DNA of 48,767 bases from an uncultured Holophagaceae bacterium (lineage in GTDB: Bacteria; Acidobacteriota; Holophagae; Holophagales; Holophagaceae), in the NCBI GenBank assembly GCA_903857495.1, contig CAIOFF010000053.1, positions 1 to 48,767 of the forward strand. The letters are read 5' to 3'. Every line of letters starts with the position of its first letter. Position 1 is the first letter of the stretch. Positions 1 to 48,767 of the stretch are shown here, one piece after another. The translations under genes and the position numbers were made by a program. Below the pieces are notes generated by a model. The model was not told the origin of the DNA. It saw only the letters and a list, made by a program, of their open reading frames with translations, and searched no databases.

Positions 1-9
1 ATGCAGTAC

Positions 10-55
10 CTCCTTGGTCATCTGGCGGTGCGTCTACACCGCGATGACCAAGGAG
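10..55. repeat. Long perfect hairpin at the left edge
   Basis: Bases 10-22 and 43-55 are perfect inverted copies (13 bp). Inside them, 25-30 and 37-42 are a second perfect pair (6 bp), with a 2-base bulge at 23-24 and a 6-base loop. This gives a 19-bp stem. No T-run follows on either strand, so it is not a standard terminator. The rest of bases 56-247 shows no convincing gene; the open frame from base 1 has no ribosome site within view and no recognisable protein. Confidence 0.6.
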
Positions 56-247
56 CCTGCTTTCACCCTTCCGCGCTAGCCGTCTTTTTCGACCGGCCTG
101 CCTGGACGACCGTCCCCCGCCGCGCAGCGGCTTCGTTCAACGCTTCCTCAACGGGGAAGCACATCCGAGGCATCGGCGGAACAGGCGTCCGGTTTTATTT
201 TTGATACATTGGTCGGTTGAATAGCCCGCCCGGGGAGATCCAAGCTC

Positions 248-1258
248 CTAGGGTTGGGCCAGCCCCGCCAGCAGCGCCTTGTGGAAGGCGTCAGGATCCT
301 GGATCTGCGGGGCATGGCCCAGGGTGGGGAACGCCACCAGGCGGGCGTGGGGGATGAGCTTCGCGGCCCGTCGGCCCAGCTCCGGGTAGTGGCCCAGTCG
401 GGCCGCCACGGCGGGGGGTGCCAGGTCCTTGCCGATGGCCGTGGTGTCGAGCTGGCCAACGAGCAGCAGGGTCGGCGTCTGCAGCTGGCTGAGCTCATGG
501 AAGACCGGCTGGGTGTAGATCATGTCGTAGAGCAGGGCCGAGTTCCAGGCCACCAGCTCGCGGCCCGGGCCCCGGAACAGGCCCGCGAGCATCCGCACGG
601 GGCCCTCGAACTCCTCCCGCCACTGGCCGCCGTAGTAGGTGGCCTGCTCGTAGGCCCTGATGCGCGGGGCGGTGACCCCCAGCTCCCGCTGGTACCACTG
701 GTCCACGGTGAGAGAGGGCACGCCCTCGGCCTTCCAGTCCTCCAGGCCGATGGGGTTCACCAGCACCACCTGCGCTGCCTGCTGGGGGAACATCAGGGCG
801 TAGCGCACCGCCAGCATGCCGCCGGTCGAGTGGCCCACCAGCACGGGCCGCTGGACCCCGAGGGCCTCCAGCAGGGCCCGGGTGTTGTGGGCCAGCTGCT
901 GGAAGCTGTACTGGTAGTGGGCAGGCTTGGTGGACTTGCCGAATCCGATCTGGTCCGGGGCCACCACGCGGTAGCCCGCGCCCGTGAGCACCTGGATGCT
1001 GCGCTCCCAGGTGGCGGCGGTGAAGTTCTTGCCATGCAGCAGCACCACGGTCCGGCCATTGGGGGTGGCGGACGCGACATCCAGGTAGGCCATCTGCAGC
1101 TTCACGCCCTGGGACGTGAAGGCGAAGCGCTGCACCGGGAACGGATACTCGAAGCCTTCCAGCTCAGGGCCATAGAGGACTTCGGGTGGTGGGGAAGCGC
1201 TGGTAGGCGGTGCGGCGATGGCTGACACCGTGAGCGCGAGGGACAGGAGGAGCTTCAT
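248..1258 (-). CDS. Secreted alpha/beta hydrolase
   Basis: A 336-residue alpha/beta-hydrolase-fold protein with an N-terminal signal peptide (residues 1 to about 16, hydrophobic stretch ending in AIAA), so it probably acts outside the cytoplasm. The visible family features are the oxyanion HG at residues 75-76, the nucleophile elbow GHSTGG with Ser144, the acid Asp271 (GQLD) and the base His315 (LGHAP). The start at 1258 was chosen over an upstream in-frame ATG at 1294 because it begins the signal peptide and has a GGAG eight bases upstream. The substrate cannot be told from sequence: esterase, lipase-like enzyme or C-C hydrolase are all possible. It is transcribed away from the small gene at 1511, with a 252-base spacer between them. 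Confidence 0.85.
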   Translation of the reverse strand: MKLLLSLALTVSAIAAPPTSASPPPEVLYGPELEGFEYPFPVQRFAFTSQGVKLQMAYLDVASATPNGRTVVLLHGKNFTAATWERSIQVLTGAGYRVVAPDQIGFGKSTKPAHYQYSFQQLAHNTRALLEALGVQRPVLVGHSTGGMLAVRYALMFPQQAAQVVLVNPIGLEDWKAEGVPSLTVDQWYQRELGVTAPRIRAYEQATYYGGQWREEFEGPVRMLAGLFRGPGRELVAWNSALLYDMIYTQPVFHELSQLQTPTLLLVGQLDTTAIGKDLAPPAVAARLGHYPELGRRAAKLIPHARLVAFPTLGHAPQIQDPDAFHKALLAGLAQP

Positions 1259-1333
1259 GGTGGTCTCCAGCGAGAACCTTCGAGCATAGAACACTTGCCA
1301 GCGCTGGCACGGGGACTAGTCCGAAAGATGTAT

Positions 1334-1350
1334 ATCAATATTTGATTGAT
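1334..1350. promoter_or_regulatory. AT-rich palindrome, possible operator
   Basis: ATCAAT-N5-ATTGAT is a perfect 6-bp inverted repeat in a strikingly AT-rich patch between two divergent genes (hydrolase at 1258, small gene at 1511). The halves are in the opposite order to an FNR box (TTGAT-N4-ATCAA). It may be a regulator site or simply lie in a promoter; nothing else supports a specific protein. Confidence 0.3.
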
Positions 1351-1510
1351 GTTAAACAAAAAACAAGCGGCACCAAAGCACGCCATCCAGCACCTAGAGT
1401 TCATCGGGTTCCCTCATCCTGGGCCTTGTCGACGCGACGATGTCCCTTCCTTTTCATCCACCTTTGAGTTGGTCGGCCCTGCAGCCGGCCCTTTTTCCAG
1501 GAGGTGCGTG

Positions 1511-1759
1511 GTGACGCTCGTGGAAACCCTTGCGAATCTGACTGCTCGGACCCCAAGTGGCAGCGGGTTCTGGCTCGGCAACAACTATCTCGTGGTCCGC
1601 TACTGCTCGGACCTCTGGGAGTGGGAGTACCGGGGTAACAGCTTCTACGACCTGCAGGACCTCGCGGAGGAGATCCTGCGGCGGAGCGGTCCGACCTCCC
1701 GACTGGGGCGCTACTTCAATCAGATCATCCCGGACCAGCGGCGAGAGCACCGGGCGTGA
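1511..1759 (+). CDS. Small protein of unknown function (82 aa)
   Basis: I do not recognise this protein. It is 82 residues, rich in aromatic residues in its middle (FWLGNNYLVVRY, LWEWEYRG), followed by a likely amphipathic helix and a basic C-terminus. There is no signal peptide or membrane span. The GTG start at 1511 is preferred because a full AGGAGG lies at 1499-1504 with a 6-base spacer. An upstream ATG at 1346 in the same frame would add 55 residues of low-quality leader. The gene ends four bases before a duplicated tRNA 3' end, so it may be cargo left by a former tRNA-integrated element, but this is inference. Confidence 0.55.
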   Translation: MTLVETLANLTARTPSGSGFWLGNNYLVVRYCSDLWEWEYRGNSFYDLQDLAEEILRRSGPTSRLGRYFNQIIPDQRREHRA

Positions 1760-1762
1760 CAG

Positions 1763-1815
1763 CATGAAAAAGGCCGCTGATGCGGCCTTAGGCTGGTTGG
1801 CGCGGGCGGTCTCGA
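1763..1815 (-). pseudogene. Duplicated 3' end of tRNA-Val plus terminator
   Basis: These 53 bases match 1919-1971 at 52 positions; the single difference is A at 1790 against T at 1946. The copied block covers the tRNA-Val T-arm 3' side, acceptor 3' strand, CCA and the following rho-independent hairpin. Beyond 1815 the match stops and no tRNA body can be folded, so this is not a working tRNA. A direct repeat of a tRNA 3' end is the usual trace of integrase-mediated insertion; partial tandem duplication is the alternative. Confidence 0.75.
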
Positions 1816-1922
1816 CCTTGCGTCCGGCTGGGCACGGGACCTGATCGCTTCCGGCGCTCCACTGGAGCGCCTCCAGCGGGTCCCTACCTGCCCGCCTCGA
1901 GCCCGCCCGATTATTGGACATG

Positions 1923-1946
1923 AAAAAGGCCGCTGATGCGGCCTTT
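1923..1946 (-). terminator. Terminator of tRNA-Val
   Basis: On the minus strand, AAAGGCCGC and GCGGCCTTT pair around an ATCA loop (stem 1925-1933 with 1938-1946), followed by a T-run. It begins four bases after the encoded CCA of the tRNA. Confidence 0.85.
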
Positions 1947-1949
1947 GGC

Positions 1950-2024
<75 letters not shown>

Positions 2025-2110
2025 ATGCGAGGTTCCATTCTAGCGGAACCGGCGCGGCTGTCGAGGGTGGGTTGCTGGGGGGCCAAGGGGCTGCCCTCAG
2101 CGTCACCTGA

Positions 2111-2251
2111 CTAGGCGTTCAGGAGCCACATCACCAGGGCCGCCAGGGTGATGAACGCCAGCAGGAGCCAGCTGTCCGCCTGGGGGTGGTCGATGGCGAA
2201 CCGCAGGAAGGGGTGGTCCTGATGTGGGTGGTGGGGAAGGTGGGTGCGCAT
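2111..2251 (-). CDS. Tiny single-span membrane protein (46 aa)
   Basis: A 46-residue protein with a histidine- and proline-rich N-terminal part (residues 1-26) and one hydrophobic segment (about 28-44). I do not recognise a family. Residues 22-25 read HPQA, immediately before the span; the neighbouring 38-residue protein has the same HPQA in the same place, so the two look like diverged duplicates. A purine-rich GGAA lies upstream of the ATG. It lies between tRNA-Val and glmS on the same strand as both. Confidence 0.55.
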   Translation of the reverse strand: MRTHLPHHPHQDHPFLRFAIDHPQADSWLLLAFITLAALVMWLLNA

Positions 2252-2328
2252 GGCAGCTTCCGTTCCGGGGGTGGACCCCACCTCAAAGATGGGTCGTTCA
2301 GGCTGCCGCGCCCGGGGAAAGACACCAC

Positions 2329-2445
2329 TTAGGAGGAGCGCGCCAGCCAGAGCAGCCAGGCCAGGAGGGCTCCGGCCAGCATGAGCATGAGGTTCAGCGC
2401 CTGGGGGTGGCCCAGATCGGGTTGCCGGACGAAGGGGGCGGCCAT
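2329..2445 (-). CDS. Tiny single-span membrane protein (38 aa)
   Basis: A 38-residue protein consisting of a short polar N-terminus with HPQA (residues 14-17) and one Leu/Ala/Trp-rich membrane span (about 18-35) ending in ARSS. A very good ribosome site (GGGAGGA) sits seven bases before the ATG at 2445, the main evidence that it is translated. It is 77 bases upstream of the similar 46-residue protein and probably co-transcribed with it. Function unknown. Confidence 0.6.
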   Translation of the reverse strand: MAAPFVRQPDLGHPQALNLMLMLAGALLAWLLWLARSS

Positions 2446-2545
2446 GGTGTCCTCCCGGGAGCATGCCAGTTCGCTTCCAAGATCGGGACTGGCCAGGGAG
2501 GGCGCCGTAAATTCTCTGGAAATCGTGAGCTACCTGGTTGGCGGC

Positions 2546-4378
<1,833 letters not shown>

Positions 4379-4483
4379 GGGAGCTCCCAGTTCTTCCTTC
4401 AAGGTAGCGGGGTGATCCTGCGGATCCAATGTAGTCCCTGCCACCCGGTCTGCGGCAGGGCCACCCCCACACCCTGTGGCAGA

Positions 4484-5665
4484 TCAGCCGCGCTTGCCTG
4501 TGAAAAAGCGCAGCACCTGCTTCTTCAGGCGGCTGGTGAGGAAGGGGCCGAGGCGCTTCTTCTCCCGGAGGATCTGGATGAAGAGATCGCGCTTTTTCCG
4601 GGGCGGCACGGTCCGGTTGGCCGCAGGCACCAGGCGCAGGGCCCCCTTTTCGCAGGCGGAGATGCAGGCCCCGCAGCCGAGGCAGACCCGTTCCTTCACG
4701 GCGGCGAAGCGGTCCGCCGGGGTCGCGAAGACGGGCCCCTTGGCGAGGCCGATGGCCTTGACGTTGCAGGTGCTGAAACAGGTGCCGCAGTAGTCGCAGG
4801 CCTCGGGATCGATGACGGCGGTGAAGCCGGTCTTGGCGATGCCGTCGTGATGGCCCATCTGGACGCCGGCCATGAGCTCGCAGCAGCAGCGGCAGCAGTT
4901 GCAGATGAAGGAGGGCTGCTCGCGGATGTTGTCCGTGACGTGGGTGAGGCGCAGGTCCCGGGCCCGGTCGATGACCTCCAGCAGCTCCGCCTCGGTCTTC
5001 AGCTCGGCGAAGCCGCGCCGGGACAGGAACTTCGCCGCGCTGCCCAGGGAGATGCAGATGCCCTCCACCGGCGCGCCCTTGGCGCAGGTCTTCCCCTGGT
5101 GCTCCTTCTTGTGTCGGCAGTAGCAGAGGCCCACGGCGCCGGTCCCGGCCCGGCGGATGAGCTCCCGGGCCTGCTCGTAGGTGGCGATCTCTGAGGTGAC
5201 GGGGATGTGCTCCTCGTAGGCCAGGGTGCGGGTGAGCTGGGTCTTGCTGCCGAAGAACTCCTTGGCCTGGCTCTCCTCCAGGTATTCCCGCATCAGCCGC
5301 GCCACCCGCTCCATGGGCAGGTCCGTGCGCCGCTTCATGAAGGTGAACTCGAAGAACCCGATGAGCCCGGGCATGAGCAGGTAGTAGGTGGTGCCGGCAT
5401 AGGGCATGTCCATGACCAGACCCTTGTCCGCCATGGTCTCCAGCAGCGGCTGCAGCTCGGCCCCGGGCAGGCCCGTGGCCCGGACCAGCTCCGCCAGGGT
5501 GGCTTCCTCCAGGGGGAACCGCGAGGCCACGAAGGCCTCCCGCTCGTCGAAGAGCAGGCTCAGGATCTCCCGGAGCTTGTCGCTGTCCACCAGGCCGATG
5601 GGGTACTTGTTCAGCCGGTCGATAAGCGGAATCAGGCTGTCCTTGGTGCCGAGGTGGTGTCCCAT
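4484..5665 (-). CDS. Cysteine-rich 4Fe-4S protein with N-terminal helical domain
   Basis: A 393-residue cytoplasmic protein, probably an electron carrier or redox sensor subunit. Residues 1 to about 150 have no cysteines and look like a helical, winged-helix-like region (TLAELVRATGLPGAELQPLL). Three cysteine groups follow: C181/C183/C194/C204; a dense cluster C255, C257, C258, C260, C261, C262; and two classical ferredoxin motifs, C290-C293-C296-C300 and C328-C331-C334-C338. The C-terminus is strongly basic. Proteins with this layout occur in anaerobes as 4Fe-4S binding proteins without an assigned reaction. It lies 105 bases upstream of glmS on the same strand and diverges from the glycosyltransferase gene. 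Confidence 0.8.
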   Translation of the reverse strand: MGHHLGTKDSLIPLIDRLNKYPIGLVDSDKLREILSLLFDEREAFVASRFPLEEATLAELVRATGLPGAELQPLLETMADKGLVMDMPYAGTTYYLLMPGLIGFFEFTFMKRRTDLPMERVARLMREYLEESQAKEFFGSKTQLTRTLAYEEHIPVTSEIATYEQARELIRRAGTGAVGLCYCRHKKEHQGKTCAKGAPVEGICISLGSAAKFLSRRGFAELKTEAELLEVIDRARDLRLTHVTDNIREQPSFICNCCRCCCELMAGVQMGHHDGIAKTGFTAVIDPEACDYCGTCFSTCNVKAIGLAKGPVFATPADRFAAVKERVCLGCGACISACEKGALRLVPAANRTVPPRKKRDLFIQILREKKRLGPFLTSRLKKQVLRFFTGKRG

Positions 5666-5777
5666 CAGCGGAGTCTAGGCCCCCCTCCCCATGACCGGGA
5701 GCACATGCCAGCGGGGCGGGGGCTGGTTAGAATGGCGCAGAAAACCGGCCGGCCCAGGCACCCTCGACGGATTCGCG

Positions 5778-6899
5778 ATGAACACCATCTGCCTCAACAT
5801 GATCGTGAAGAACGAAGCCCACGTGATCCGGCGCGCCCTGGACTCCGTAAGGCCTCTCATCACCACCTGGTGCATCCTGGACACCGGCTCCACGGACGGG
5901 ACCCAGGAGCTCATCCGGGAGCACCTGAAGGATCTTCCGGGGAAGCTCCATGAAGCTCCCTGGAAGGGCTTCGGTGCCTCCCGCACCGAGGCCATCGAGC
6001 TGGCCCGGGGTCAGGCGGACTACCTCCTGTTCATCGACGCCGATGATGAGCTGCTGCTCCCCAAGGGCTTCAAGCTGCCCAGCCTCAAGGCCGATGCCTA
6101 CTACATCTACCACCGGCTGGTGGACCTCGGGTTCATGCGCATGGACCTGGTCGCCACCCGCTGTCCCTGGCGCTACGTGGGTGTCCTGCACGAATACCTT
6201 GAATCGGACCAGCCGCGGTCGAGCGAGATCCTGAAGGGGCCGGTGATCCAGGAACGCCGGGAAGGAGCCCGGAGCCAGGACCCCCGGAAGTACGAGCGGG
6301 ACGCGGAGGTCCTCGAGCAGGCCCTGCTGGAGGAGCCGGAGAACGCCCGCTATGCGTTCTACCTGGCCCAGAGCCGGAAGGATGCCGGCCAGCTTGAGGC
6401 CGCGGCTGCCGCCTATCGTCGGCGCGTGGCCATGGGGGGGTGGGACGAGGAGGTCTACGTCTCCCTGCTCCGCGTGGCCCAGCTGCTGGAGGGCCTCGGC
6501 CGACCGGAGGCCGAGGTCGTCCAGGCCTTCCTGGAGGCCTATCAGTTCCGCCCCCGGCGCGTGGAGAGCCTCGTCTGGCTCGCGGTCTACTACCGGAAGC
6601 TGGAGAAGTACCATCTGGCACTGCTCTTCGCGGAGCGAGGCCTCAAGGTCCTCCGGCCCGGGGACATCCTCCTCGTGGAGGAGGACTGCTACACCTGGCG
6701 CTGCCTGGATGAGTTCGCCGTGGCGGCCAGCTGGGCCGGGCGACACCGGGATGCCCTCCAGGCCTGCGACCGCCTCCTCACCGAGGGCCTACTGCCACCC
6801 GGGGAGGTGAATCGGGTCCGGGCCAACCGGGAGCGCGAGGCCCGGGCGGTTCCCGGTTCCCTGCCGCTGCGCCCCGGGAAAGGGCCCCGGCGGCGCTGA
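5778..6899 (+). CDS. Family 2 glycosyltransferase with TPR-like C-terminus
   Basis: A 373-residue protein. Residues 1 to about 200 form a GT-A glycosyltransferase: the opening MNTICLNMIVKNE, the nucleotide-binding LDTGSTDGT (35-42) and the metal-binding D87-A-D89. The C-terminal half is a helical repeat (YAFYLAQSRKDAGQLEAAAAAYRRR and similar), as in TPR-containing GT2 enzymes. The sugar and acceptor are unknown. The start at 5778 begins at the conserved N-terminus; the in-frame ATG at 5691 would add 29 unrelated residues. A TAGAAT hexamer at 5728-5733 is a possible -10 box. It is followed by a convergent spacer facing the flagellar operon; flagellin glycosylation is possible but unproven. Confidence 0.85.
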   Translation: MNTICLNMIVKNEAHVIRRALDSVRPLITTWCILDTGSTDGTQELIREHLKDLPGKLHEAPWKGFGASRTEAIELARGQADYLLFIDADDELLLPKGFKLPSLKADAYYIYHRLVDLGFMRMDLVATRCPWRYVGVLHEYLESDQPRSSEILKGPVIQERREGARSQDPRKYERDAEVLEQALLEEPENARYAFYLAQSRKDAGQLEAAAAAYRRRVAMGGWDEEVYVSLLRVAQLLEGLGRPEAEVVQAFLEAYQFRPRRVESLVWLAVYYRKLEKYHLALLFAERGLKVLRPGDILLVEEDCYTWRCLDEFAVAASWAGRHRDALQACDRLLTEGLLPPGEVNRVRANREREARAVPGSLPLRPGKGPRRR

Positions 6900-7148
6900 G
6901 CGAAGCACACTGATCCGGAGGCTGAAGGTTGAGGCAATAGAAAGCCCGGGGGGAGGCTCCGGGTCCGCGAGCCCAGGGGGCGAGTGGGAGCCACGCGAGG
7001 CGTGGCGATACCTGGAGGCGCACAGCGCAACGGAGGTGGTGCCTCCCCCTCCCGGGGGGAAAAAAGCGAGGCACGGCTTCGCCGGGCCAAGCGCGGGGGG
7101 CCGGGGGTGTTCGCGCAGCGCAGCGGAGCGAGGAACCCCCGGAGGATA
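6900..7148. other. Structured convergent spacer without genes
   Basis: Lies between the 3' ends of the glycosyltransferase gene and fliN. It contains several hairpins: GCCACGC/GCGTGGC (6990-6996 with 7000-7006) and CCGGGGGT/ACCCCCGG (7101-7108 with 7135-7142), the latter only seven bases beyond the fliN stop. No T-runs follow these stems, so they may slow rather than classically terminate transcription. No RNA family that I know is recognisable. Confidence 0.5.
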
Positions 7149-8099
7149 TTAGGCCAGGCTGCGGATCCGGGCGGCGCGCGTGTCGATCTCCGTGATGCGG
7201 AAGGCGAAGTTGCCGTCCACCACCACGACCTCGCCCTTGGCGATGAGCTTGCCGTTCACCAGCAGTTCCACGGGGGCGTCGGCACTGCGGTTCAGCTCCA
7301 GGATGGAGCCCGGCGTGAGCTTCAGCAGCTCCCCCATCTGCATCTCCGTCTGGCCCATGCGCACGACCACCGGCAGCTGGATGTCCAGCAGCAGCTCGAG
7401 GTTGCCGGAGTCGGGCATGGGACCGGAGGCCACCGGGGCCTGCCGGGTCGGGGCTGGCGACGAACCGCCCGAGGGCGCCTGGGGGGCACTCGCAGCCGGG
7501 GCTTCGGCCGGTGGCGGTGCGGCCTGGAGCTCGCCGAAGCCCAGCTTCCGCTTGAGCTGCTGCAGCAGCAGGTCCGGGAGCAGCAAGTGGATGGTGGTGC
7601 TGAGGGCGTCCTGGGTGGTGGCCAGGGCGATGTCTTGGAAGGCGCCCTGACCCAGCTGCTCTTCGTAGGCAGCGGCCTCGGGGGCCATGGCCAGGATCTC
7701 CACGTTCGAGATGGCGAAGGTCTCGCCTGCCAGGTCCGAGAGGGTCTGGTTGGCGCTGCCCATGACTTGGTTGAAGGTCTCCGCCAGGGCATCCTTGGAG
7801 TCGCCCACCAACTCCTCGCTGGGAGCGCCGTCGCCGCCCAGCATGAGGTCCACCAGGATGGTGCCCTCCTTGAGGGGGAGGCTGAAGATGAGCGTGCCGC
7901 TGAGGCCCTTCTGGTAGTTGGCCTTCACCAGGACCGCGGTGCCCTCCTGTAGTGTCGCCGTGCCCGCGGCGTCCACCAGCTCACCTGGGGCCGCCTTGAG
8001 CTGGAACTCCCGACCGGTGAGCATCGAGAACACCGAGGCCATGCTCTCGGCGAAGGCACTGCCGGTTTTCTGGAAGAACTCCGTATCACGGGCATCCAT
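7149..8099 (-). CDS. fliN: Flagellar switch protein FliN with CheC-like N-terminal domain (FliY type)
   Basis: C-ring (switch complex) subunit, 316 residues, far longer than a plain FliN (about 130). Residues about 1-165 resemble the CheC/CheX/FliY fold and contain D103-x3-E107-x2-N110, the E-x2-N pair used by CheC-type phosphatases; the later conserved proline position is valine here. Residues about 192-228 are a Pro/Ala linker. Residues about 231-316 are the SpoA/FliN domain (LLLDIQLPVVVRMGQTEM, ending FAFRITEI). It lies three bases after fliM and ends the flagellar operon. Known FliY proteins dephosphorylate CheY-P; that this one does is inference. Confidence 0.9.
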   Translation of the reverse strand: MDARDTEFFQKTGSAFAESMASVFSMLTGREFQLKAAPGELVDAAGTATLQEGTAVLVKANYQKGLSGTLIFSLPLKEGTILVDLMLGGDGAPSEELVGDSKDALAETFNQVMGSANQTLSDLAGETFAISNVEILAMAPEAAAYEEQLGQGAFQDIALATTQDALSTTIHLLLPDLLLQQLKRKLGFGELQAAPPPAEAPAASAPQAPSGGSSPAPTRQAPVASGPMPDSGNLELLLDIQLPVVVRMGQTEMQMGELLKLTPGSILELNRSADAPVELLVNGKLIAKGEVVVVDGNFAFRITEIDTRAARIRSLA

Positions 8100-8102
8100 G
8101 GC

Positions 8103-9119
8103 TCATCCTTCCGACCGGCTGCCGGTCACTTGGAACACGCGTTTCCCATTGGGGTTCAGGGCCACCAGGCCCCGGAAGCGCGGAATGCCGTCCACGCAGA
8201 GGTCGAGCTCGGCGTCGAAGCGCTTGGTCAGCGGGATGAGGTCGCCAGCCTTGAGCTGGAGGACCTCCTCCATGCTTAGGCTGGTGCCGTGGATCTCCGC
8301 CGCGGCCTCCATGGGGCACTTCTTGAGGCTGGCCATGAGCAGGCGGGCCTCCTCGAAGGACGAGGACTTCTTGTAGCCCGTGAACATCTCCTGGTCGAAC
8401 TTGTTGGAGATGGGCTCCAGGATGATGCTCGGGATGGCCAGGTTGATCATCCCGGAGACCGGGCCCATCTTCACCTCGAAGACCACCAGCAGGACCACCT
8501 CGTTGGGTGCCACGATCTGGATGAGCTGGGGGCTGGTCTCCCGGGCCTGGATGCGGAAGTCCAGGTCCACGATGCCGCGCCAGGATTCCCGGATGTCCTC
8601 GAGCAACAGCTTGAGGATGCCGTCGAAGATGCTCTGCTCGATGTCGGTCATGGTCCGGAGCTGCTTCAGGGGTTCCCCGGGTCCGCCCAGCATCTTGTCG
8701 ATGATGGGGAAGACCAGCGTGGGGTTGACCTCCAGGGCCAGGGCGCCCTCCAGGGGCTTGATGGAGATGGCATTGAAGCAGGTGGGGTCAGGCACCGACA
8801 GCAGGAACTCCTGGTAGCTGAGCTGCTCGACGCTCACCAGGTTCACTTCGGTGATGGTGCGGAGGTAGGCGCTCAGGGAGCTGGAGAAGTTCCGGGCGAA
8901 GCGGTCGTGCATGAAGTGCAGGGACCGCATCTGCTCGCGGCTGACCCGGTCCGGTCGGCGGAAGTTGTAGAGGGAGACTTTGCGCTGGGCCTGGGCTTTT
9001 TTTGCCTGGGCCGTCGCCGTGGGCCGCTCCCCGCCGCCTCCGCCCGAAGCCTTCCCGGCCGGCTTGGTGTGCGACTTAAGTAGAGCGTCTACTTCCTCTT
9101 GGCTCAGGATCTTGGCCAT
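8103..9119 (-). CDS. fliM: Flagellar motor switch protein FliM
   Basis: The 338-residue C-ring protein that binds phosphorylated CheY and sets rotation direction. The N-terminus ILSQEEVDALL is the conserved CheY-binding peptide, followed by a Gly/Ala-rich linker. The middle CheC-like domain has the expected LSAYLR and FNAISIKPLEG stretches, and a C-terminal SpoA domain contacts FliN. Gaps of three bases to fliA upstream and fliN downstream indicate one tightly packed operon. Confidence 0.96.
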   Translation of the reverse strand: MAKILSQEEVDALLKSHTKPAGKASGGGGGERPTATAQAKKAQAQRKVSLYNFRRPDRVSREQMRSLHFMHDRFARNFSSSLSAYLRTITEVNLVSVEQLSYQEFLLSVPDPTCFNAISIKPLEGALALEVNPTLVFPIIDKMLGGPGEPLKQLRTMTDIEQSIFDGILKLLLEDIRESWRGIVDLDFRIQARETSPQLIQIVAPNEVVLLVVFEVKMGPVSGMINLAIPSIILEPISNKFDQEMFTGYKKSSSFEEARLLMASLKKCPMEAAAEIHGTSLSMEEVLQLKAGDLIPLTKRFDAELDLCVDGIPRFRGLVALNPNGKRVFQVTGSRSEG

Positions 9120-9122
9120 GGA

Positions 9123-10058
9123 TTACCCTTCGATGTGCTTCTCCAGGAGCTTGCCCCGGAGTCGCAGCATGGCCTTCGTATGCAATTGGGATACCCGGGA
9201 CTCGGTGATGTTGAGCAGCGTCCCGATTTCTTTCATGGTCAGCTCGTCGAAGTAGTAGAGCTGGACGACAAACTTCTCCTTCTTCGGCAGAACCTCCATG
9301 GCGTCCCTGAGGATCTCCTTGATCTCGGAGGCCTGGAAGGTCTGGTGGGGATCCTCCGCATCGGGGTCCGGCACGAAGCTGATGATGCTCTCGCCCTCGC
9401 CGTCCTCGCCCACCTCCACGAAGGTGCCCAGGGTGACGCCCTTGAGCTCGTCGAGGTTCTTGTGCAGCTCTTCCAGGGGGATGCCCAGGTGGACCGCGAC
9501 TTCCTCATCCGTGGCGGCCCGGCCCATCTGCTGCTCCAGCATGTGGTAGGAGCTCTCGATGTCCTTCTTCTTGCGGCGCAGGCTGCGGGGCACCCAGTCC
9601 AGGTCCCGCAGGCCATCCAGGATGGCGCCCTTGACCCGCAGCTCGGCGTAGGTCTTGAACTTGATGTTCCGGGCGGGCTCGAACTTCTCGATGGCGTCCA
9701 TGAGGCCCAGGATGCCGCTGTTGATCAGGTCATCCAGTTCCACGTGCGAGGGCAGGCGCGAGGCGATGCGGTGGGCCACGAACTTCACCAGGGGCACGTA
9801 GTCCTTGATGATCTGCTCGCGGTTGTTGCGGTCGAAGGGCTCGGGCGCCTCCACCTCCTGGGCCTCGGCCACGGGTTGCGGAGCCACCGGCGGCGGCGCC
9901 GGCTGGGGCAGGGCGCAAGGCATCCCCCTCCCATAGGCCTTGGCAGCCGCAAGCGCCGCCCAGGGACGCAGCGCCGCCGGAGCCGCTTCCACGGCTTTCA
10001 AGGCCTCGCCGCTGAGGGGCTGGCCAGGAGCGGTGGGTTGGTCCGGAGTCGGGGGCAT
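9123..10058 (-). CDS. fliA: Flagellar sigma factor FliA (sigma-28) with N-terminal extension
   Basis: Sigma-70-family factor of the FliA/WhiG type that directs late flagellar and chemotaxis gene transcription. Core region 2 begins at DYVPLVKFVAHRIASRL and contains DLINSGILGLMDAIEKF; region 3 includes RVKGAILDGLRDLDWVPRSLR, a FliA hallmark; region 4 ends TMKEIGTLLNITESRVSQLH. The 311 residues exceed the usual 235-260 because of about 75 Pro/Ala-rich residues at the N-terminus. A later start inside that stretch cannot be excluded. It follows flhG after an 8-base gap. No FlgM anti-sigma gene is in the window. Confidence 0.93.
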   Translation of the reverse strand: MPPTPDQPTAPGQPLSGEALKAVEAAPAALRPWAALAAAKAYGRGMPCALPQPAPPPVAPQPVAEAQEVEAPEPFDRNNREQIIKDYVPLVKFVAHRIASRLPSHVELDDLINSGILGLMDAIEKFEPARNIKFKTYAELRVKGAILDGLRDLDWVPRSLRRKKKDIESSYHMLEQQMGRAATDEEVAVHLGIPLEELHKNLDELKGVTLGTFVEVGEDGEGESIISFVPDPDAEDPHQTFQASEIKEILRDAMEVLPKKEKFVVQLYYFDELTMKEIGTLLNITESRVSQLHTKAMLRLRGKLLEKHIEG

Positions 10059-10066
10059 CCAGGGTC

Positions 10067-10936
10067 CTAGGTGGAATCGTCGGAGGAGAGCTGTCTCCAG
10101 AATGACGCAAAGCCGTTCGGTTGCAAGGATACCCGTCCGAGCAGCTGCTGGGCGAGGGCCTGGAAGGCCTGGGAGGCCGCGCAGCGCGGGAAGAGATCGA
10201 CCACCCCTCGCTGCTGGCGCACGGCCTGCAGCAGGTGCGCATCGTGGGGCACCATGCCCAGCACCTTGAGCTGCTTGCCGAGGAAGCGCTCGGTGGCGGC
10301 CTGCAGCTGGTCCACGGTCTCCTGGGCCTCGTCGGCGCTCTGCCCGTTGTTCACCAGGAGCCAGAGCGGCTTGGTGGCCTCCCGCAGGTGCAGGACCTTC
10401 ACCATGGCGTAGGCGTCCACGAGGCTCGTGGGCTCCGGCGTGGTGACCAGGATGACCTCCTGGGCGGCCATGAGCAGCTTGAGGACCGAGTCGTGGATGC
10501 CCGCGGCCGTGTCGATGAGCAGCCAGTCGGCGGTCTCGGCCACCCGCTGCAGCCCCTGCACCAGGCGCAGCTCGCTGACGGTGTCCAGGCGGGTCAGCTC
10601 CTGGATGCCGCTGCTGGCGGGGATGATGCGGATGCCCATGGGGCCGTCCACAAGGATCTCCTCCAGCACCTTCTCGCCGCGCAGCACATGCTCCAGGGTG
10701 AACTCCGGAGACAGGCCCAGCAGGATGTCGATGTTCGCCAGGCCGAAGTCCGCGTCCATGATCACCACCCGCTGGCCCTGCTGGGCCAGGGCGATGGCGA
10801 GGCCCGCGACGACATTGGTCTTGCCGACCCCGCCCTTGCCGGATGTGATGGCGAGCACCCGGGCCGCGAAGAGCGGGACCTCCGGGCGGAGTCCCTGGGC
10901 CATGGTGCGGAGACGGGAGGCCTGATCGTGGCTCAT
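10067..10936 (-). CDS. flhG: MinD-like ATPase FlhG (FleN/YlxH)
   Basis: A 289-residue ParA/MinD-type ATPase that limits flagellar number together with FlhF. The N-terminus carries DQASRLR (residues 4-10), the DQAxxLR helix known to stimulate FlhF GTPase. The deviant Walker A SGKGGVGKT is at 32-40, followed by MDADFGLANIDILLG and LLIDTAAG. The start ATG overlaps the end of flhF by four bases (ATGA), showing translational coupling. Confidence 0.96.
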   Translation of the reverse strand: MSHDQASRLRTMAQGLRPEVPLFAARVLAITSGKGGVGKTNVVAGLAIALAQQGQRVVIMDADFGLANIDILLGLSPEFTLEHVLRGEKVLEEILVDGPMGIRIIPASSGIQELTRLDTVSELRLVQGLQRVAETADWLLIDTAAGIHDSVLKLLMAAQEVILVTTPEPTSLVDAYAMVKVLHLREATKPLWLLVNNGQSADEAQETVDQLQAATERFLGKQLKVLGMVPHDAHLLQAVRQQRGVVDLFPRCAASQAFQALAQQLLGRVSLQPNGFASFWRQLSSDDST

Positions 10937-12216
10937 TCGACGTCCTTCGCAGTGGCGGGGAGGATGAGGTCCGCCACCCGGCGGCTGGTGGCCAGCTCCA
11001 GGGCGTCCGGCACTTCCTGGCCCGTGCCCAGGTAGCTGAGGGGGCGCTTGACCCGCACCAGCGTGCTCAGGATGGGGCCGTAGGTGGAGGTCTCGTCCAG
11101 CTTGGTGAAGAGGAGGCGCGTGGGGTGCAGAGGCTCGTAGCGCGCCGCGATCTCGGTCAGGTCCCGGGGCTTGGTGGTGGCCGACAGCACCAGGTGAGTC
11201 TCCACGTCCGGCAGCTCCTCGAGCAGGCCCCGCAGCTGGTTCAGGGTCTCCGTGTCCTTGGGGCTGTGGCCGGGGGTGTCGATGAGCACGAGGGCACGGT
11301 CCTGGTAGAAGCGCAGGGCCCCGCGCATGTCCTCCACGGTCAGGGCCACGTGCAGCGGCACCTGCAGGATCTGGGCGTACTGCTGGAGCTGGTCCACGGC
11401 CCCCATGCGGTAGGTGTCGAGGGTGACCAGGGCCACCTTCTGCTTGAGGTGGAGCTGGGCGTAGGCCGCGAGCTTGGCCACGGTGGTGGTCTTGCCCACG
11501 CCCGTGGGGCCCACCAGCGCCGCCACCCGCATCTTCCCGGGCTCCACCTGGATGGGGGGCGCCACCGGGATGAAGTCGGCGATGACCCGGCGCAGGAAGA
11601 GGCGCGCCCGCTCGGCATTCACGGCGCCTGTGGCGGAGTCGCCCTCCTGGTCCGTGAGGGCCCGCTGGGCGTGCTCGCAGAGGCGCAGGGCGATGACGGG
11701 TTCCACGTCGTTGGCGACGAGGTCGCCGTAGAGCTCCAGCAGGCTCGAGGGCAGGTGGAGCTGGGCCGGGGGCATGCCCTGGCGCTGGATGCGGCTGAGC
11801 AGCGCTTTCATCTGGTCCAGCTCTTTCAGGATCGAGCCGTTGCGCTGGTCGTTGTCCTTGAGGGCCGCCACGGCGCCCTTGATCTCCAGCAGCTCGCGGC
11901 GTAGGGGCTGGAGGTCCATGGGAGGCGCCGGGGGGGCCGGGGGTGGAACTTGCCGGAGAGCGTGGGCAGACGGGGTGGCCAGGGGGGCCCGTAGGCCGTA
12001 GGTGAGTGCGGGAGCTGCGGAGGCCGCCGGGGGAATCCCCGCCTGGGCCTCGTCCACGGCCGCCGTGACCTCGATGATCGACTCCTCCCCGGTGCCCGAG
12101 GCCGCCGGCCGCCGCCGGGTGCGGGTGGAGAGGATGAAGGCCTCTTCGCCCATGTCCTTCTTCACGACGTCGAGGGCGTCCTGCATGGAGCCGGCTTCAA
12201 AGGTCTTCACGCGCAT
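10933..12216 (-). CDS. flhF: Flagellar SRP-like GTPase FlhF
   Basis: A 427-residue SRP-family GTPase that determines where flagella are built, usually at a pole. It has the N-terminal MRVKTFEA...M-DAL start, a Pro/Ala-rich B-domain linker (about 60-105), a helical N domain and the G domain with P-loop GPTGVGKT (236-243), then DTYRMGAVDQL, DTPG and TKLDET. It is coupled to flhG by a 4-base overlap and follows flhA by 10 bases. The FlhF/FlhG pair suggests a restricted flagellar pattern in this organism. Confidence 0.96.
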   Translation of the reverse strand: MRVKTFEAGSMQDALDVVKKDMGEEAFILSTRTRRRPAASGTGEESIIEVTAAVDEAQAGIPPAASAAPALTYGLRAPLATPSAHALRQVPPPAPPAPPMDLQPLRRELLEIKGAVAALKDNDQRNGSILKELDQMKALLSRIQRQGMPPAQLHLPSSLLELYGDLVANDVEPVIALRLCEHAQRALTDQEGDSATGAVNAERARLFLRRVIADFIPVAPPIQVEPGKMRVAALVGPTGVGKTTTVAKLAAYAQLHLKQKVALVTLDTYRMGAVDQLQQYAQILQVPLHVALTVEDMRGALRFYQDRALVLIDTPGHSPKDTETLNQLRGLLEELPDVETHLVLSATTKPRDLTEIAARYEPLHPTRLLFTKLDETSTYGPILSTLVRVKRPLSYLGTGQEVPDALELATSRRVADLILPATAKDVE

Positions 12217-12226
12217 GGGCGGCCCT

Positions 12227-14329
12227 TCATGACACAGTCCCCAGGTTCACGACGCGGACATCCATGGGCACCTCGCTGTGGCTCAACACCACCAGCTGCG
12301 GCAGCGCCCGCTCCAGGAGCCGCCGCAGGTGGGGTCGCACCACGGGGTTGGTGAGCAGCACCGGCTGGGCCCCGGGCAGCAGGGCGGCGATGCCGTTGGC
12401 GATGCGGTTCAGCAGCTCCTGGGTGCGGCCGGGCTCGAGGGCCAGGAAGCTGCCCCGGTCCGTCTGCTCGATGCCGCCCTGGAGGGTCTGCTCCAGGTTG
12501 GGGTCCAGGACCAGGACACCCAGCTCCCCTGTTTCGGACAGGTGGGGGCTGGTCAGTACCCGGCCCATGGCCTGGCGGACGTACTCGGTGATGAAGCCGA
12601 CGTCCTTGGTCATGGCCGCGGCGTCGGCGGTGGCCTCCAGGATGCGGCCCAGATCCCGCACGGGGACCCGCTCGCGCAGCAGGTTGTGCATGACCTTCTG
12701 CAGGGTGGTCACGGTGATGACGTTGGGGATGAGGTCATCCACCAGGCGGGGGCTCGACTCCTTGAGGTTGTCCAGCAGGTGCTGCACCTCGGGCCGCCCC
12801 AGCATCTCGGGCGCGTGCTGTTTGATCAGCTCGGAGAGGTGGGTGGTCAAGACCGTGGCGGGTTCCACCACGGTGTAGCCCAGCAGCTGGGCCCGGTCCC
12901 GGAGGTTGTCGGGAATCCAGTAGGCGGGCAGGCCGAAGGCGGGCTCAGAGGTGGGGGTGCCCGCGAGCTCCTCCGTGGCGGTACCGGGGTTCATGGCCAG
13001 GAACTGGGCCGGCTGCAGCTCCGCCCGGGCGATCTCCTCGCCCCGCAGCAGGATGCGGTACGCGTGGGGGGCCAGCTGCAGGTTGTCCCGGATGCGCACG
13101 GGCGGCACCACGATGCCCAGCTCCTGGGCCATCTGGCGGCGGACGCCCTTGATGCGCTCGAGCACAGTCCCGCCCTGGTTCACGTCGAGCAGGGGGATCA
13201 GGCTGTAGCCCACTTCCAGCCCCAGGGGGTCCACCTTGAGCAGGCCCTCCACCTTGTCCGCGGACTCCGCAGCGGCGGCCTTGGCCTTTTCGGCGGCCAC
13301 CGCCTGATCCGCCTCCGTTGCGGGGGGCCCCTGGGGCAGCTTCCAGGCCGCGTAGGCCATGACCCCGAAGATGGAACCCATGACCCAGAAGGGGAACAGC
13401 GGCAGGCCTGGCACGGCGCCGAAGAGGAAGAGCACCCCGGTGGCGATGGCCAGCGGCCGGTGGTCTGCGCCCATCTGGCCCAGGACCTGGCTGCCCAGGC
13501 CCGTGGCATCGCTGCCGCTGCGGGTCGTCAGGATGGCGCCGCCCACGCTGATGAGCAGGCTGGGGATCACCGTCACCAGGCCATCGCCCACGGTCAGCAG
13601 GGTGTAGACCTCAAGCGCCTGCAGCACCGGCAGGTTGTAGCGCACCACGCCCAGGATGATGCCCGCCACGATGTTGACTGCCAGGATGATCAGGGCCGCC
13701 ACGGAGTCCCGCTGGGTGAACTTCACGGCGCCGTCCATGGCTCCGTAGAATCCGGCTTCTTCCTGGAGGTCTTTGCGGCGCTTGCGGGCCTCCTGCTCGT
13801 CGATGTAGCCCGCGTTCAGGTCGGCGTCGATGGCCATCTGCTTGCCGGGCAGCGCATCCAGGGTGAAGCGGGCGGTGACCTCGGCGATGCGGCCTGCGCC
13901 GTGGTTGATGACCAGGAACTGGATGGCCAGCAGGATGAGGAAGACCACCAGGCCGATGACATAGCTGCCGCCCACCACGAACTGGCCGAAGGCCTTGACC
14001 ATGTGACCGGCGGCATCGGCGCCCTGGTCGCCGGCATAGAGCAGAATTCGCCGGGTGGTGGCCACATTGATGGCCAGACGGAAAAGCGTCACCACCAGCA
14101 GCACGGACGGGTAGGAGCTGAACTCCTTGGGGCGGGGCACATACATGCCCACCATGAGGATCACGAGGCTCAGGGTGATGTTCAGGACGATCAGCAGATC
14201 GAGCATGAACGCCGGCAGGGGCAGCACCATCACCACCAGCACGATCATGACGAAAATAGGCGCAGCCAGGTCCGACCGCCGGCCGAGGCGGCCCATGAAT
14301 GGAAGCAGACGGTCTAGAAAGGTCAACAT
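12227..14329 (-). CDS. flhA: Flagellar export gate protein FlhA
   Basis: A 700-residue core of the flagellar type III export gate. The N-terminal half has about eight membrane spans. The FHIPEP family stretch between spans reads VPRPKEFSSYPSVLLVVTLFRLAINVATTRR, followed by GDQGADAAGHMVKAFGQFVVGG. The cytoplasmic half contains LLDVNQGGTVLERIKGVRR and ends with a domain for chaperone and substrate docking. It heads the flagellar run and has a sigma-54-type promoter 22 bases upstream. flhB and the rod/hook genes are not in the window. Confidence 0.97.
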   Translation of the reverse strand: MLTFLDRLLPFMGRLGRRSDLAAPIFVMIVLVVMVLPLPAFMLDLLIVLNITLSLVILMVGMYVPRPKEFSSYPSVLLVVTLFRLAINVATTRRILLYAGDQGADAAGHMVKAFGQFVVGGSYVIGLVVFLILLAIQFLVINHGAGRIAEVTARFTLDALPGKQMAIDADLNAGYIDEQEARKRRKDLQEEAGFYGAMDGAVKFTQRDSVAALIILAVNIVAGIILGVVRYNLPVLQALEVYTLLTVGDGLVTVIPSLLISVGGAILTTRSGSDATGLGSQVLGQMGADHRPLAIATGVLFLFGAVPGLPLFPFWVMGSIFGVMAYAAWKLPQGPPATEADQAVAAEKAKAAAAESADKVEGLLKVDPLGLEVGYSLIPLLDVNQGGTVLERIKGVRRQMAQELGIVVPPVRIRDNLQLAPHAYRILLRGEEIARAELQPAQFLAMNPGTATEELAGTPTSEPAFGLPAYWIPDNLRDRAQLLGYTVVEPATVLTTHLSELIKQHAPEMLGRPEVQHLLDNLKESSPRLVDDLIPNVITVTTLQKVMHNLLRERVPVRDLGRILEATADAAAMTKDVGFITEYVRQAMGRVLTSPHLSETGELGVLVLDPNLEQTLQGGIEQTDRGSFLALEPGRTQELLNRIANGIAALLPGAQPVLLTNPVVRPHLRRLLERALPQLVVLSHSEVPMDVRVVNLGTVS

Positions 14330-14350
14330 ACCGACACCCGCAGGGTCAGG

Positions 14351-14366
14351 GGCGAGGGGCGTGCCA
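14351..14366 (-). promoter_or_regulatory. Candidate sigma-54 promoter for the flagellar operon
   Basis: On the minus strand the sequence is TGGCACG-CCCC-TCGC. This agrees with the sigma-54 consensus TGGCACG-N4-TTGC at every fixed position but one and has the exact GG-N10-GC spacing of -24/-12 elements. The predicted start of transcription is about 10 bases before the flhA ATG. Sigma-54 control of early and middle flagellar genes is well known in several phyla. A tandem heptamer repeat lies directly upstream. Confidence 0.6.
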
Positions 14367-14372
14367 GAGCGG

Positions 14373-14550
14373 GCTGTCGGCTGTCAGCTGTCAGCTGTCA
14401 GCTCAAGAAGGGCCCGACCCACTTGGGCGGGGGGGGCTGACAGCCCTCGTGGCTATCGGCTGTCAGCTCTCACCTATCAAAAGACAGGACCCGTCCCACA
14501 TGCAGCGTCCCCGCGGCGCCTTCTTTCACCGAGAGCTGACAGCCGACAGC
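14373..14550. repeat. Tandem CTGTCAG heptamers with distant inverted copies
   Basis: CTGTCAG is repeated three times at 14381-14401. The 17 bases at 14373-14389 have a perfect inverted copy at 14534-14550, and 14457-14471 (15 bases) pairs perfectly with 14531-14545, so two arms compete for the same partner. The segment fills the 230-base gap between yraN and flhA, just upstream of the putative sigma-54 promoter. No open frame of interest is present. Confidence 0.7.
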
Positions 14551-14559
14551 CAGCGCTGC

Positions 14560-14940
14560 TCAGCGCTGGATCTTCAGCCCATCCCAGCACTCGGGCGGAT
14601 GACACCGGCACCGCCAGCCCGCCCAGCTCACCCGCTGGAAGCACACCTCCCCGGGCCAGGGCACCCGGTCCAGCCAGGTCTGCAGGGCCCGCTGGAGGCG
14701 CAGGCGCTGCTCGGGCTCCAGGGCCGTGTCGGCCCCCACCCAGGCCCCCGCCCGGCGGGCCTTCACCTCCAGAAGCCGCAGCTCGGACCCCCTGCTGAGC
14801 AGCAGGTCGAGCTCCCACCGCCCCAGCTTCTGCCGCCAGGCGACCAGGTCCCAGCCCCTCAGCCAGAACAGCCAGAGCGTCAGCCGCTCCGACCATACCC
14901 CCAGGCGCCGCGCCGCCTCACCGCGCCGAGAGCGGGTCAT
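14560..14940 (-). CDS. YraN family (UPF0102) nuclease-fold protein
   Basis: A 126-residue protein with the YraN layout: an N-terminal helix (RRGEAARRLGVWSERL), then the restriction-endonuclease-like core W-ELDLLLSRG...LRLLEVKAR, where the Asp and the E-x-K give the PD-(D/E)xK pattern. Its C-terminal part has an unusual Trp/Cys-rich stretch (CFQRVSW...CRCHPPEC). Family members are small and their cellular role is unsettled, though some are linked to DNA processing. The large palindrome at 14958 lies directly upstream of the start. Confidence 0.75.
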   Translation of the reverse strand: MTRSRRGEAARRLGVWSERLTLWLFWLRGWDLVAWRQKLGRWELDLLLSRGSELRLLEVKARRAGAWVGADTALEPEQRLRLQRALQTWLDRVPWPGEVCFQRVSWAGWRCRCHPPECWDGLKIQR

Positions 14941-14957
14941 GGCTAGGCCTGAAGGGA

Positions 14958-15082
14958 GAAAGAAAAAAACTCTCGCAGAGGGGCGCGGAGAAAGCAGAGG
15001 CTGCGGAGATTCGTGCCTTTGAGTTCATTCCTCAGCGCCCTCCGCCAACTCTGTGCCCCTCTGCGAGAGTGGTTTTCCTTTC
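14958..15082. repeat. GCAGAG palindromic element, copy A
   Basis: The two ends are long imperfect inverted copies: GAAAG..ACTCTCGCAGAGGGG at the left pairs with the complement at the right (ending ..CTGCGAGAGTGGTTTTCCTTTC). Units of GC(A/G)GAG recur at roughly 9-10 bases within each arm. It lies between yraN and the next gene on the same strand. Three relatives are in this window (20596, 30080, 37773). Confidence 0.8.
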
Positions 15083-15091
15083 GTGATGTCC

Positions 15092-15661
15092 CTACTCGTC
15101 CCGCCGGGGCAGGAGGAGGCTGCGCTGGACGCGCTCGAGGTTGCCGTGGATGCTGACGATCTTCCAGGCCAGGACCATGGCGTAGCCCAGCCAGACCCAG
15201 AGGAGGCGGGGGTCTACCGGGGTGCGCTTGAGGGCGTCGGTGCCCAGGTCCAGCCGCAGGCCCTGGAGATACCAGACCACGACGCCAAAGGCGATGATCA
15301 GGTAGCCCCAGCGGATCCAGTAGGGCCGGAGACCTTCCTTCACCTTCCAGCGCAGCAGCAGCCAGCGGTCGAAGCGGTCGCTCTTCTCCTCCGTGAAGTG
15401 GAGGGCCAGCAGCTGGTCCACGAGGGGGGCATAGCGGTGCGCCTTCAGCTCCTGGATCTCCTCCTCGCCGTTCACCTTGCGCAGGAAGGCCGAGCGGATC
15501 TTGCCGATGCACTCTTCCCAGGGGGCCTCCTCCCGCTGCAGCGAGAGATGCAGGCGCACCAGCCCGACCCAGAGCAGGGCCTGGGCCAGGAGCACCGCCC
15601 AGAGGGACATGCCCTGCCAGCCCTGGGTGCGCACGAGATCGAGGAAACGGGTGAGATCCAT
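15092..15661 (-). CDS. Membrane protein of unknown function (189 aa)
   Basis: I do not recognise a family. The 189 residues contain three likely membrane spans: about 18-36 (MSLWAVLLAQALLWVGLV), about 117-134 (YLIIAFGVVVWYLQGL) and about 153-170 (LLWVWLGYAMVLAWKIV). A charged cytoplasmic segment lies between the first and second spans, and the C-terminus is basic (ERVQRSLLLPRRDE). It is read toward yraN, with palindrome copy A between them. Confidence 0.7.
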   Translation of the reverse strand: MDLTRFLDLVRTQGWQGMSLWAVLLAQALLWVGLVRLHLSLQREEAPWEECIGKIRSAFLRKVNGEEEIQELKAHRYAPLVDQLLALHFTEEKSDRFDRWLLLRWKVKEGLRPYWIRWGYLIIAFGVVVWYLQGLRLDLGTDALKRTPVDPRLLWVWLGYAMVLAWKIVSIHGNLERVQRSLLLPRRDE

Positions 15662-15748
15662 CCCGGCAGTTTAGCCCAGGGGCCGGGGGGGGCTGGGAAC
15701 CATGTAACCTGGACAGGGGCTGGACCGAAGCTGGCCCGGGAGGATCGC

Positions 15749-15922
15749 ATGGGCACCGAAGACCTGAAGTCCGCGACGAACTGGGCCAAGGAGCTGGGCG
15801 TTCCCGAGAAGAAGCTCAAGGACGCCCTCAAGGCCGCCGGCATCGAGCCCGACGCCAAGAAGGGGGTCTGCGCCTTCTACTCCAAGGCCTCCGCCGAGAA
15901 GGCGAAGAAGGGCATCAAGTAG
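15749..15922 (+). CDS. Small basic helical protein (57 aa)
   Basis: A 57-residue lysine-rich protein (MGTEDLKSATNWAKELGVPE...). Residues about 10-32 (NWAKELGVPEKKLKDALKAAGI) resemble the small helix-turn-helix or SAP-like module found at the start of translation factor IF-2, and the tail is rich in Lys/Ala. It could bind nucleic acid, but this is a weak analogy. GGGAGGA lies upstream of the ATG, strong support for translation. It converges with the exonuclease gene, whose stop is four bases beyond its own. Confidence 0.7.
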   Translation: MGTEDLKSATNWAKELGVPEKKLKDALKAAGIEPDAKKGVCAFYSKASAEKAKKGIK

Positions 15923-15926
15923 CCGC

Positions 15927-16565
15927 CTAGACCTTGCTCCAGGGCACTTCCCCCGCCGCCAGGAAGGCCTCGCCGTCCAGGCCCTGGTCCTCGGCGCGCT
16001 TGATCAGGTGCTGGAGGGCCTCGGCGGTGGCTTCGGCGTCCTGCAGGGCGCGGTGGGCGCGGGTGTTGGTGATGCCCAGGAACTCACAGAGCTCGCCCAG
16101 GCTGCGCCGAGGCAGCTCGGGAATCAGGCGCTTGGCCAGCAGCCGGGTGCAGATGAGGCGGTGCCGACGCCAGACGCCTTCGGGCAGCCAGGCCTTCAGG
16201 AAGCTGCCGTCGTAGGGGGCATGGTGGGCCACCCAGACGCGGCCCTCGAGCTGGGGCATGAGCTTCAGGGCCACCTGCTCCCAGGGGGGAGCGCCGGCCA
16301 GCATGGGCAGGGAGATGCCGGTGAGCCGCTGGATCTCCTCCGGTAGGAACCCCTGGATGGAGGCCAGGCTGGAGAAGCGGTCCTCGACCACCAGGCCGGA
16401 GAGCCGCACTAGGCCCACCTCCGTGATCTCCGAGGGCTGGATGAAGCGGCCATCCTTGCCCCAGCGGGCCTTGGGGCTGCCGCCCGTGGTCTCCAGGTCG
16501 ATCACCGCGAAGCTCAGCTCCCGTAGGACGGGGGAGCTGGATTCGAGGAGGGGTTGCTGGGTCAT
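15927..16565 (-). CDS. DEDDh 3'-5' exonuclease (DnaQ-like)
   Basis: A 212-residue exonuclease of the DNA polymerase III epsilon/RNase T superfamily. All DEDDh residues are visible: D23 and E25 in IDLETTG, D119 in AHHAPYDGSFL, and H171 and D176 in AHRALQDAEAT. It has only this domain, so it could be a free-standing proofreading-type or RNA-processing enzyme rather than the replicative epsilon subunit. Its ATG overlaps the end of the zinc-ribbon gene (16562-16565, ATGA), so the two are translated together. Confidence 0.88.
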   Translation of the reverse strand: MTQQPLLESSSPVLRELSFAVIDLETTGGSPKARWGKDGRFIQPSEITEVGLVRLSGLVVEDRFSSLASIQGFLPEEIQRLTGISLPMLAGAPPWEQVALKLMPQLEGRVWVAHHAPYDGSFLKAWLPEGVWRRHRLICTRLLAKRLIPELPRRSLGELCEFLGITNTRAHRALQDAEATAEALQHLIKRAEDQGLDGEAFLAAGEVPWSKV

Positions 16566-16990
16566 GCGCTGACCAGGGTCTTCAGGCCGGACTGGAACAG
16601 CACATCCACCTTCTTGCCGATTCGCCGCTGCACACGGCCCAGGCCGAAGGTGGGGTGGTCCATCCAGGCGCCCTCCTCCCAGACCTCGGAGACGCGGTAA
16701 GGCCGGGCCGAGGCACCACCCTGCTCCCGGACCAGGGTCTCCTGGAACTGGGCGGTCAGGGAGTTGGGCCGGGCGCCGCCGGTTTTCGCTACGGCCGGAA
16801 GGCGCGGGACGCGCGGACTGCGGGCAAGCGGCTCGGGCTTGGCCGCGCGGTACTTGTGAACCGAGCGGCAGTTGCCGCAGATGAGCCGGTCAGGTACGCC
16901 TTCGGAGGCGGTCAGCACCTGATGACGGGTCTCCCCACCGCAGCGACCGCAGGGGGCATCCACATCCTGGCCGGCATAGTAGATCTTCAT
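16562..16990 (-). CDS. Zinc-ribbon protein with C-terminal CarD/Tudor-like segment
   Basis: A 142-residue protein. The N-terminus has two Cys pairs, C14-x2-C17 (CGRCGG) and a second CGNC about 22 residues later, forming a zinc ribbon. A variable basic linker follows. The C-terminal stretch HPTFGLGRVQRRIGKKVDVLF resembles the small SH3-like fold of CarD/Tudor-type proteins (pattern hP-FG-G-V). This suggests a nucleic-acid or RNA-polymerase contact, but no family assignment is certain. GGGAG precedes the ATG. It is coupled to the downstream exonuclease. Confidence 0.7.
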   Translation of the reverse strand: MKIYYAGQDVDAPCGRCGGETRHQVLTASEGVPDRLICGNCRSVHKYRAAKPEPLARSPRVPRLPAVAKTGGARPNSLTAQFQETLVREQGGASARPYRVSEVWEEGAWMDHPTFGLGRVQRRIGKKVDVLFQSGLKTLVSA

Positions 16991-17062
16991 GGCGTGAGAC
17001 TCCCTGGGCCCTGGCCCGCAGGCTTCGCCAACGTTTCCGACCCTTTGTTCATGCCCACCAGA

Positions 17063-19678
17063 CTAGCAGCCCAGCAGAGCCTTCACGTGGGCCAGCCGCT
17101 GTTCCCGCTCCTCGGCCTGGCCGCGCAGCTTGCTCACGGCTGCCTCGGGGGCCTTGGTGATGAAGCTGTCGTCCGCCAGGCGGGCGCGGAGGGGCTCCAG
17201 CTCCTTCTCCAGCTTGGCCAGCTCCTTTTCGAGCTTGGCCTGCTCCGCGGCGGGGTCCTTGAGCCCCGCCAGCTCCAGGGCCACGGTGCCGCCCGCCAGC
17301 ACCGCGACGCTGCGGGTGGGCGAGGTGAGGTCGCCCTGGGTGAAGGTGACGGATTCCAGGCGGGCAATGGACTTCAGGGCCTCCGTGAAGGGCTCCAGCT
17401 CCACCAGGGTGGTGAAGGCCGGCACCCGCTTGGCTGGATCCACGCCCTGGTCCGCCTTGAGCCGCAGGAAGGCCGACAGCAGCTCCTGGAAGCGCGGGAT
17501 AAGGGTGCCATCCCCGCCCTGGATCTTAAGGACTGGCTCATCCACCGGCCAGCTCCGCAGCGCCAGCAGCGGATTTTCCCCCTGAGGTAATCGCGCAGCG
17601 ATGACTTGCTCATGGATTTCTTCGGTAAGGAACGGAACGAAGGGATGCAGGGCCCGCAGCAGGATGTCCAGGAAGCGCAGGATGGCGGCCTTCTGGCCCG
17701 GCGTGCCGCTCACGAGCTGGACCTTGGCCAGCTCGATGTAGGTGGCGCAGAAGTCGTCCCAGACCAGGTGGTAGAGCAGGTCCGAGGCCTCGTGGAACCG
17801 GAACTCCTCCAGCGCCTTGGTGACGGCGTGGAGACCCTCCCTCATCTTTTTGATAAGCCAGAATTCGGCTTCGCCGAATTCTGGCTCCGTCTCCAGCGTG
17901 ATGGACTCATCGAGATTCAATTGGACAAACCGGGATGCATTCCAGAGCTTGTTGCAGAAGTTCCGAGAGGCCTCCAGGCGCGCGGTGCTCATGGCGATGT
18001 CCGTGCCCGGCGCGGCCATGATGGCCAGGGAGAAGCGCAGGGCGTCCGTGCCGTACTCCTCCATGACCTCCAGCGGGTCGATGACGTTGCCCTTGGTCTT
18101 GCTCATCTTCTGCCCGCTGGCATCGCGCACCAGGCTGTTGAAGTAGACCTTCCGGAAGGGCACCTCGCCCATCCAGGTGAGCCCCGCCATGGCCATGCGC
18201 GCCACCCAGAAGAACAGGATGTCGTAGCCCGTGATGAGGACGCTGGTGGGGTAGTAACGCGCCAGCTCCGTGGTCTTCTCGGGCCACCCAAACACACTGA
18301 AAGGCCAGAGCGCCGAACTGAACCAAGTATCCAGCGTATCCGGATCCTGAATCAGTTCCCCAGCTCCGCAGGCGCAGCAGGCGGAGGGCGCCTCCATCTC
18401 CACATGGAGCTCCCCGCACGTGCCGCAGGTCCAGGCGGGAATGCGGTGGCCCCAGACCAGCTGGCGGCTGATGCACCAGTCCTGGATGTTGGTGAGCCAG
18501 TGCTGCCAGACGGCGGCGTGGTGCTCGGGCGTGAACTGGATGGCGCCGGTCTGGACGGCGGTGAGGGCCTTGGCTGCGGCCTCCTTCACATCCATGAACC
18601 ACTGCTCGCTCACCAGGGGCTCCAGGGCCGCGCCGCTGCGGTCGCTGAGGCTGATCTTGTGGACGTAGTCCTCCACCTTGGCCAGGAAGCCCTGCTCCTC
18701 CAGGTCCGCCAGCACGCGCTTGCGGGCCTCGAAGCGGTCCAGGCCGGCGTAGGCGCCCGCTGCGGCGGTCATCTTGGCGTCGAAGCCGATGACGGTGATG
18801 GAGTCCAGGTTCAGGCGCTGGCCCGCGGCGAAGTCGTTGGGATCGTGGGCCGGGGTGACCTTCACGCAGCCGGTGCCGAAGGCGGGGTCCACGAAGCTGT
18901 CGGCCACCACCGGGATCTGGCGGCCCGTGAGGGGCAGGTTCAGGAACTTGCCCACCAGACTGCCGTAGCGCTCGTCGTCCGGGTGCACGGCCACGGCGGT
19001 GTCGCCCAGCATCGTCTCGGGACGGGTGGTGGCCACGATCATGTCGCCGCTGCCGTCCGCCAGGGGGTAGCGCAGGTGCCAGAGCTTGCCCTTGCGCTCC
19101 TCGTATTTCACTTCGAGGTCGCTCAGGGCGGTCTGCAGGGCGGGATCCCACTGGATCATGCGGGGGCCGCGGTAGATGCGGCCGGCCTTGTAGCTCTCCA
19201 CGAAGACGTGGCGCACGGCCTTGTTCAGGGCCGGGTCCAGGGTGAAGCGGTTGCGGGTCCAGTCCACGGAGCAGCCCAGGCGCTTCAGCTGGTGCTCGAT
19301 GGCGCCCTGGTTCTTGTCCTTCCAGTCCCAGATCCGCTGCTCGAAGGCCGCGCGACCCAGCTTGTGGCGGTCGGTGCCCTCGGCCTTCAGCTGGCGCTCC
19401 ACCATCATCTGGGTGGCGATGCCCGCGTGATCCGTGCCAGGCACCCAGAGGGCGTCGAAGCCCTGGGCACGCTTGAAGCGCGTCAGCACGTCGTGGAGGG
19501 TGTTCACCAGGGCGTGGCCCATGTGCAGGTTGCCGGTGATGTTCGGCGGCGGGATGACGATGGACCAGGGCTCCTTGCCGCTGTCCGGGGCCGCCTCGAA
19601 GGCCCGCGAGCTCTCCCACACCGCATACCAGCGCTCCTGGGCGGTCTTGAAGTCGAATGCCTTGTCCATCTCGCGCAT
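17063..19678 (-). CDS. valS: Valine--tRNA ligase (ValRS)
   Basis: An 871-residue class I aminoacyl-tRNA synthetase that charges tRNA-Val. The HIGH motif is HMGH (52-55) after PPPNITGN, the KMSKS motif is K524-M-S-K527-T, and the editing domain and C-terminal coiled coil (about 800-871, Lys/Glu-rich) are present. The start at 19678 has AAGGA upstream; M4 is a possible alternative. The untranslated leader contains a perfect 7-bp hairpin (19708-19714 with 19720-19726), but no T-box sequence is present. A perfect 31-base palindrome lies inside the gene, in the linker between catalytic and anticodon-binding domains, where codon use also becomes less GC-rich. Confidence 0.97.
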   Translation of the reverse strand: MREMDKAFDFKTAQERWYAVWESSRAFEAAPDSGKEPWSIVIPPPNITGNLHMGHALVNTLHDVLTRFKRAQGFDALWVPGTDHAGIATQMMVERQLKAEGTDRHKLGRAAFEQRIWDWKDKNQGAIEHQLKRLGCSVDWTRNRFTLDPALNKAVRHVFVESYKAGRIYRGPRMIQWDPALQTALSDLEVKYEERKGKLWHLRYPLADGSGDMIVATTRPETMLGDTAVAVHPDDERYGSLVGKFLNLPLTGRQIPVVADSFVDPAFGTGCVKVTPAHDPNDFAAGQRLNLDSITVIGFDAKMTAAAGAYAGLDRFEARKRVLADLEEQGFLAKVEDYVHKISLSDRSGAALEPLVSEQWFMDVKEAAAKALTAVQTGAIQFTPEHHAAVWQHWLTNIQDWCISRQLVWGHRIPAWTCGTCGELHVEMEAPSACCACGAGELIQDPDTLDTWFSSALWPFSVFGWPEKTTELARYYPTSVLITGYDILFFWVARMAMAGLTWMGEVPFRKVYFNSLVRDASGQKMSKTKGNVIDPLEVMEEYGTDALRFSLAIMAAPGTDIAMSTARLEASRNFCNKLWNASRFVQLNLDESITLETEPEFGEAEFWLIKKMREGLHAVTKALEEFRFHEASDLLYHLVWDDFCATYIELAKVQLVSGTPGQKAAILRFLDILLRALHPFVPFLTEEIHEQVIAARLPQGENPLLALRSWPVDEPVLKIQGGDGTLIPRFQELLSAFLRLKADQGVDPAKRVPAFTTLVELEPFTEALKSIARLESVTFTQGDLTSPTRSVAVLAGGTVALELAGLKDPAAEQAKLEKELAKLEKELEPLRARLADDSFITKAPEAAVSKLRGQAEEREQRLAHVKALLGC
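17856..17886. repeat. Perfect 14-bp palindrome inside valS
   Basis: Bases 17856-17869 and 17873-17886 are perfect inverted copies around a TTC loop, with a GAATTC in each arm. In the gene it encodes EPEFGEAEFWL, in frame, at the variable linker after KLWNASRF. Adjacent codons (CAA, TTG, AAT, AAA) are unusually AT-rich for this gene. Confidence 0.9.
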
Positions 19679-19876
19679 GGGAATCCTTGGGGGCCGGGCC
19701 GGGCTCTGGGTCGGGAAGGCCGACCCGGAAGACAGAAGACACCAAGGAACCCGGTCAACCGGCGAGCTCTTGGTCCCGAAGCTACCAGTCTACCTGTGGA
19801 GTCCGACCGCTTCCAGCGGAGGGCACCCGGCGGCCCTGGAAGCTGAGAGGATGGAGGGGTTCCAGGTGAGCCCCCC

Positions 19877-20587
19877 ATGATCCTTCGAGCCCTTGCCCTT
19901 GCGTCGCTGCTGCCGATCTGGCCGGCCGCCGCCGTTTCCCTCGAGGGCCTGATCCTGCCCATCCGCCAGGCCGAGGTCTGCGCCCCCGTGGCCAGCCGCA
20001 TCCTGGAGCTGAAGGTGGGAGAGGGGCAGGCCGTCACGGCCGGGCAGACCCTGGCCCTGCTCGACGGCAGACTGGAAGAGCTGGAGATGAAGCGGGCCAA
20101 GCTGCTGCTTGAGCGACGGGAGTTCGAGGCCAAGAGCACCCAGCGGCTCTATGACAGCCGGATCCTCCCCGAGGCCAAGGCCCTGGAGTCGCGCATCGAG
20201 CTGGAGCTGGCCCGACTGCACTACGAGACCGCCGTGGAGCAGGTCCGCCTGCGCACGATCCTGGCCCCCCTGGACGGCGTGGTGGTGGCCCGCAGCCGGG
20301 AAGTGGGCGAGTCCGTGTCAACGGCACAGCCCCTCTTCCGCATCCAGGACCTCAGCCGGGTGCTGGTGCAGTGCGCCGTGGCGCCGGAGGCCCTGGGCGC
20401 CCTGAAGCCCGGGCAGAAGCTCAAGGTGCGGATGCTGCCTCTCGTCTCGGAGGAGAGCTTCGAGGGCGAGGTGGTCCTCGTCACCGCCTGCGCCGACAGC
20501 GAGGGCAAGGTGCAGGTGAAGGTGGTGGTGGAGAACCCCGAGCGCCGCCTCCGCCCGGGCCTGCGGGCCCAGGTGGAGCTGCCTTAG
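19877..20587 (+). CDS. HlyD-family periplasmic adaptor subunit, stand-alone
   Basis: A 236-residue protein with an N-terminal signal peptide (to about residue 19). It has a biotinyl-lipoyl half-motif (ILPIRQAEVCAPVASRILELKVGEGQAVTAGQ), a coiled-coil hairpin (about 55-115), the second lipoyl half (LAPLDGVVVARSREVGESV) and a beta-barrel domain ending LRPGLRAQVELP. This is the layout of adaptors that bridge inner-membrane pumps to outer-membrane channels. It is shorter than most and has no pump gene beside it. It diverges from valS, and palindrome copy B follows directly. Confidence 0.82.
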   Translation: MILRALALASLLPIWPAAAVSLEGLILPIRQAEVCAPVASRILELKVGEGQAVTAGQTLALLDGRLEELEMKRAKLLLERREFEAKSTQRLYDSRILPEAKALESRIELELARLHYETAVEQVRLRTILAPLDGVVVARSREVGESVSTAQPLFRIQDLSRVLVQCAVAPEALGALKPGQKLKVRMLPLVSEESFEGEVVLVTACADSEGKVQVKVVVENPERRLRPGLRAQVELP

Positions 20588-20595
20588 GCGGCAAC

Positions 20596-20718
20596 GGGCA
20601 ACCACTCTCGCAGAGGATGCGGAGATGGCTGAGGTTCGCAGAGAACAGCGGGTAACCCCCAGCCCTCAGTGCCCCTCCGCTCCCCTCGTCTCTTCTCTGC
20701 GAGAGTGGTTGCTTTCCC
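20596..20718. repeat. GCAGAG palindromic element, copy B
   Basis: The left end GGGCAACCACTCTCGCAGAG is matched by the complement of the right end (CTCTGCGAGAGTGGTTGC..CCC). Between them GC(A/G)GAG-type units recur every 9 bases. It is about 90 percent identical by eye to copy C at 30080, including 14 bases past the right end (..GAGCG-GCGGAG). It fills most of the gap between the HlyD-type gene and the hemerythrin gene. Confidence 0.85.
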
Positions 20719-20769
20719 ATGAGCGTGCGGAGAATACACAGGAAGTGGGGTTGGCGTGTCTTGGTTACT

Positions 20770-20800
20770 CCCCTGAATTCCCGGATGATCCTTATTTTTT
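20770..20800 (-). repeat. 31-base repeat, copy 1
   Basis: On the minus strand this reads AAAAAATAAGG-(A)-TCATCCGGGAATTC-(A)-GGGG. It matches plus-strand 48598-48628 at 29 of 31 positions. It lies just past the end of the hemerythrin gene and 51 bases from palindrome copy B. Confidence 0.8.
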
Positions 20801-20808
20801 TCCGGCGC

Positions 20809-21471
20809 CTAATCCCCGTCGCTGCGCTCCCACACTTCTTCCCACTCCAGGTCGGTCCACCACTCCATCTCGAGGCCGTCGCAGGTCTTGCCGTAGGAGG
20901 GGCAGGCGATGCAGCCGTCGCCCCGGTGGACCTCGGCATCATGCTCCGGGGGGTAGCGCAGGACCAGGTCCAGACCCGCTTCCCGGGCCGCCTGCTCGGT
21001 ATCGGTCATGGGGCGGCTGGGCAGGTCCAGGACGTGAAAGCGCCGCAGCCGCTCCTGGCTCTCGGGGAACATGACGGAGTTCTCGGCATCGATGTGCTGC
21101 CAGAGCGAGCGGGTGTAGGCCACCGCGAGCTCCTGCAGGCGCAGACGGTCCGCCTCGGCGGCCAGGGGGCTGTCCAGCAGCTCCGCCAGCCCGTCCAGCA
21201 GGCCGCCCATGCGGTGGTGCTCGCCGGTGAGGGCGGGGATGGGGCCGCGCTCCGCGGGCAGCTCAGCCCGCTCCACCAGGGCCCGGAAGAGGACGGCCTC
21301 CTCCTTGTCGTGGTGGAAGGTGCCGGCGTAGTGGCGGAAGAAGGCCAGGAACCGCGCGCCATCCGTCGTATCGCCGCCGCCGGCGAGGCGGGCGGTCACG
21401 AAGGCGCGGAGGGAACCCAGCACCTGCTCGATGAGGTCATGTTCGGCGTGGAGGTCGTCGATCAGCTGCAT
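20809..21471 (-). CDS. Hemerythrin-domain protein with C-terminal cysteines
   Basis: A 220-residue protein. Residues about 1-145 form a hemerythrin HHE four-helix bundle that can hold a di-iron site: H8 and H11, H53/H54 with E57/E58, H85/H86 and H126 with E130. Such proteins sense or carry oxygen or handle nitric oxide or iron. The C-terminal 40 residues add an unusual C-x2-C-x6-C (GCIACPSYGKTC) and a very acidic, Trp-rich tail (EMEWWTDLEWEEVW). The ATG at 21471 was chosen because it begins the bundle, two bases after the bioB stop; the upstream frame would run into bioB. Last gene of the kdpD-kdpE-bioB operon. Confidence 0.85.
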   Translation of the reverse strand: MQLIDDLHAEHDLIEQVLGSLRAFVTARLAGGGDTTDGARFLAFFRHYAGTFHHDKEEAVLFRALVERAELPAERGPIPALTGEHHRMGGLLDGLAELLDSPLAAEADRLRLQELAVAYTRSLWQHIDAENSVMFPESQERLRRFHVLDLPSRPMTDTEQAAREAGLDLVLRYPPEHDAEVHRGDGCIACPSYGKTCDGLEMEWWTDLEWEEVWERSDGD

Positions 21472-21473
21472 GC

Positions 21474-22424
21474 TCAGGCCCTGACCGCGGCGCCTTCCAC
21501 CCGCATCCCCAGGGACTGGAGCAGCCACTGGTCGTGGTCCAGGCCGGGGCCGGGGGTGGTCAGCAGCTTCTCGCCGGTGAAGATGCTGTTGGCGCCCGCG
21601 AAGAAGCAGAGGGCCTGCAACTCGTCGCTCATCTGGGCGCGCCCGGCGCTGAGCCGGATGCGGCTCTTGGGGAACAGGATCCGGGCCGTGGCGATCATGC
21701 GCACCAGTTCGAGGGGGGGCAGGGGATCGACGTCCGCCAGGGGCGTGCCGTCCACGGCCACGAACTGGTTGATGGGAATGCTCTCAGGCGCGGGCTCCAG
21801 CTCCGTGAGCTCCTGGAGGAAGTGGATGCGCTGGTCGACGGTCTCGCCCATGCCGACGATGCCCCCGGAGCAGACCTCCAGGCCCGCGGCGCGCACGGCG
21901 GCGATGGTCTCCAGGCGCTCGTCGAACTTGCGGGTGGAGATGATGGTCTCGTAGAAGTCGCGGCTGGAGTCGATGTTGTGGTTGTAGACCTGGCAGCCGG
22001 CCGCCTTGAGGCGCTCGGCCTGGGGTACGTTGAGCATGCCGAGGGTGACGCAGACCTCCATGCCCAGGCCCGAGACGCCCTGCACCATCTCCAGGACCGC
22101 ATCGAAGTTGGCGTCGTCCTTCACCTCGCGCCAGGCGGCGCCCATGCAGTAGCGGGTGGAGCCCGCGGCCTTGGCCTCGGCGGCGCCGGCCAGCACCTTG
22201 GCGACGTCCTTGAGGGGCTCGACCTTGAGGGCGGTTTGGTAGCGGGCGCTCTGGGGGCAGTAGGCGCAGTCCTCGGGGCAGGCGCCGGTCTTGATGGAGT
22301 CCAGGGTGCAGAACTGGATCTCTTCTGCGTTCCAGTGCTGCCGGTGGGCCGTAGCCGCCCGGTAGAGGAGCTCCGGCACAGGCAGGTCGTGGATGGCTCG
22401 GATGGCAGCAGCGGTCGGGGACAT
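21474..22424 (-). CDS. bioB: Biotin synthase
   Basis: A 316-residue radical SAM enzyme that inserts sulfur into dethiobiotin, the last step of biotin synthesis. The radical SAM cluster motif C49-x3-C53-x2-C56 (GACPEDCAYC) is present, with the family stretches YNHNIDSSRDFYE, CSGGIVGMGE and SAGRAQMS, which carry the ligands of the auxiliary 2Fe-2S cluster. No other biotin genes are in the window. It sits 23 bases after the kdpE-like gene and two before the hemerythrin gene, suggesting one transcript. Confidence 0.96.
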   Translation of the reverse strand: MSPTAAAIRAIHDLPVPELLYRAATAHRQHWNAEEIQFCTLDSIKTGACPEDCAYCPQSARYQTALKVEPLKDVAKVLAGAAEAKAAGSTRYCMGAAWREVKDDANFDAVLEMVQGVSGLGMEVCVTLGMLNVPQAERLKAAGCQVYNHNIDSSRDFYETIISTRKFDERLETIAAVRAAGLEVCSGGIVGMGETVDQRIHFLQELTELEPAPESIPINQFVAVDGTPLADVDPLPPLELVRMIATARILFPKSRIRLSAGRAQMSDELQALCFFAGANSIFTGEKLLTTPGPGLDHDQWLLQSLGMRVEGAAVRA

Positions 22425-22447
22425 GGGGCGCTCGCAAAGGGCCTATT

Positions 22448-23155
22448 CTACCCCGGACCCGGCCCCTCCCGGTCCAGGTTGAGCCGGTAGCCCACGCTGG
22501 GCTCCGTGAGCAGGTGGCAGGGCCGGGCGGAGTCCGGCTCGACCTTCCGGCGCAGCATGCCCATGTAGATGCGCAGGTAGTGGGTGTTGCCTTCGCCGCC
22601 GGGACCCCAGACCTCCGCCAGCAGCTGGGCGTGCGTGGCCACCTTGCCATTGCGCCGGGCCAGGGCCTCCAGCAGCCGGTACTCCATGGCCGAGAGCTTC
22701 ACGGGAAGACCGGCCTGGGTCACTTCCCGGCTCTCCAGGTCCACGCGCAGGCTGCCGCTGGTCAGGATGGGCCGGGGCACCTCGGCGGGAATGGTGTGGC
22801 GGAGGGCCACCCGCAGGCGGGCCAGGAGCTCCGCGGCGCCGAAGGGCTTGGCCAGGTAGTCGTCAGCGCCCAGGTCCAGGGCGCGCACCTTGTCCTTCTC
22901 CTGGTTGCGGGCGCTGAGGATCACCACGGGCTTGCGGCTCCAGGCCCGCAGCTCGCGCAGCACCGCCATGCCGTCCAGGTCGGGCAGGCCCAGGTCCAGC
23001 AGCACCAGGTCCGGGTTGTGGCTCCGGGCCAGGGCCAGGCCCTCCGTGGCCGTGGCGGCGCAGAGCACCTGGTAGGACTGGCCGGTGAGGGTGGGGATGA
23101 GGAACCGGCGCAGGGGCTCTTCGTCCTCGATGAGCAGGATGAGCGGCTGGTTCAC
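22448..23155 (-). CDS. KdpE-like response regulator (OmpR family)
   Basis: A 235-residue response regulator. The receiver domain has the acidic pocket E10-D11-E12, phospho-acceptor D54 (VLLDLGLPDLDG) and the conserved Lys in DDYLAKPFG; the C-terminal winged helix is of the OmpR type (about 140-228). The GTG start at 23155 overlaps the kinase stop by four bases (GTGA), so the pair is translationally coupled. Sequence style is that of KdpE, but no kdpFABC potassium pump is in the window, so the target genes are uncertain. Confidence 0.88.
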   Translation of the reverse strand: MNQPLILLIEDEEPLRRFLIPTLTGQSYQVLCAATATEGLALARSHNPDLVLLDLGLPDLDGMAVLRELRAWSRKPVVILSARNQEKDKVRALDLGADDYLAKPFGAAELLARLRVALRHTIPAEVPRPILTSGSLRVDLESREVTQAGLPVKLSAMEYRLLEALARRNGKVATHAQLLAEVWGPGGEGNTHYLRIYMGMLRRKVEPDSARPCHLLTEPSVGYRLNLDREGPGPG

Positions 23156-25065
23156 AGGCCCCCCTCGGGCGCCACCGGCGGGAGGCCGTCCATGGGCAGG
23201 GCCAGGCAGAAGGTGGTGCCTCCGCCCGGCCGGTCCTGGGCCTGGATGGTGCCCCCGTGGGCCTGCATGATGGCCTTGCAGATGGCCAGCCCCAGCCCCA
23301 CGCCACCCTCGCCGGCGCCGGGCAGCCGGAAGAACTTGTCGAAGACCCGCTCCCGAAAGGCTGCGGGAATGCCGGGGCCGCGGTCCGCGACCTCCAGGTG
23401 CAGCCATTCGGGATCGCTCCAGGCCCGCAGGCTCACCGCCTCGCCCGGCGCATGCCGCTGGGCGTTGGCCAGCAGGTTGAGGAGCACCTGCTCCAGCAGG
23501 GCCGCGTCGAAGGGGGCCAGGGCCAGCTGCTCCGGCAGCTCCACCTCCACGGGCAGGGCCCCAAGGCGGCGCTCCAGGCGGCCCAAGGCCGAGCCCAGGA
23601 CTTCCTCCAGGGGCTGCCACTCCTTCTGCACCTGCACCGCGCCGCTCTCCAGCCGGGTGAGGTCCAGCAGGTTCCCCAGCAGGTGGGCCAGGCGCTCGCT
23701 CTCGTCCTGGATCATGGCCAGCAGGTCGCGGCGGGTGGCCTCCGGCACCTCGCCGGGCAGCAGCAGGCTGCTGGCGGCGCCATGGATGGCGGCCAGCGGG
23801 GTCCGTAGGTCGTGGCCGATGGCTCCCAGCAGGGTGCTGCGCATGCGCTCGGTCTCGTTCTGCACCTGGGCGCGCCGAGCCTCCTCCAGCCAGCGCAGGC
23901 GCTCCAGGGCCAGGGCGATCTGGACGGCGAAGGCCTTCAGCAGCTCCCAGGTCCGGGGCGGCAGGCCCTGCACGGCCTCCGTGCTGATGCGGAGGACGCC
24001 CTCGCTGCGGTCGGTGCCCGTGAGCGAGAGGCAGGTGGCCTCCCCCACCGGCAGGGGCTCGAGGGGGTCCCCCAGACGCTCGCCCTCGGCCAGTCGGGCC
24101 AGCAGGTCCGGTGGGGACGGCAGACCCTCGGGGACCGCGGGGCCCGGCAGCACCGCCCAGCCGTCGCCCTCCGGGAACAACAGCGAGGCCTGGGCCTTGA
24201 AGACGCGCTGGATGTGCTCCGCAGCGGTCTGGGCGATCTCCTCGCGGGTGAGGCTGCGGGCCAGGGCCCGGCCCAGCAGATAGAGCGAAGCCGTGTGCAG
24301 CTCCCGGCGCTTCACCACCTGGGCCTGCTGCCGGAGCCGACGCATGAGCCCGACCACGAGCTGCGCTGCGAACAGCATCAACAGGAAGAACAGCAGGTTC
24401 GGCCAGTGGTTGGGGGCCGGCTGGAAGCGCGGAGTCTCCAGCAGGAAGTTGTAGAGCAGGACACTCATGACCGCGGCGAGCACCCCCAGGCGGGCGCCCC
24501 AGCGGTGGCCGATGAAGGTGACGCCCAGCAGGTAGACGGGCAGGACCAGCGAGAGGCTGCCCTCGCGCGGCACCAGCCAGGCCAGGCCCGTGGCGGTGGC
24601 CAGCACCAGCAGGGCGCCGACCATGGCGCTGAAGTCAATGCTGCCGCCGTCCTGGGCGGAGAGCTCGTGCCGGTCCTCCAGCACCACGAGTTCGGTGTCG
24701 AGGCCCCGCCGCTGCAGCTCATCCGCCGTCGAGTGGCCCAGGCGCGCCCAGGGCCAGCGGTCCCTGGAGCGGCCCAGCACCAGGGCCTGGGCCCGGTTCC
24801 GGCGGCAGAGCTCCGCGAGACCCTGGGCGAGGGTGGGCGCCTCCACCCGCTGCAGCGTGGCCCCCAGCCGCTGGGCCTCCTGCAGCCAGACCTGGATCTG
24901 CTCCGCGTCCTCGGCCGCGGTGCCGGGGCCCCGGTCCACGAAGGCCGCGATCCAGGGCGCCGAGCGCTCCCGCGCCAGCAGGAAGCCCGCCTGGATGAGG
25001 CGCAGCGCATGGGCCTCCGAGCCGAGGGCCACGAGGATGGGGCGGGTGCCGGAGGACGAATCCAT
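23152..25065 (-). CDS. KdpD-like sensor histidine kinase lacking the KdpD ATP-binding domain
   Basis: A 637-residue kinase. Residues 1 to about 150 form a universal-stress-protein domain (opening RPILVALGSEAHALRLIQ). About 185-285 contain four closely spaced membrane spans (the KdpD DUF4118 region), then a GAF domain, HisKA with H418 (AIGHDLRTPL) and HATPase with N, G1 and G2 boxes (NLLANAQRHAP, DRGPGIP, GVGLGLAICK). Full-length KdpD is near 900 residues and begins with a Walker-A sensor domain absent here. The start at 25065 is preferred over 25092 because homologous sequence begins there. It is divergent from amtB. Confidence 0.88.
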   Translation of the reverse strand: MDSSSGTRPILVALGSEAHALRLIQAGFLLARERSAPWIAAFVDRGPGTAAEDAEQIQVWLQEAQRLGATLQRVEAPTLAQGLAELCRRNRAQALVLGRSRDRWPWARLGHSTADELQRRGLDTELVVLEDRHELSAQDGGSIDFSAMVGALLVLATATGLAWLVPREGSLSLVLPVYLLGVTFIGHRWGARLGVLAAVMSVLLYNFLLETPRFQPAPNHWPNLLFFLLMLFAAQLVVGLMRRLRQQAQVVKRRELHTASLYLLGRALARSLTREEIAQTAAEHIQRVFKAQASLLFPEGDGWAVLPGPAVPEGLPSPPDLLARLAEGERLGDPLEPLPVGEATCLSLTGTDRSEGVLRISTEAVQGLPPRTWELLKAFAVQIALALERLRWLEEARRAQVQNETERMRSTLLGAIGHDLRTPLAAIHGAASSLLLPGEVPEATRRDLLAMIQDESERLAHLLGNLLDLTRLESGAVQVQKEWQPLEEVLGSALGRLERRLGALPVEVELPEQLALAPFDAALLEQVLLNLLANAQRHAPGEAVSLRAWSDPEWLHLEVADRGPGIPAAFRERVFDKFFRLPGAGEGGVGLGLAICKAIMQAHGGTIQAQDRPGGGTTFCLALPMDGLPPVAPEGGL

Positions 25066-25086
25066 GAGAGATCCAGAGTAGGGGCC

Positions 25087-25108
25087 GCGCATAAAAAGCG
25101 CATAAAAA
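25087..25108. promoter_or_regulatory. Tandem 11-base direct repeat, possible response-regulator site
   Basis: GCGCATAAAAA occurs twice back to back (25087-25097, 25098-25108) in the 124-base spacer between the kdpD-like gene and amtB. The 11-base period puts both copies on one face of the helix. On the other strand it reads as two T-runs, similar in layout to the T-rich direct repeats bound by E. coli KdpE. Binding is inference. Confidence 0.45.
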
Positions 25109-25189
25109 GTCCGGGGGGCAGCCCCGGATCACCCCCACAGTTCTGCATACTTCCAGCCGGGAAGCTATTCACGATTCGGAGGTAGCCTG

Positions 25190-26428
25190 ATGACACCCAT
25201 GCCGCTCAATGTGGGCAACACCGCGTTCATCCTGCTCTGCGCGAGCCTGGTGATGCTGATGACGCCGGGCCTGGCCTTCTTCTACGGCGGCCTGGTCGGC
25301 CGTAAGAACGTGCTGACCATCATGACCCAGAGCTTCGTGTCCCTGGGCTGGACCACGGTCCTCTGGTTCGCCTTCGGCTACTCCATGTGCTTCGGCCCCA
25401 CCTGGCACGGCATCGTGGGGGATCCCACCCACTACGCGTTCCTCAAGGGCATCACCCTGCACACCATGTACACGGGCAACGACGCGGGCATTCCGCTGAT
25501 CGTGCACGTGTCCTACCAGATGATGTTCGCGATCATCACCCCGGCGCTCATCACCGGCGCCTTCGCCAATCGCGTGACCTTCAAGGCCTACTTCTTGTTC
25601 CTCACGGGCTGGCTGGTCTTCGTCTACTTCCCCTTCGTCCACATGGTCTGGAGTCCCGAGGGCATCCTGGCGAAGTGGGGCGTCCTGGACTTCGCGGGCG
25701 GCATCGTGGTGCACAACACCGCAGGCGTGGCGGCCCTGGCCTCCATCCTCTACGTGGGCCGCCGCAAGGTGGTGGAGAACACCCCCCACAACGTGCCGCT
25801 CATCGCGCTCGGCACCGGGCTGCTTTGGTTCGGCTGGTACGGCTTCAACGCAGGCTCCGAGCTGAAGGTGGACGAGATCACCGCCAGCGCCTACCTGAAC
25901 ACGGACATCGCCGCCTCCTTCGCCGCCGCCACCTGGATGCTGGTGGAGTGGATGAACGCCCACCAGCCCAAGTTCGTGGGCCTGCTCACCGGGGCCGTGG
26001 CCGGCCTGGCCACCATCACCCCCGCGGCGGGCTACGTCTCCCTCAGCACCGCGGCCCTCATCGGCATCCTGTCCGGCGTGATCTGCTACTACGCCGTGGC
26101 GCTGAAGAACCGCCTGGGCTGGGACGATGCGCTGGATGTCTGGGGCGTCCACGGCGTGGGCGGCTTCATCGGCGTCATCTTCCTGGGGATCTTCGCCTCC
26201 AAAGCCTGGAACCCGGCGGGCTCCGACGGCCTCCTCCTGGGCAACGTGGGGTTCTTCGGCAAGCAGTGCGCGGCCGTGGCCATCTCCTCGGTGTGGGCCT
26301 TCGTCTTCACCTATGGGTGGCTCTGGATCATCGACCGGATCACCCCGGTGCGGGTGACCTCCGCTGCCGAGGTGACGGGCCTGGATGAGGTCCTGCAGGG
26401 CGAAGAGGCCTATCCGCAGGGTCTGTAA
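25190..26428 (+). CDS. amtB: Ammonium transporter (Amt family)
   Basis: A 412-residue integral membrane protein of the Amt/Rh family with about eleven spans and no long signal sequence. Family marks are the opening FFYGGLVGRKNVL, the PFVHMVW region, the first pore histidine H175 (VVHNTAGVAAL) and the second H321 (WGVHGVGGFIGVIFLGIF). It moves ammonium/ammonia across the inner membrane. GGAGG lies seven bases before the ATG. The PII gene glnK, normally next to amtB, is absent; the neighbour instead is the divergent KdpD/KdpE-like pair. Confidence 0.95.
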   Translation: MTPMPLNVGNTAFILLCASLVMLMTPGLAFFYGGLVGRKNVLTIMTQSFVSLGWTTVLWFAFGYSMCFGPTWHGIVGDPTHYAFLKGITLHTMYTGNDAGIPLIVHVSYQMMFAIITPALITGAFANRVTFKAYFLFLTGWLVFVYFPFVHMVWSPEGILAKWGVLDFAGGIVVHNTAGVAALASILYVGRRKVVENTPHNVPLIALGTGLLWFGWYGFNAGSELKVDEITASAYLNTDIAASFAAATWMLVEWMNAHQPKFVGLLTGAVAGLATITPAAGYVSLSTAALIGILSGVICYYAVALKNRLGWDDALDVWGVHGVGGFIGVIFLGIFASKAWNPAGSDGLLLGNVGFFGKQCAAVAISSVWAFVFTYGWLWIIDRITPVRVTSAAEVTGLDEVLQGEEAYPQGL

Positions 26429-26565
26429 TAACGCGCCACGGCGGGTCGTAAGTAGGCGACCTTGGCATCGTAATTCATCTGCAGCGGTCTGTGGGGTGAT
26501 CGGGCAAACCGGCGTTTCTGGGCTTGGTCTGTCCTATTGGATGGGGGTAGCCCGAAGCTGGACCC

Positions 26566-28743
26566 ATGCGTGCTAGATTGGGATTCTTCCGCACGCAGAC
26601 CCAGCCAGGAGTGCCTTTGGCCGTCAGTCCCGACCACTCAGCGCCCGTCACCGCCTTGTCCCGCGAGCAGCGGATCCGGCTGTATCGGAACATCTACGCC
26701 GCCCGCAGGATCGACGACAAGGAGATCCTCGGGAAGCGCCAGAACAAGGTCTTCTTCCAGATCAACGGCGTGGGCCACGAGGCCGTGCAGGCTGCGGCGG
26801 CCATGGTGTTCCGCCCGGGCCACGACTGGTTCTTCTTCTACTACCGGGACCGCGCCCTGGCCTACGGTCTGGGCTACACGGCCCGGGAGATGTTCCTCGG
26901 CTCCGTGGGCGCGGGCGCGGACCCCGCCAGCGGCGGCCGCCAGATGCCCAGCCACTGGGGGCACAAGGACCTGAACATCTTCACCACCTCCAGCCCCACG
27001 GGCAGCCAGCTGCTCCAGGCCGTGGGCGCCGCGGAGGCGGTGCTCCGGGCCGAGCGGATCGGTCTGCTCGAGCGCCTCGGCATCCACTCGGACGAGGTGG
27101 TGCTGACCAGCACCGGGGACGGCACCTGCAGCCAGGGTGAGTTCTGGGAGGCCGTCAGCAACGCTGTGAACCTGAAGGCGCCGGTGATCTTCCTGGTGGA
27201 GGACAACGGCTACGCCATCAGCACGCCCACGGAGGTGCAGTACTCCGGCGGCAACGTCGCCGCCCTGCTGCAGGGCTACGCGGCCCAGGGCCTGCTGATC
27301 CTGGATGAGGTCGACGGCTGCGATCCCCTGGCCAGTTTTGCGGCACTCCAGGCCGCTGCGGACTACGCCCGCGCCCGCCGGGGCCCGGCCCTGGTGCGGG
27401 CCAAGACGATCCGCCCCTACAGCCACTCGCTCTCCGATGACGAACAGGCCTACAAGTCGAAGGCGCTGCGGGAGGCCGAGGCCCTCCTCGATCCCGTGAC
27501 CAACTACGCCCAGCAGCTGGTGGCCTGGGGGGACCTCACCGAGGCAGAGCTCGCCGCCCTCAAGGAAGAGGTCCAGGCCGAGATCAACGCCGCCTGGGAG
27601 GGCGCCGAGACCGCACCGGGCCCCGCGTCCGGCAGCTACTATCGGCACCTCTACAGCGAGGCAGTGGACCCCACGGACCCGGCCTTCGACACCGAGTCCG
27701 CCGCCGGGGACCAGGTCACGGGCACCAAGACCATGCTCGACCTGATCAACGCCACGCTGAAGCACGAGATGGCGCGGGACAGGCGAATCCTGGTGTTCGG
27801 CGAGGACGTGGCCGATGTCAGCCATGACGACAACGCCGAGGAACTCAAGGGCAAGGGTGGTGTGTTCAAGGCGACCCACGGCCTGCAGAAGAAGTTCGGC
27901 CAGGACCGCGTCTTCAATACCCCCCTGGCCGAAGCCACCATCGTGGGCCGGGCCATCGGGCTTGCCGTGCGCGGCTTCAAGCCCGTGGTGGAGATCCAGT
28001 TCTTCGACTACATCTGGCCCGCCATGCAGCAGCTGCGCGACGAGCTGGCCAACATCCGCTGGCGCTCCAACGGGGCCTTCGCCTCGCCCATGGTGGTCCG
28101 GGTGCCCATCGCCGGCTACCTCATGGGCGGCGGCACCTACCACAGCCAGTGCGGGGAGAGCATCTTCACCCACATCCCGGGCCTGCGGGTGATCTGCCCC
28201 AGCTCCGCGCTGGACGCGGCTGGCCTGCTGCGGACCGCGATCCGCTGCCAGGATCCCGTGCTGTTCCTGGAGCCCAAGCACCTCTACCGGCAGACCCACA
28301 ACAAGGGCAACGATCCAGGCCCGGACTTCATGATCCCCTTCGGCAAGGCTCGCACTGTGCGCGAGGGGTCGGACCTGTCCGTCATCACCTTCGGCAACAC
28401 GGTCCACCGGGCCGTCCAGGCCGCCCGGGAGGCCGAGAAGGAGGGCCTCTCCGTGGAGATCATCGACCTCCGCTCCCTCAATCCCTACGACTGGGAGGCC
28501 ATCGAGCGCACGGTGAAGAAGACGCACCGGGTACTGGTGGCCCACGAGGACACCCTGGCCTGGGGCTACGGCGCGGAGCTGGCCGCGCGCATCGCCGACG
28601 AGCTGTTCTTCCACCTGGACGCCCCCGTGCGCCGGCTGGCGGCCAAGGACACCTGGGTGGCCTACAATCCCGCCCTGGAAGACGAGATCCTGCCCCAGCC
28701 CAAGGACTTCCTGGAGGCCTACCGCCGGCTGGCGATTGTCTAG
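26566..28743 (+). CDS. 2-oxo acid dehydrogenase E1, fused alpha and beta subunits
   Basis: A 725-residue thiamine-diphosphate-dependent E1 component of a branched-chain or related 2-oxo acid dehydrogenase complex. The alpha part (about 25-365) holds the TPP motif from G184-D185-G186 to N214 (GDGTC ... VEDNGYAIS). The beta part (from about 385) has [27 protein letters not shown] and HSQCGE, followed by the C-terminal transketolase-type domain. Fusion of the two chains is known in several phyla. The ATG at 26566 has a weak ribosome site; a TTG at 26617 has AGGAG five bases before it, and a TAGATT hexamer at 26574 could be a -10 box, so the true start may be 26617. E2 and E3 genes are not nearby. 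Confidence 0.92.
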
Positions 28744-28802
28744 ATAATTTACTGGAAACCCTGTTTCGACCGATATCCTCCATATCAACAGCCGGAGGTG
28801 TC

Positions 28803-29609
28803 ATGAGAGTCGTGTCGATCGCCCTTTTCCTAGCCGCCAGCACTGCCTTTGCCCAGCTGGGCGCACCCTACAGCGCCCCGGCAGGGCCTGAGCGGACCTG
28901 GACCCTGGGGGCCCAGACGTTTGGACCCACGCTGACGGGCCACTTCCAGGGCAAGCAGGATGGCCAGCCCATCCTGGTGGACCTGGACGCGGATCTTGGC
29001 CTGGCGAAGGACAAGGCCACGGCGGGTTTCTTTGTGGACTACCAGGGACCCCGCTTCGCCCTCCAGGTGTCCAGTGGCACCGCGGAATACCTGGGTGACC
29101 GCGTGGTGAACCGGGTTGTGACCATCAACAATGTTTCCTATGCCATCGGTAGCCGGGTCCAGTCCCGCGTCAAACTCGCGGCCGTGGACGGCACCTGGAC
29201 CATCAAGTTTGTCAGCGACCCCACGGGCTGGCTGGGTCTGGACCTCGGGGTCAAGTCCTGGACCCTCGACATGGACGCGGCGGGCACCTTGCCGCTGCCT
29301 GCTCCCCAGACCGTGACCCGAGCCAGCACCCGCGTGACCGTGCCCATTCCGCAGATTGGCCTGTCCGGTGGTTCTCACGGCTACAACGGTGCCGTGGAAG
29401 CCAAGGCCTACGTGCACTACCTGGCCTACAAGCAGGCCAAGTACACACTGATGGGCGCGGATGTCCGGGTGTTTCCGGTCAAGTGGTTCGGGCTGCGGGC
29501 CTTCTATGAGGGCGGCAAGTTCGACGTACCCAAGGGCTCCGTGAAGGATGACCTGGAGTTCGTGCTGGAGTGCAAGGGCGTCGGCCTGGGTGCCGTGGTC
29601 CGGTTTTAA
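28803..29609 (+). CDS. Outer-membrane beta-barrel protein
   Basis: A 268-residue protein with a signal peptide (MRVVSIALFLAASTAFA), alternating hydrophobic/polar strands throughout, and a final phenylalanine (GAVVRF), the usual C-terminal signature for outer-membrane insertion. No specific family is recognised. The ATG has GGAGGTG upstream. It lies 59 bases after the E1 gene; the AT-rich gap suggests its own promoter. Confidence 0.78.
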   Translation: MRVVSIALFLAASTAFAQLGAPYSAPAGPERTWTLGAQTFGPTLTGHFQGKQDGQPILVDLDADLGLAKDKATAGFFVDYQGPRFALQVSSGTAEYLGDRVVNRVVTINNVSYAIGSRVQSRVKLAAVDGTWTIKFVSDPTGWLGLDLGVKSWTLDMDAAGTLPLPAPQTVTRASTRVTVPIPQIGLSGGSHGYNGAVEAKAYVHYLAYKQAKYTLMGADVRVFPVKWFGLRAFYEGGKFDVPKGSVKDDLEFVLECKGVGLGAVVRF

Positions 29610-29674
29610 AAAGTCTGAACTTCCCTAAAAAAAGAGATAGACGAAGCCAATTCTGTCATGCTGATCCCCGTGAC

Positions 29675-29749
29675 CCGTCAAGGGCGGACCTCACATATAC
29701 GCTTTGACGGCCTTGTCTGGGGAAAGTCATCGCATCATCATCACCAGAC
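29675..29749 (+). promoter_or_regulatory. Structured leader before the cold-shock gene
   Basis: CCGTCAA (29675-29681) can pair with TTGACGG (29704-29710), and GTCTGG (29715-29720) with CCAGAC (29744-29749), in the 159 bases between the barrel gene and the cold-shock gene. Structured, temperature-responsive leaders are known for cspA in E. coli; a similar role here is inference. No clear promoter is seen. Confidence 0.3.
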
Positions 29750-29768
29750 TATCTGCAGGAATACCGTC

Positions 29769-29972
29769 ATGGCTCAAGGCACCGTCAAGTGGTTCAACGC
29801 CGAGAAGGGCTTTGGTTTCATCACCCCCGATGAGGGCGGCGCTGATCTCTTTGTCCACCACACTGCTATCCAGGGCGGCGGCTTCCGCACGCTGGACGAG
29901 AACCAGCGCGTCAGCTTCGAAGTCGCCCAGGGCCAGAAGGGCCCCCAGGCCACCAACGTCCAGAAGCTCTAG
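29769..29972 (+). CDS. Cold-shock protein (Csp family)
   Basis: A 67-residue single-domain cold-shock protein that binds single-stranded RNA and DNA and acts as an RNA chaperone. RNP1 is KGFGFI and RNP2 is LFVHH, in the expected places, and the start [18 protein letters not shown] is canonical. A long leader with possible hairpins precedes it and a strong terminator follows 18 bases after the stop, so it forms a single-gene unit. Confidence 0.97.
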
Positions 29973-29990
29973 AGCCTCTGCCATCCAACG

Positions 29991-30018
29991 AAAAGGCGGC
30001 CTCCGGGCCGCCTTTTTT
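29991..30018 (+). terminator. Terminator of the cold-shock gene
   Basis: GGCGGCC (29995-30001) pairs with GGCCGCC (30006-30012) around a TCCG loop, with a run of A before and TTTTTT after. It can act in both directions. Confidence 0.93.
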
Positions 30019-30079
30019 GGGTTCTTCCGGGATATCTGGGATGCCAACGCTCCCTGGATTCATCCAGCTCGTGGGGGAA

Positions 30080-30203
30080 GGGCAACCACTCTCGCAGAGG
30101 ATGCGGAGAGGGCTGAGGTTCGCAGAGAACAGCGGCTAACCCGAAGCCCCCAGCGCCCCTCCGCTCCCCTCGTCTTTTCTCTGCGAGAGTGGTTGCTTTT
30201 CCC
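30080..30203. repeat. GCAGAG palindromic element, copy C
   Basis: Opens GGGCAACCACTCTCGCAGAG and closes with its near-complement (CTCTGCGAGAGTGGTTGCTTTTCCC). It is nearly the same as copy B across the whole element, with mismatches clustered in the loop side. It lies between the cold-shock terminator and the 3' end of the small membrane protein gene at 30224. Confidence 0.85.
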
Positions 30204-30223
30204 TGAGCGCGCGGAGCTGAAGG

Positions 30224-30568
30224 CTAGTGGTGCCCGTGGTTGTCCACGGGGGCGGCCTTGCCGATGAACTCGGCCTTCCGGCCGAGGAAGATGACCCAGA
30301 GACCGTAGGCGGCCAGGCTGGCCACACCGATGGCGAAGAAGCCGGGCAGGGCCTTCGCCAGGCCCGGGTTCCGGAAGCTGAGCAGACCCAGGGCCGCGCC
30401 GAAGAGTCCCATCAGGATCAGCAGCAGGCCCCAGCGGCTCGCGGCCACGGGATTCTGGGTGATCTCCTCGGGCAGGGTGCCGAGGGGGTTCTTCACTTCC
30501 CCGGCCACGTGGGTGCCCTGGAAGAGCAGGACGGCAAAGAGGATGAAGTAGAACACCAGGAAGATCAT
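30224..30568 (-). CDS. Small three-span membrane protein (114 aa)
   Basis: Unrecognised family. It has three hydrophobic spans: residues about 1-17 (MIFLVFYFILFAVLLFQG), about 45-65 (WGLLLILMGLFGAALGLL) and about 75-97 (ALPGFFAIGVASLAAYGLWVIFLG), and a His-rich tail (DNHGHH). The ATG at 30568 is preferred because TGGAG lies upstream and the longer frame back to 30775 would overlap the divergent TetR promoter region. Divergent from the efflux operon. Confidence 0.7.
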   Translation of the reverse strand: MIFLVFYFILFAVLLFQGTHVAGEVKNPLGTLPEEITQNPVAASRWGLLLILMGLFGAALGLLSFRNPGLAKALPGFFAIGVASLAAYGLWVIFLGRKAEFIGKAAPVDNHGHH

Positions 30569-30663
30569 GGGCGGTCTCCAGAAGCTCCAGGATCGCATGA
30601 ATGCTGGTTTCATGGGATCGGAAGCAGGTTCTGAAATCCGGGGCTTGACTGTTTCAAACGATC

Positions 30664-30700
30664 GATTAACACTTAAAAATGGATTGATCACTCGATTGAT
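30664..30700. promoter_or_regulatory. AT-rich GATT(G)AT repeats before the TetR gene, possible operator
   Basis: GATTGAT occurs at 30682-30688 and again at 30694-30700 (12 bases apart), with GATTAA at 30664-30669, in an AT-rich patch of otherwise GC-rich DNA. TTGACT at 30645-30650 could be a -35 box. Position and composition suit an autoregulated TetR promoter shared with the divergent membrane protein gene. Confidence 0.4.
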
Positions 30701-30719
30701 TATCGCCCCTGAGGTCTTC

Positions 30720-31394
30720 ATGGCTCCTTCCCCTCCCCCCCAGGACACCCGCTCCCGGCTCATCGAGTCCGCCATCCTTCACTTCGCCGCCAAGGGCTAC
30801 GATGGGACCGGCATCCGTGAGATCGCCAAGGGAGCCAAGGCCAACTCGGCCCTGGTGACCTACCACTTCTGCGGCAAGGAGGGCCTCTTCCTGGAAGCCC
30901 TCAAGGCCGTGTTCTCCCGCAAGACCTCGCCCCTCACCGGCCTGCAGCCCCCCCTCCCGGCGGACGCCCCCGGGGCCAGGCAGGCGGCCCTGGAAGGGCT
31001 GCAAGCCTACCTCCGGGCCTTCATCACCGAGCTGATGTTCTGTGATGCCAGGGATCCCCTGGATGAGGCCGCCATGGTGCTCATGGCCCGGGAGATGCAG
31101 TCCCCCAGCGAGGCTGCGGCGCCGGTGCTCATGGCCCACATCGAGCCCTACGTGACCTACCTCATGGCCTGCCTGTCGCAGCTGCGTCCGGACCTGGACG
31201 AGGAGGCGCTCTTCCTCATGGGGAACAGCATCCAGGGGCAGGTCCTGCACTTCCGGAACTCCCTGGGGATCATCCGGCTGCTCCGGGGCAACCCGGCCTT
31301 CCCCGAGAACCTGGAGAAGCTCATCCAGCACTTCATAGATTTCAGCCTGCGGGGACTCGGCGTCCCTGAGGCCTTCCCGCAGCCGAGGAACTGA
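30720..31394 (+). CDS. TetR-family repressor of the efflux operon
   Basis: A 224-residue regulator. The N-terminal TetR helix-turn-helix is clear (SRLIESAILHFAAKGYDGTGIREIAKGAK..LVTYHF). The C-terminal ligand domain resembles the CecR/YbiH type (DUF1956), with IEPYVTYLM and GNSIQGQVLHFRN. The ATG at 30720 has GAGG six bases upstream; the longer frame from 30567 would add 51 residues of promoter-like AT-rich sequence. One base separates its stop from the TolC-type gene, so it is the first gene of the operon and probably controls it. Confidence 0.92.
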   Translation: MAPSPPPQDTRSRLIESAILHFAAKGYDGTGIREIAKGAKANSALVTYHFCGKEGLFLEALKAVFSRKTSPLTGLQPPLPADAPGARQAALEGLQAYLRAFITELMFCDARDPLDEAAMVLMAREMQSPSEAAAPVLMAHIEPYVTYLMACLSQLRPDLDEEALFLMGNSIQGQVLHFRNSLGIIRLLRGNPAFPENLEKLIQHFIDFSLRGLGVPEAFPQPRN

Positions 31395-31395
31395 C

Positions 31396-32691
31396 ATGCT
31401 CCTGCTCTCCCCACCTGCTCTCCAGGCGCCGCCCTCCGCCGCGCCCACCCCCGTTTCCCTGGACCTGTCCACTGCCCTCAGCCGCGCCCGGGAGGAGAAT
31501 CCGCTGCTTCGCGCCGCGAGGGCCCGGGTGGAGGAGCGCCGGGGGCTCATCACCACCACCCGCGCCGACGCCCTGCCGCAGCTGTCCCTTGTCGGGGACT
31601 TCACCCGGACCCGGGACGTCTCCATGCTCAACAGCAGCTTCGCGGACCTGGCGCCCCAGTTCGGCTTCCCCGTCTCGAGCCTGGTGGGTGCCCGCAGCGT
31701 CTACACCAGTCAGGCCAGCCTGACGCAGCCCCTCTTCTACTGGGGCAAGCTGGGCACCGCCGTGGACATCGCCCGCATGGGCGAGACCGAGGCGACTCTG
31801 GCCTACACAACCTCGGAGCTGGACGTACTGCACGGCGTGGCCAGGGCCTACCTGGGCGTGCTGGTGGCCCGGGCCGAGCGCGAGGTCATCGCCAGCCGCC
31901 GCCGCACCGCCGAGCAGTTTGTGGCGGACATGAAGGCCAAGCTGGAGGCCCAGACCGCCACGGAGCTGGACCGCATCCGCGCCGAGAGCGAGTTTCTGGC
32001 CGTGATCCCCGAGGCCCTCCAAGCCGAGGCCAACCTGCAGCGGGCCCTGGAGGTGCTGAACGGCCAGCTGGGCCTGGATCCCAAGGCCCCCCTCAGCCTG
32101 GCCGAGCTGGGCCGGCCCGAGGCCGCCGCCCGGCCCACCGGCGCCGAGCGCAGCGAGCTGGCCCAGCTCAAGCAGCAGGAGGCGATGTACCGCGCCAACG
32201 AGAAGATCATCACCTCGGACCTGCGGCCGAAGTTCGACCTCAACGCCACCTACGGCTATCAGGCCGCCAAGACCGACAACCTGTTCAAGGAGCCCTACGA
32301 CACCTGGCGGGTGAGCGTCACGATGAAGTTCCCGATCTTCGATGGGCTGCGCAGCTCCGGCAAGCGGGCCCAGAACACGGCCCAGCTCGAGCAGGTGAGG
32401 CAGGTCCGCATCGACCGGGAGCGGAGCATCGCCATCGAGCAGAGCAGCGCCGACCGCGAGCTGGAGAAGGCCGCGGCCATGGACGAGGCGGCCCGCCGCG
32501 CCCACGACGCCACGGTGGAGGCCCTGCGCATGAGCCGCGAGTCCTTCGACCAGGGCCTCATCACCTCGCTCGATCTCCTGCAGGCGGAACGCGCGGAGCG
32601 CCAGGCCGAGAGCCAGCGCCGCCGCGCCGAGCTGGGCCTCTGGTCCGCCCGCTTCGACCAGCGCCGCGCCCTCGGCCTGCCCCCGCTCTGA
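31396..32691 (+). CDS. TolC-family outer-membrane efflux channel
   Basis: A 431-residue outer-membrane factor: two related halves of long heptad-like helices (ALSRAREENPLLRAARARVEERRG; YLGVLVARAEREVIASRRRTAEQF) and barrel strands, ending with the QGLITSLDLLQAERAERQAESQRRRAELGLW stretch typical of the family. The N-terminus has only a short hydrophobic leader (MLLLSPPALQA), shorter than a normal signal peptide; since the TetR stop is one base before, there is no better start. It forms the outer-membrane exit of the pump encoded next. Confidence 0.93.
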   Translation: MLLLSPPALQAPPSAAPTPVSLDLSTALSRAREENPLLRAARARVEERRGLITTTRADALPQLSLVGDFTRTRDVSMLNSSFADLAPQFGFPVSSLVGARSVYTSQASLTQPLFYWGKLGTAVDIARMGETEATLAYTTSELDVLHGVARAYLGVLVARAEREVIASRRRTAEQFVADMKAKLEAQTATELDRIRAESEFLAVIPEALQAEANLQRALEVLNGQLGLDPKAPLSLAELGRPEAAARPTGAERSELAQLKQQEAMYRANEKIITSDLRPKFDLNATYGYQAAKTDNLFKEPYDTWRVSVTMKFPIFDGLRSSGKRAQNTAQLEQVRQVRIDRERSIAIEQSSADRELEKAAAMDEAARRAHDATVEALRMSRESFDQGLITSLDLLQAERAERQAESQRRRAELGLWSARFDQRRALGLPPL

Positions 32692-32734
32692 TCCCTGCCC
32701 CTCGCCGCCAAGACTCTGAATAAGGAACCACGAC

Positions 32735-33847
32735 ATGCGCGCCAATACCCTCCTCTACATCCTGATCCCGGTGGTCCTCATCGCGGGCGCCGCCACCTAC
32801 CACCGCACCCAGCGCAACACCGAGCTGAACCACCAGACCAAGGTCAAGGCCGAGGGCCTGCTGGCGGTGACGCTGGTGCCGGTGGAGGAACACACCTTCC
32901 GCCCCGCCGTGCCCTTCACCGGCAACCTGCTGGCCGTGAACCGCGCCGAGCTCAAGGGCGAGGTCACGGGCCGCATGACCCGCGTGGCCGTCCAGGAAGG
33001 CGACACGGTGGCCGCCGGTGCCCTGCTGGGCGCCCAGGACGAGGACGACTACCTGCTGGGGGTGCAGGCCGCCGAGGCCCAGCTGACCCAGGCTCGGGCC
33101 CAGGCCCTGCAGGCCCAGCGGGACAACGACCGCGCCATCTCGCTGCTGGAGAAGCGCAGCATCACCAAGCAATCGGCCCAGCAGGCCGAGACCGCCTCCA
33201 ACGCCACCCGGGCCGCTGTCCAGGCGGCGGAGAGCAACCTGGGCCTCGCCCGGCTCCGCCTGAAGAAGGCCCGCATCGTGGCCCCCTTCGCGGGCCAGGT
33301 GGCCCGGCGGCTGGTCCAGCCCGGCGAGATGCTGAACCCCGGCCAGCCCGCCTTCGAGGTGGTGGACAACCGCAAGCTGGAGATCCAGGCCAACCTCTCG
33401 GCCGAGGTCATGGGGCTTGTGAAGCCCGGGCTCTCGGTCACCTTCCGCACGGCCGGCATCGGCTACCCGGTGGCGGGCACGCTCACCCAGGTGAGCCCCT
33501 CCCTGTCGGCGGACGGGCGCACCCTGCGTGTCCGCATTGAAGTCCCGAATCCCGACGGCCAGCTCAAGGGCGGCCTCTTCGTGGAGGGCGTTATCCTCGG
33601 CCAGGGCGAGGTGAAGCTGCCCGCCCTGCCGGCCACCCTCCTCAAGGCGGAGAGCGGCGACGCTGAGCTGTTCGTGGCCCAGGAGGGGGTGGCCCATCGC
33701 CGCAAGGTGTCTCTGGGGGTCGAGCAGAACGGCTTCCGCCCCGTCCAGGGCCTGGGCCTGAAGGACCTAGTCATCGATGGCGGCAAGGACCTGGTGGGCG
33801 AAGGCACGCGCCTGCAGGTCATGACCCCAGCTGTCGGGGGGAAGTGA
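32735..33847 (+). CDS. RND efflux periplasmic adaptor (MFP)
   Basis: A 370-residue membrane-fusion protein linking the RND pump to the TolC-type channel. An N-terminal anchor (about 5-23) is followed by lipoyl halves (RVAVQEGDTVAAGALLGAQD and ARIVAPFAGQVARRLVQPGEML), a helical hairpin between them, and beta-barrel and membrane-proximal domains. AAGGA precedes the ATG. One base separates its stop from the pump gene. Confidence 0.95.
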   Translation: MRANTLLYILIPVVLIAGAATYHRTQRNTELNHQTKVKAEGLLAVTLVPVEEHTFRPAVPFTGNLLAVNRAELKGEVTGRMTRVAVQEGDTVAAGALLGAQDEDDYLLGVQAAEAQLTQARAQALQAQRDNDRAISLLEKRSITKQSAQQAETASNATRAAVQAAESNLGLARLRLKKARIVAPFAGQVARRLVQPGEMLNPGQPAFEVVDNRKLEIQANLSAEVMGLVKPGLSVTFRTAGIGYPVAGTLTQVSPSLSADGRTLRVRIEVPNPDGQLKGGLFVEGVILGQGEVKLPALPATLLKAESGDAELFVAQEGVAHRRKVSLGVEQNGFRPVQGLGLKDLVIDGGKDLVGEGTRLQVMTPAVGGK

Positions 33848-33848
33848 G

Positions 33849-36800
33849 ATGTTCCTTTCCGATTTCTCCATCCGACGGCCCGTCTTCACCGTCTGCATCA
33901 TGCTGGCCCTGGTGGTGCTCGGCCTCTTCTCGGTGAAGGGCCTGGGCATCGAGCAGTTCCCCAACACCGACCTCCCCATCATCACGGTCTCCATCATCTA
34001 TCCCGGCGCCAGCCCCGAGTCCGTCAAGCAGGACGTGGTCAAGCGGGTGGAAGAAGCGGTCAATCCCCTGGAGGCGATCAAGGAGATCAGCTCCACCAGC
34101 CAGGAGGGGCTTGGGACGCTCCTGATCCAGTTCCAGCTCGGCCGCGACATCGACAAGGCGCTGGATGACGTGCGCACCAAGATCGGCCAGATCCGCCGCA
34201 CCCTCCCGAACAACATCGAAGAGCCCGTCATCTCCAAGTTCGACCCGGCCCAGCTCCCCGTGCTCTCGCTGGTGCTGAAGCCGGATGCCAAGCACACGAC
34301 CATGAATGACCGGGAACTCACCCGCATCGCCGATGACTTCCTCAAGCGCCGCCTCGAGAATGTGAGCGGTGTCGGCAAGGTGGAAGTGGCGGGCGGCAGC
34401 ACCCGGGAGATCCTCATCCAGGTGGATCCCCAGGCGCTGGAATCCCGGGGTCTCTCGCTGAACGCGGTGATGAGCACCCTGGGCAACGACACGACCGCCA
34501 TCCCCAGCGGGAGCCTGCTCCAGGGCCGGCGCGAGGTGTCCGTGAAGGTGGATGCCAAGGCCAAGTCCGTGGATGACTTCCGCCATGTGGTGGTGGGCAA
34601 CAAGCTGGGCCGCCCCATCGAGCTGCAGGAGGTGGCCACGGTGGTCGACGGCGTGAAGGAGCGCCGCAGCCTGGCCCGCCTGGATGGCCGGGACGTGGTG
34701 GCCCTGGAGCTGCAGCGGCAGACCGGCGGCAACACGGTGGCCATGGTGACCGCGGTGCGGAAGACCCTCTCCAGCCTGCAGCCGGAGCTGGAGAAGCAGG
34801 GCGTGGAGGTGGTGACGGCCCGCGACAACGCGCGCTTCATCTCCGACAGCGTGGATGACGTGAAGATGTCCATCTACCTGGGCGGCCTGCTGACGGTGAT
34901 CATCGTCTTCTACTTCCTGAAGAGTTGGCGCTCCACCCTCATCACCAGCCTCACCCTGCCGGTGTCCGTGATCTCCACCTTCATCATCATGAAGGCGCTG
35001 AACTTCACCCTGAACACCATGACCTTGATGGGCCTCAGCCTGGCTATCGGCATCCTCATCGACGACGCCATCGTGGTCCGGGAGAACATCACCCGGCACG
35101 CGGAGATGGGCAAGGACCATGTCTCCGCCGCCCGGGACGGCACGGCCGAGATCGGCCCCGCGGTCATCGCCACCACCCTGTCGATCCTGGCGGTGTTCGT
35201 GCCGGTGGCCTTCATGGGCGGCATCGTGGGCAAGTTCTTCTTCCCCTTCGGCATCGTCGTGGCCTTCGCCGTGGCGGTCTCGCTCTTCGTGAGCTTCACC
35301 CTGGATCCCATGCTCAGCGCTGTCTGGCCCGATCCCGAGCACGAGAAGAGCGCCGACGCCCACGTGCACTACCAGGGCAGGAACCTGATCATGCGCAGCG
35401 TGGAGGCCTTCAGCCGCATGCTGGACAGCTGGGAGGTCTTCTACAAGACCGCCATCGAGTGGGCCCTGAACCACCGCAAGACTGTCATGGCCTTGGGCTT
35501 CGGCAGCTGGGTGCTGGCCATGATGCTGATCGGGCTGCTCGGCAACAACTTCATGCCTGATTACGACCGTGGCGACCTGGCGGTGACCTTCAAGGCCGAG
35601 CCGGGCTCCAGCCTCGAGACCACGCGGCAGAAGGCCGAGGCCATCGAGGCCATCATCAAGGCCACCCCCGGTGTGGAGCTGGCCTACACCACCATCGGCA
35701 CGGGCCTCAACGGGACCATCAACTCCGGCAACATCTACGTGAAGCTGAAGGAGGGCCGCCGCCCCCACCACATCCCGATCCGGCGCCAGCTCCGGGAGGC
35801 CTTCCGGGGCCTGCCCGGGGTCGAGACCACCGTGGGCACCGTCAATGACTTCGGCCAGCAGTCCCCCATCATGATCGCCGTGCAGGCCCCGGACCGGGAG
35901 TCCGTGATCCGCGCAGTGCCCCTGGTGAAGGAGGCCCTGCGGTCCGTGCCCGGAGCCGTGGACATCAGCACGAGCCTGGACAGTGGCAAGCCCGAGCTGC
36001 GGCTGGTGGTGGACCGCAAGGCCGCCTCGGACCTGGGCGTGAGCCCCTCCGCCGTGGCCCGGATGGTGCGCCCCCTCGTGGATGGCGAGAAGGTGGCCAA
36101 GTACGAGGACGAGACCGGCGAGCAGCGGGACGTGCGCGTCCGCCTCGCCGACCAGGAGCGGCGCCTCTCGACCCAGCTGGCCAACCTGACCGTGGAGAGC
36201 ACCAAGGACCTCGGCGGCGGGAAGCATCCCCTCATCCGCCTGAACCAGGTGGTGCGCTTCGAGGAGGGCATCGCCCCCGCCAAGCTGCAGCGGCACGACC
36301 TCATGGAAGAAGTGGAGGTCAACGCCAACTTCGAGGGGGCCACCCTCGGCGAAGTGAGCGCCGGCGCCGCCAAGAAGGTCGAGGCCCTCAAGGCCAGCGG
36401 GAAACTGCCCGAGGGCCTGCGCGTGGAGTTCCTGGGCCAGACCCGGGACAGCAAGGAGACCGCCGGCTACATGGGCCAGTCCCTGCTCCTCGCCGTGTTC
36501 TTCATCTACTTCGTGCTGGCCAGCCAGTTCGAGAGCTTCAAGCTGCCCATCACCATCATGCTCAGCCTGCCGCTGTCCATGGTGGGCATGGTCATGATGC
36601 TGCTGGTCACCGGCGACAACATGTCCATGATGACCAGCATCGGCATGATCCTGCTCATGGGGCTCGTGACCAAGAACGCGATCCTGCTGGTGGACCACGC
36701 CCTGCACCTGGAGCGCGAGGAAGGCATCTCCAGGCGCCAGGCCATCATCCGGGCCGGCACCGTCCGGCTGCGGCCCATCCTCATGACCAGCTTCGCCATG

Positions 36801-37049
36801 ATCGGCGGCATGCTGCCCCTGTTCCTGGCGCTGGGCGCCGGCGCGGAGATGCGCGCCCCCATGGCGCGGGCCGTGGTGGGTGGGCTCATCACCTCCACCA
36901 TGCTGACCCTCATCGTGGTGCCGGTGTTCTTCGAGATCCTGGAGGACATGAGCCTGGCCAAGGCCTGGGCCTGGAGCCGGCGTCGCCTCGGCCTGACGGT
37001 GGCCGAGCCGGACCGCGTCCCGCCCCTGGCGGAGGCGCCCGATGTCTGA
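33849..37049 (+). CDS. RND efflux pump, AcrB/HAE1 type
   Basis: A 1066-residue proton-driven inner-membrane transporter with twelve spans and two large periplasmic loops. The opening FLSDFSIRRPVFTVCIMLALVVLG is typical. The proton-relay aspartates of span 4 are D405 and D406 (GILIDDAIVVREN), and span 10/11 carries the conserved GLVTKNAILLVDHA. The HAE1 branch expels hydrophobic drugs, solvents or metabolites; heavy-metal-type motifs are not seen. It overlaps the nitroreductase gene by eight bases. Confidence 0.97.
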   Translation: MFLSDFSIRRPVFTVCIMLALVVLGLFSVKGLGIEQFPNTDLPIITVSIIYPGASPESVKQDVVKRVEEAVNPLEAIKEISSTSQEGLGTLLIQFQLGRDIDKALDDVRTKIGQIRRTLPNNIEEPVISKFDPAQLPVLSLVLKPDAKHTTMNDRELTRIADDFLKRRLENVSGVGKVEVAGGSTREILIQVDPQALESRGLSLNAVMSTLGNDTTAIPSGSLLQGRREVSVKVDAKAKSVDDFRHVVVGNKLGRPIELQEVATVVDGVKERRSLARLDGRDVVALELQRQTGGNTVAMVTAVRKTLSSLQPELEKQGVEVVTARDNARFISDSVDDVKMSIYLGGLLTVIIVFYFLKSWRSTLITSLTLPVSVISTFIIMKALNFTLNTMTLMGLSLAIGILIDDAIVVRENITRHAEMGKDHVSAARDGTAEIGPAVIATTLSILAVFVPVAFMGGIVGKFFFPFGIVVAFAVAVSLFVSFTLDPMLSAVWPDPEHEKSADAHVHYQGRNLIMRSVEAFSRMLDSWEVFYKTAIEWALNHRKTVMALGFGSWVLAMMLIGLLGNNFMPDYDRGDLAVTFKAEPGSSLETTRQKAEAIEAIIKATPGVELAYTTIGTGLNGTINSGNIYVKLKEGRRPHHIPIRRQLREAFRGLPGVETTVGTVNDFGQQSPIMIAVQAPDRESVIRAVPLVKEALRSVPGAVDISTSLDSGKPELRLVVDRKAASDLGVSPSAVARMVRPLVDGEKVAKYEDETGEQRDVRVRLADQERRLSTQLANLTVESTKDLGGGKHPLIRLNQVVRFEEGIAPAKLQRHDLMEEVEVNANFEGATLGEVSAGAAKKVEALKASGKLPEGLRVEFLGQTRDSKETAGYMGQSLLLAVFFIYFVLASQFESFKLPITIMLSLPLSMVGMVMMLLVTGDNMSMMTSIGMILLMGLVTKNAILLVDHALHLEREEGISRRQAIIRAGTVRLRPILMTSFAMIGGMLPLFLALGAGAEMRAPMARAVVGGLITSTMLTLIVVPVFFEILEDMSLAKAWAWSRRRLGLTVAEPDRVPPLAEAPDV

Positions 37050-37746
37050 TCCAGCTTTCTACGCCACGGTGGAGGCCCGGCGCACGGTCCGCAGCTTCCT
37101 GCCCGATCCGGTGCCGCAAGACGTGCTGGACCGGGCCCTGGATGCCGCCCGCCTCGCGCCCAGCTCCAGCAACCTCCAGCCCTGGGAGTTCGTGATCCTC
37201 CGGGATCCCAAGGTCCGCGAGGCCGCCAACGTGATCTGCCTGGATCAGCTTCCGGCCAAGACCGCCCCGCTGCTCATCGCCCTGGTCAGCCACCGGGAGA
37301 CCTGGCGGCGGAACCGGGACGAGATCCTGCGCGTCTTCGAAGCGCGGGGGGGCCTGCGGCCAAGTCAGGTCAGCTACTACCGGAAGCTCATTCCCACCAT
37401 CTACACCACCGGCCCCTTCGGGCTCCTGGGGCCGCTCAAGCGGGGGCTCGCGCGCCTGCTCTCCCTGTTCCGGGCCGTGCCCAGCTTCGGCTCCCGCACG
37501 GACCTGCGCATCGTGGCCCACAAGAGCACCGCCCTGGCCGCCGCCACCTTCATGCTCGCCCTGCGGGCCGAGGGCTACGACAGCTGCCCCATGGAGGGCT
37601 TCGATCCCTGGCGGGCCAAGGCCCTCCTGGACCTGCCCCGGGGGGCCGAGGTCTCCATGTTCCTGGCCGTGGGCAGGCGCGGCGAGCACGGTGTGTGGTG
37701 GGACCGGGTCCTCATGCCCCGGGACTGGGCCGTGCGCGAGCTCTGA
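37042..37746 (+). CDS. Nitroreductase-family flavoprotein
   Basis: A 234-residue FMN-dependent oxidoreductase. RRTVRSF (residues 13-19) and APSSSNLQPWEFVIL (about 39-53) are the family's FMN-binding motifs, and CPMEGFD near the end is also typical. It would reduce nitro compounds, quinones or similar electrophiles with NAD(P)H. Its ATG lies inside the last codons of the RND gene (8-base overlap), so it is made together with the pump, which suggests that chemical modification and export of the same compounds are linked. Confidence 0.92.
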   Translation: MSDPAFYATVEARRTVRSFLPDPVPQDVLDRALDAARLAPSSSNLQPWEFVILRDPKVREAANVICLDQLPAKTAPLLIALVSHRETWRRNRDEILRVFEARGGLRPSQVSYYRKLIPTIYTTGPFGLLGPLKRGLARLLSLFRAVPSFGSRTDLRIVAHKSTALAAATFMLALRAEGYDSCPMEGFDPWRAKALLDLPRGAEVSMFLAVGRRGEHGVWWDRVLMPRDWAVREL

Positions 37747-37772
37747 GCCGTTCCGCGGAAGAAGAACCGCCA

Positions 37773-37999
37773 ACCGCAGAGGACGCAGAGAGCGCAGAGG
37801 CACGCCGACTCATCGGGCATGGGACCGCCTGCGGTCGTGCCCTCCACAAGGCGCGGCAGCGGCGCCCCGAAATGGAGCCCATGCCAGGCGCCTGATCCTC
37901 GTCCATCCCCGGCTAAAGTCCTTTCCCCCGGGTTTGACCATGCCCGGAGGTATCCCTTTGCGCGCTGTTTCCCTCTGCGTTCTCTGTGCTCTCTGCGGT
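37773..37999. repeat. GCAGAG palindromic element, copy D, in a 378-base non-coding gap
   Basis: The gap 37747-38124 between the nitroreductase gene and mfd has no convincing gene. Its left arm (37773-37800) contains CGCAGAG three times at 9-base spacing, and 37971-37999 is its near-complement (24 of 28 positions by eye). Unlike copies A-C, the arms are about 170 bases apart. A T-rich stretch with further CTCT motifs follows up to mfd. Confidence 0.7.
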
Positions 38000-38124
38000 G
38001 AAATCTCTTTTTGGGGAATCCCGAAGGATTCCTTTGTTCTCAGTCATTTCTTGGGTTCTTCCTCTCTTCGTGGTGGATCTTTTTCAGTGGGACTGAACGA
38101 ATCTTGAGGCACTCTGGAAGGTCC

Positions 38125-41100
38125 ATGACTGCTTCGCCCCAAGACCTGAAGGACCTCCTGCGCCTGGCGGACTCGCCTGCTGAAGGGTTCACTGCGTCTG
38201 GAGCCCGGTTGCGCTGGGCCACGCCGCCGGCCCTGGCGCTGGTGCTGGCGCGGTGGCTCAGCCGCGAGGGCCGGGTCCAGTCCCTCTGGGTGGATGCGCC
38301 CTCCGAGGCCGAGGCCCGGACCCTGGCCCAGGACCTGCAGGCCCTCCTGCCGGGGGTAGGTGTTACCCACTTCCCGGGCTTCGCGGCCTATGCCGGCGGC
38401 GAGAGCAGCCCCCCGGGCATGGTGCTGCGGGAGCGGCTCTCGGCCCTGGTGGGCCTGCTGGAGCGCCGGGTGCAGGTGCTGGTCACCGGACCCCTCACCG
38501 CCTGCGAGCGGCTGCCGCACCCCACCTGGTTTCAGAAGCAGCGCCTGGAGCTGCGCAAGGGCGCCGAGGTACCTCGGGAGCTGCTGCTGGAGACCCTGGT
38601 GGCCCTGGGCTACCGCCGCGCGGAACTGGCCTCGGCTCCCGGTGAGTTCAGCTCCCGGGGCATGGTCGTGGACCTCTGGCCGGACCACCTGGATCAGCCC
38701 CTGCGCCTAGAGACTTTCGGCGATGAGCTGGAGCGCCTCAGCCCCTTCGATCCAGACACCCAGCGCCGCACTGGGGAGGCCCTGGAGTCGCTGATGCTCT
38801 ACCCGCGCTTCGAGGGCGACCGCGGGGATGGCACGGCGCTGCTGGGGGCCGTGGCCTCCCGTGCGGACCGCACGCCGGAGCCCGAGGATGACCTCGCCTT
38901 CCGCCGGGCACGGCTGGCGACCCATGGCCACTTCCCCGGCGAAGAGCTGTTCCACCCGCTTCTGGCGCAGCCCAAGGGGCAGCTCATCCACTGGATGCCC
39001 CCCTGCCTGCGCATCCGCCTGGACGCGGCCTGGGAGGAGGCCCTGCGGGACGCTGAGCGGGCCCGCATCCAGGAGGGGCTCGCGGTGCTCCGCCGCGGCG
39101 GCGTGGTCTGCCCGGACTTTGAGGACCGCTTCCAGGACGTCGATCCCAGCCGGGCCACGCTGCACCTCACCGAGTGGCAGAGCGAGGCCACGGTGCCCCT
39201 GGTGGCCCTGCCACCCAGGGAGTTCCAGGGCCGCCTGGCGGAGCTGGCCGAGCACCTGCAGGAGCTGTCCCTCACGGGCCACCGGGTCTTCCTGGCGGGC
39301 TCGACCTCCGGCATGCGGGACCGCTTCCAGGAGTTTCTCCGCGAGCACGAGCTGCCTCAGGCCTACGGCACCGAGGCCGGCTGCCGCGCGATCCACCTGG
39401 CCCTGAGCGCGGGCCTCCACCTGCGGGAACCGGGCATCGTCGTCTTTACCGAGCGGGAGATCTTCGGTCGCAAGGTGGCCCAGTCCGCCCCCAAGAAGTC
39501 CCGCAGCGCCGCCTTCCTGTCGGACTTCCGCGACCTCAAGCCCGGGGACCGCGTGGTGCACATGGACCACGGCATCGGCGAGTTCATCGGCTTCGCCACC
39601 CTCACGGCGGGCGGCGAAGAACAGGAAGTACTGCAGCTGCGCTACTCCGACGGGGGCCAGCTGAACGTCAGCCTCGAGCGGGCCGACCTCGTGCAGCGCT
39701 ACACCGGCGCCGAGGGCCACCTGCCGCCCCTGGACAAGCTGGGCGGCGCCAGCTGGGCCAAGGTCAAGCGCAAGGCCAAGAAGGCCATCCGCGACATGGC
39801 GGACGAGCTGCTCAAGCTCTACGCCCAGCGCAAGCTCGAGAAGGGCCACGCCTACCCGCCGGACGGGCCGGAGATGGCGGCCTTCGAAGCCAACTTCCCC
39901 TTCACGCCCACGCCGGACCAGATCGAGGCCAGCGAGGCAGTGAAGGCCGACCTGGAGTCGCCCCGGCCCATGGACCGGCTGCTGGTGGGTGATGTGGGCT
40001 TCGGCAAGACCGAAGTCGCCATGCGGGCCGCGGCCAAGGTGGCCCTGGAGTGCCGCCAGGTGGCGGTGCTATGCCCGACCACGGTGCTCTGCTTCCAGCA
40101 CTTCCGGACCTTCAAGGAGCGCTTCGCCGGCTTCCCCCTCCGCATCGAGATGCTCAACCGCTTCGTGGACCCCGTGGAGCAGAAGCAGGTCCTGCAGGAC
40201 CTTGGCGATGGCAAGGTGGACATCGTCATCGGCACCCACCAGCTGCTGGGGGCGCGGGTGAAGTTCGGAGACCTGGGCCTCGTGATCATCGACGAGGAGC
40301 AGCGCTTCGGGGTGGGCCACAAGGAGAAGCTGAAAAAGCTGCGGCTGAATGTCGACCAGCTCGCCCTCAGCGCCACGCCCATCCCCCGCACGCTCCACAT
40401 GAGCCTCACGGGCCTGCGCGAGATCAGCCTCATCGAGACTCCGCCCAAGGACCGCCTCGCCATCGAGACCGTGGTGGCGCCCTGGAGCGACGAGTTGGTG
40501 CAGACCGCCATCCAGTTCGAGCTGCGCCGCGGCGGCCAGGTCTACCTCGTCCACAACCGCGTGGAGTCCATCGTGGCCATCGCCGCGCGGGTCCGCGAGC
40601 TGGTGCCGGACGCGCGGGTGGCCGTGGGCCACGGACAGCTCAGTGACGAGGGGCTGGAGCAGGTGATGCTGGCCTTCATGGAGGGCCGCGTGGACGTCCT
40701 GGTGGCCACCACCATCGTGGAGAACGGCCTCGACGTGCCCAACGCCAACACGCTCATCGTCCACCGGGCCGATGCCTTCGGCCTCAGCCAGCTCTACCAG
40801 CTGCGCGGCCGGGTGGGCCGCAGCGACGTGCCCGCCTACGCCTACCTGCTGATCCCGCCCAAGCATGAGATCAGCGAGGACGCCCGCCGCCGGCTGCAGG
40901 CTCTGGAGGACTTCTCCGAGCTGGGCTCGGGCTTCCGCGTGGCGGCTATGGACCTGGAGCTGCGCGGCGCGGGCAACCTGCTGGGTGGCGAGCAGTCCGG
41001 GCACATCCACGACATCGGCTTCGAGCTCTACGTGAAGCTGCTGGAGGAGACCCTCCAGGAGCTGCAGGGCCAGCCCAGCGGCACCTTCGACGTGAAGCTC

Positions 41101-41532
41101 GACGGCCTGGCCCCAGGCGCCCAGCTGAGCCGCCGCTGGATCGACCAGGCCAGTGAGCGCCTGGTGGCCTACAAGCGCATCTCCAGGCTGCGGGAGGAGC
41201 GCGACCTCGAGCTCTACAGGCTGGACCTGGAGGACCGCTTCGGCCGCATCACGGATGACGACGCAGACACCCTGCGCTTCTTCGAGCTGCTCAAGGTGAA
41301 GCTGCGGGCCCAGGCGCTGGCGGTGTCCGAGGTGGCCGTGGAGAAGGGCCAGCTCAAGCTGCGCCTGAGCCCCCAGACCCCCGTGGACCCCCTCAAGCTC
41401 ATGGCCTGGGTGGGTGCCCAGAGGGGCGCGAGCCTGAGCCCCGACGGCGCCGTGCGGCTGCCCGTGACCGGCAACCAGGAAGGACCCATCCTCCAGGCCC
41501 AGCGCGTGCTGGTGGCCTGGGCGGGGCTCTAG
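38125..41532 (+). CDS. mfd: Transcription-repair coupling factor Mfd
   Basis: A 1135-residue superfamily 2 translocase that removes RNA polymerase stalled at DNA damage and recruits UvrA. UvrB-like domains lie at the N-terminus (about 30-330). The RNA-polymerase-interacting domain begins LKPGDRVVHMDHGIGEFIG (about 472). The motor has Walker A GDVGFGKTEVA (about 620-630), the DEEQ box (about 721) and helicase motif VI LRGRVGRS. A TRCF C-terminal domain closes the protein. The ATG at 38125 has GGAAGG upstream; the longer frame from 38011 runs into the repeat region. Confidence 0.97.
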   Translation: MTASPQDLKDLLRLADSPAEGFTASGARLRWATPPALALVLARWLSREGRVQSLWVDAPSEAEARTLAQDLQALLPGVGVTHFPGFAAYAGGESSPPGMVLRERLSALVGLLERRVQVLVTGPLTACERLPHPTWFQKQRLELRKGAEVPRELLLETLVALGYRRAELASAPGEFSSRGMVVDLWPDHLDQPLRLETFGDELERLSPFDPDTQRRTGEALESLMLYPRFEGDRGDGTALLGAVASRADRTPEPEDDLAFRRARLATHGHFPGEELFHPLLAQPKGQLIHWMPPCLRIRLDAAWEEALRDAERARIQEGLAVLRRGGVVCPDFEDRFQDVDPSRATLHLTEWQSEATVPLVALPPREFQGRLAELAEHLQELSLTGHRVFLAGSTSGMRDRFQEFLREHELPQAYGTEAGCRAIHLALSAGLHLREPGIVVFTEREIFGRKVAQSAPKKSRSAAFLSDFRDLKPGDRVVHMDHGIGEFIGFATLTAGGEEQEVLQLRYSDGGQLNVSLERADLVQRYTGAEGHLPPLDKLGGASWAKVKRKAKKAIRDMADELLKLYAQRKLEKGHAYPPDGPEMAAFEANFPFTPTPDQIEASEAVKADLESPRPMDRLLVGDVGFGKTEVAMRAAAKVALECRQVAVLCPTTVLCFQHFRTFKERFAGFPLRIEMLNRFVDPVEQKQVLQDLGDGKVDIVIGTHQLLGARVKFGDLGLVIIDEEQRFGVGHKEKLKKLRLNVDQLALSATPIPRTLHMSLTGLREISLIETPPKDRLAIETVVAPWSDELVQTAIQFELRRGGQVYLVHNRVESIVAIAARVRELVPDARVAVGHGQLSDEGLEQVMLAFMEGRVDVLVATTIVENGLDVPNANTLIVHRADAFGLSQLYQLRGRVGRSDVPAYAYLLIPPKHEISEDARRRLQALEDFSELGSGFRVAAMDLELRGAGNLLGGEQSGHIHDIGFELYVKLLEETLQELQGQPSGTFDVKLDGLAPGAQLSRRWIDQASERLVAYKRISRLREERDLELYRLDLEDRFGRITDDDADTLRFFELLKVKLRAQALAVSEVAVEKGQLKLRLSPQTPVDPLKLMAWVGAQRGASLSPDGAVRLPVTGNQEGPILQAQRVLVAWAGL

Positions 41533-41589
41533 GCCAAGCTGATTGTTCGCATTAGTCAGACTGCCTCGTCCCCGCGCCGAAAGAGAGGC

Positions 41590-43065
41590 ATGGCTCAGGG
41601 ACGGATGGCAGGCATCTGGGGCAGCCACCGACCCGCGGTGGTCACTTCCGCCTGTTTCCTGGCGGCGGCGGGACTGGGGCTGGTCACGGCCCACTACGGC
41701 GGCACACGGGACTTCGAGCCCATGGGCTTCGCGACCGCCAGCCGGACCCTGAACCAGATCATGGCCGTGGTGATGACCAGCATCGCCCTGATCCTGCCGC
41801 TCACGTCGAACCTCTACACGCCGCGGCTGGTGAAGCTCTATGTCACGCACCCCCTGATCGTGGGCGGGCTGTCGGTGTTCATCGTCGGCAACCTGCTGGT
41901 GATGGCCCTGCACTTCTTCCCGGCCGGGCACCCCTTCACGCGCTTCGGCATCTGGGCCATCGCCGGCATCTACCTGGTGGTGCTGGCGGGCATCCTGCCC
42001 TACCTGTTCGGCATCAGCCGCTTCCTGCGCCCCAGCTATTTCATGCCCATGCTCACCCGGAAGGGGCTCCGGGATCTCCGGGACCTGGCCCGGGGAAGGC
42101 GGGTCGAGGCCCACAAGGCCAACCTCTTCGAGATCGTGGACGTGGTGACCAACGTGGCCCTGACGGGCATGGCCCGGGGCGACCGGCAGCTGGTGCTGCT
42201 GGCCCTGGAGTCCCTCCACGCCATCCTGACCGGCCTCATCCAGTGCGACGGGCGGAGTTCCGCCGCCTGGCGGCGGACGCGGCCCTGGTTCGTGCCGGGT
42301 CTGGCCCGGGAGGGGCAGGGCTTCCTGACGCGGGAGCAGGCCTGGCCCGAGGCCTACCTCCTGGCCCAGACCCTGAAGGTCGCGGAGGTGGCCACCCGTC
42401 GGCAGCACGAGCTGCTCTCGGAGCTGGCGGGCCAGCTGGTGGATACCGCCCGGCAGGCCTGTGAGATGGGCCGGGACGCGGTCATCGATCTCCACGTCAT
42501 GTCCCTCAACGCGCTCGTGCGGGAGGCCCTGGAGGACCGGGACTTGCGGCGCTTCCAGAACCTCTCCTACCACTACCGCCTGCTCATCGAGACCTTCCAC
42601 TCGACGCCGGAGCGGATGCACGACACGGCGCGGCACCTCCTGCGCTACGCCCGGCTGGCCTCCCGCCAGGGCCTCCACTTCGCTTTCGAGACGGTGGTCT
42701 ACGACCTCGGGGAGCTGGTGCTGAGCCTGGGCGGCGAGCACGAGGAGGAGGCTGCAGAGCTGATCCAGGCCTGGGCCGGCCCCGTGTGGCAGGAGTGCAT
42801 CGCCCAGGAGGGCGGGGCGAAGAAGGCCGGCTGGCGCGCCATCCTCCGCACCCACTGGGAGGCCCGCAGCCGCGGGCTCAAGGAGGTCGCCGATGCCATC
42901 TTCTGGCGCTTCCTGGTGGACGAGGCCATCCACCGCGAGCAGCTGGAGATGCTCCTGGAGGACAACCGGGAGCTGCACTATGAGTTCAACGACCGGCTCA
43001 TGCGCTTTGCCCACCTGTCACCCCCGGCGGTGGCCGAGGCCCAGGCCTTCCTGGAGCAGTGGTAG
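41590..43065 (+). CDS. DUF2254-like membrane protein
   Basis: A 491-residue protein with four spans in the first third: about 17-36 (AVVTSACFLAAAGLGLVTAH), 55-75 (NQIMAVVMTSIALILPLTS), 88-108 (PLIVGGLSVFIVGNLLVMAL) and 121-142 (GIWAIAGIYLVVLAGILPYLFG). The remaining 330 residues are helical and probably cytoplasmic. The SNLYTPRLVKLYVTHPLIV segment resembles DUF2254 proteins, whose role is unknown. ATG at 41605 is an alternative start. It may be co-transcribed with the repeat protein gene 101 bases downstream. Confidence 0.7.
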   Translation: MAQGRMAGIWGSHRPAVVTSACFLAAAGLGLVTAHYGGTRDFEPMGFATASRTLNQIMAVVMTSIALILPLTSNLYTPRLVKLYVTHPLIVGGLSVFIVGNLLVMALHFFPAGHPFTRFGIWAIAGIYLVVLAGILPYLFGISRFLRPSYFMPMLTRKGLRDLRDLARGRRVEAHKANLFEIVDVVTNVALTGMARGDRQLVLLALESLHAILTGLIQCDGRSSAAWRRTRPWFVPGLAREGQGFLTREQAWPEAYLLAQTLKVAEVATRRQHELLSELAGQLVDTARQACEMGRDAVIDLHVMSLNALVREALEDRDLRRFQNLSYHYRLLIETFHSTPERMHDTARHLLRYARLASRQGLHFAFETVVYDLGELVLSLGGEHEEEAAELIQAWAGPVWQECIAQEGGAKKAGWRAILRTHWEARSRGLKEVADAIFWRFLVDEAIHREQLEMLLEDNRELHYEFNDRLMRFAHLSPPAVAEAQAFLEQW

Positions 43066-43166
43066 CGTCGATCGGGTCCGTTCGCCGGTGGGTGCCCGCC
43101 GCTCGCCGATCCAGGCCGGTCGGAGCGAGCAGAAGCCCTAGCCTGGAAGCAGCCAAGGGGAGTCCC

Positions 43167-44567
43167 ATGCCGCTGTTCCTGAAATCCAAGGCCGCCGCCA
43201 TCTTCCTGGCGCTCCATGCCGTGGTCCTGTTCCTGGTCCTCGCCACGGCCGGGCTGCCCCTGCGTGCGGAGGAGCCGCGTATCGTGGCGCTGCACGGCCT
43301 CGAGTCCACGGAAGTGCGCAGCCAGGGCTTCACCCTGCCGCGGCCCATGAAGGTCCATGTCTATGCCCGGGGCGCGGGCCTGCGGCGCCTGGGGCACAAC
43401 CGCGGGGAGAGCCCCCTCTTCGCCTATGGTTGGATCCTCAATGCCACCACCCGCGAGGTGGTCTGGCAGATGGATGTGGCCAACTCCCGCCGGGACCGGG
43501 ACTATCTCGTCGCGGACCACTACCTGGACCTGTCCGCGGGCAGCTACGAGGTCTATTACGCCAACCACGCTTTCGGCCAGGGTCTGTTCCTGGCCCAGTG
43601 GACCCGGAACCTCGACCGGCGGGGTCTCCCCGCGAAGCTGTCGGAGCGGCCCAAGGGCTTCCTGGCCGCCTTCGGGGCGGACGAGGCCAGCCTGCTGCGC
43701 CAGTGGCGGAAGCAGGTGGGGAACTACGGCCTGGAGCTCTACCTGCCCGGGGGCGATCCGGCCGAGGTGGGCACCTTCGAGGCACCGCTGCGCTGGGCCC
43801 GCGTGGTGGTCTCGCTGGCGGCCACCCGGGACCAGGGTGAGTGGCAGCAGGCCTTCCACGTGCAGCGCCCGGTGGCCCTGCACATCTACGCCCTGGGCGA
43901 GGGCTCCAAGCGGCGCATGAGCGACTACGGCTGGATCCTGGACGCCCGTACGCGGAAGCGGGTCTGGGAGATGACGCCCGATCTGGCCCAGTACGCCGGC
44001 GGCGCCTCGCGCAACCGGCGCCAGGTGGAGACCATCCAGCTTCCGGCGGGCGACTACGTGGCCACCTTCGTCACGGATGACAGCCACTCCCCCGCGGACT
44101 GGACCTCGGCGCCGCCCTGCGATCCTGGTCTCTATGGCCTGACCCTTTCGCTGCCGAAGCCCGGGGATGTCGGCGCCCTCACCCTGCACGCCGTGCCGGA
44201 GCCGGGGCCCACGCTGGCCGAGCTGGTGCGTGTGGGCAGCAACCAGAACCGCAGCGCCTCCTTCAGCCTCGCCTCAGACCGCTCGGTGCGGATCTACGCC
44301 CTCGGGGAAGCCGGGGACACGGACATGGCGGACACGGCCTGGATCGAGGACGCTGCGGGCAAGCGGGTCTGGGAGATGGTCAAGGCGCAGACCCAACACG
44401 CTGGCGGCGCCGCCAAGAACCGCTTCGTGGACGAGCTGGTGGCCCTGCCGAAGGGCAGCTACACCCTGCACGTGAAGACCGACGACAGCCATGCCTACGG
44501 TGACTGGAACAGCAGCCCTCCCCGGGATCCCGAGAACTACGGCGCGACGGTCTACGGGGTGAAGTGA
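43167..44567 (+). CDS. Exported protein with three tandem repeats, unknown function
   Basis: A 466-residue protein with an N-terminal hydrophobic segment (about 10-30), a signal peptide or anchor, and then three copies of a domain of about 110-150 residues (about 40-192, 210-328, 350-463). Each copy holds V-(H/R)-(V/I)-Y-A, then W-I--A---VW-M, then a glycine-led strand; copies 2 and 3 also share TDDSH---DW-S-PP-DP--YG (304-324, 439-459). The pattern suggests beta-sandwich modules. I know no family for it. The start at 43167 has GGGGAG upstream. The gene ends overlapping the convergent thioesterase gene by 16 bases. Confidence 0.75.
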   Translation: MPLFLKSKAAAIFLALHAVVLFLVLATAGLPLRAEEPRIVALHGLESTEVRSQGFTLPRPMKVHVYARGAGLRRLGHNRGESPLFAYGWILNATTREVVWQMDVANSRRDRDYLVADHYLDLSAGSYEVYYANHAFGQGLFLAQWTRNLDRRGLPAKLSERPKGFLAAFGADEASLLRQWRKQVGNYGLELYLPGGDPAEVGTFEAPLRWARVVVSLAATRDQGEWQQAFHVQRPVALHIYALGEGSKRRMSDYGWILDARTRKRVWEMTPDLAQYAGGASRNRRQVETIQLPAGDYVATFVTDDSHSPADWTSAPPCDPGLYGLTLSLPKPGDVGALTLHAVPEPGPTLAELVRVGSNQNRSASFSLASDRSVRIYALGEAGDTDMADTAWIEDAAGKRVWEMVKAQTQHAGGAAKNRFVDELVALPKGSYTLHVKTDDSHAYGDWNSSPPRDPENYGATVYGVK

Positions 44568-45034
44568 GCCTTCAGCAGGCCGCTCCGCAGGGACCGGAGG
44601 ACCGCCTTCCCATCGGGGATCACCTCGAAGGCAGCGCGGAACGCCTCGGGAATGGCGCAGGCCCGGCCCGCCCCGGCCTCGACGAACACCCAGAGGGTCT
44701 GGGCCTGGGCCAGCACCTTCCGGTCCCGCTCCCGCCAGAGCAGGTAGTGGCGGGTCGAGGCCGTGTCCTCGAAGCCGCTGATCCAGGTCAGCAGGGTCAG
44801 CTCCTCACCCGCGTAGGCCGGCCGCAGGTAGTCGATGTGGTGGGAGCGGACCACCCAGCTGCTGCGGGTCGCCGCGTAGCGTTCCAGGGTCCAGCCCGCC
44901 GCGTCCGAGTGGGCCTGCGCAGCGGCCACCATCCAGCGCAAATACTCCAGGTTGTTGACGTGGCCGTTGCCGTCGATGGCTGCGTCCGGGACAGTGAAGA
45001 TCTGCTGGTAGAGCCCGCGCAGGGTCTCAGGCAT
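44552..45034 (-). CDS. 4HBT-type acyl-CoA thioesterase
   Basis: A 160-residue hot-dog-fold thioesterase of the 4-hydroxybenzoyl-CoA type: DAAIDGNGHVNNLEYLRW (residues 17-34) is the catalytic-loop motif with D21, followed by HHIDYLRPAYAGEELTLLTW. It would release free acid from an acyl-CoA or acyl-ACP; the substrate is unknown. The start at 45034 overlaps the end of the nucleotidase gene by eight bases, so the two are translationally coupled. Its last 16 bases overlap the 3' end of the convergent repeat-protein gene. Confidence 0.88.
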   Translation of the reverse strand: MPETLRGLYQQIFTVPDAAIDGNGHVNNLEYLRWMVAAAQAHSDAAGWTLERYAATRSSWVVRSHHIDYLRPAYAGEELTLLTWISGFEDTASTRHYLLWRERDRKVLAQAQTLWVFVEAGAGRACAIPEAFRAAFEVIPDGKAVLRSLRSGLLKAHFTP

Positions 45035-46469
45035 GGGCGCCGCCGGGATCGTGGGGCAGGCGCCCTCGGGGGGAGCGGAAGTAGGCGTAGGGCGTGGCCA
45101 GGAGGAAGTTCGACACCCGGCTGGTGTAGATGTCCGCATAGCGCTCGATCTGCCGGGTGAGGTGGCTCTTGTCGTTGCCGGCGCGGGTGAGCAGGCCCCA
45201 GCGGGCGTTCGTCAGCTCGGTGCCGGCCTGGGCCAGGGGCGCGATCTCGGCATCCAGGGCCAGGAGCTGGCCGCGCAAGCCCTGAACCTGGGCCTCCAGG
45301 GCGGGTCCGTCGGCCTCGGGGGCGGGGCCGTAGCCCGCGTGCAGGCGCTGCAGGGCCAGGCGGGTCCGGGAGAGGCGGGCCTCCAAGGCGGTTTTGTCTT
45401 CCATGAGGCGCATCAGCTGCTGATCCGTGGCCCGGTAGGCTTCCAGGGCCTCGACCTCGGCCTCCATCTCGCGCAGCACCAGGGCCGTGCGCCAGCTGAG
45501 GGTGCGCTTGCTCACGTGGACATCCCCGAACATGTGGTCGCCCACGTAGAGGATCTCGTCGCCGGAGATGCCGAAGTCCCGCTCGATCTGGCCGGCGGAG
45601 CCACCCAGGTAGAGGCCGCCGGGGCGCAGGGGACCCACCAGGGGGCGCAGCAGGCCGGTCTCGTCCACCACTTCGAAGAAGGGGCCGGACTCGGTGAAGA
45701 AGGCGGGCTTGCGGGCGCTGACCACCACGGCCTCGAAGAGATCGCGCCAGGTCATGCCTGCGGGCAGGTGGCGGTCGTAGGCATGGGCCATCATCTTCGC
45801 CGTGAAGGCCCACTCCGAGTTGGTGATCAGCAGCAGCTTCTTGCCCGCGATCTTCTGGTCCAGCAGGGCCAGGGCAGCCTCGGGATCCTGCACCACAAAG
45901 CGGTCGGGATCGGCGGCGATGGCGGCTTTCAGGTGCCCCTCGAGGTGCTGGGCATCCACCCGGGCCCGGATGTGGCGGTAGAGGCTGGCGTACTCGAAGG
46001 GGCGGGGCAGGGCGCCCCCATCCAGCAGGTCCACGGCCTGGGCGTAGAGGCAGCCTTCAGACAGGGAGAACAGGGTGTTCAGGAAGACCCAGCGGGGGTC
46101 GCTCAGATCCACCAGCACCTGGCTGTAGGCCTTCCGCTGCTCCGCGTAGCCGAGCATCCGGGTGCCGTGCATGGCCCGCTTCACGAAGCCGAAGCGGTTG
46201 GCCTTCACCAGGTTCCCGAGCTCCGTGTCGATCACCAGGCCCCGCGTCACCATGCGGCCGTCGAAGGCGAGCCCATCCATGGGCCAGGCCTCGGCCACCA
46301 GCCGCTCCCGCGCCTGGGCATAGACCATCTGCTCGAAGGCGTCCACCCGGTAGTCCACCAGGGTGTAGTCCATGTCGTAGCCGATGGCGCGCACCGACCG
46401 CAGGTTCAGGGTCCGGTTGCAGAAGATCCCACGGTGGCGTGGCGCTTCGGAGAGGTCTGCGTTCGTCAT
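45027..46469 (-). CDS. HAD-superfamily 5'-nucleotidase (cN-II-like)
   Basis: A 480-residue HAD-IG family 5'-nucleotidase. The nucleophile motif is D32-M-D34-Y-T (YDMDYTLVDY), motif II lies in LLLITNSEWAF, and the metal-binding motif IV is GDHMFGDV, as in cytosolic IMP/GMP-specific nucleotidases. A coiled coil (about 365-430) is inserted near the C-terminus. The start at 46469 was chosen because the longer frame to 46565 would cross the start of the divergent S9 peptidase gene. Coupled to the thioesterase. Confidence 0.88.
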   Translation of the reverse strand: MTNADLSEAPRHRGIFCNRTLNLRSVRAIGYDMDYTLVDYRVDAFEQMVYAQARERLVAEAWPMDGLAFDGRMVTRGLVIDTELGNLVKANRFGFVKRAMHGTRMLGYAEQRKAYSQVLVDLSDPRWVFLNTLFSLSEGCLYAQAVDLLDGGALPRPFEYASLYRHIRARVDAQHLEGHLKAAIAADPDRFVVQDPEAALALLDQKIAGKKLLLITNSEWAFTAKMMAHAYDRHLPAGMTWRDLFEAVVVSARKPAFFTESGPFFEVVDETGLLRPLVGPLRPGGLYLGGSAGQIERDFGISGDEILYVGDHMFGDVHVSKRTLSWRTALVLREMEAEVEALEAYRATDQQLMRLMEDKTALEARLSRTRLALQRLHAGYGPAPEADGPALEAQVQGLRGQLLALDAEIAPLAQAGTELTNARWGLLTRAGNDKSHLTRQIERYADIYTSRVSNFLLATPYAYFRSPRGRLPHDPGGAHA

Positions 46470-46527
46470 GCTCCAGGATACCAAGGCATCGCTGGGCCGT
46501 GCGATCCTGTCCCCGTTCGGAGGTTCC

Positions 46528-48606
46528 ATGTCCCCGCTCTGCCGCTTCCTGCTTCCCCTTCTCATCCTCGCGGTCCCGGCCTTCGCGGCTGAGAAGCGGG
46601 CCTTCCAGATCGAGGACCTCTACCGGCTGAAGGGCGTCCAGCACCTGGCCCTGAGCCCGGACGGATCCCGGCTGGCCTTCGAAGTGTCCAGCCAGGACCT
46701 GAAGGCCTCCAAGCGGGACACCCAGCTCTGGGTGCTGGAGACCGCGACCGGGGCCGCGAAGCAGCTCACTTTCTCGGGCAAGGCCGACACCTCCCCCCTG
46801 TGGTCGAAGGACGGCAAGACCCTCTACTTCCTGTCCACCCGCGAGGGCGGCAATCAGCTCTGGGCCCTGGATGCCAGCGGCGGCGAGGCCCGTAAGGTCA
46901 CGGACTTCGAGCCCGGGGTCGGCGCTCCGAAGCTGCGGCCCGGCGGCGGCGTGGTCTTCGAGGCCTCGGTGTTCCCGGAGGCCATGGCGGACGGCGCCAA
47001 GCACAAGGATCTGAGCGCGAAGCTGGAGTCGGGTCCCGTGCAGGCGCACCTGGCAGACTCGCTGCTCTACCGGCACTGGACCGAGTGGCGGGACTTCCAG
47101 TATTCGCACCTGTTCCGCAGCACTTCCGAAGGCAAGATTGAGGCCCTTACCGCCGGCAAGCAGGACTACCCGGGCTTCTGGCAGACCTGGGACCTGAGTC
47201 CCGACGGCAAGGAGGTCTGTGTCACCGCCAACACCGACCCTGTGCCGGCCCGCAGCACCAACAACGACCTCTTCCTCATCGCCCTCGACGGCGACCGCAC
47301 CCCCCGCCGCATCACTGGCGACAACCCCGCCTCGGACAGCGACCCCAAGTATTCTCCGGACGGGCGCTTCATCGCCTACCGGCTGCAGGTCAAGCCGGGG
47401 CATGAGTCCGACCGCTTCCGCCTGGCCGTCTACGACCGCGCCAAGGGCACGCGGCAGGTGCTCACCGAAGCCATCGACAACTGGGTGGACGCCTTCCAGT
47501 GGTCCGCGGATGGCAAGGCCCTCTGGTTCACCGTGGAGGAGAAGGGCCGCTGGCCCCTGTTCCGCGCCGACGTAGCCTCCGGCAAGAGCGTGCGGATGCT
47601 CGAGGGCCTGAGCATCAAGGAGTTCGCGGTGAGCCCGGACCAGAAGGCGGTCTTCCTCACCAAGACCCGCGTGGGGGAGCCGGTGGAGGTCTGGCGCCAC
47701 ACCTTCGCCTCGGGCGAGACCAGGCGGGTCACGGACTTCAACCAGGCTCTGGCAGCCGAAGTGGACTTCCGGCCTGCGGAGGAGCAGTGGGTCAAGGGGG
47801 CCGACGGCAAGGCCATCCACGTCTTCCTGGTGAAGCCCCACGGCTTCGATCCAGCCAAGAAGTATCCGCTGATCCTGAACGTCCACGGCGGGCCTCAGAT
47901 GATGTGGTCGGACACCCTGCGAGGCGACTGGCAGGTCTATCCTGGCGCGGGTTACATCGTGGCCTTCTCGAATCCACATGGCTCTACGGGCTACGGGCAG
48001 GCCTTCACGGATGCCATCAGCGGGGACTGGGACGGCAAGGTGATGGAAGATGTCGCCAAGGTGGCGGACCACCTCGCGGCGCTGCCTTACGTGGACAAGG
48101 ACCGCATGGGCGCCATGGGCTGGAGCTGGGGCGGCTACGCCATGATGTGGCTGGAGGGCCGCACCACGCGCTTCAAGGCCCTGGCGGCCATGATGGGCGT
48201 CTACGACCTGCGCTCCATGCACGGCACTACCGAGGAGCTGTGGTTCCCGGAGCACGATCTCACGGGCACCCCCTGGGATCAGGCCCAGGCCTATGAGCGC
48301 ATGAACCCCAGCAGTCGGGTACAGGCCTTCAAGACACCCTGCCTCGTCATCACTGGCGAGCGCGACTACCGCGTGCCCTACACGCAGAGCCTGCAGTTCT
48401 TCACCGGCCTGCAGGAGCGGGGCGTGCCCAGCCGCCTCATCGTCTTCAAGAACGACGGCCACTGGCCCGACACCCTGAAGTCCATGCCCGTCTACTACAA
48501 TGCCCACCTGGAGTGGTTCCAGAAATACCTGGGCGGTGAACCCGCCCCCTGGAAGACCGAGGACCTGATCCGGAATCAGGTGTTCACCCATCCTGCTAAA
48601 AAATAA
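46528..48606 (+). CDS. Exported S9-family prolyl oligopeptidase-type peptidase
   Basis: A 692-residue serine peptidase with a signal peptide (MSPLCRFLLPLLILAVPAFA). Residues about 30-420 are a WD40/TolB-like beta-propeller with repeated SPDG-type strands (LALSPDGSRLAF, LSPDGKEV, YSPDGRFI). The C-terminal alpha/beta-hydrolase domain holds the triad Ser533 (GWSWGGY), Asp613 (GERDYRVP) and His645 (NDGHWP). It resembles dipeptidyl-peptidase IV/acylaminoacyl-peptidase enzymes that trim short peptides, probably in the periplasm. GGAGG precedes the ATG. Divergent from the nucleotidase gene. Confidence 0.94.
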   Translation: MSPLCRFLLPLLILAVPAFAAEKRAFQIEDLYRLKGVQHLALSPDGSRLAFEVSSQDLKASKRDTQLWVLETATGAAKQLTFSGKADTSPLWSKDGKTLYFLSTREGGNQLWALDASGGEARKVTDFEPGVGAPKLRPGGGVVFEASVFPEAMADGAKHKDLSAKLESGPVQAHLADSLLYRHWTEWRDFQYSHLFRSTSEGKIEALTAGKQDYPGFWQTWDLSPDGKEVCVTANTDPVPARSTNNDLFLIALDGDRTPRRITGDNPASDSDPKYSPDGRFIAYRLQVKPGHESDRFRLAVYDRAKGTRQVLTEAIDNWVDAFQWSADGKALWFTVEEKGRWPLFRADVASGKSVRMLEGLSIKEFAVSPDQKAVFLTKTRVGEPVEVWRHTFASGETRRVTDFNQALAAEVDFRPAEEQWVKGADGKAIHVFLVKPHGFDPAKKYPLILNVHGGPQMMWSDTLRGDWQVYPGAGYIVAFSNPHGSTGYGQAFTDAISGDWDGKVMEDVAKVADHLAALPYVDKDRMGAMGWSWGGYAMMWLEGRTTRFKALAAMMGVYDLRSMHGTTEELWFPEHDLTGTPWDQAQAYERMNPSSRVQAFKTPCLVITGERDYRVPYTQSLQFFTGLQERGVPSRLIVFKNDGHWPDTLKSMPVYYNAHLEWFQKYLGGEPAPWKTEDLIRNQVFTHPAKK

Positions 48607-48628
48607 GGTTCATCCGGGAATTCCGGGG
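48598..48628 (+). repeat. 31-base repeat, copy 2
   Basis: Matches the minus strand of 20770-20800 at 29 of 31 positions and overlaps the last codons and stop of the S9 peptidase gene. The similarity ends sharply at 48628, just where the IS30-type element seems to begin. Confidence 0.8.
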
Positions 48629-48767
48629 CGGTTTCAAGTTCCAAGTGCAACAGGCTTGGGTGGGTTTGACCAGAAGGCCTGGAAATCAAAAGCGCCTTCT
48701 GGAAGGAAAAGCTCTGCGGGGCATTTCCAGCCGAGGGACTTCCTCGGGCGGACATTGAGGGTCCAGG
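48629..48767 (-). mobile_element. End of an IS30-family insertion sequence (cut by the window)
   Basis: The transposase fragment runs off the right edge. The inner boundary is placed near 48629 because the 31-base repeat is interrupted there; the terminal inverted repeat probably starts with GCGGTTTCAAGTTCC or close to it. The other end and any target duplication lie outside the window. Confidence 0.6.
48634..48767 (-). CDS. IS30-family transposase, C-terminal fragment (partial)
   Basis: The last 43 codons of a transposase, open at the window edge. The visible protein begins WTLNVRPRKSLGWKCPAELF and ends PKPVALGT. LN-RPRK-LG-K-PAE-F is the signature at the end of the DDE domain in IS30-family transposases. 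The stop lies only a few bases from the probable element end, as is usual for this family. Whether the full element is intact cannot be seen. Confidence 0.88.
   Translation of the reverse strand, partial: WTLNVRPRKSLGWKCPAELFLPEGAFDFQAFWSNPPKPVALGT

Follow-up and report, generated by a model that had tools for sequence, protein, structure and literature searches.

Palindromes in the window

The window, the whole 48,767-nucleotide stretch of an uncultured Holophagaceae genome that was analysed, contains four palindromes, A to D, with sizes of 123–227 bp (all coordinates are given without strand). Element A (14958..15082) is a type-1 palindrome, ACTCTCGCAGAG...CTCTGCGAGAGT, with four GC-GAG units in its left arm; its neighbours, both on one strand, are a UPF0102 gene and an ORF that has no Pfam match. 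Element B (20596..20718), a type-1 palindrome core, occupies the gap between convergent HlyD and hemerythrin genes, and element C (30080..30203), also a type-1 core, has as its neighbours a cold-shock gene and an ORF lacking any Pfam match, again a convergent pair. Element D (37773..37999) is a type-2 palindrome with three GCAGAG units in its left arm, located between a nitroreductase gene and mfd/TRCF, which run in the same direction. Its arms are 28 nt each and are separated by 171 nt, close to the loop of about 170 bases originally described, and this interior leaves no room for a whole ORF of the GxxExxY family discussed below.

A pattern search of the window for GC[ACGT]GAG placed the unit starts at 14975, 14985, 14994 and 15003 in A, at 20610, 20619, 20628 and 20638 in B, at 30094, 30103, 30112 and 30122 in C, and at 37776, 37785 and 37794 in D. 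The spacing of 9–10 bases agrees with the recurrence first noted for GC(A/G)GAG. Ten forward unit pairs were counted in the window, compared with a mean of 0.94 and a maximum of 5 in 100 dinucleotide shuffles; the same shuffles gave 0.74 for reverse pairs (one observed) and 0 for facing pairs (three observed).

Re-examination of the window confirmed all four palindromes of the original prediction at their coordinates, their intergenic location with neighbouring genes identified on both sides, and the near-identity of B and C (93%). The description of one family of four held for the shared GC-GAG units, but the elements form two sub-families, A–C with ACTCTCGCAGAG ends (type 1) and D with AACCGCAGAGGACGCAGAG ends (type 2). 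Outer flanks were found on several type-1 copies, including B on its 3' side (20719..20800, end approximate) and C on its 5' side (30018..30079, start approximate; GGTTCTTCCGGGAT...GTGGGGGAAG). By eye, both flanks are common to other type-1 copies, and that of B ends ...CCTGAATTCCCGGATGATCC where the equivalent end in other type-1 copies is GAAATCCCGGATGAACC.

Copies and orthologous sites

The further copies that the original prediction expected in the genome were found. Element B matches 11 places, itself included, with 115–123 bp aligned at 88–100% identity, and shorter or more divergent matches occur beyond these. Element D has more matches elsewhere in the same genome and many in the genomes G406, G408 and G412.

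Within the genus, orthologous sites were empty, held the same element or held a different array palindrome. Site A carries an orthologous element in G407, a close relative of the window's genome, and a palindrome of CACCAAG units instead in G133. Site B is empty in all eight relatives that could be aligned on both sides, and is compact in G354, G396 and G408. Site C is occupied in G396 and empty in G354, G407, G133 and G027, with about 24 bp in the empty alleles that have no counterpart in the occupied ones, while site D is occupied in G407 and empty in G354 and others. Nested elements were observed by eye in G412, G406 and G409; unit types, nesting and the absence of arrays at sites were judged in this way unless counted. 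No target-site duplication was evident by eye at sites A–D and two further sites, for which the relatives are several to more than 20% diverged. The palindromes are genuine mobile sequences present in multiple copies, and the extra copies, the empty and occupied orthologous sites and the nested insertions strongly support the early suggestion of non-autonomous mobile elements.

GxxExxY genes inside inverted arrays

Genes of the GxxExxY group (PF13366/TIGR04256, PD-(D/E)XK family) were found with inverted arrays of ∼9–11-bp units on both sides in 142 of 171 distinct loci, mostly top-ranked matches, in the phylum, compared with 3/172 in a shifted-flank control; the other 29 loci were below the threshold. 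In the first set, 76 of 95 loci reached a score of 17 (control 0/94), where the count of 95 leaves out three of the first 38 loci, which were short, and includes L090, which has a stop in the domain. In the genus set, 72 of 83 loci were bracketed (control 3/78); seven of the 83 were already within the first set, and one of 84 genus loci had an incomplete flank. These loci, and the PF05635 loci described below, are mostly the best-scoring of ranked matches and not a random sample. Among the 76 bracketed loci, 49 had C-R-C-N-R-A-G units, inward-facing in every case, and 27 had other units.

Inward-facing GCAGAG arms were observed around GxxExxY genes of the same genus at L394 (in G407), L404, L408, L467 and L468, and the arms of element D resemble those of L394. 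For A–C, the match is one of unit type, and exact type-1 ends were seen around none of the GxxExxY genes. The window's own genome has eight GxxExxY genes, all outside the window and none (0/8) within GCAGAG arms. Six are bracketed by other unit types and two are not bracketed, and no GCAGAG-family cognate was thus found there.

Among plasmid records, four of eight were below the bracketing threshold. In a fifth of these records, a Gemmatirosa plasmid (L379), the GxxExxY gene seems frameshifted and sits between two complete GCAGAG palindromes; it was rejected as a case of a gene inside GCAGAG arms. GCAGAG-array matches in other genomes, many of them in Cyanobacteria, were without an inverted partner within 2.5 kb in 59 of 95 cases. 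Scans of IMG/VR gave five loci in one, three and one (contigs already found) in others and no relative in a further scan, and one query of phage records gave no GxxExxY match.

Unit class and protein lineage

The unit class correlates with the GxxExxY protein (Mantel r 0.24, 0/2000 permutations). Mapped onto the protein tree, it requires 23 changes compared with 44.6 when shuffled, and none of 200 shuffles was as low; the group 'other' was unclustered, with 8 changes and 151 of 500 shuffles as low. In an alignment of 26 GxxExxY sequences, D61, E71, Q85 and Y89 are invariant and K73 is conserved in at least 90%. These residues make up D..ExK followed by QxxxY, the motif of PD-(D/E)XK nucleases. 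An AlphaFold model from four sequences reached a pLDDT of 61, and a fold search with this weak model had a best Z of 4.2, with restriction-endonuclease-like chains and XisH among the rows, all at Z <5. A sequence search of the PDB gave no GxxExxY match. The protein is under purifying selection (dN/dS of 0.06–0.18 where computable) and seems to have been long resident at two sites, and for these reasons the gene may be cargo.

RNA structure and pairing between arms

RNA folding of the + strand gave z values of −8.4 for A, −5.7 for B and −4.8 for C, and the z value for D was −5.3; each was better than all 200 of 200 shuffles. A double change was found in one of the 23 predicted pairs of the type-1 stem, the conservation of which is too high to judge covariation, and a search of the window against Rfam at gathering score gave a tRNA and nothing else. 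The idea of structured RNAs gained little from a stem that is near-invariant.

Pairing-preserving changes are nearly lacking inside type 1, but the two arms do change together across unit families. The unit sequence varies between elements, and the arms of one element resemble each other more than the arms of other elements, with agreement at 157/241 spacer positions (65%) vs 44%, and a value of 0.71 vs 0.39 for the free position of the unit. The tandem-unit anatomy and the agreement of unit class with GxxExxY lineage fit putative protein-binding arrays.

Proposed mobile elements and alternatives

We consider it probable that the window palindromes are ORF-less members of a previously unnamed class of mobile elements, on which cognate GxxExxY proteins act in trans. 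A complete element would comprise an inverted array pair, with ∼2–4 units of 9–11 bp each, around one GxxExxY ORF, and each GxxExxY lineage would have its own unit sequence. The protein may recognise arrays of its own unit type, either as double strand or as extruded hairpin, and may cut the element or its surroundings. As the putative insertion chemistry, repair would then copy the element into, or exchange it at, other intergenic places, and ORF-less copies would move in trans while both arms remain recognisable. Elements A–D display three features of this class, namely two facing arrays of ∼9–11-bp units, a unit type that is also found around GxxExxY ORFs, and presence or absence at orthologous sites.

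The best-surviving alternative, which we regard as unlikely, is that GxxExxY is a passenger. It would then be the inverted arrays themselves that move, driven by another factor (host recombination, a transposase, or slippage of replication at hairpins), and small ORFs would be retained for their benefit to the persistence of the element. The abundance of ORF-less copies where searches gave no cognate GxxExxY gene would be expected under this explanation, and so would the hosting of two unrelated ORF families by the same architecture, the purifying selection and long residence of GxxExxY, and the Gemmatirosa gene that lies between the palindromes. However, 9–11-bp units go with GxxExxY and mostly 7-bp units with a four-helix-bundle protein, and unit class tracks the GxxExxY tree among proteins that are less than 65% identical, a distance at which linked non-coding sequence would be expected to have lost its similarity.

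It is improbable that the palindromes serve to terminate transcription or to stabilise RNA, as hairpins that have been exchanged repeatedly in the gaps between genes, with only incidental mobility. Intrinsic terminators require neither phased arrays, matched arms flanking an ORF, nor unit-protein agreement, and the nested copies and the lack of any array at the same site in many relatives also stand against this function, despite the very stable predicted hairpins, the convergent gene pairs around B and C and the other hairpins at the same sites in some relatives.

Least probable of all is an identity as REP/BIME-type repeats, mobilised by RAYT (Y1) transposases, or as MITEs derived from a classical insertion sequence, for which the type-1 outer flanks (GGTTCWTCCGGGATTTC at both ends) would be terminal repeats: flanks of 60–85 bp with inverted-looking ends occur by eye on several type-1 copies, but A, L045, L051 and L054 are without them, target duplication was not seen, the bracketed gene in relatives is GxxExxY, and a RAYT/Y1 transposase was rejected after PF01797 (Y1_Tnp) gave no match in the window's own genome (98.5% complete, so that the missing part could hold one), with the control matching in 5 of 14 genomes.

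Comparison with known repeats

According to the available passages of PMC3733652, RAYTs belong to the tyrosine (HUH) transposases, and REPs measure 20–40 bp and carry a GTAG or CGTC tag. As described there, REP/BIME repeats with RAYT genes (REPtrons) are similar to the present elements in forming many small intergenic palindromes matched to a gene that is flanked by the same repeat, and in that ORF-less copies are presumed to have moved in trans. Unlike those REPtrons, the present elements combine inverted arrays of 9–11-bp units with a gene of the PD-(D/E)XK family, and A–D are palindromes of 123–227 bp built from GC-GAG units and not tagged 20–40-bp hairpins. They share with MITEs a short, non-coding, repeated nature and inverted ends, but neither a target duplication nor a parent transposase was found, and their ends consist of arrays with units that vary between families.

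The SPADE survey, in the portions available, reports that intergenic tandem heptamer repeats are widespread in prokaryotes, with no clear clue to function (PMC6344855). Such repeats resemble the present elements as widespread short-period arrays between genes; in contrast, those portions report periodicity without inverted pairing or a gene link. Our search found no mobile-element link for GxxExxY/PF13366/TIGR04256/PDDEXK_3 in the accessible text of open-access literature, and priority is not proven because open-access papers were what the search covered.

A parallel class with 7-bp units

The window also contains an ORF-less palindrome of 7-bp units, GCTGTCA/GCTGTCG, at 14373..14552. Inverted arrays, mostly of 7-bp units, lie on both sides of four-helix-bundle (rRNA-IVS) genes, for example at L234 in the same genus, and the 14373–14552 palindrome is a member of this class.

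In the Coxiella intervening sequence (IVS), tandem heptamers (GACAGAT) precede the S23p ORF, and earlier suggestions that such sequences arose by transposition or from a mobile element are cited; IVS are located in 23S rRNA, from which RNase III excises them (PMC4990558, available sections). Among the open-access texts retrieved, this was the only paper found that ties either gene to tandem repeats. By the account in those sections, the 23S rRNA IVS with S23p resemble the four-helix class, with its mostly 7-bp inverted arrays, in having a small ORF within a stem, but differ from the GCAGAG elements of the window, which are intergenic, have 9–10-bp units and go with a different protein family. 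Neither an S23p ORF nor an rRNA insertion was found for A–D, which have protein-coding neighbours and interiors of at most 171 bp without such an ORF.

We are evenly divided on a broader proposal, in which the mobility of a large unnamed class of minimal elements would be set by inverted arrays of a short repeat, recognised by a single small PD-(D/E)XK (GxxExxY) protein that diversifies along with the unit, and a parallel class would combine 7-bp arrays with the four-helix-bundle protein and include the 23S rRNA intervening sequences as the members resident in rRNA. If true, both classes would account for many unexplained 7-bp and 9–11-bp intergenic arrays of bacteria, with the testable answer that these are arms of tiny mobile elements around two common, uncharacterised genes. 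It would also provide a role for both proteins, a possible origin of rRNA intervening sequences, and naturally matched protein/repeat pairs in which recognition could be decoded by comparing families.

Five of the 30 PF05635 loci were incomplete, and the four-helix plasmid locus L502 had a score of 26 in the shifted control too. No PF05635 was found in the window's own genome by a profile search whose control matched nowhere, and this genome was again not among the positives of the phylum search, in which PF05635 was found in 186 of 396 genomes.

Array palindromes in the window and the host genome

The four palindromes of the window, an entire contig of 48.8 kb from a draft genome of 3.70 Mb, were present as the original prediction described, at positions 14958-15082 (A), 20596-20718 (B), 30080-30203 (C) and 37773-37999 (D). 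Their GC[ACGT]GAG (GCAGAG) units recurred with the claimed period of 9-10 bases, all four elements lay between genes, and the near identity of B and C was borne out at 93%. The claim of one shared family held in part: all four palindromes are real, but their ends divide them into two sub-families, namely type 1 (A, B and C; ends ACTCTCGCAGAG...CTCTGCGAGAGT) and type 2 (D; ends AACCGCAGAGGACGCAGAG...CTCTGCGGT, with a longer interior). In 100 dinucleotide shuffles of the window, forward unit pairs averaged 0.94 and facing pairs numbered 0, whereas the real sequence has 10 and three, respectively. Each element also outdid every shuffle in the predicted RNA fold. Genome-wide, GCRGAGNNNGCRGAG occurred 77 times and the reversed control pattern 15 times.

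A search of the genome with B returned 11 places including B itself, aligned over 115-123 bp with 88-100% identity, as well as a further series of shorter or more divergent matches. Additional matches to D came from the host genome, and many from the relatives G406, G408 and G412. Type-2 copies were seen within ∼250 bp of contig ends (contigs C1, C37 and C58 of genome G000); the assembly therefore seems to break at these copies, and their number may be underestimated. By eye, outer flanks of ∼60 and 85 bp were common to several B-like copies, while A and some other type-1 copies were without them. In copies L032-L043 of the same genome these flanks terminate in GGTTCTTCCGGGATTTC and, inverted, GAAATCCCGGATGAACC, and they perhaps represent a second, composite mobile unit surrounding the palindrome. 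Two elements of G000 (L012 at C11:25212 and L020 at C20:12620) carry GCAGAG units in the left arm and ACAAAG units in the right arm or neighbour, and are perhaps recombinants between two unit families.

Site comparisons between relatives

Comparison of the occupied sites with those of related genomes showed that the palindromes move. At site B, the element was found in none of the eight relatives alignable on both sides (11 stretches compared), and the flanking genes of G354, G396 and G408 are almost in contact. Among six alignable relatives at site C, only G396 carries the element; G412 has half an array of a different unit, and G354, G407, G133 and G027 have neither. At this site G407 and G354, both empty, contain ∼24 bp that are missing from occupied alleles. 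Site A was compared in three relatives, which showed an orthologous palindrome (G407), a palindrome of CACCAAG units in the same place (G133) and unrelated sequence (G027).

At site D, 22 relatives were alignable on both sides and seven others were without one side. Of the 22, G407 alone has D, and three have nested array palindromes: in G406 and G412 a GAAGACAG/CACGAAG palindrome holds a type-1 GCAGAG palindrome in its loop, and in G409 a CGCGAATG palindrome is nested in a CACGAAG palindrome. A CACGGAA palindrome was present in G040 and a half array in G401, and by eye 16 of the 22 have no array. A second type-1 site (contig C50:14248 of the host genome) was compared in seven relatives: this element recurs in G396, and G412 has a GCCAAG palindrome enclosing a CACGAAG palindrome, while the site is empty in G403, G400 and G076 and different in G407 and G354. 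By eye, no target duplication was evident at sites A-D or at two further sites.

Inverted arrays around GxxExxY genes

Bracketing was scored as the best ungapped inverted match between ∼320 bases on each side of a gene, with a threshold of 17 and flanks shifted outward as the control. Inverted arrays bracket six of the eight GxxExxY (PF13366) genes of the host genome, with units including ACAGATGAAC, CACCGATGAAC, CACCAAG, CACGAAG and GTGAGGAACA; at loci L063 and L068 arrays lie near the gene, yet do not bracket it. GCAGAG arms were found around none of these eight genes. The family occurs in 139 of 396 genomes of the phylum, where 76 of 95 loci reached the threshold, against 0 of 94 shifted controls. 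Units of the form C-R-C-N-R-A-G occurred in 49 of the 76 bracketed loci, inward-facing in all 49, and other units in 27. Within the genus (family present in 36 of 42 genomes), 72 of 83 loci reached 17, compared with 3 of 78 controls. Seven of these 83 repeat earlier loci, six of them at 17 or above; counted once, the two sets together give 142 of 171.

Outside the phylum, the threshold was reached by all five IMG/VR loci (four distinct sequences) and by four of eight plasmid records with GxxExxY. Arms lie close to the gene in the Bernardetia, Sphingomonas and Bacteroides records, and the Gemmatirosa record has a frameshifted GxxExxY gene between two complete GCAGAG palindromes; scores were 12-13 for the four other records (Treponema, Prevotella, Persicobacter and a Fusobacterium). 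On the viral contigs L375, L376 and L377 from IMG/VR, the genes have long inverted arms with AT-rich units such as ACTTAAAATTT.

Inward GCAGAG arms enclose a GxxExxY gene at five genus loci (L394, in the close relative G407, and L404, L408, L467 and L468), and our reading of the flanks places a queF-like gene beside all five. In Aridibacter (L290), where the stretch analysed covered one side of a GxxExxY ORF, a GCAGAG array stands beside the start of that ORF. Flank reading also placed GxxExxY genes with GCGGAG-type units directly before a mutS-like gene in several genus species (L423, L432, L452, L454, L456 and L466; arm scores 14-23). One GxxExxY element of the host genome (L141:2200-2706) differs from that of G407 (L362) at 1 of 506 bases, against identities of 94.6% and 97% in the two adjoining 300-bp stretches, which hints at recent exchange or strong constraint.

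The GxxExxY protein, whose family is named PDDEXK_3 in Pfam, retains D..ExK and QxxxY, which we take to be marks of Cas4/RecB-like PD-(D/E)XK nucleases. Fixed-site orthologues with unsaturated synonymous change gave dN/dS of 0.06-0.18, indicating purifying selection. Sequence search returned no solved relative, and the structure model was weak and gave no fold placement. We propose that the palindromes are ORF-less members of GxxExxY mobile elements. The comparisons establish the mobility of the palindromes, the association of arrays with the gene, and the agreement of arms with each other and of units with the protein. What we infer is that the protein would bind or cut the arrays and may move ORF-less copies in trans, as well as the manner in which the elements insert. 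Among the main gaps of this reading are that a GCAGAG-armed GxxExxY gene is absent from the host genome and that target duplication was not seen.

Agreement between arms and with the protein

Within a unit class, the median arm score was 24-25 for an element's own arms and 9-12 for the arms of other elements. Own arms topped all other partners in 11/13, 20/25, 9/14 and 11/13 elements of four classes. Spacer positions were identical within elements at 157 of 241, against 44% between elements, and agreement at free unit positions was 0.71 within vs 0.39 between. The arm pairs are therefore matched beyond the class motif, which a palindrome maintained or duplicated as a whole should show, though they are not strictly paired. 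Among GxxExxY proteins below 65% identity, shared arm 6-mers rose with protein similarity (Mantel r 0.24; 0 of 2000 permutations). On a tree of 76 proteins, limited by five long rows and few columns, unit classes required 23 changes, whereas shuffled classes required 44.6 and none of 200 shuffles came as low; the mixed group "other" was the sole one without clustering.

Breadth of the type-2 arm pattern

The type-2 arm pattern occurred in at least 115 stretches in one scan of genome contigs, the matches listed including, by record title, Acidobacteria, Cyanobacteria, Planctomycetota, Verrucomicrobia, Deltaproteobacteria, Chloroflexus, Chlamydiae, Selenomonadales and others. For 95 matches at 80 loci, an inverted partner lay within 2.5 kb in 36 (median loop 73.5 bp); the other 59 had none within that distance, many being solo arrays of Cyanobacteria. 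These solo GCAGAG arrays (including L244, L249, L262, L294 and other cyanobacterial loci) may be remnants of arms, or the unit may serve another purpose there.

A four-helix-bundle class with 7-bp units

PF05635, the four-helix bundle or S23p family of rRNA intervening sequences, occurs in 186 of the 396 phylum genomes. For 25 loci whose flanks were complete (among L209-L238), inverted arrays, mostly of 7-bp units, bracket the gene in 23, against 0 of 25 controls. Of 24 plasmid records, six were examined (L501-L506) and all reached 17, the shifted control of L502 scoring 26. In two of the six, from Pseudanabaena (L502) and Anabaena sp. 90 (L503), such an element separates cas6 from cas4; in Picosynechococcus (L505) it separates cas10 from a cmr3-family gene. 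An account of the Coxiella intervening sequence describes tandem heptamers preceding the S23p ORF and refers to older proposals of an origin by transposition (PMC4990558). Tandem heptamers are reported by the SPADE survey to be the most abundant intergenic repeats, and to offer no clear clue to their function (PMC6344855).

At C50:7787, the site of a GxxExxY element in the host genome, 13 relatives showed GxxExxY in three, a heptamer palindrome in eight, a D-like GCAGAG palindrome in one and a GCCAAG palindrome in one. The window itself holds a palindrome of 7-bp units (GCTGTCA/GCTGTCG) at 14373-14552, between the FHIPEP (flhA-like) and UPF0102 genes, which belongs to the PF05635-type array class.
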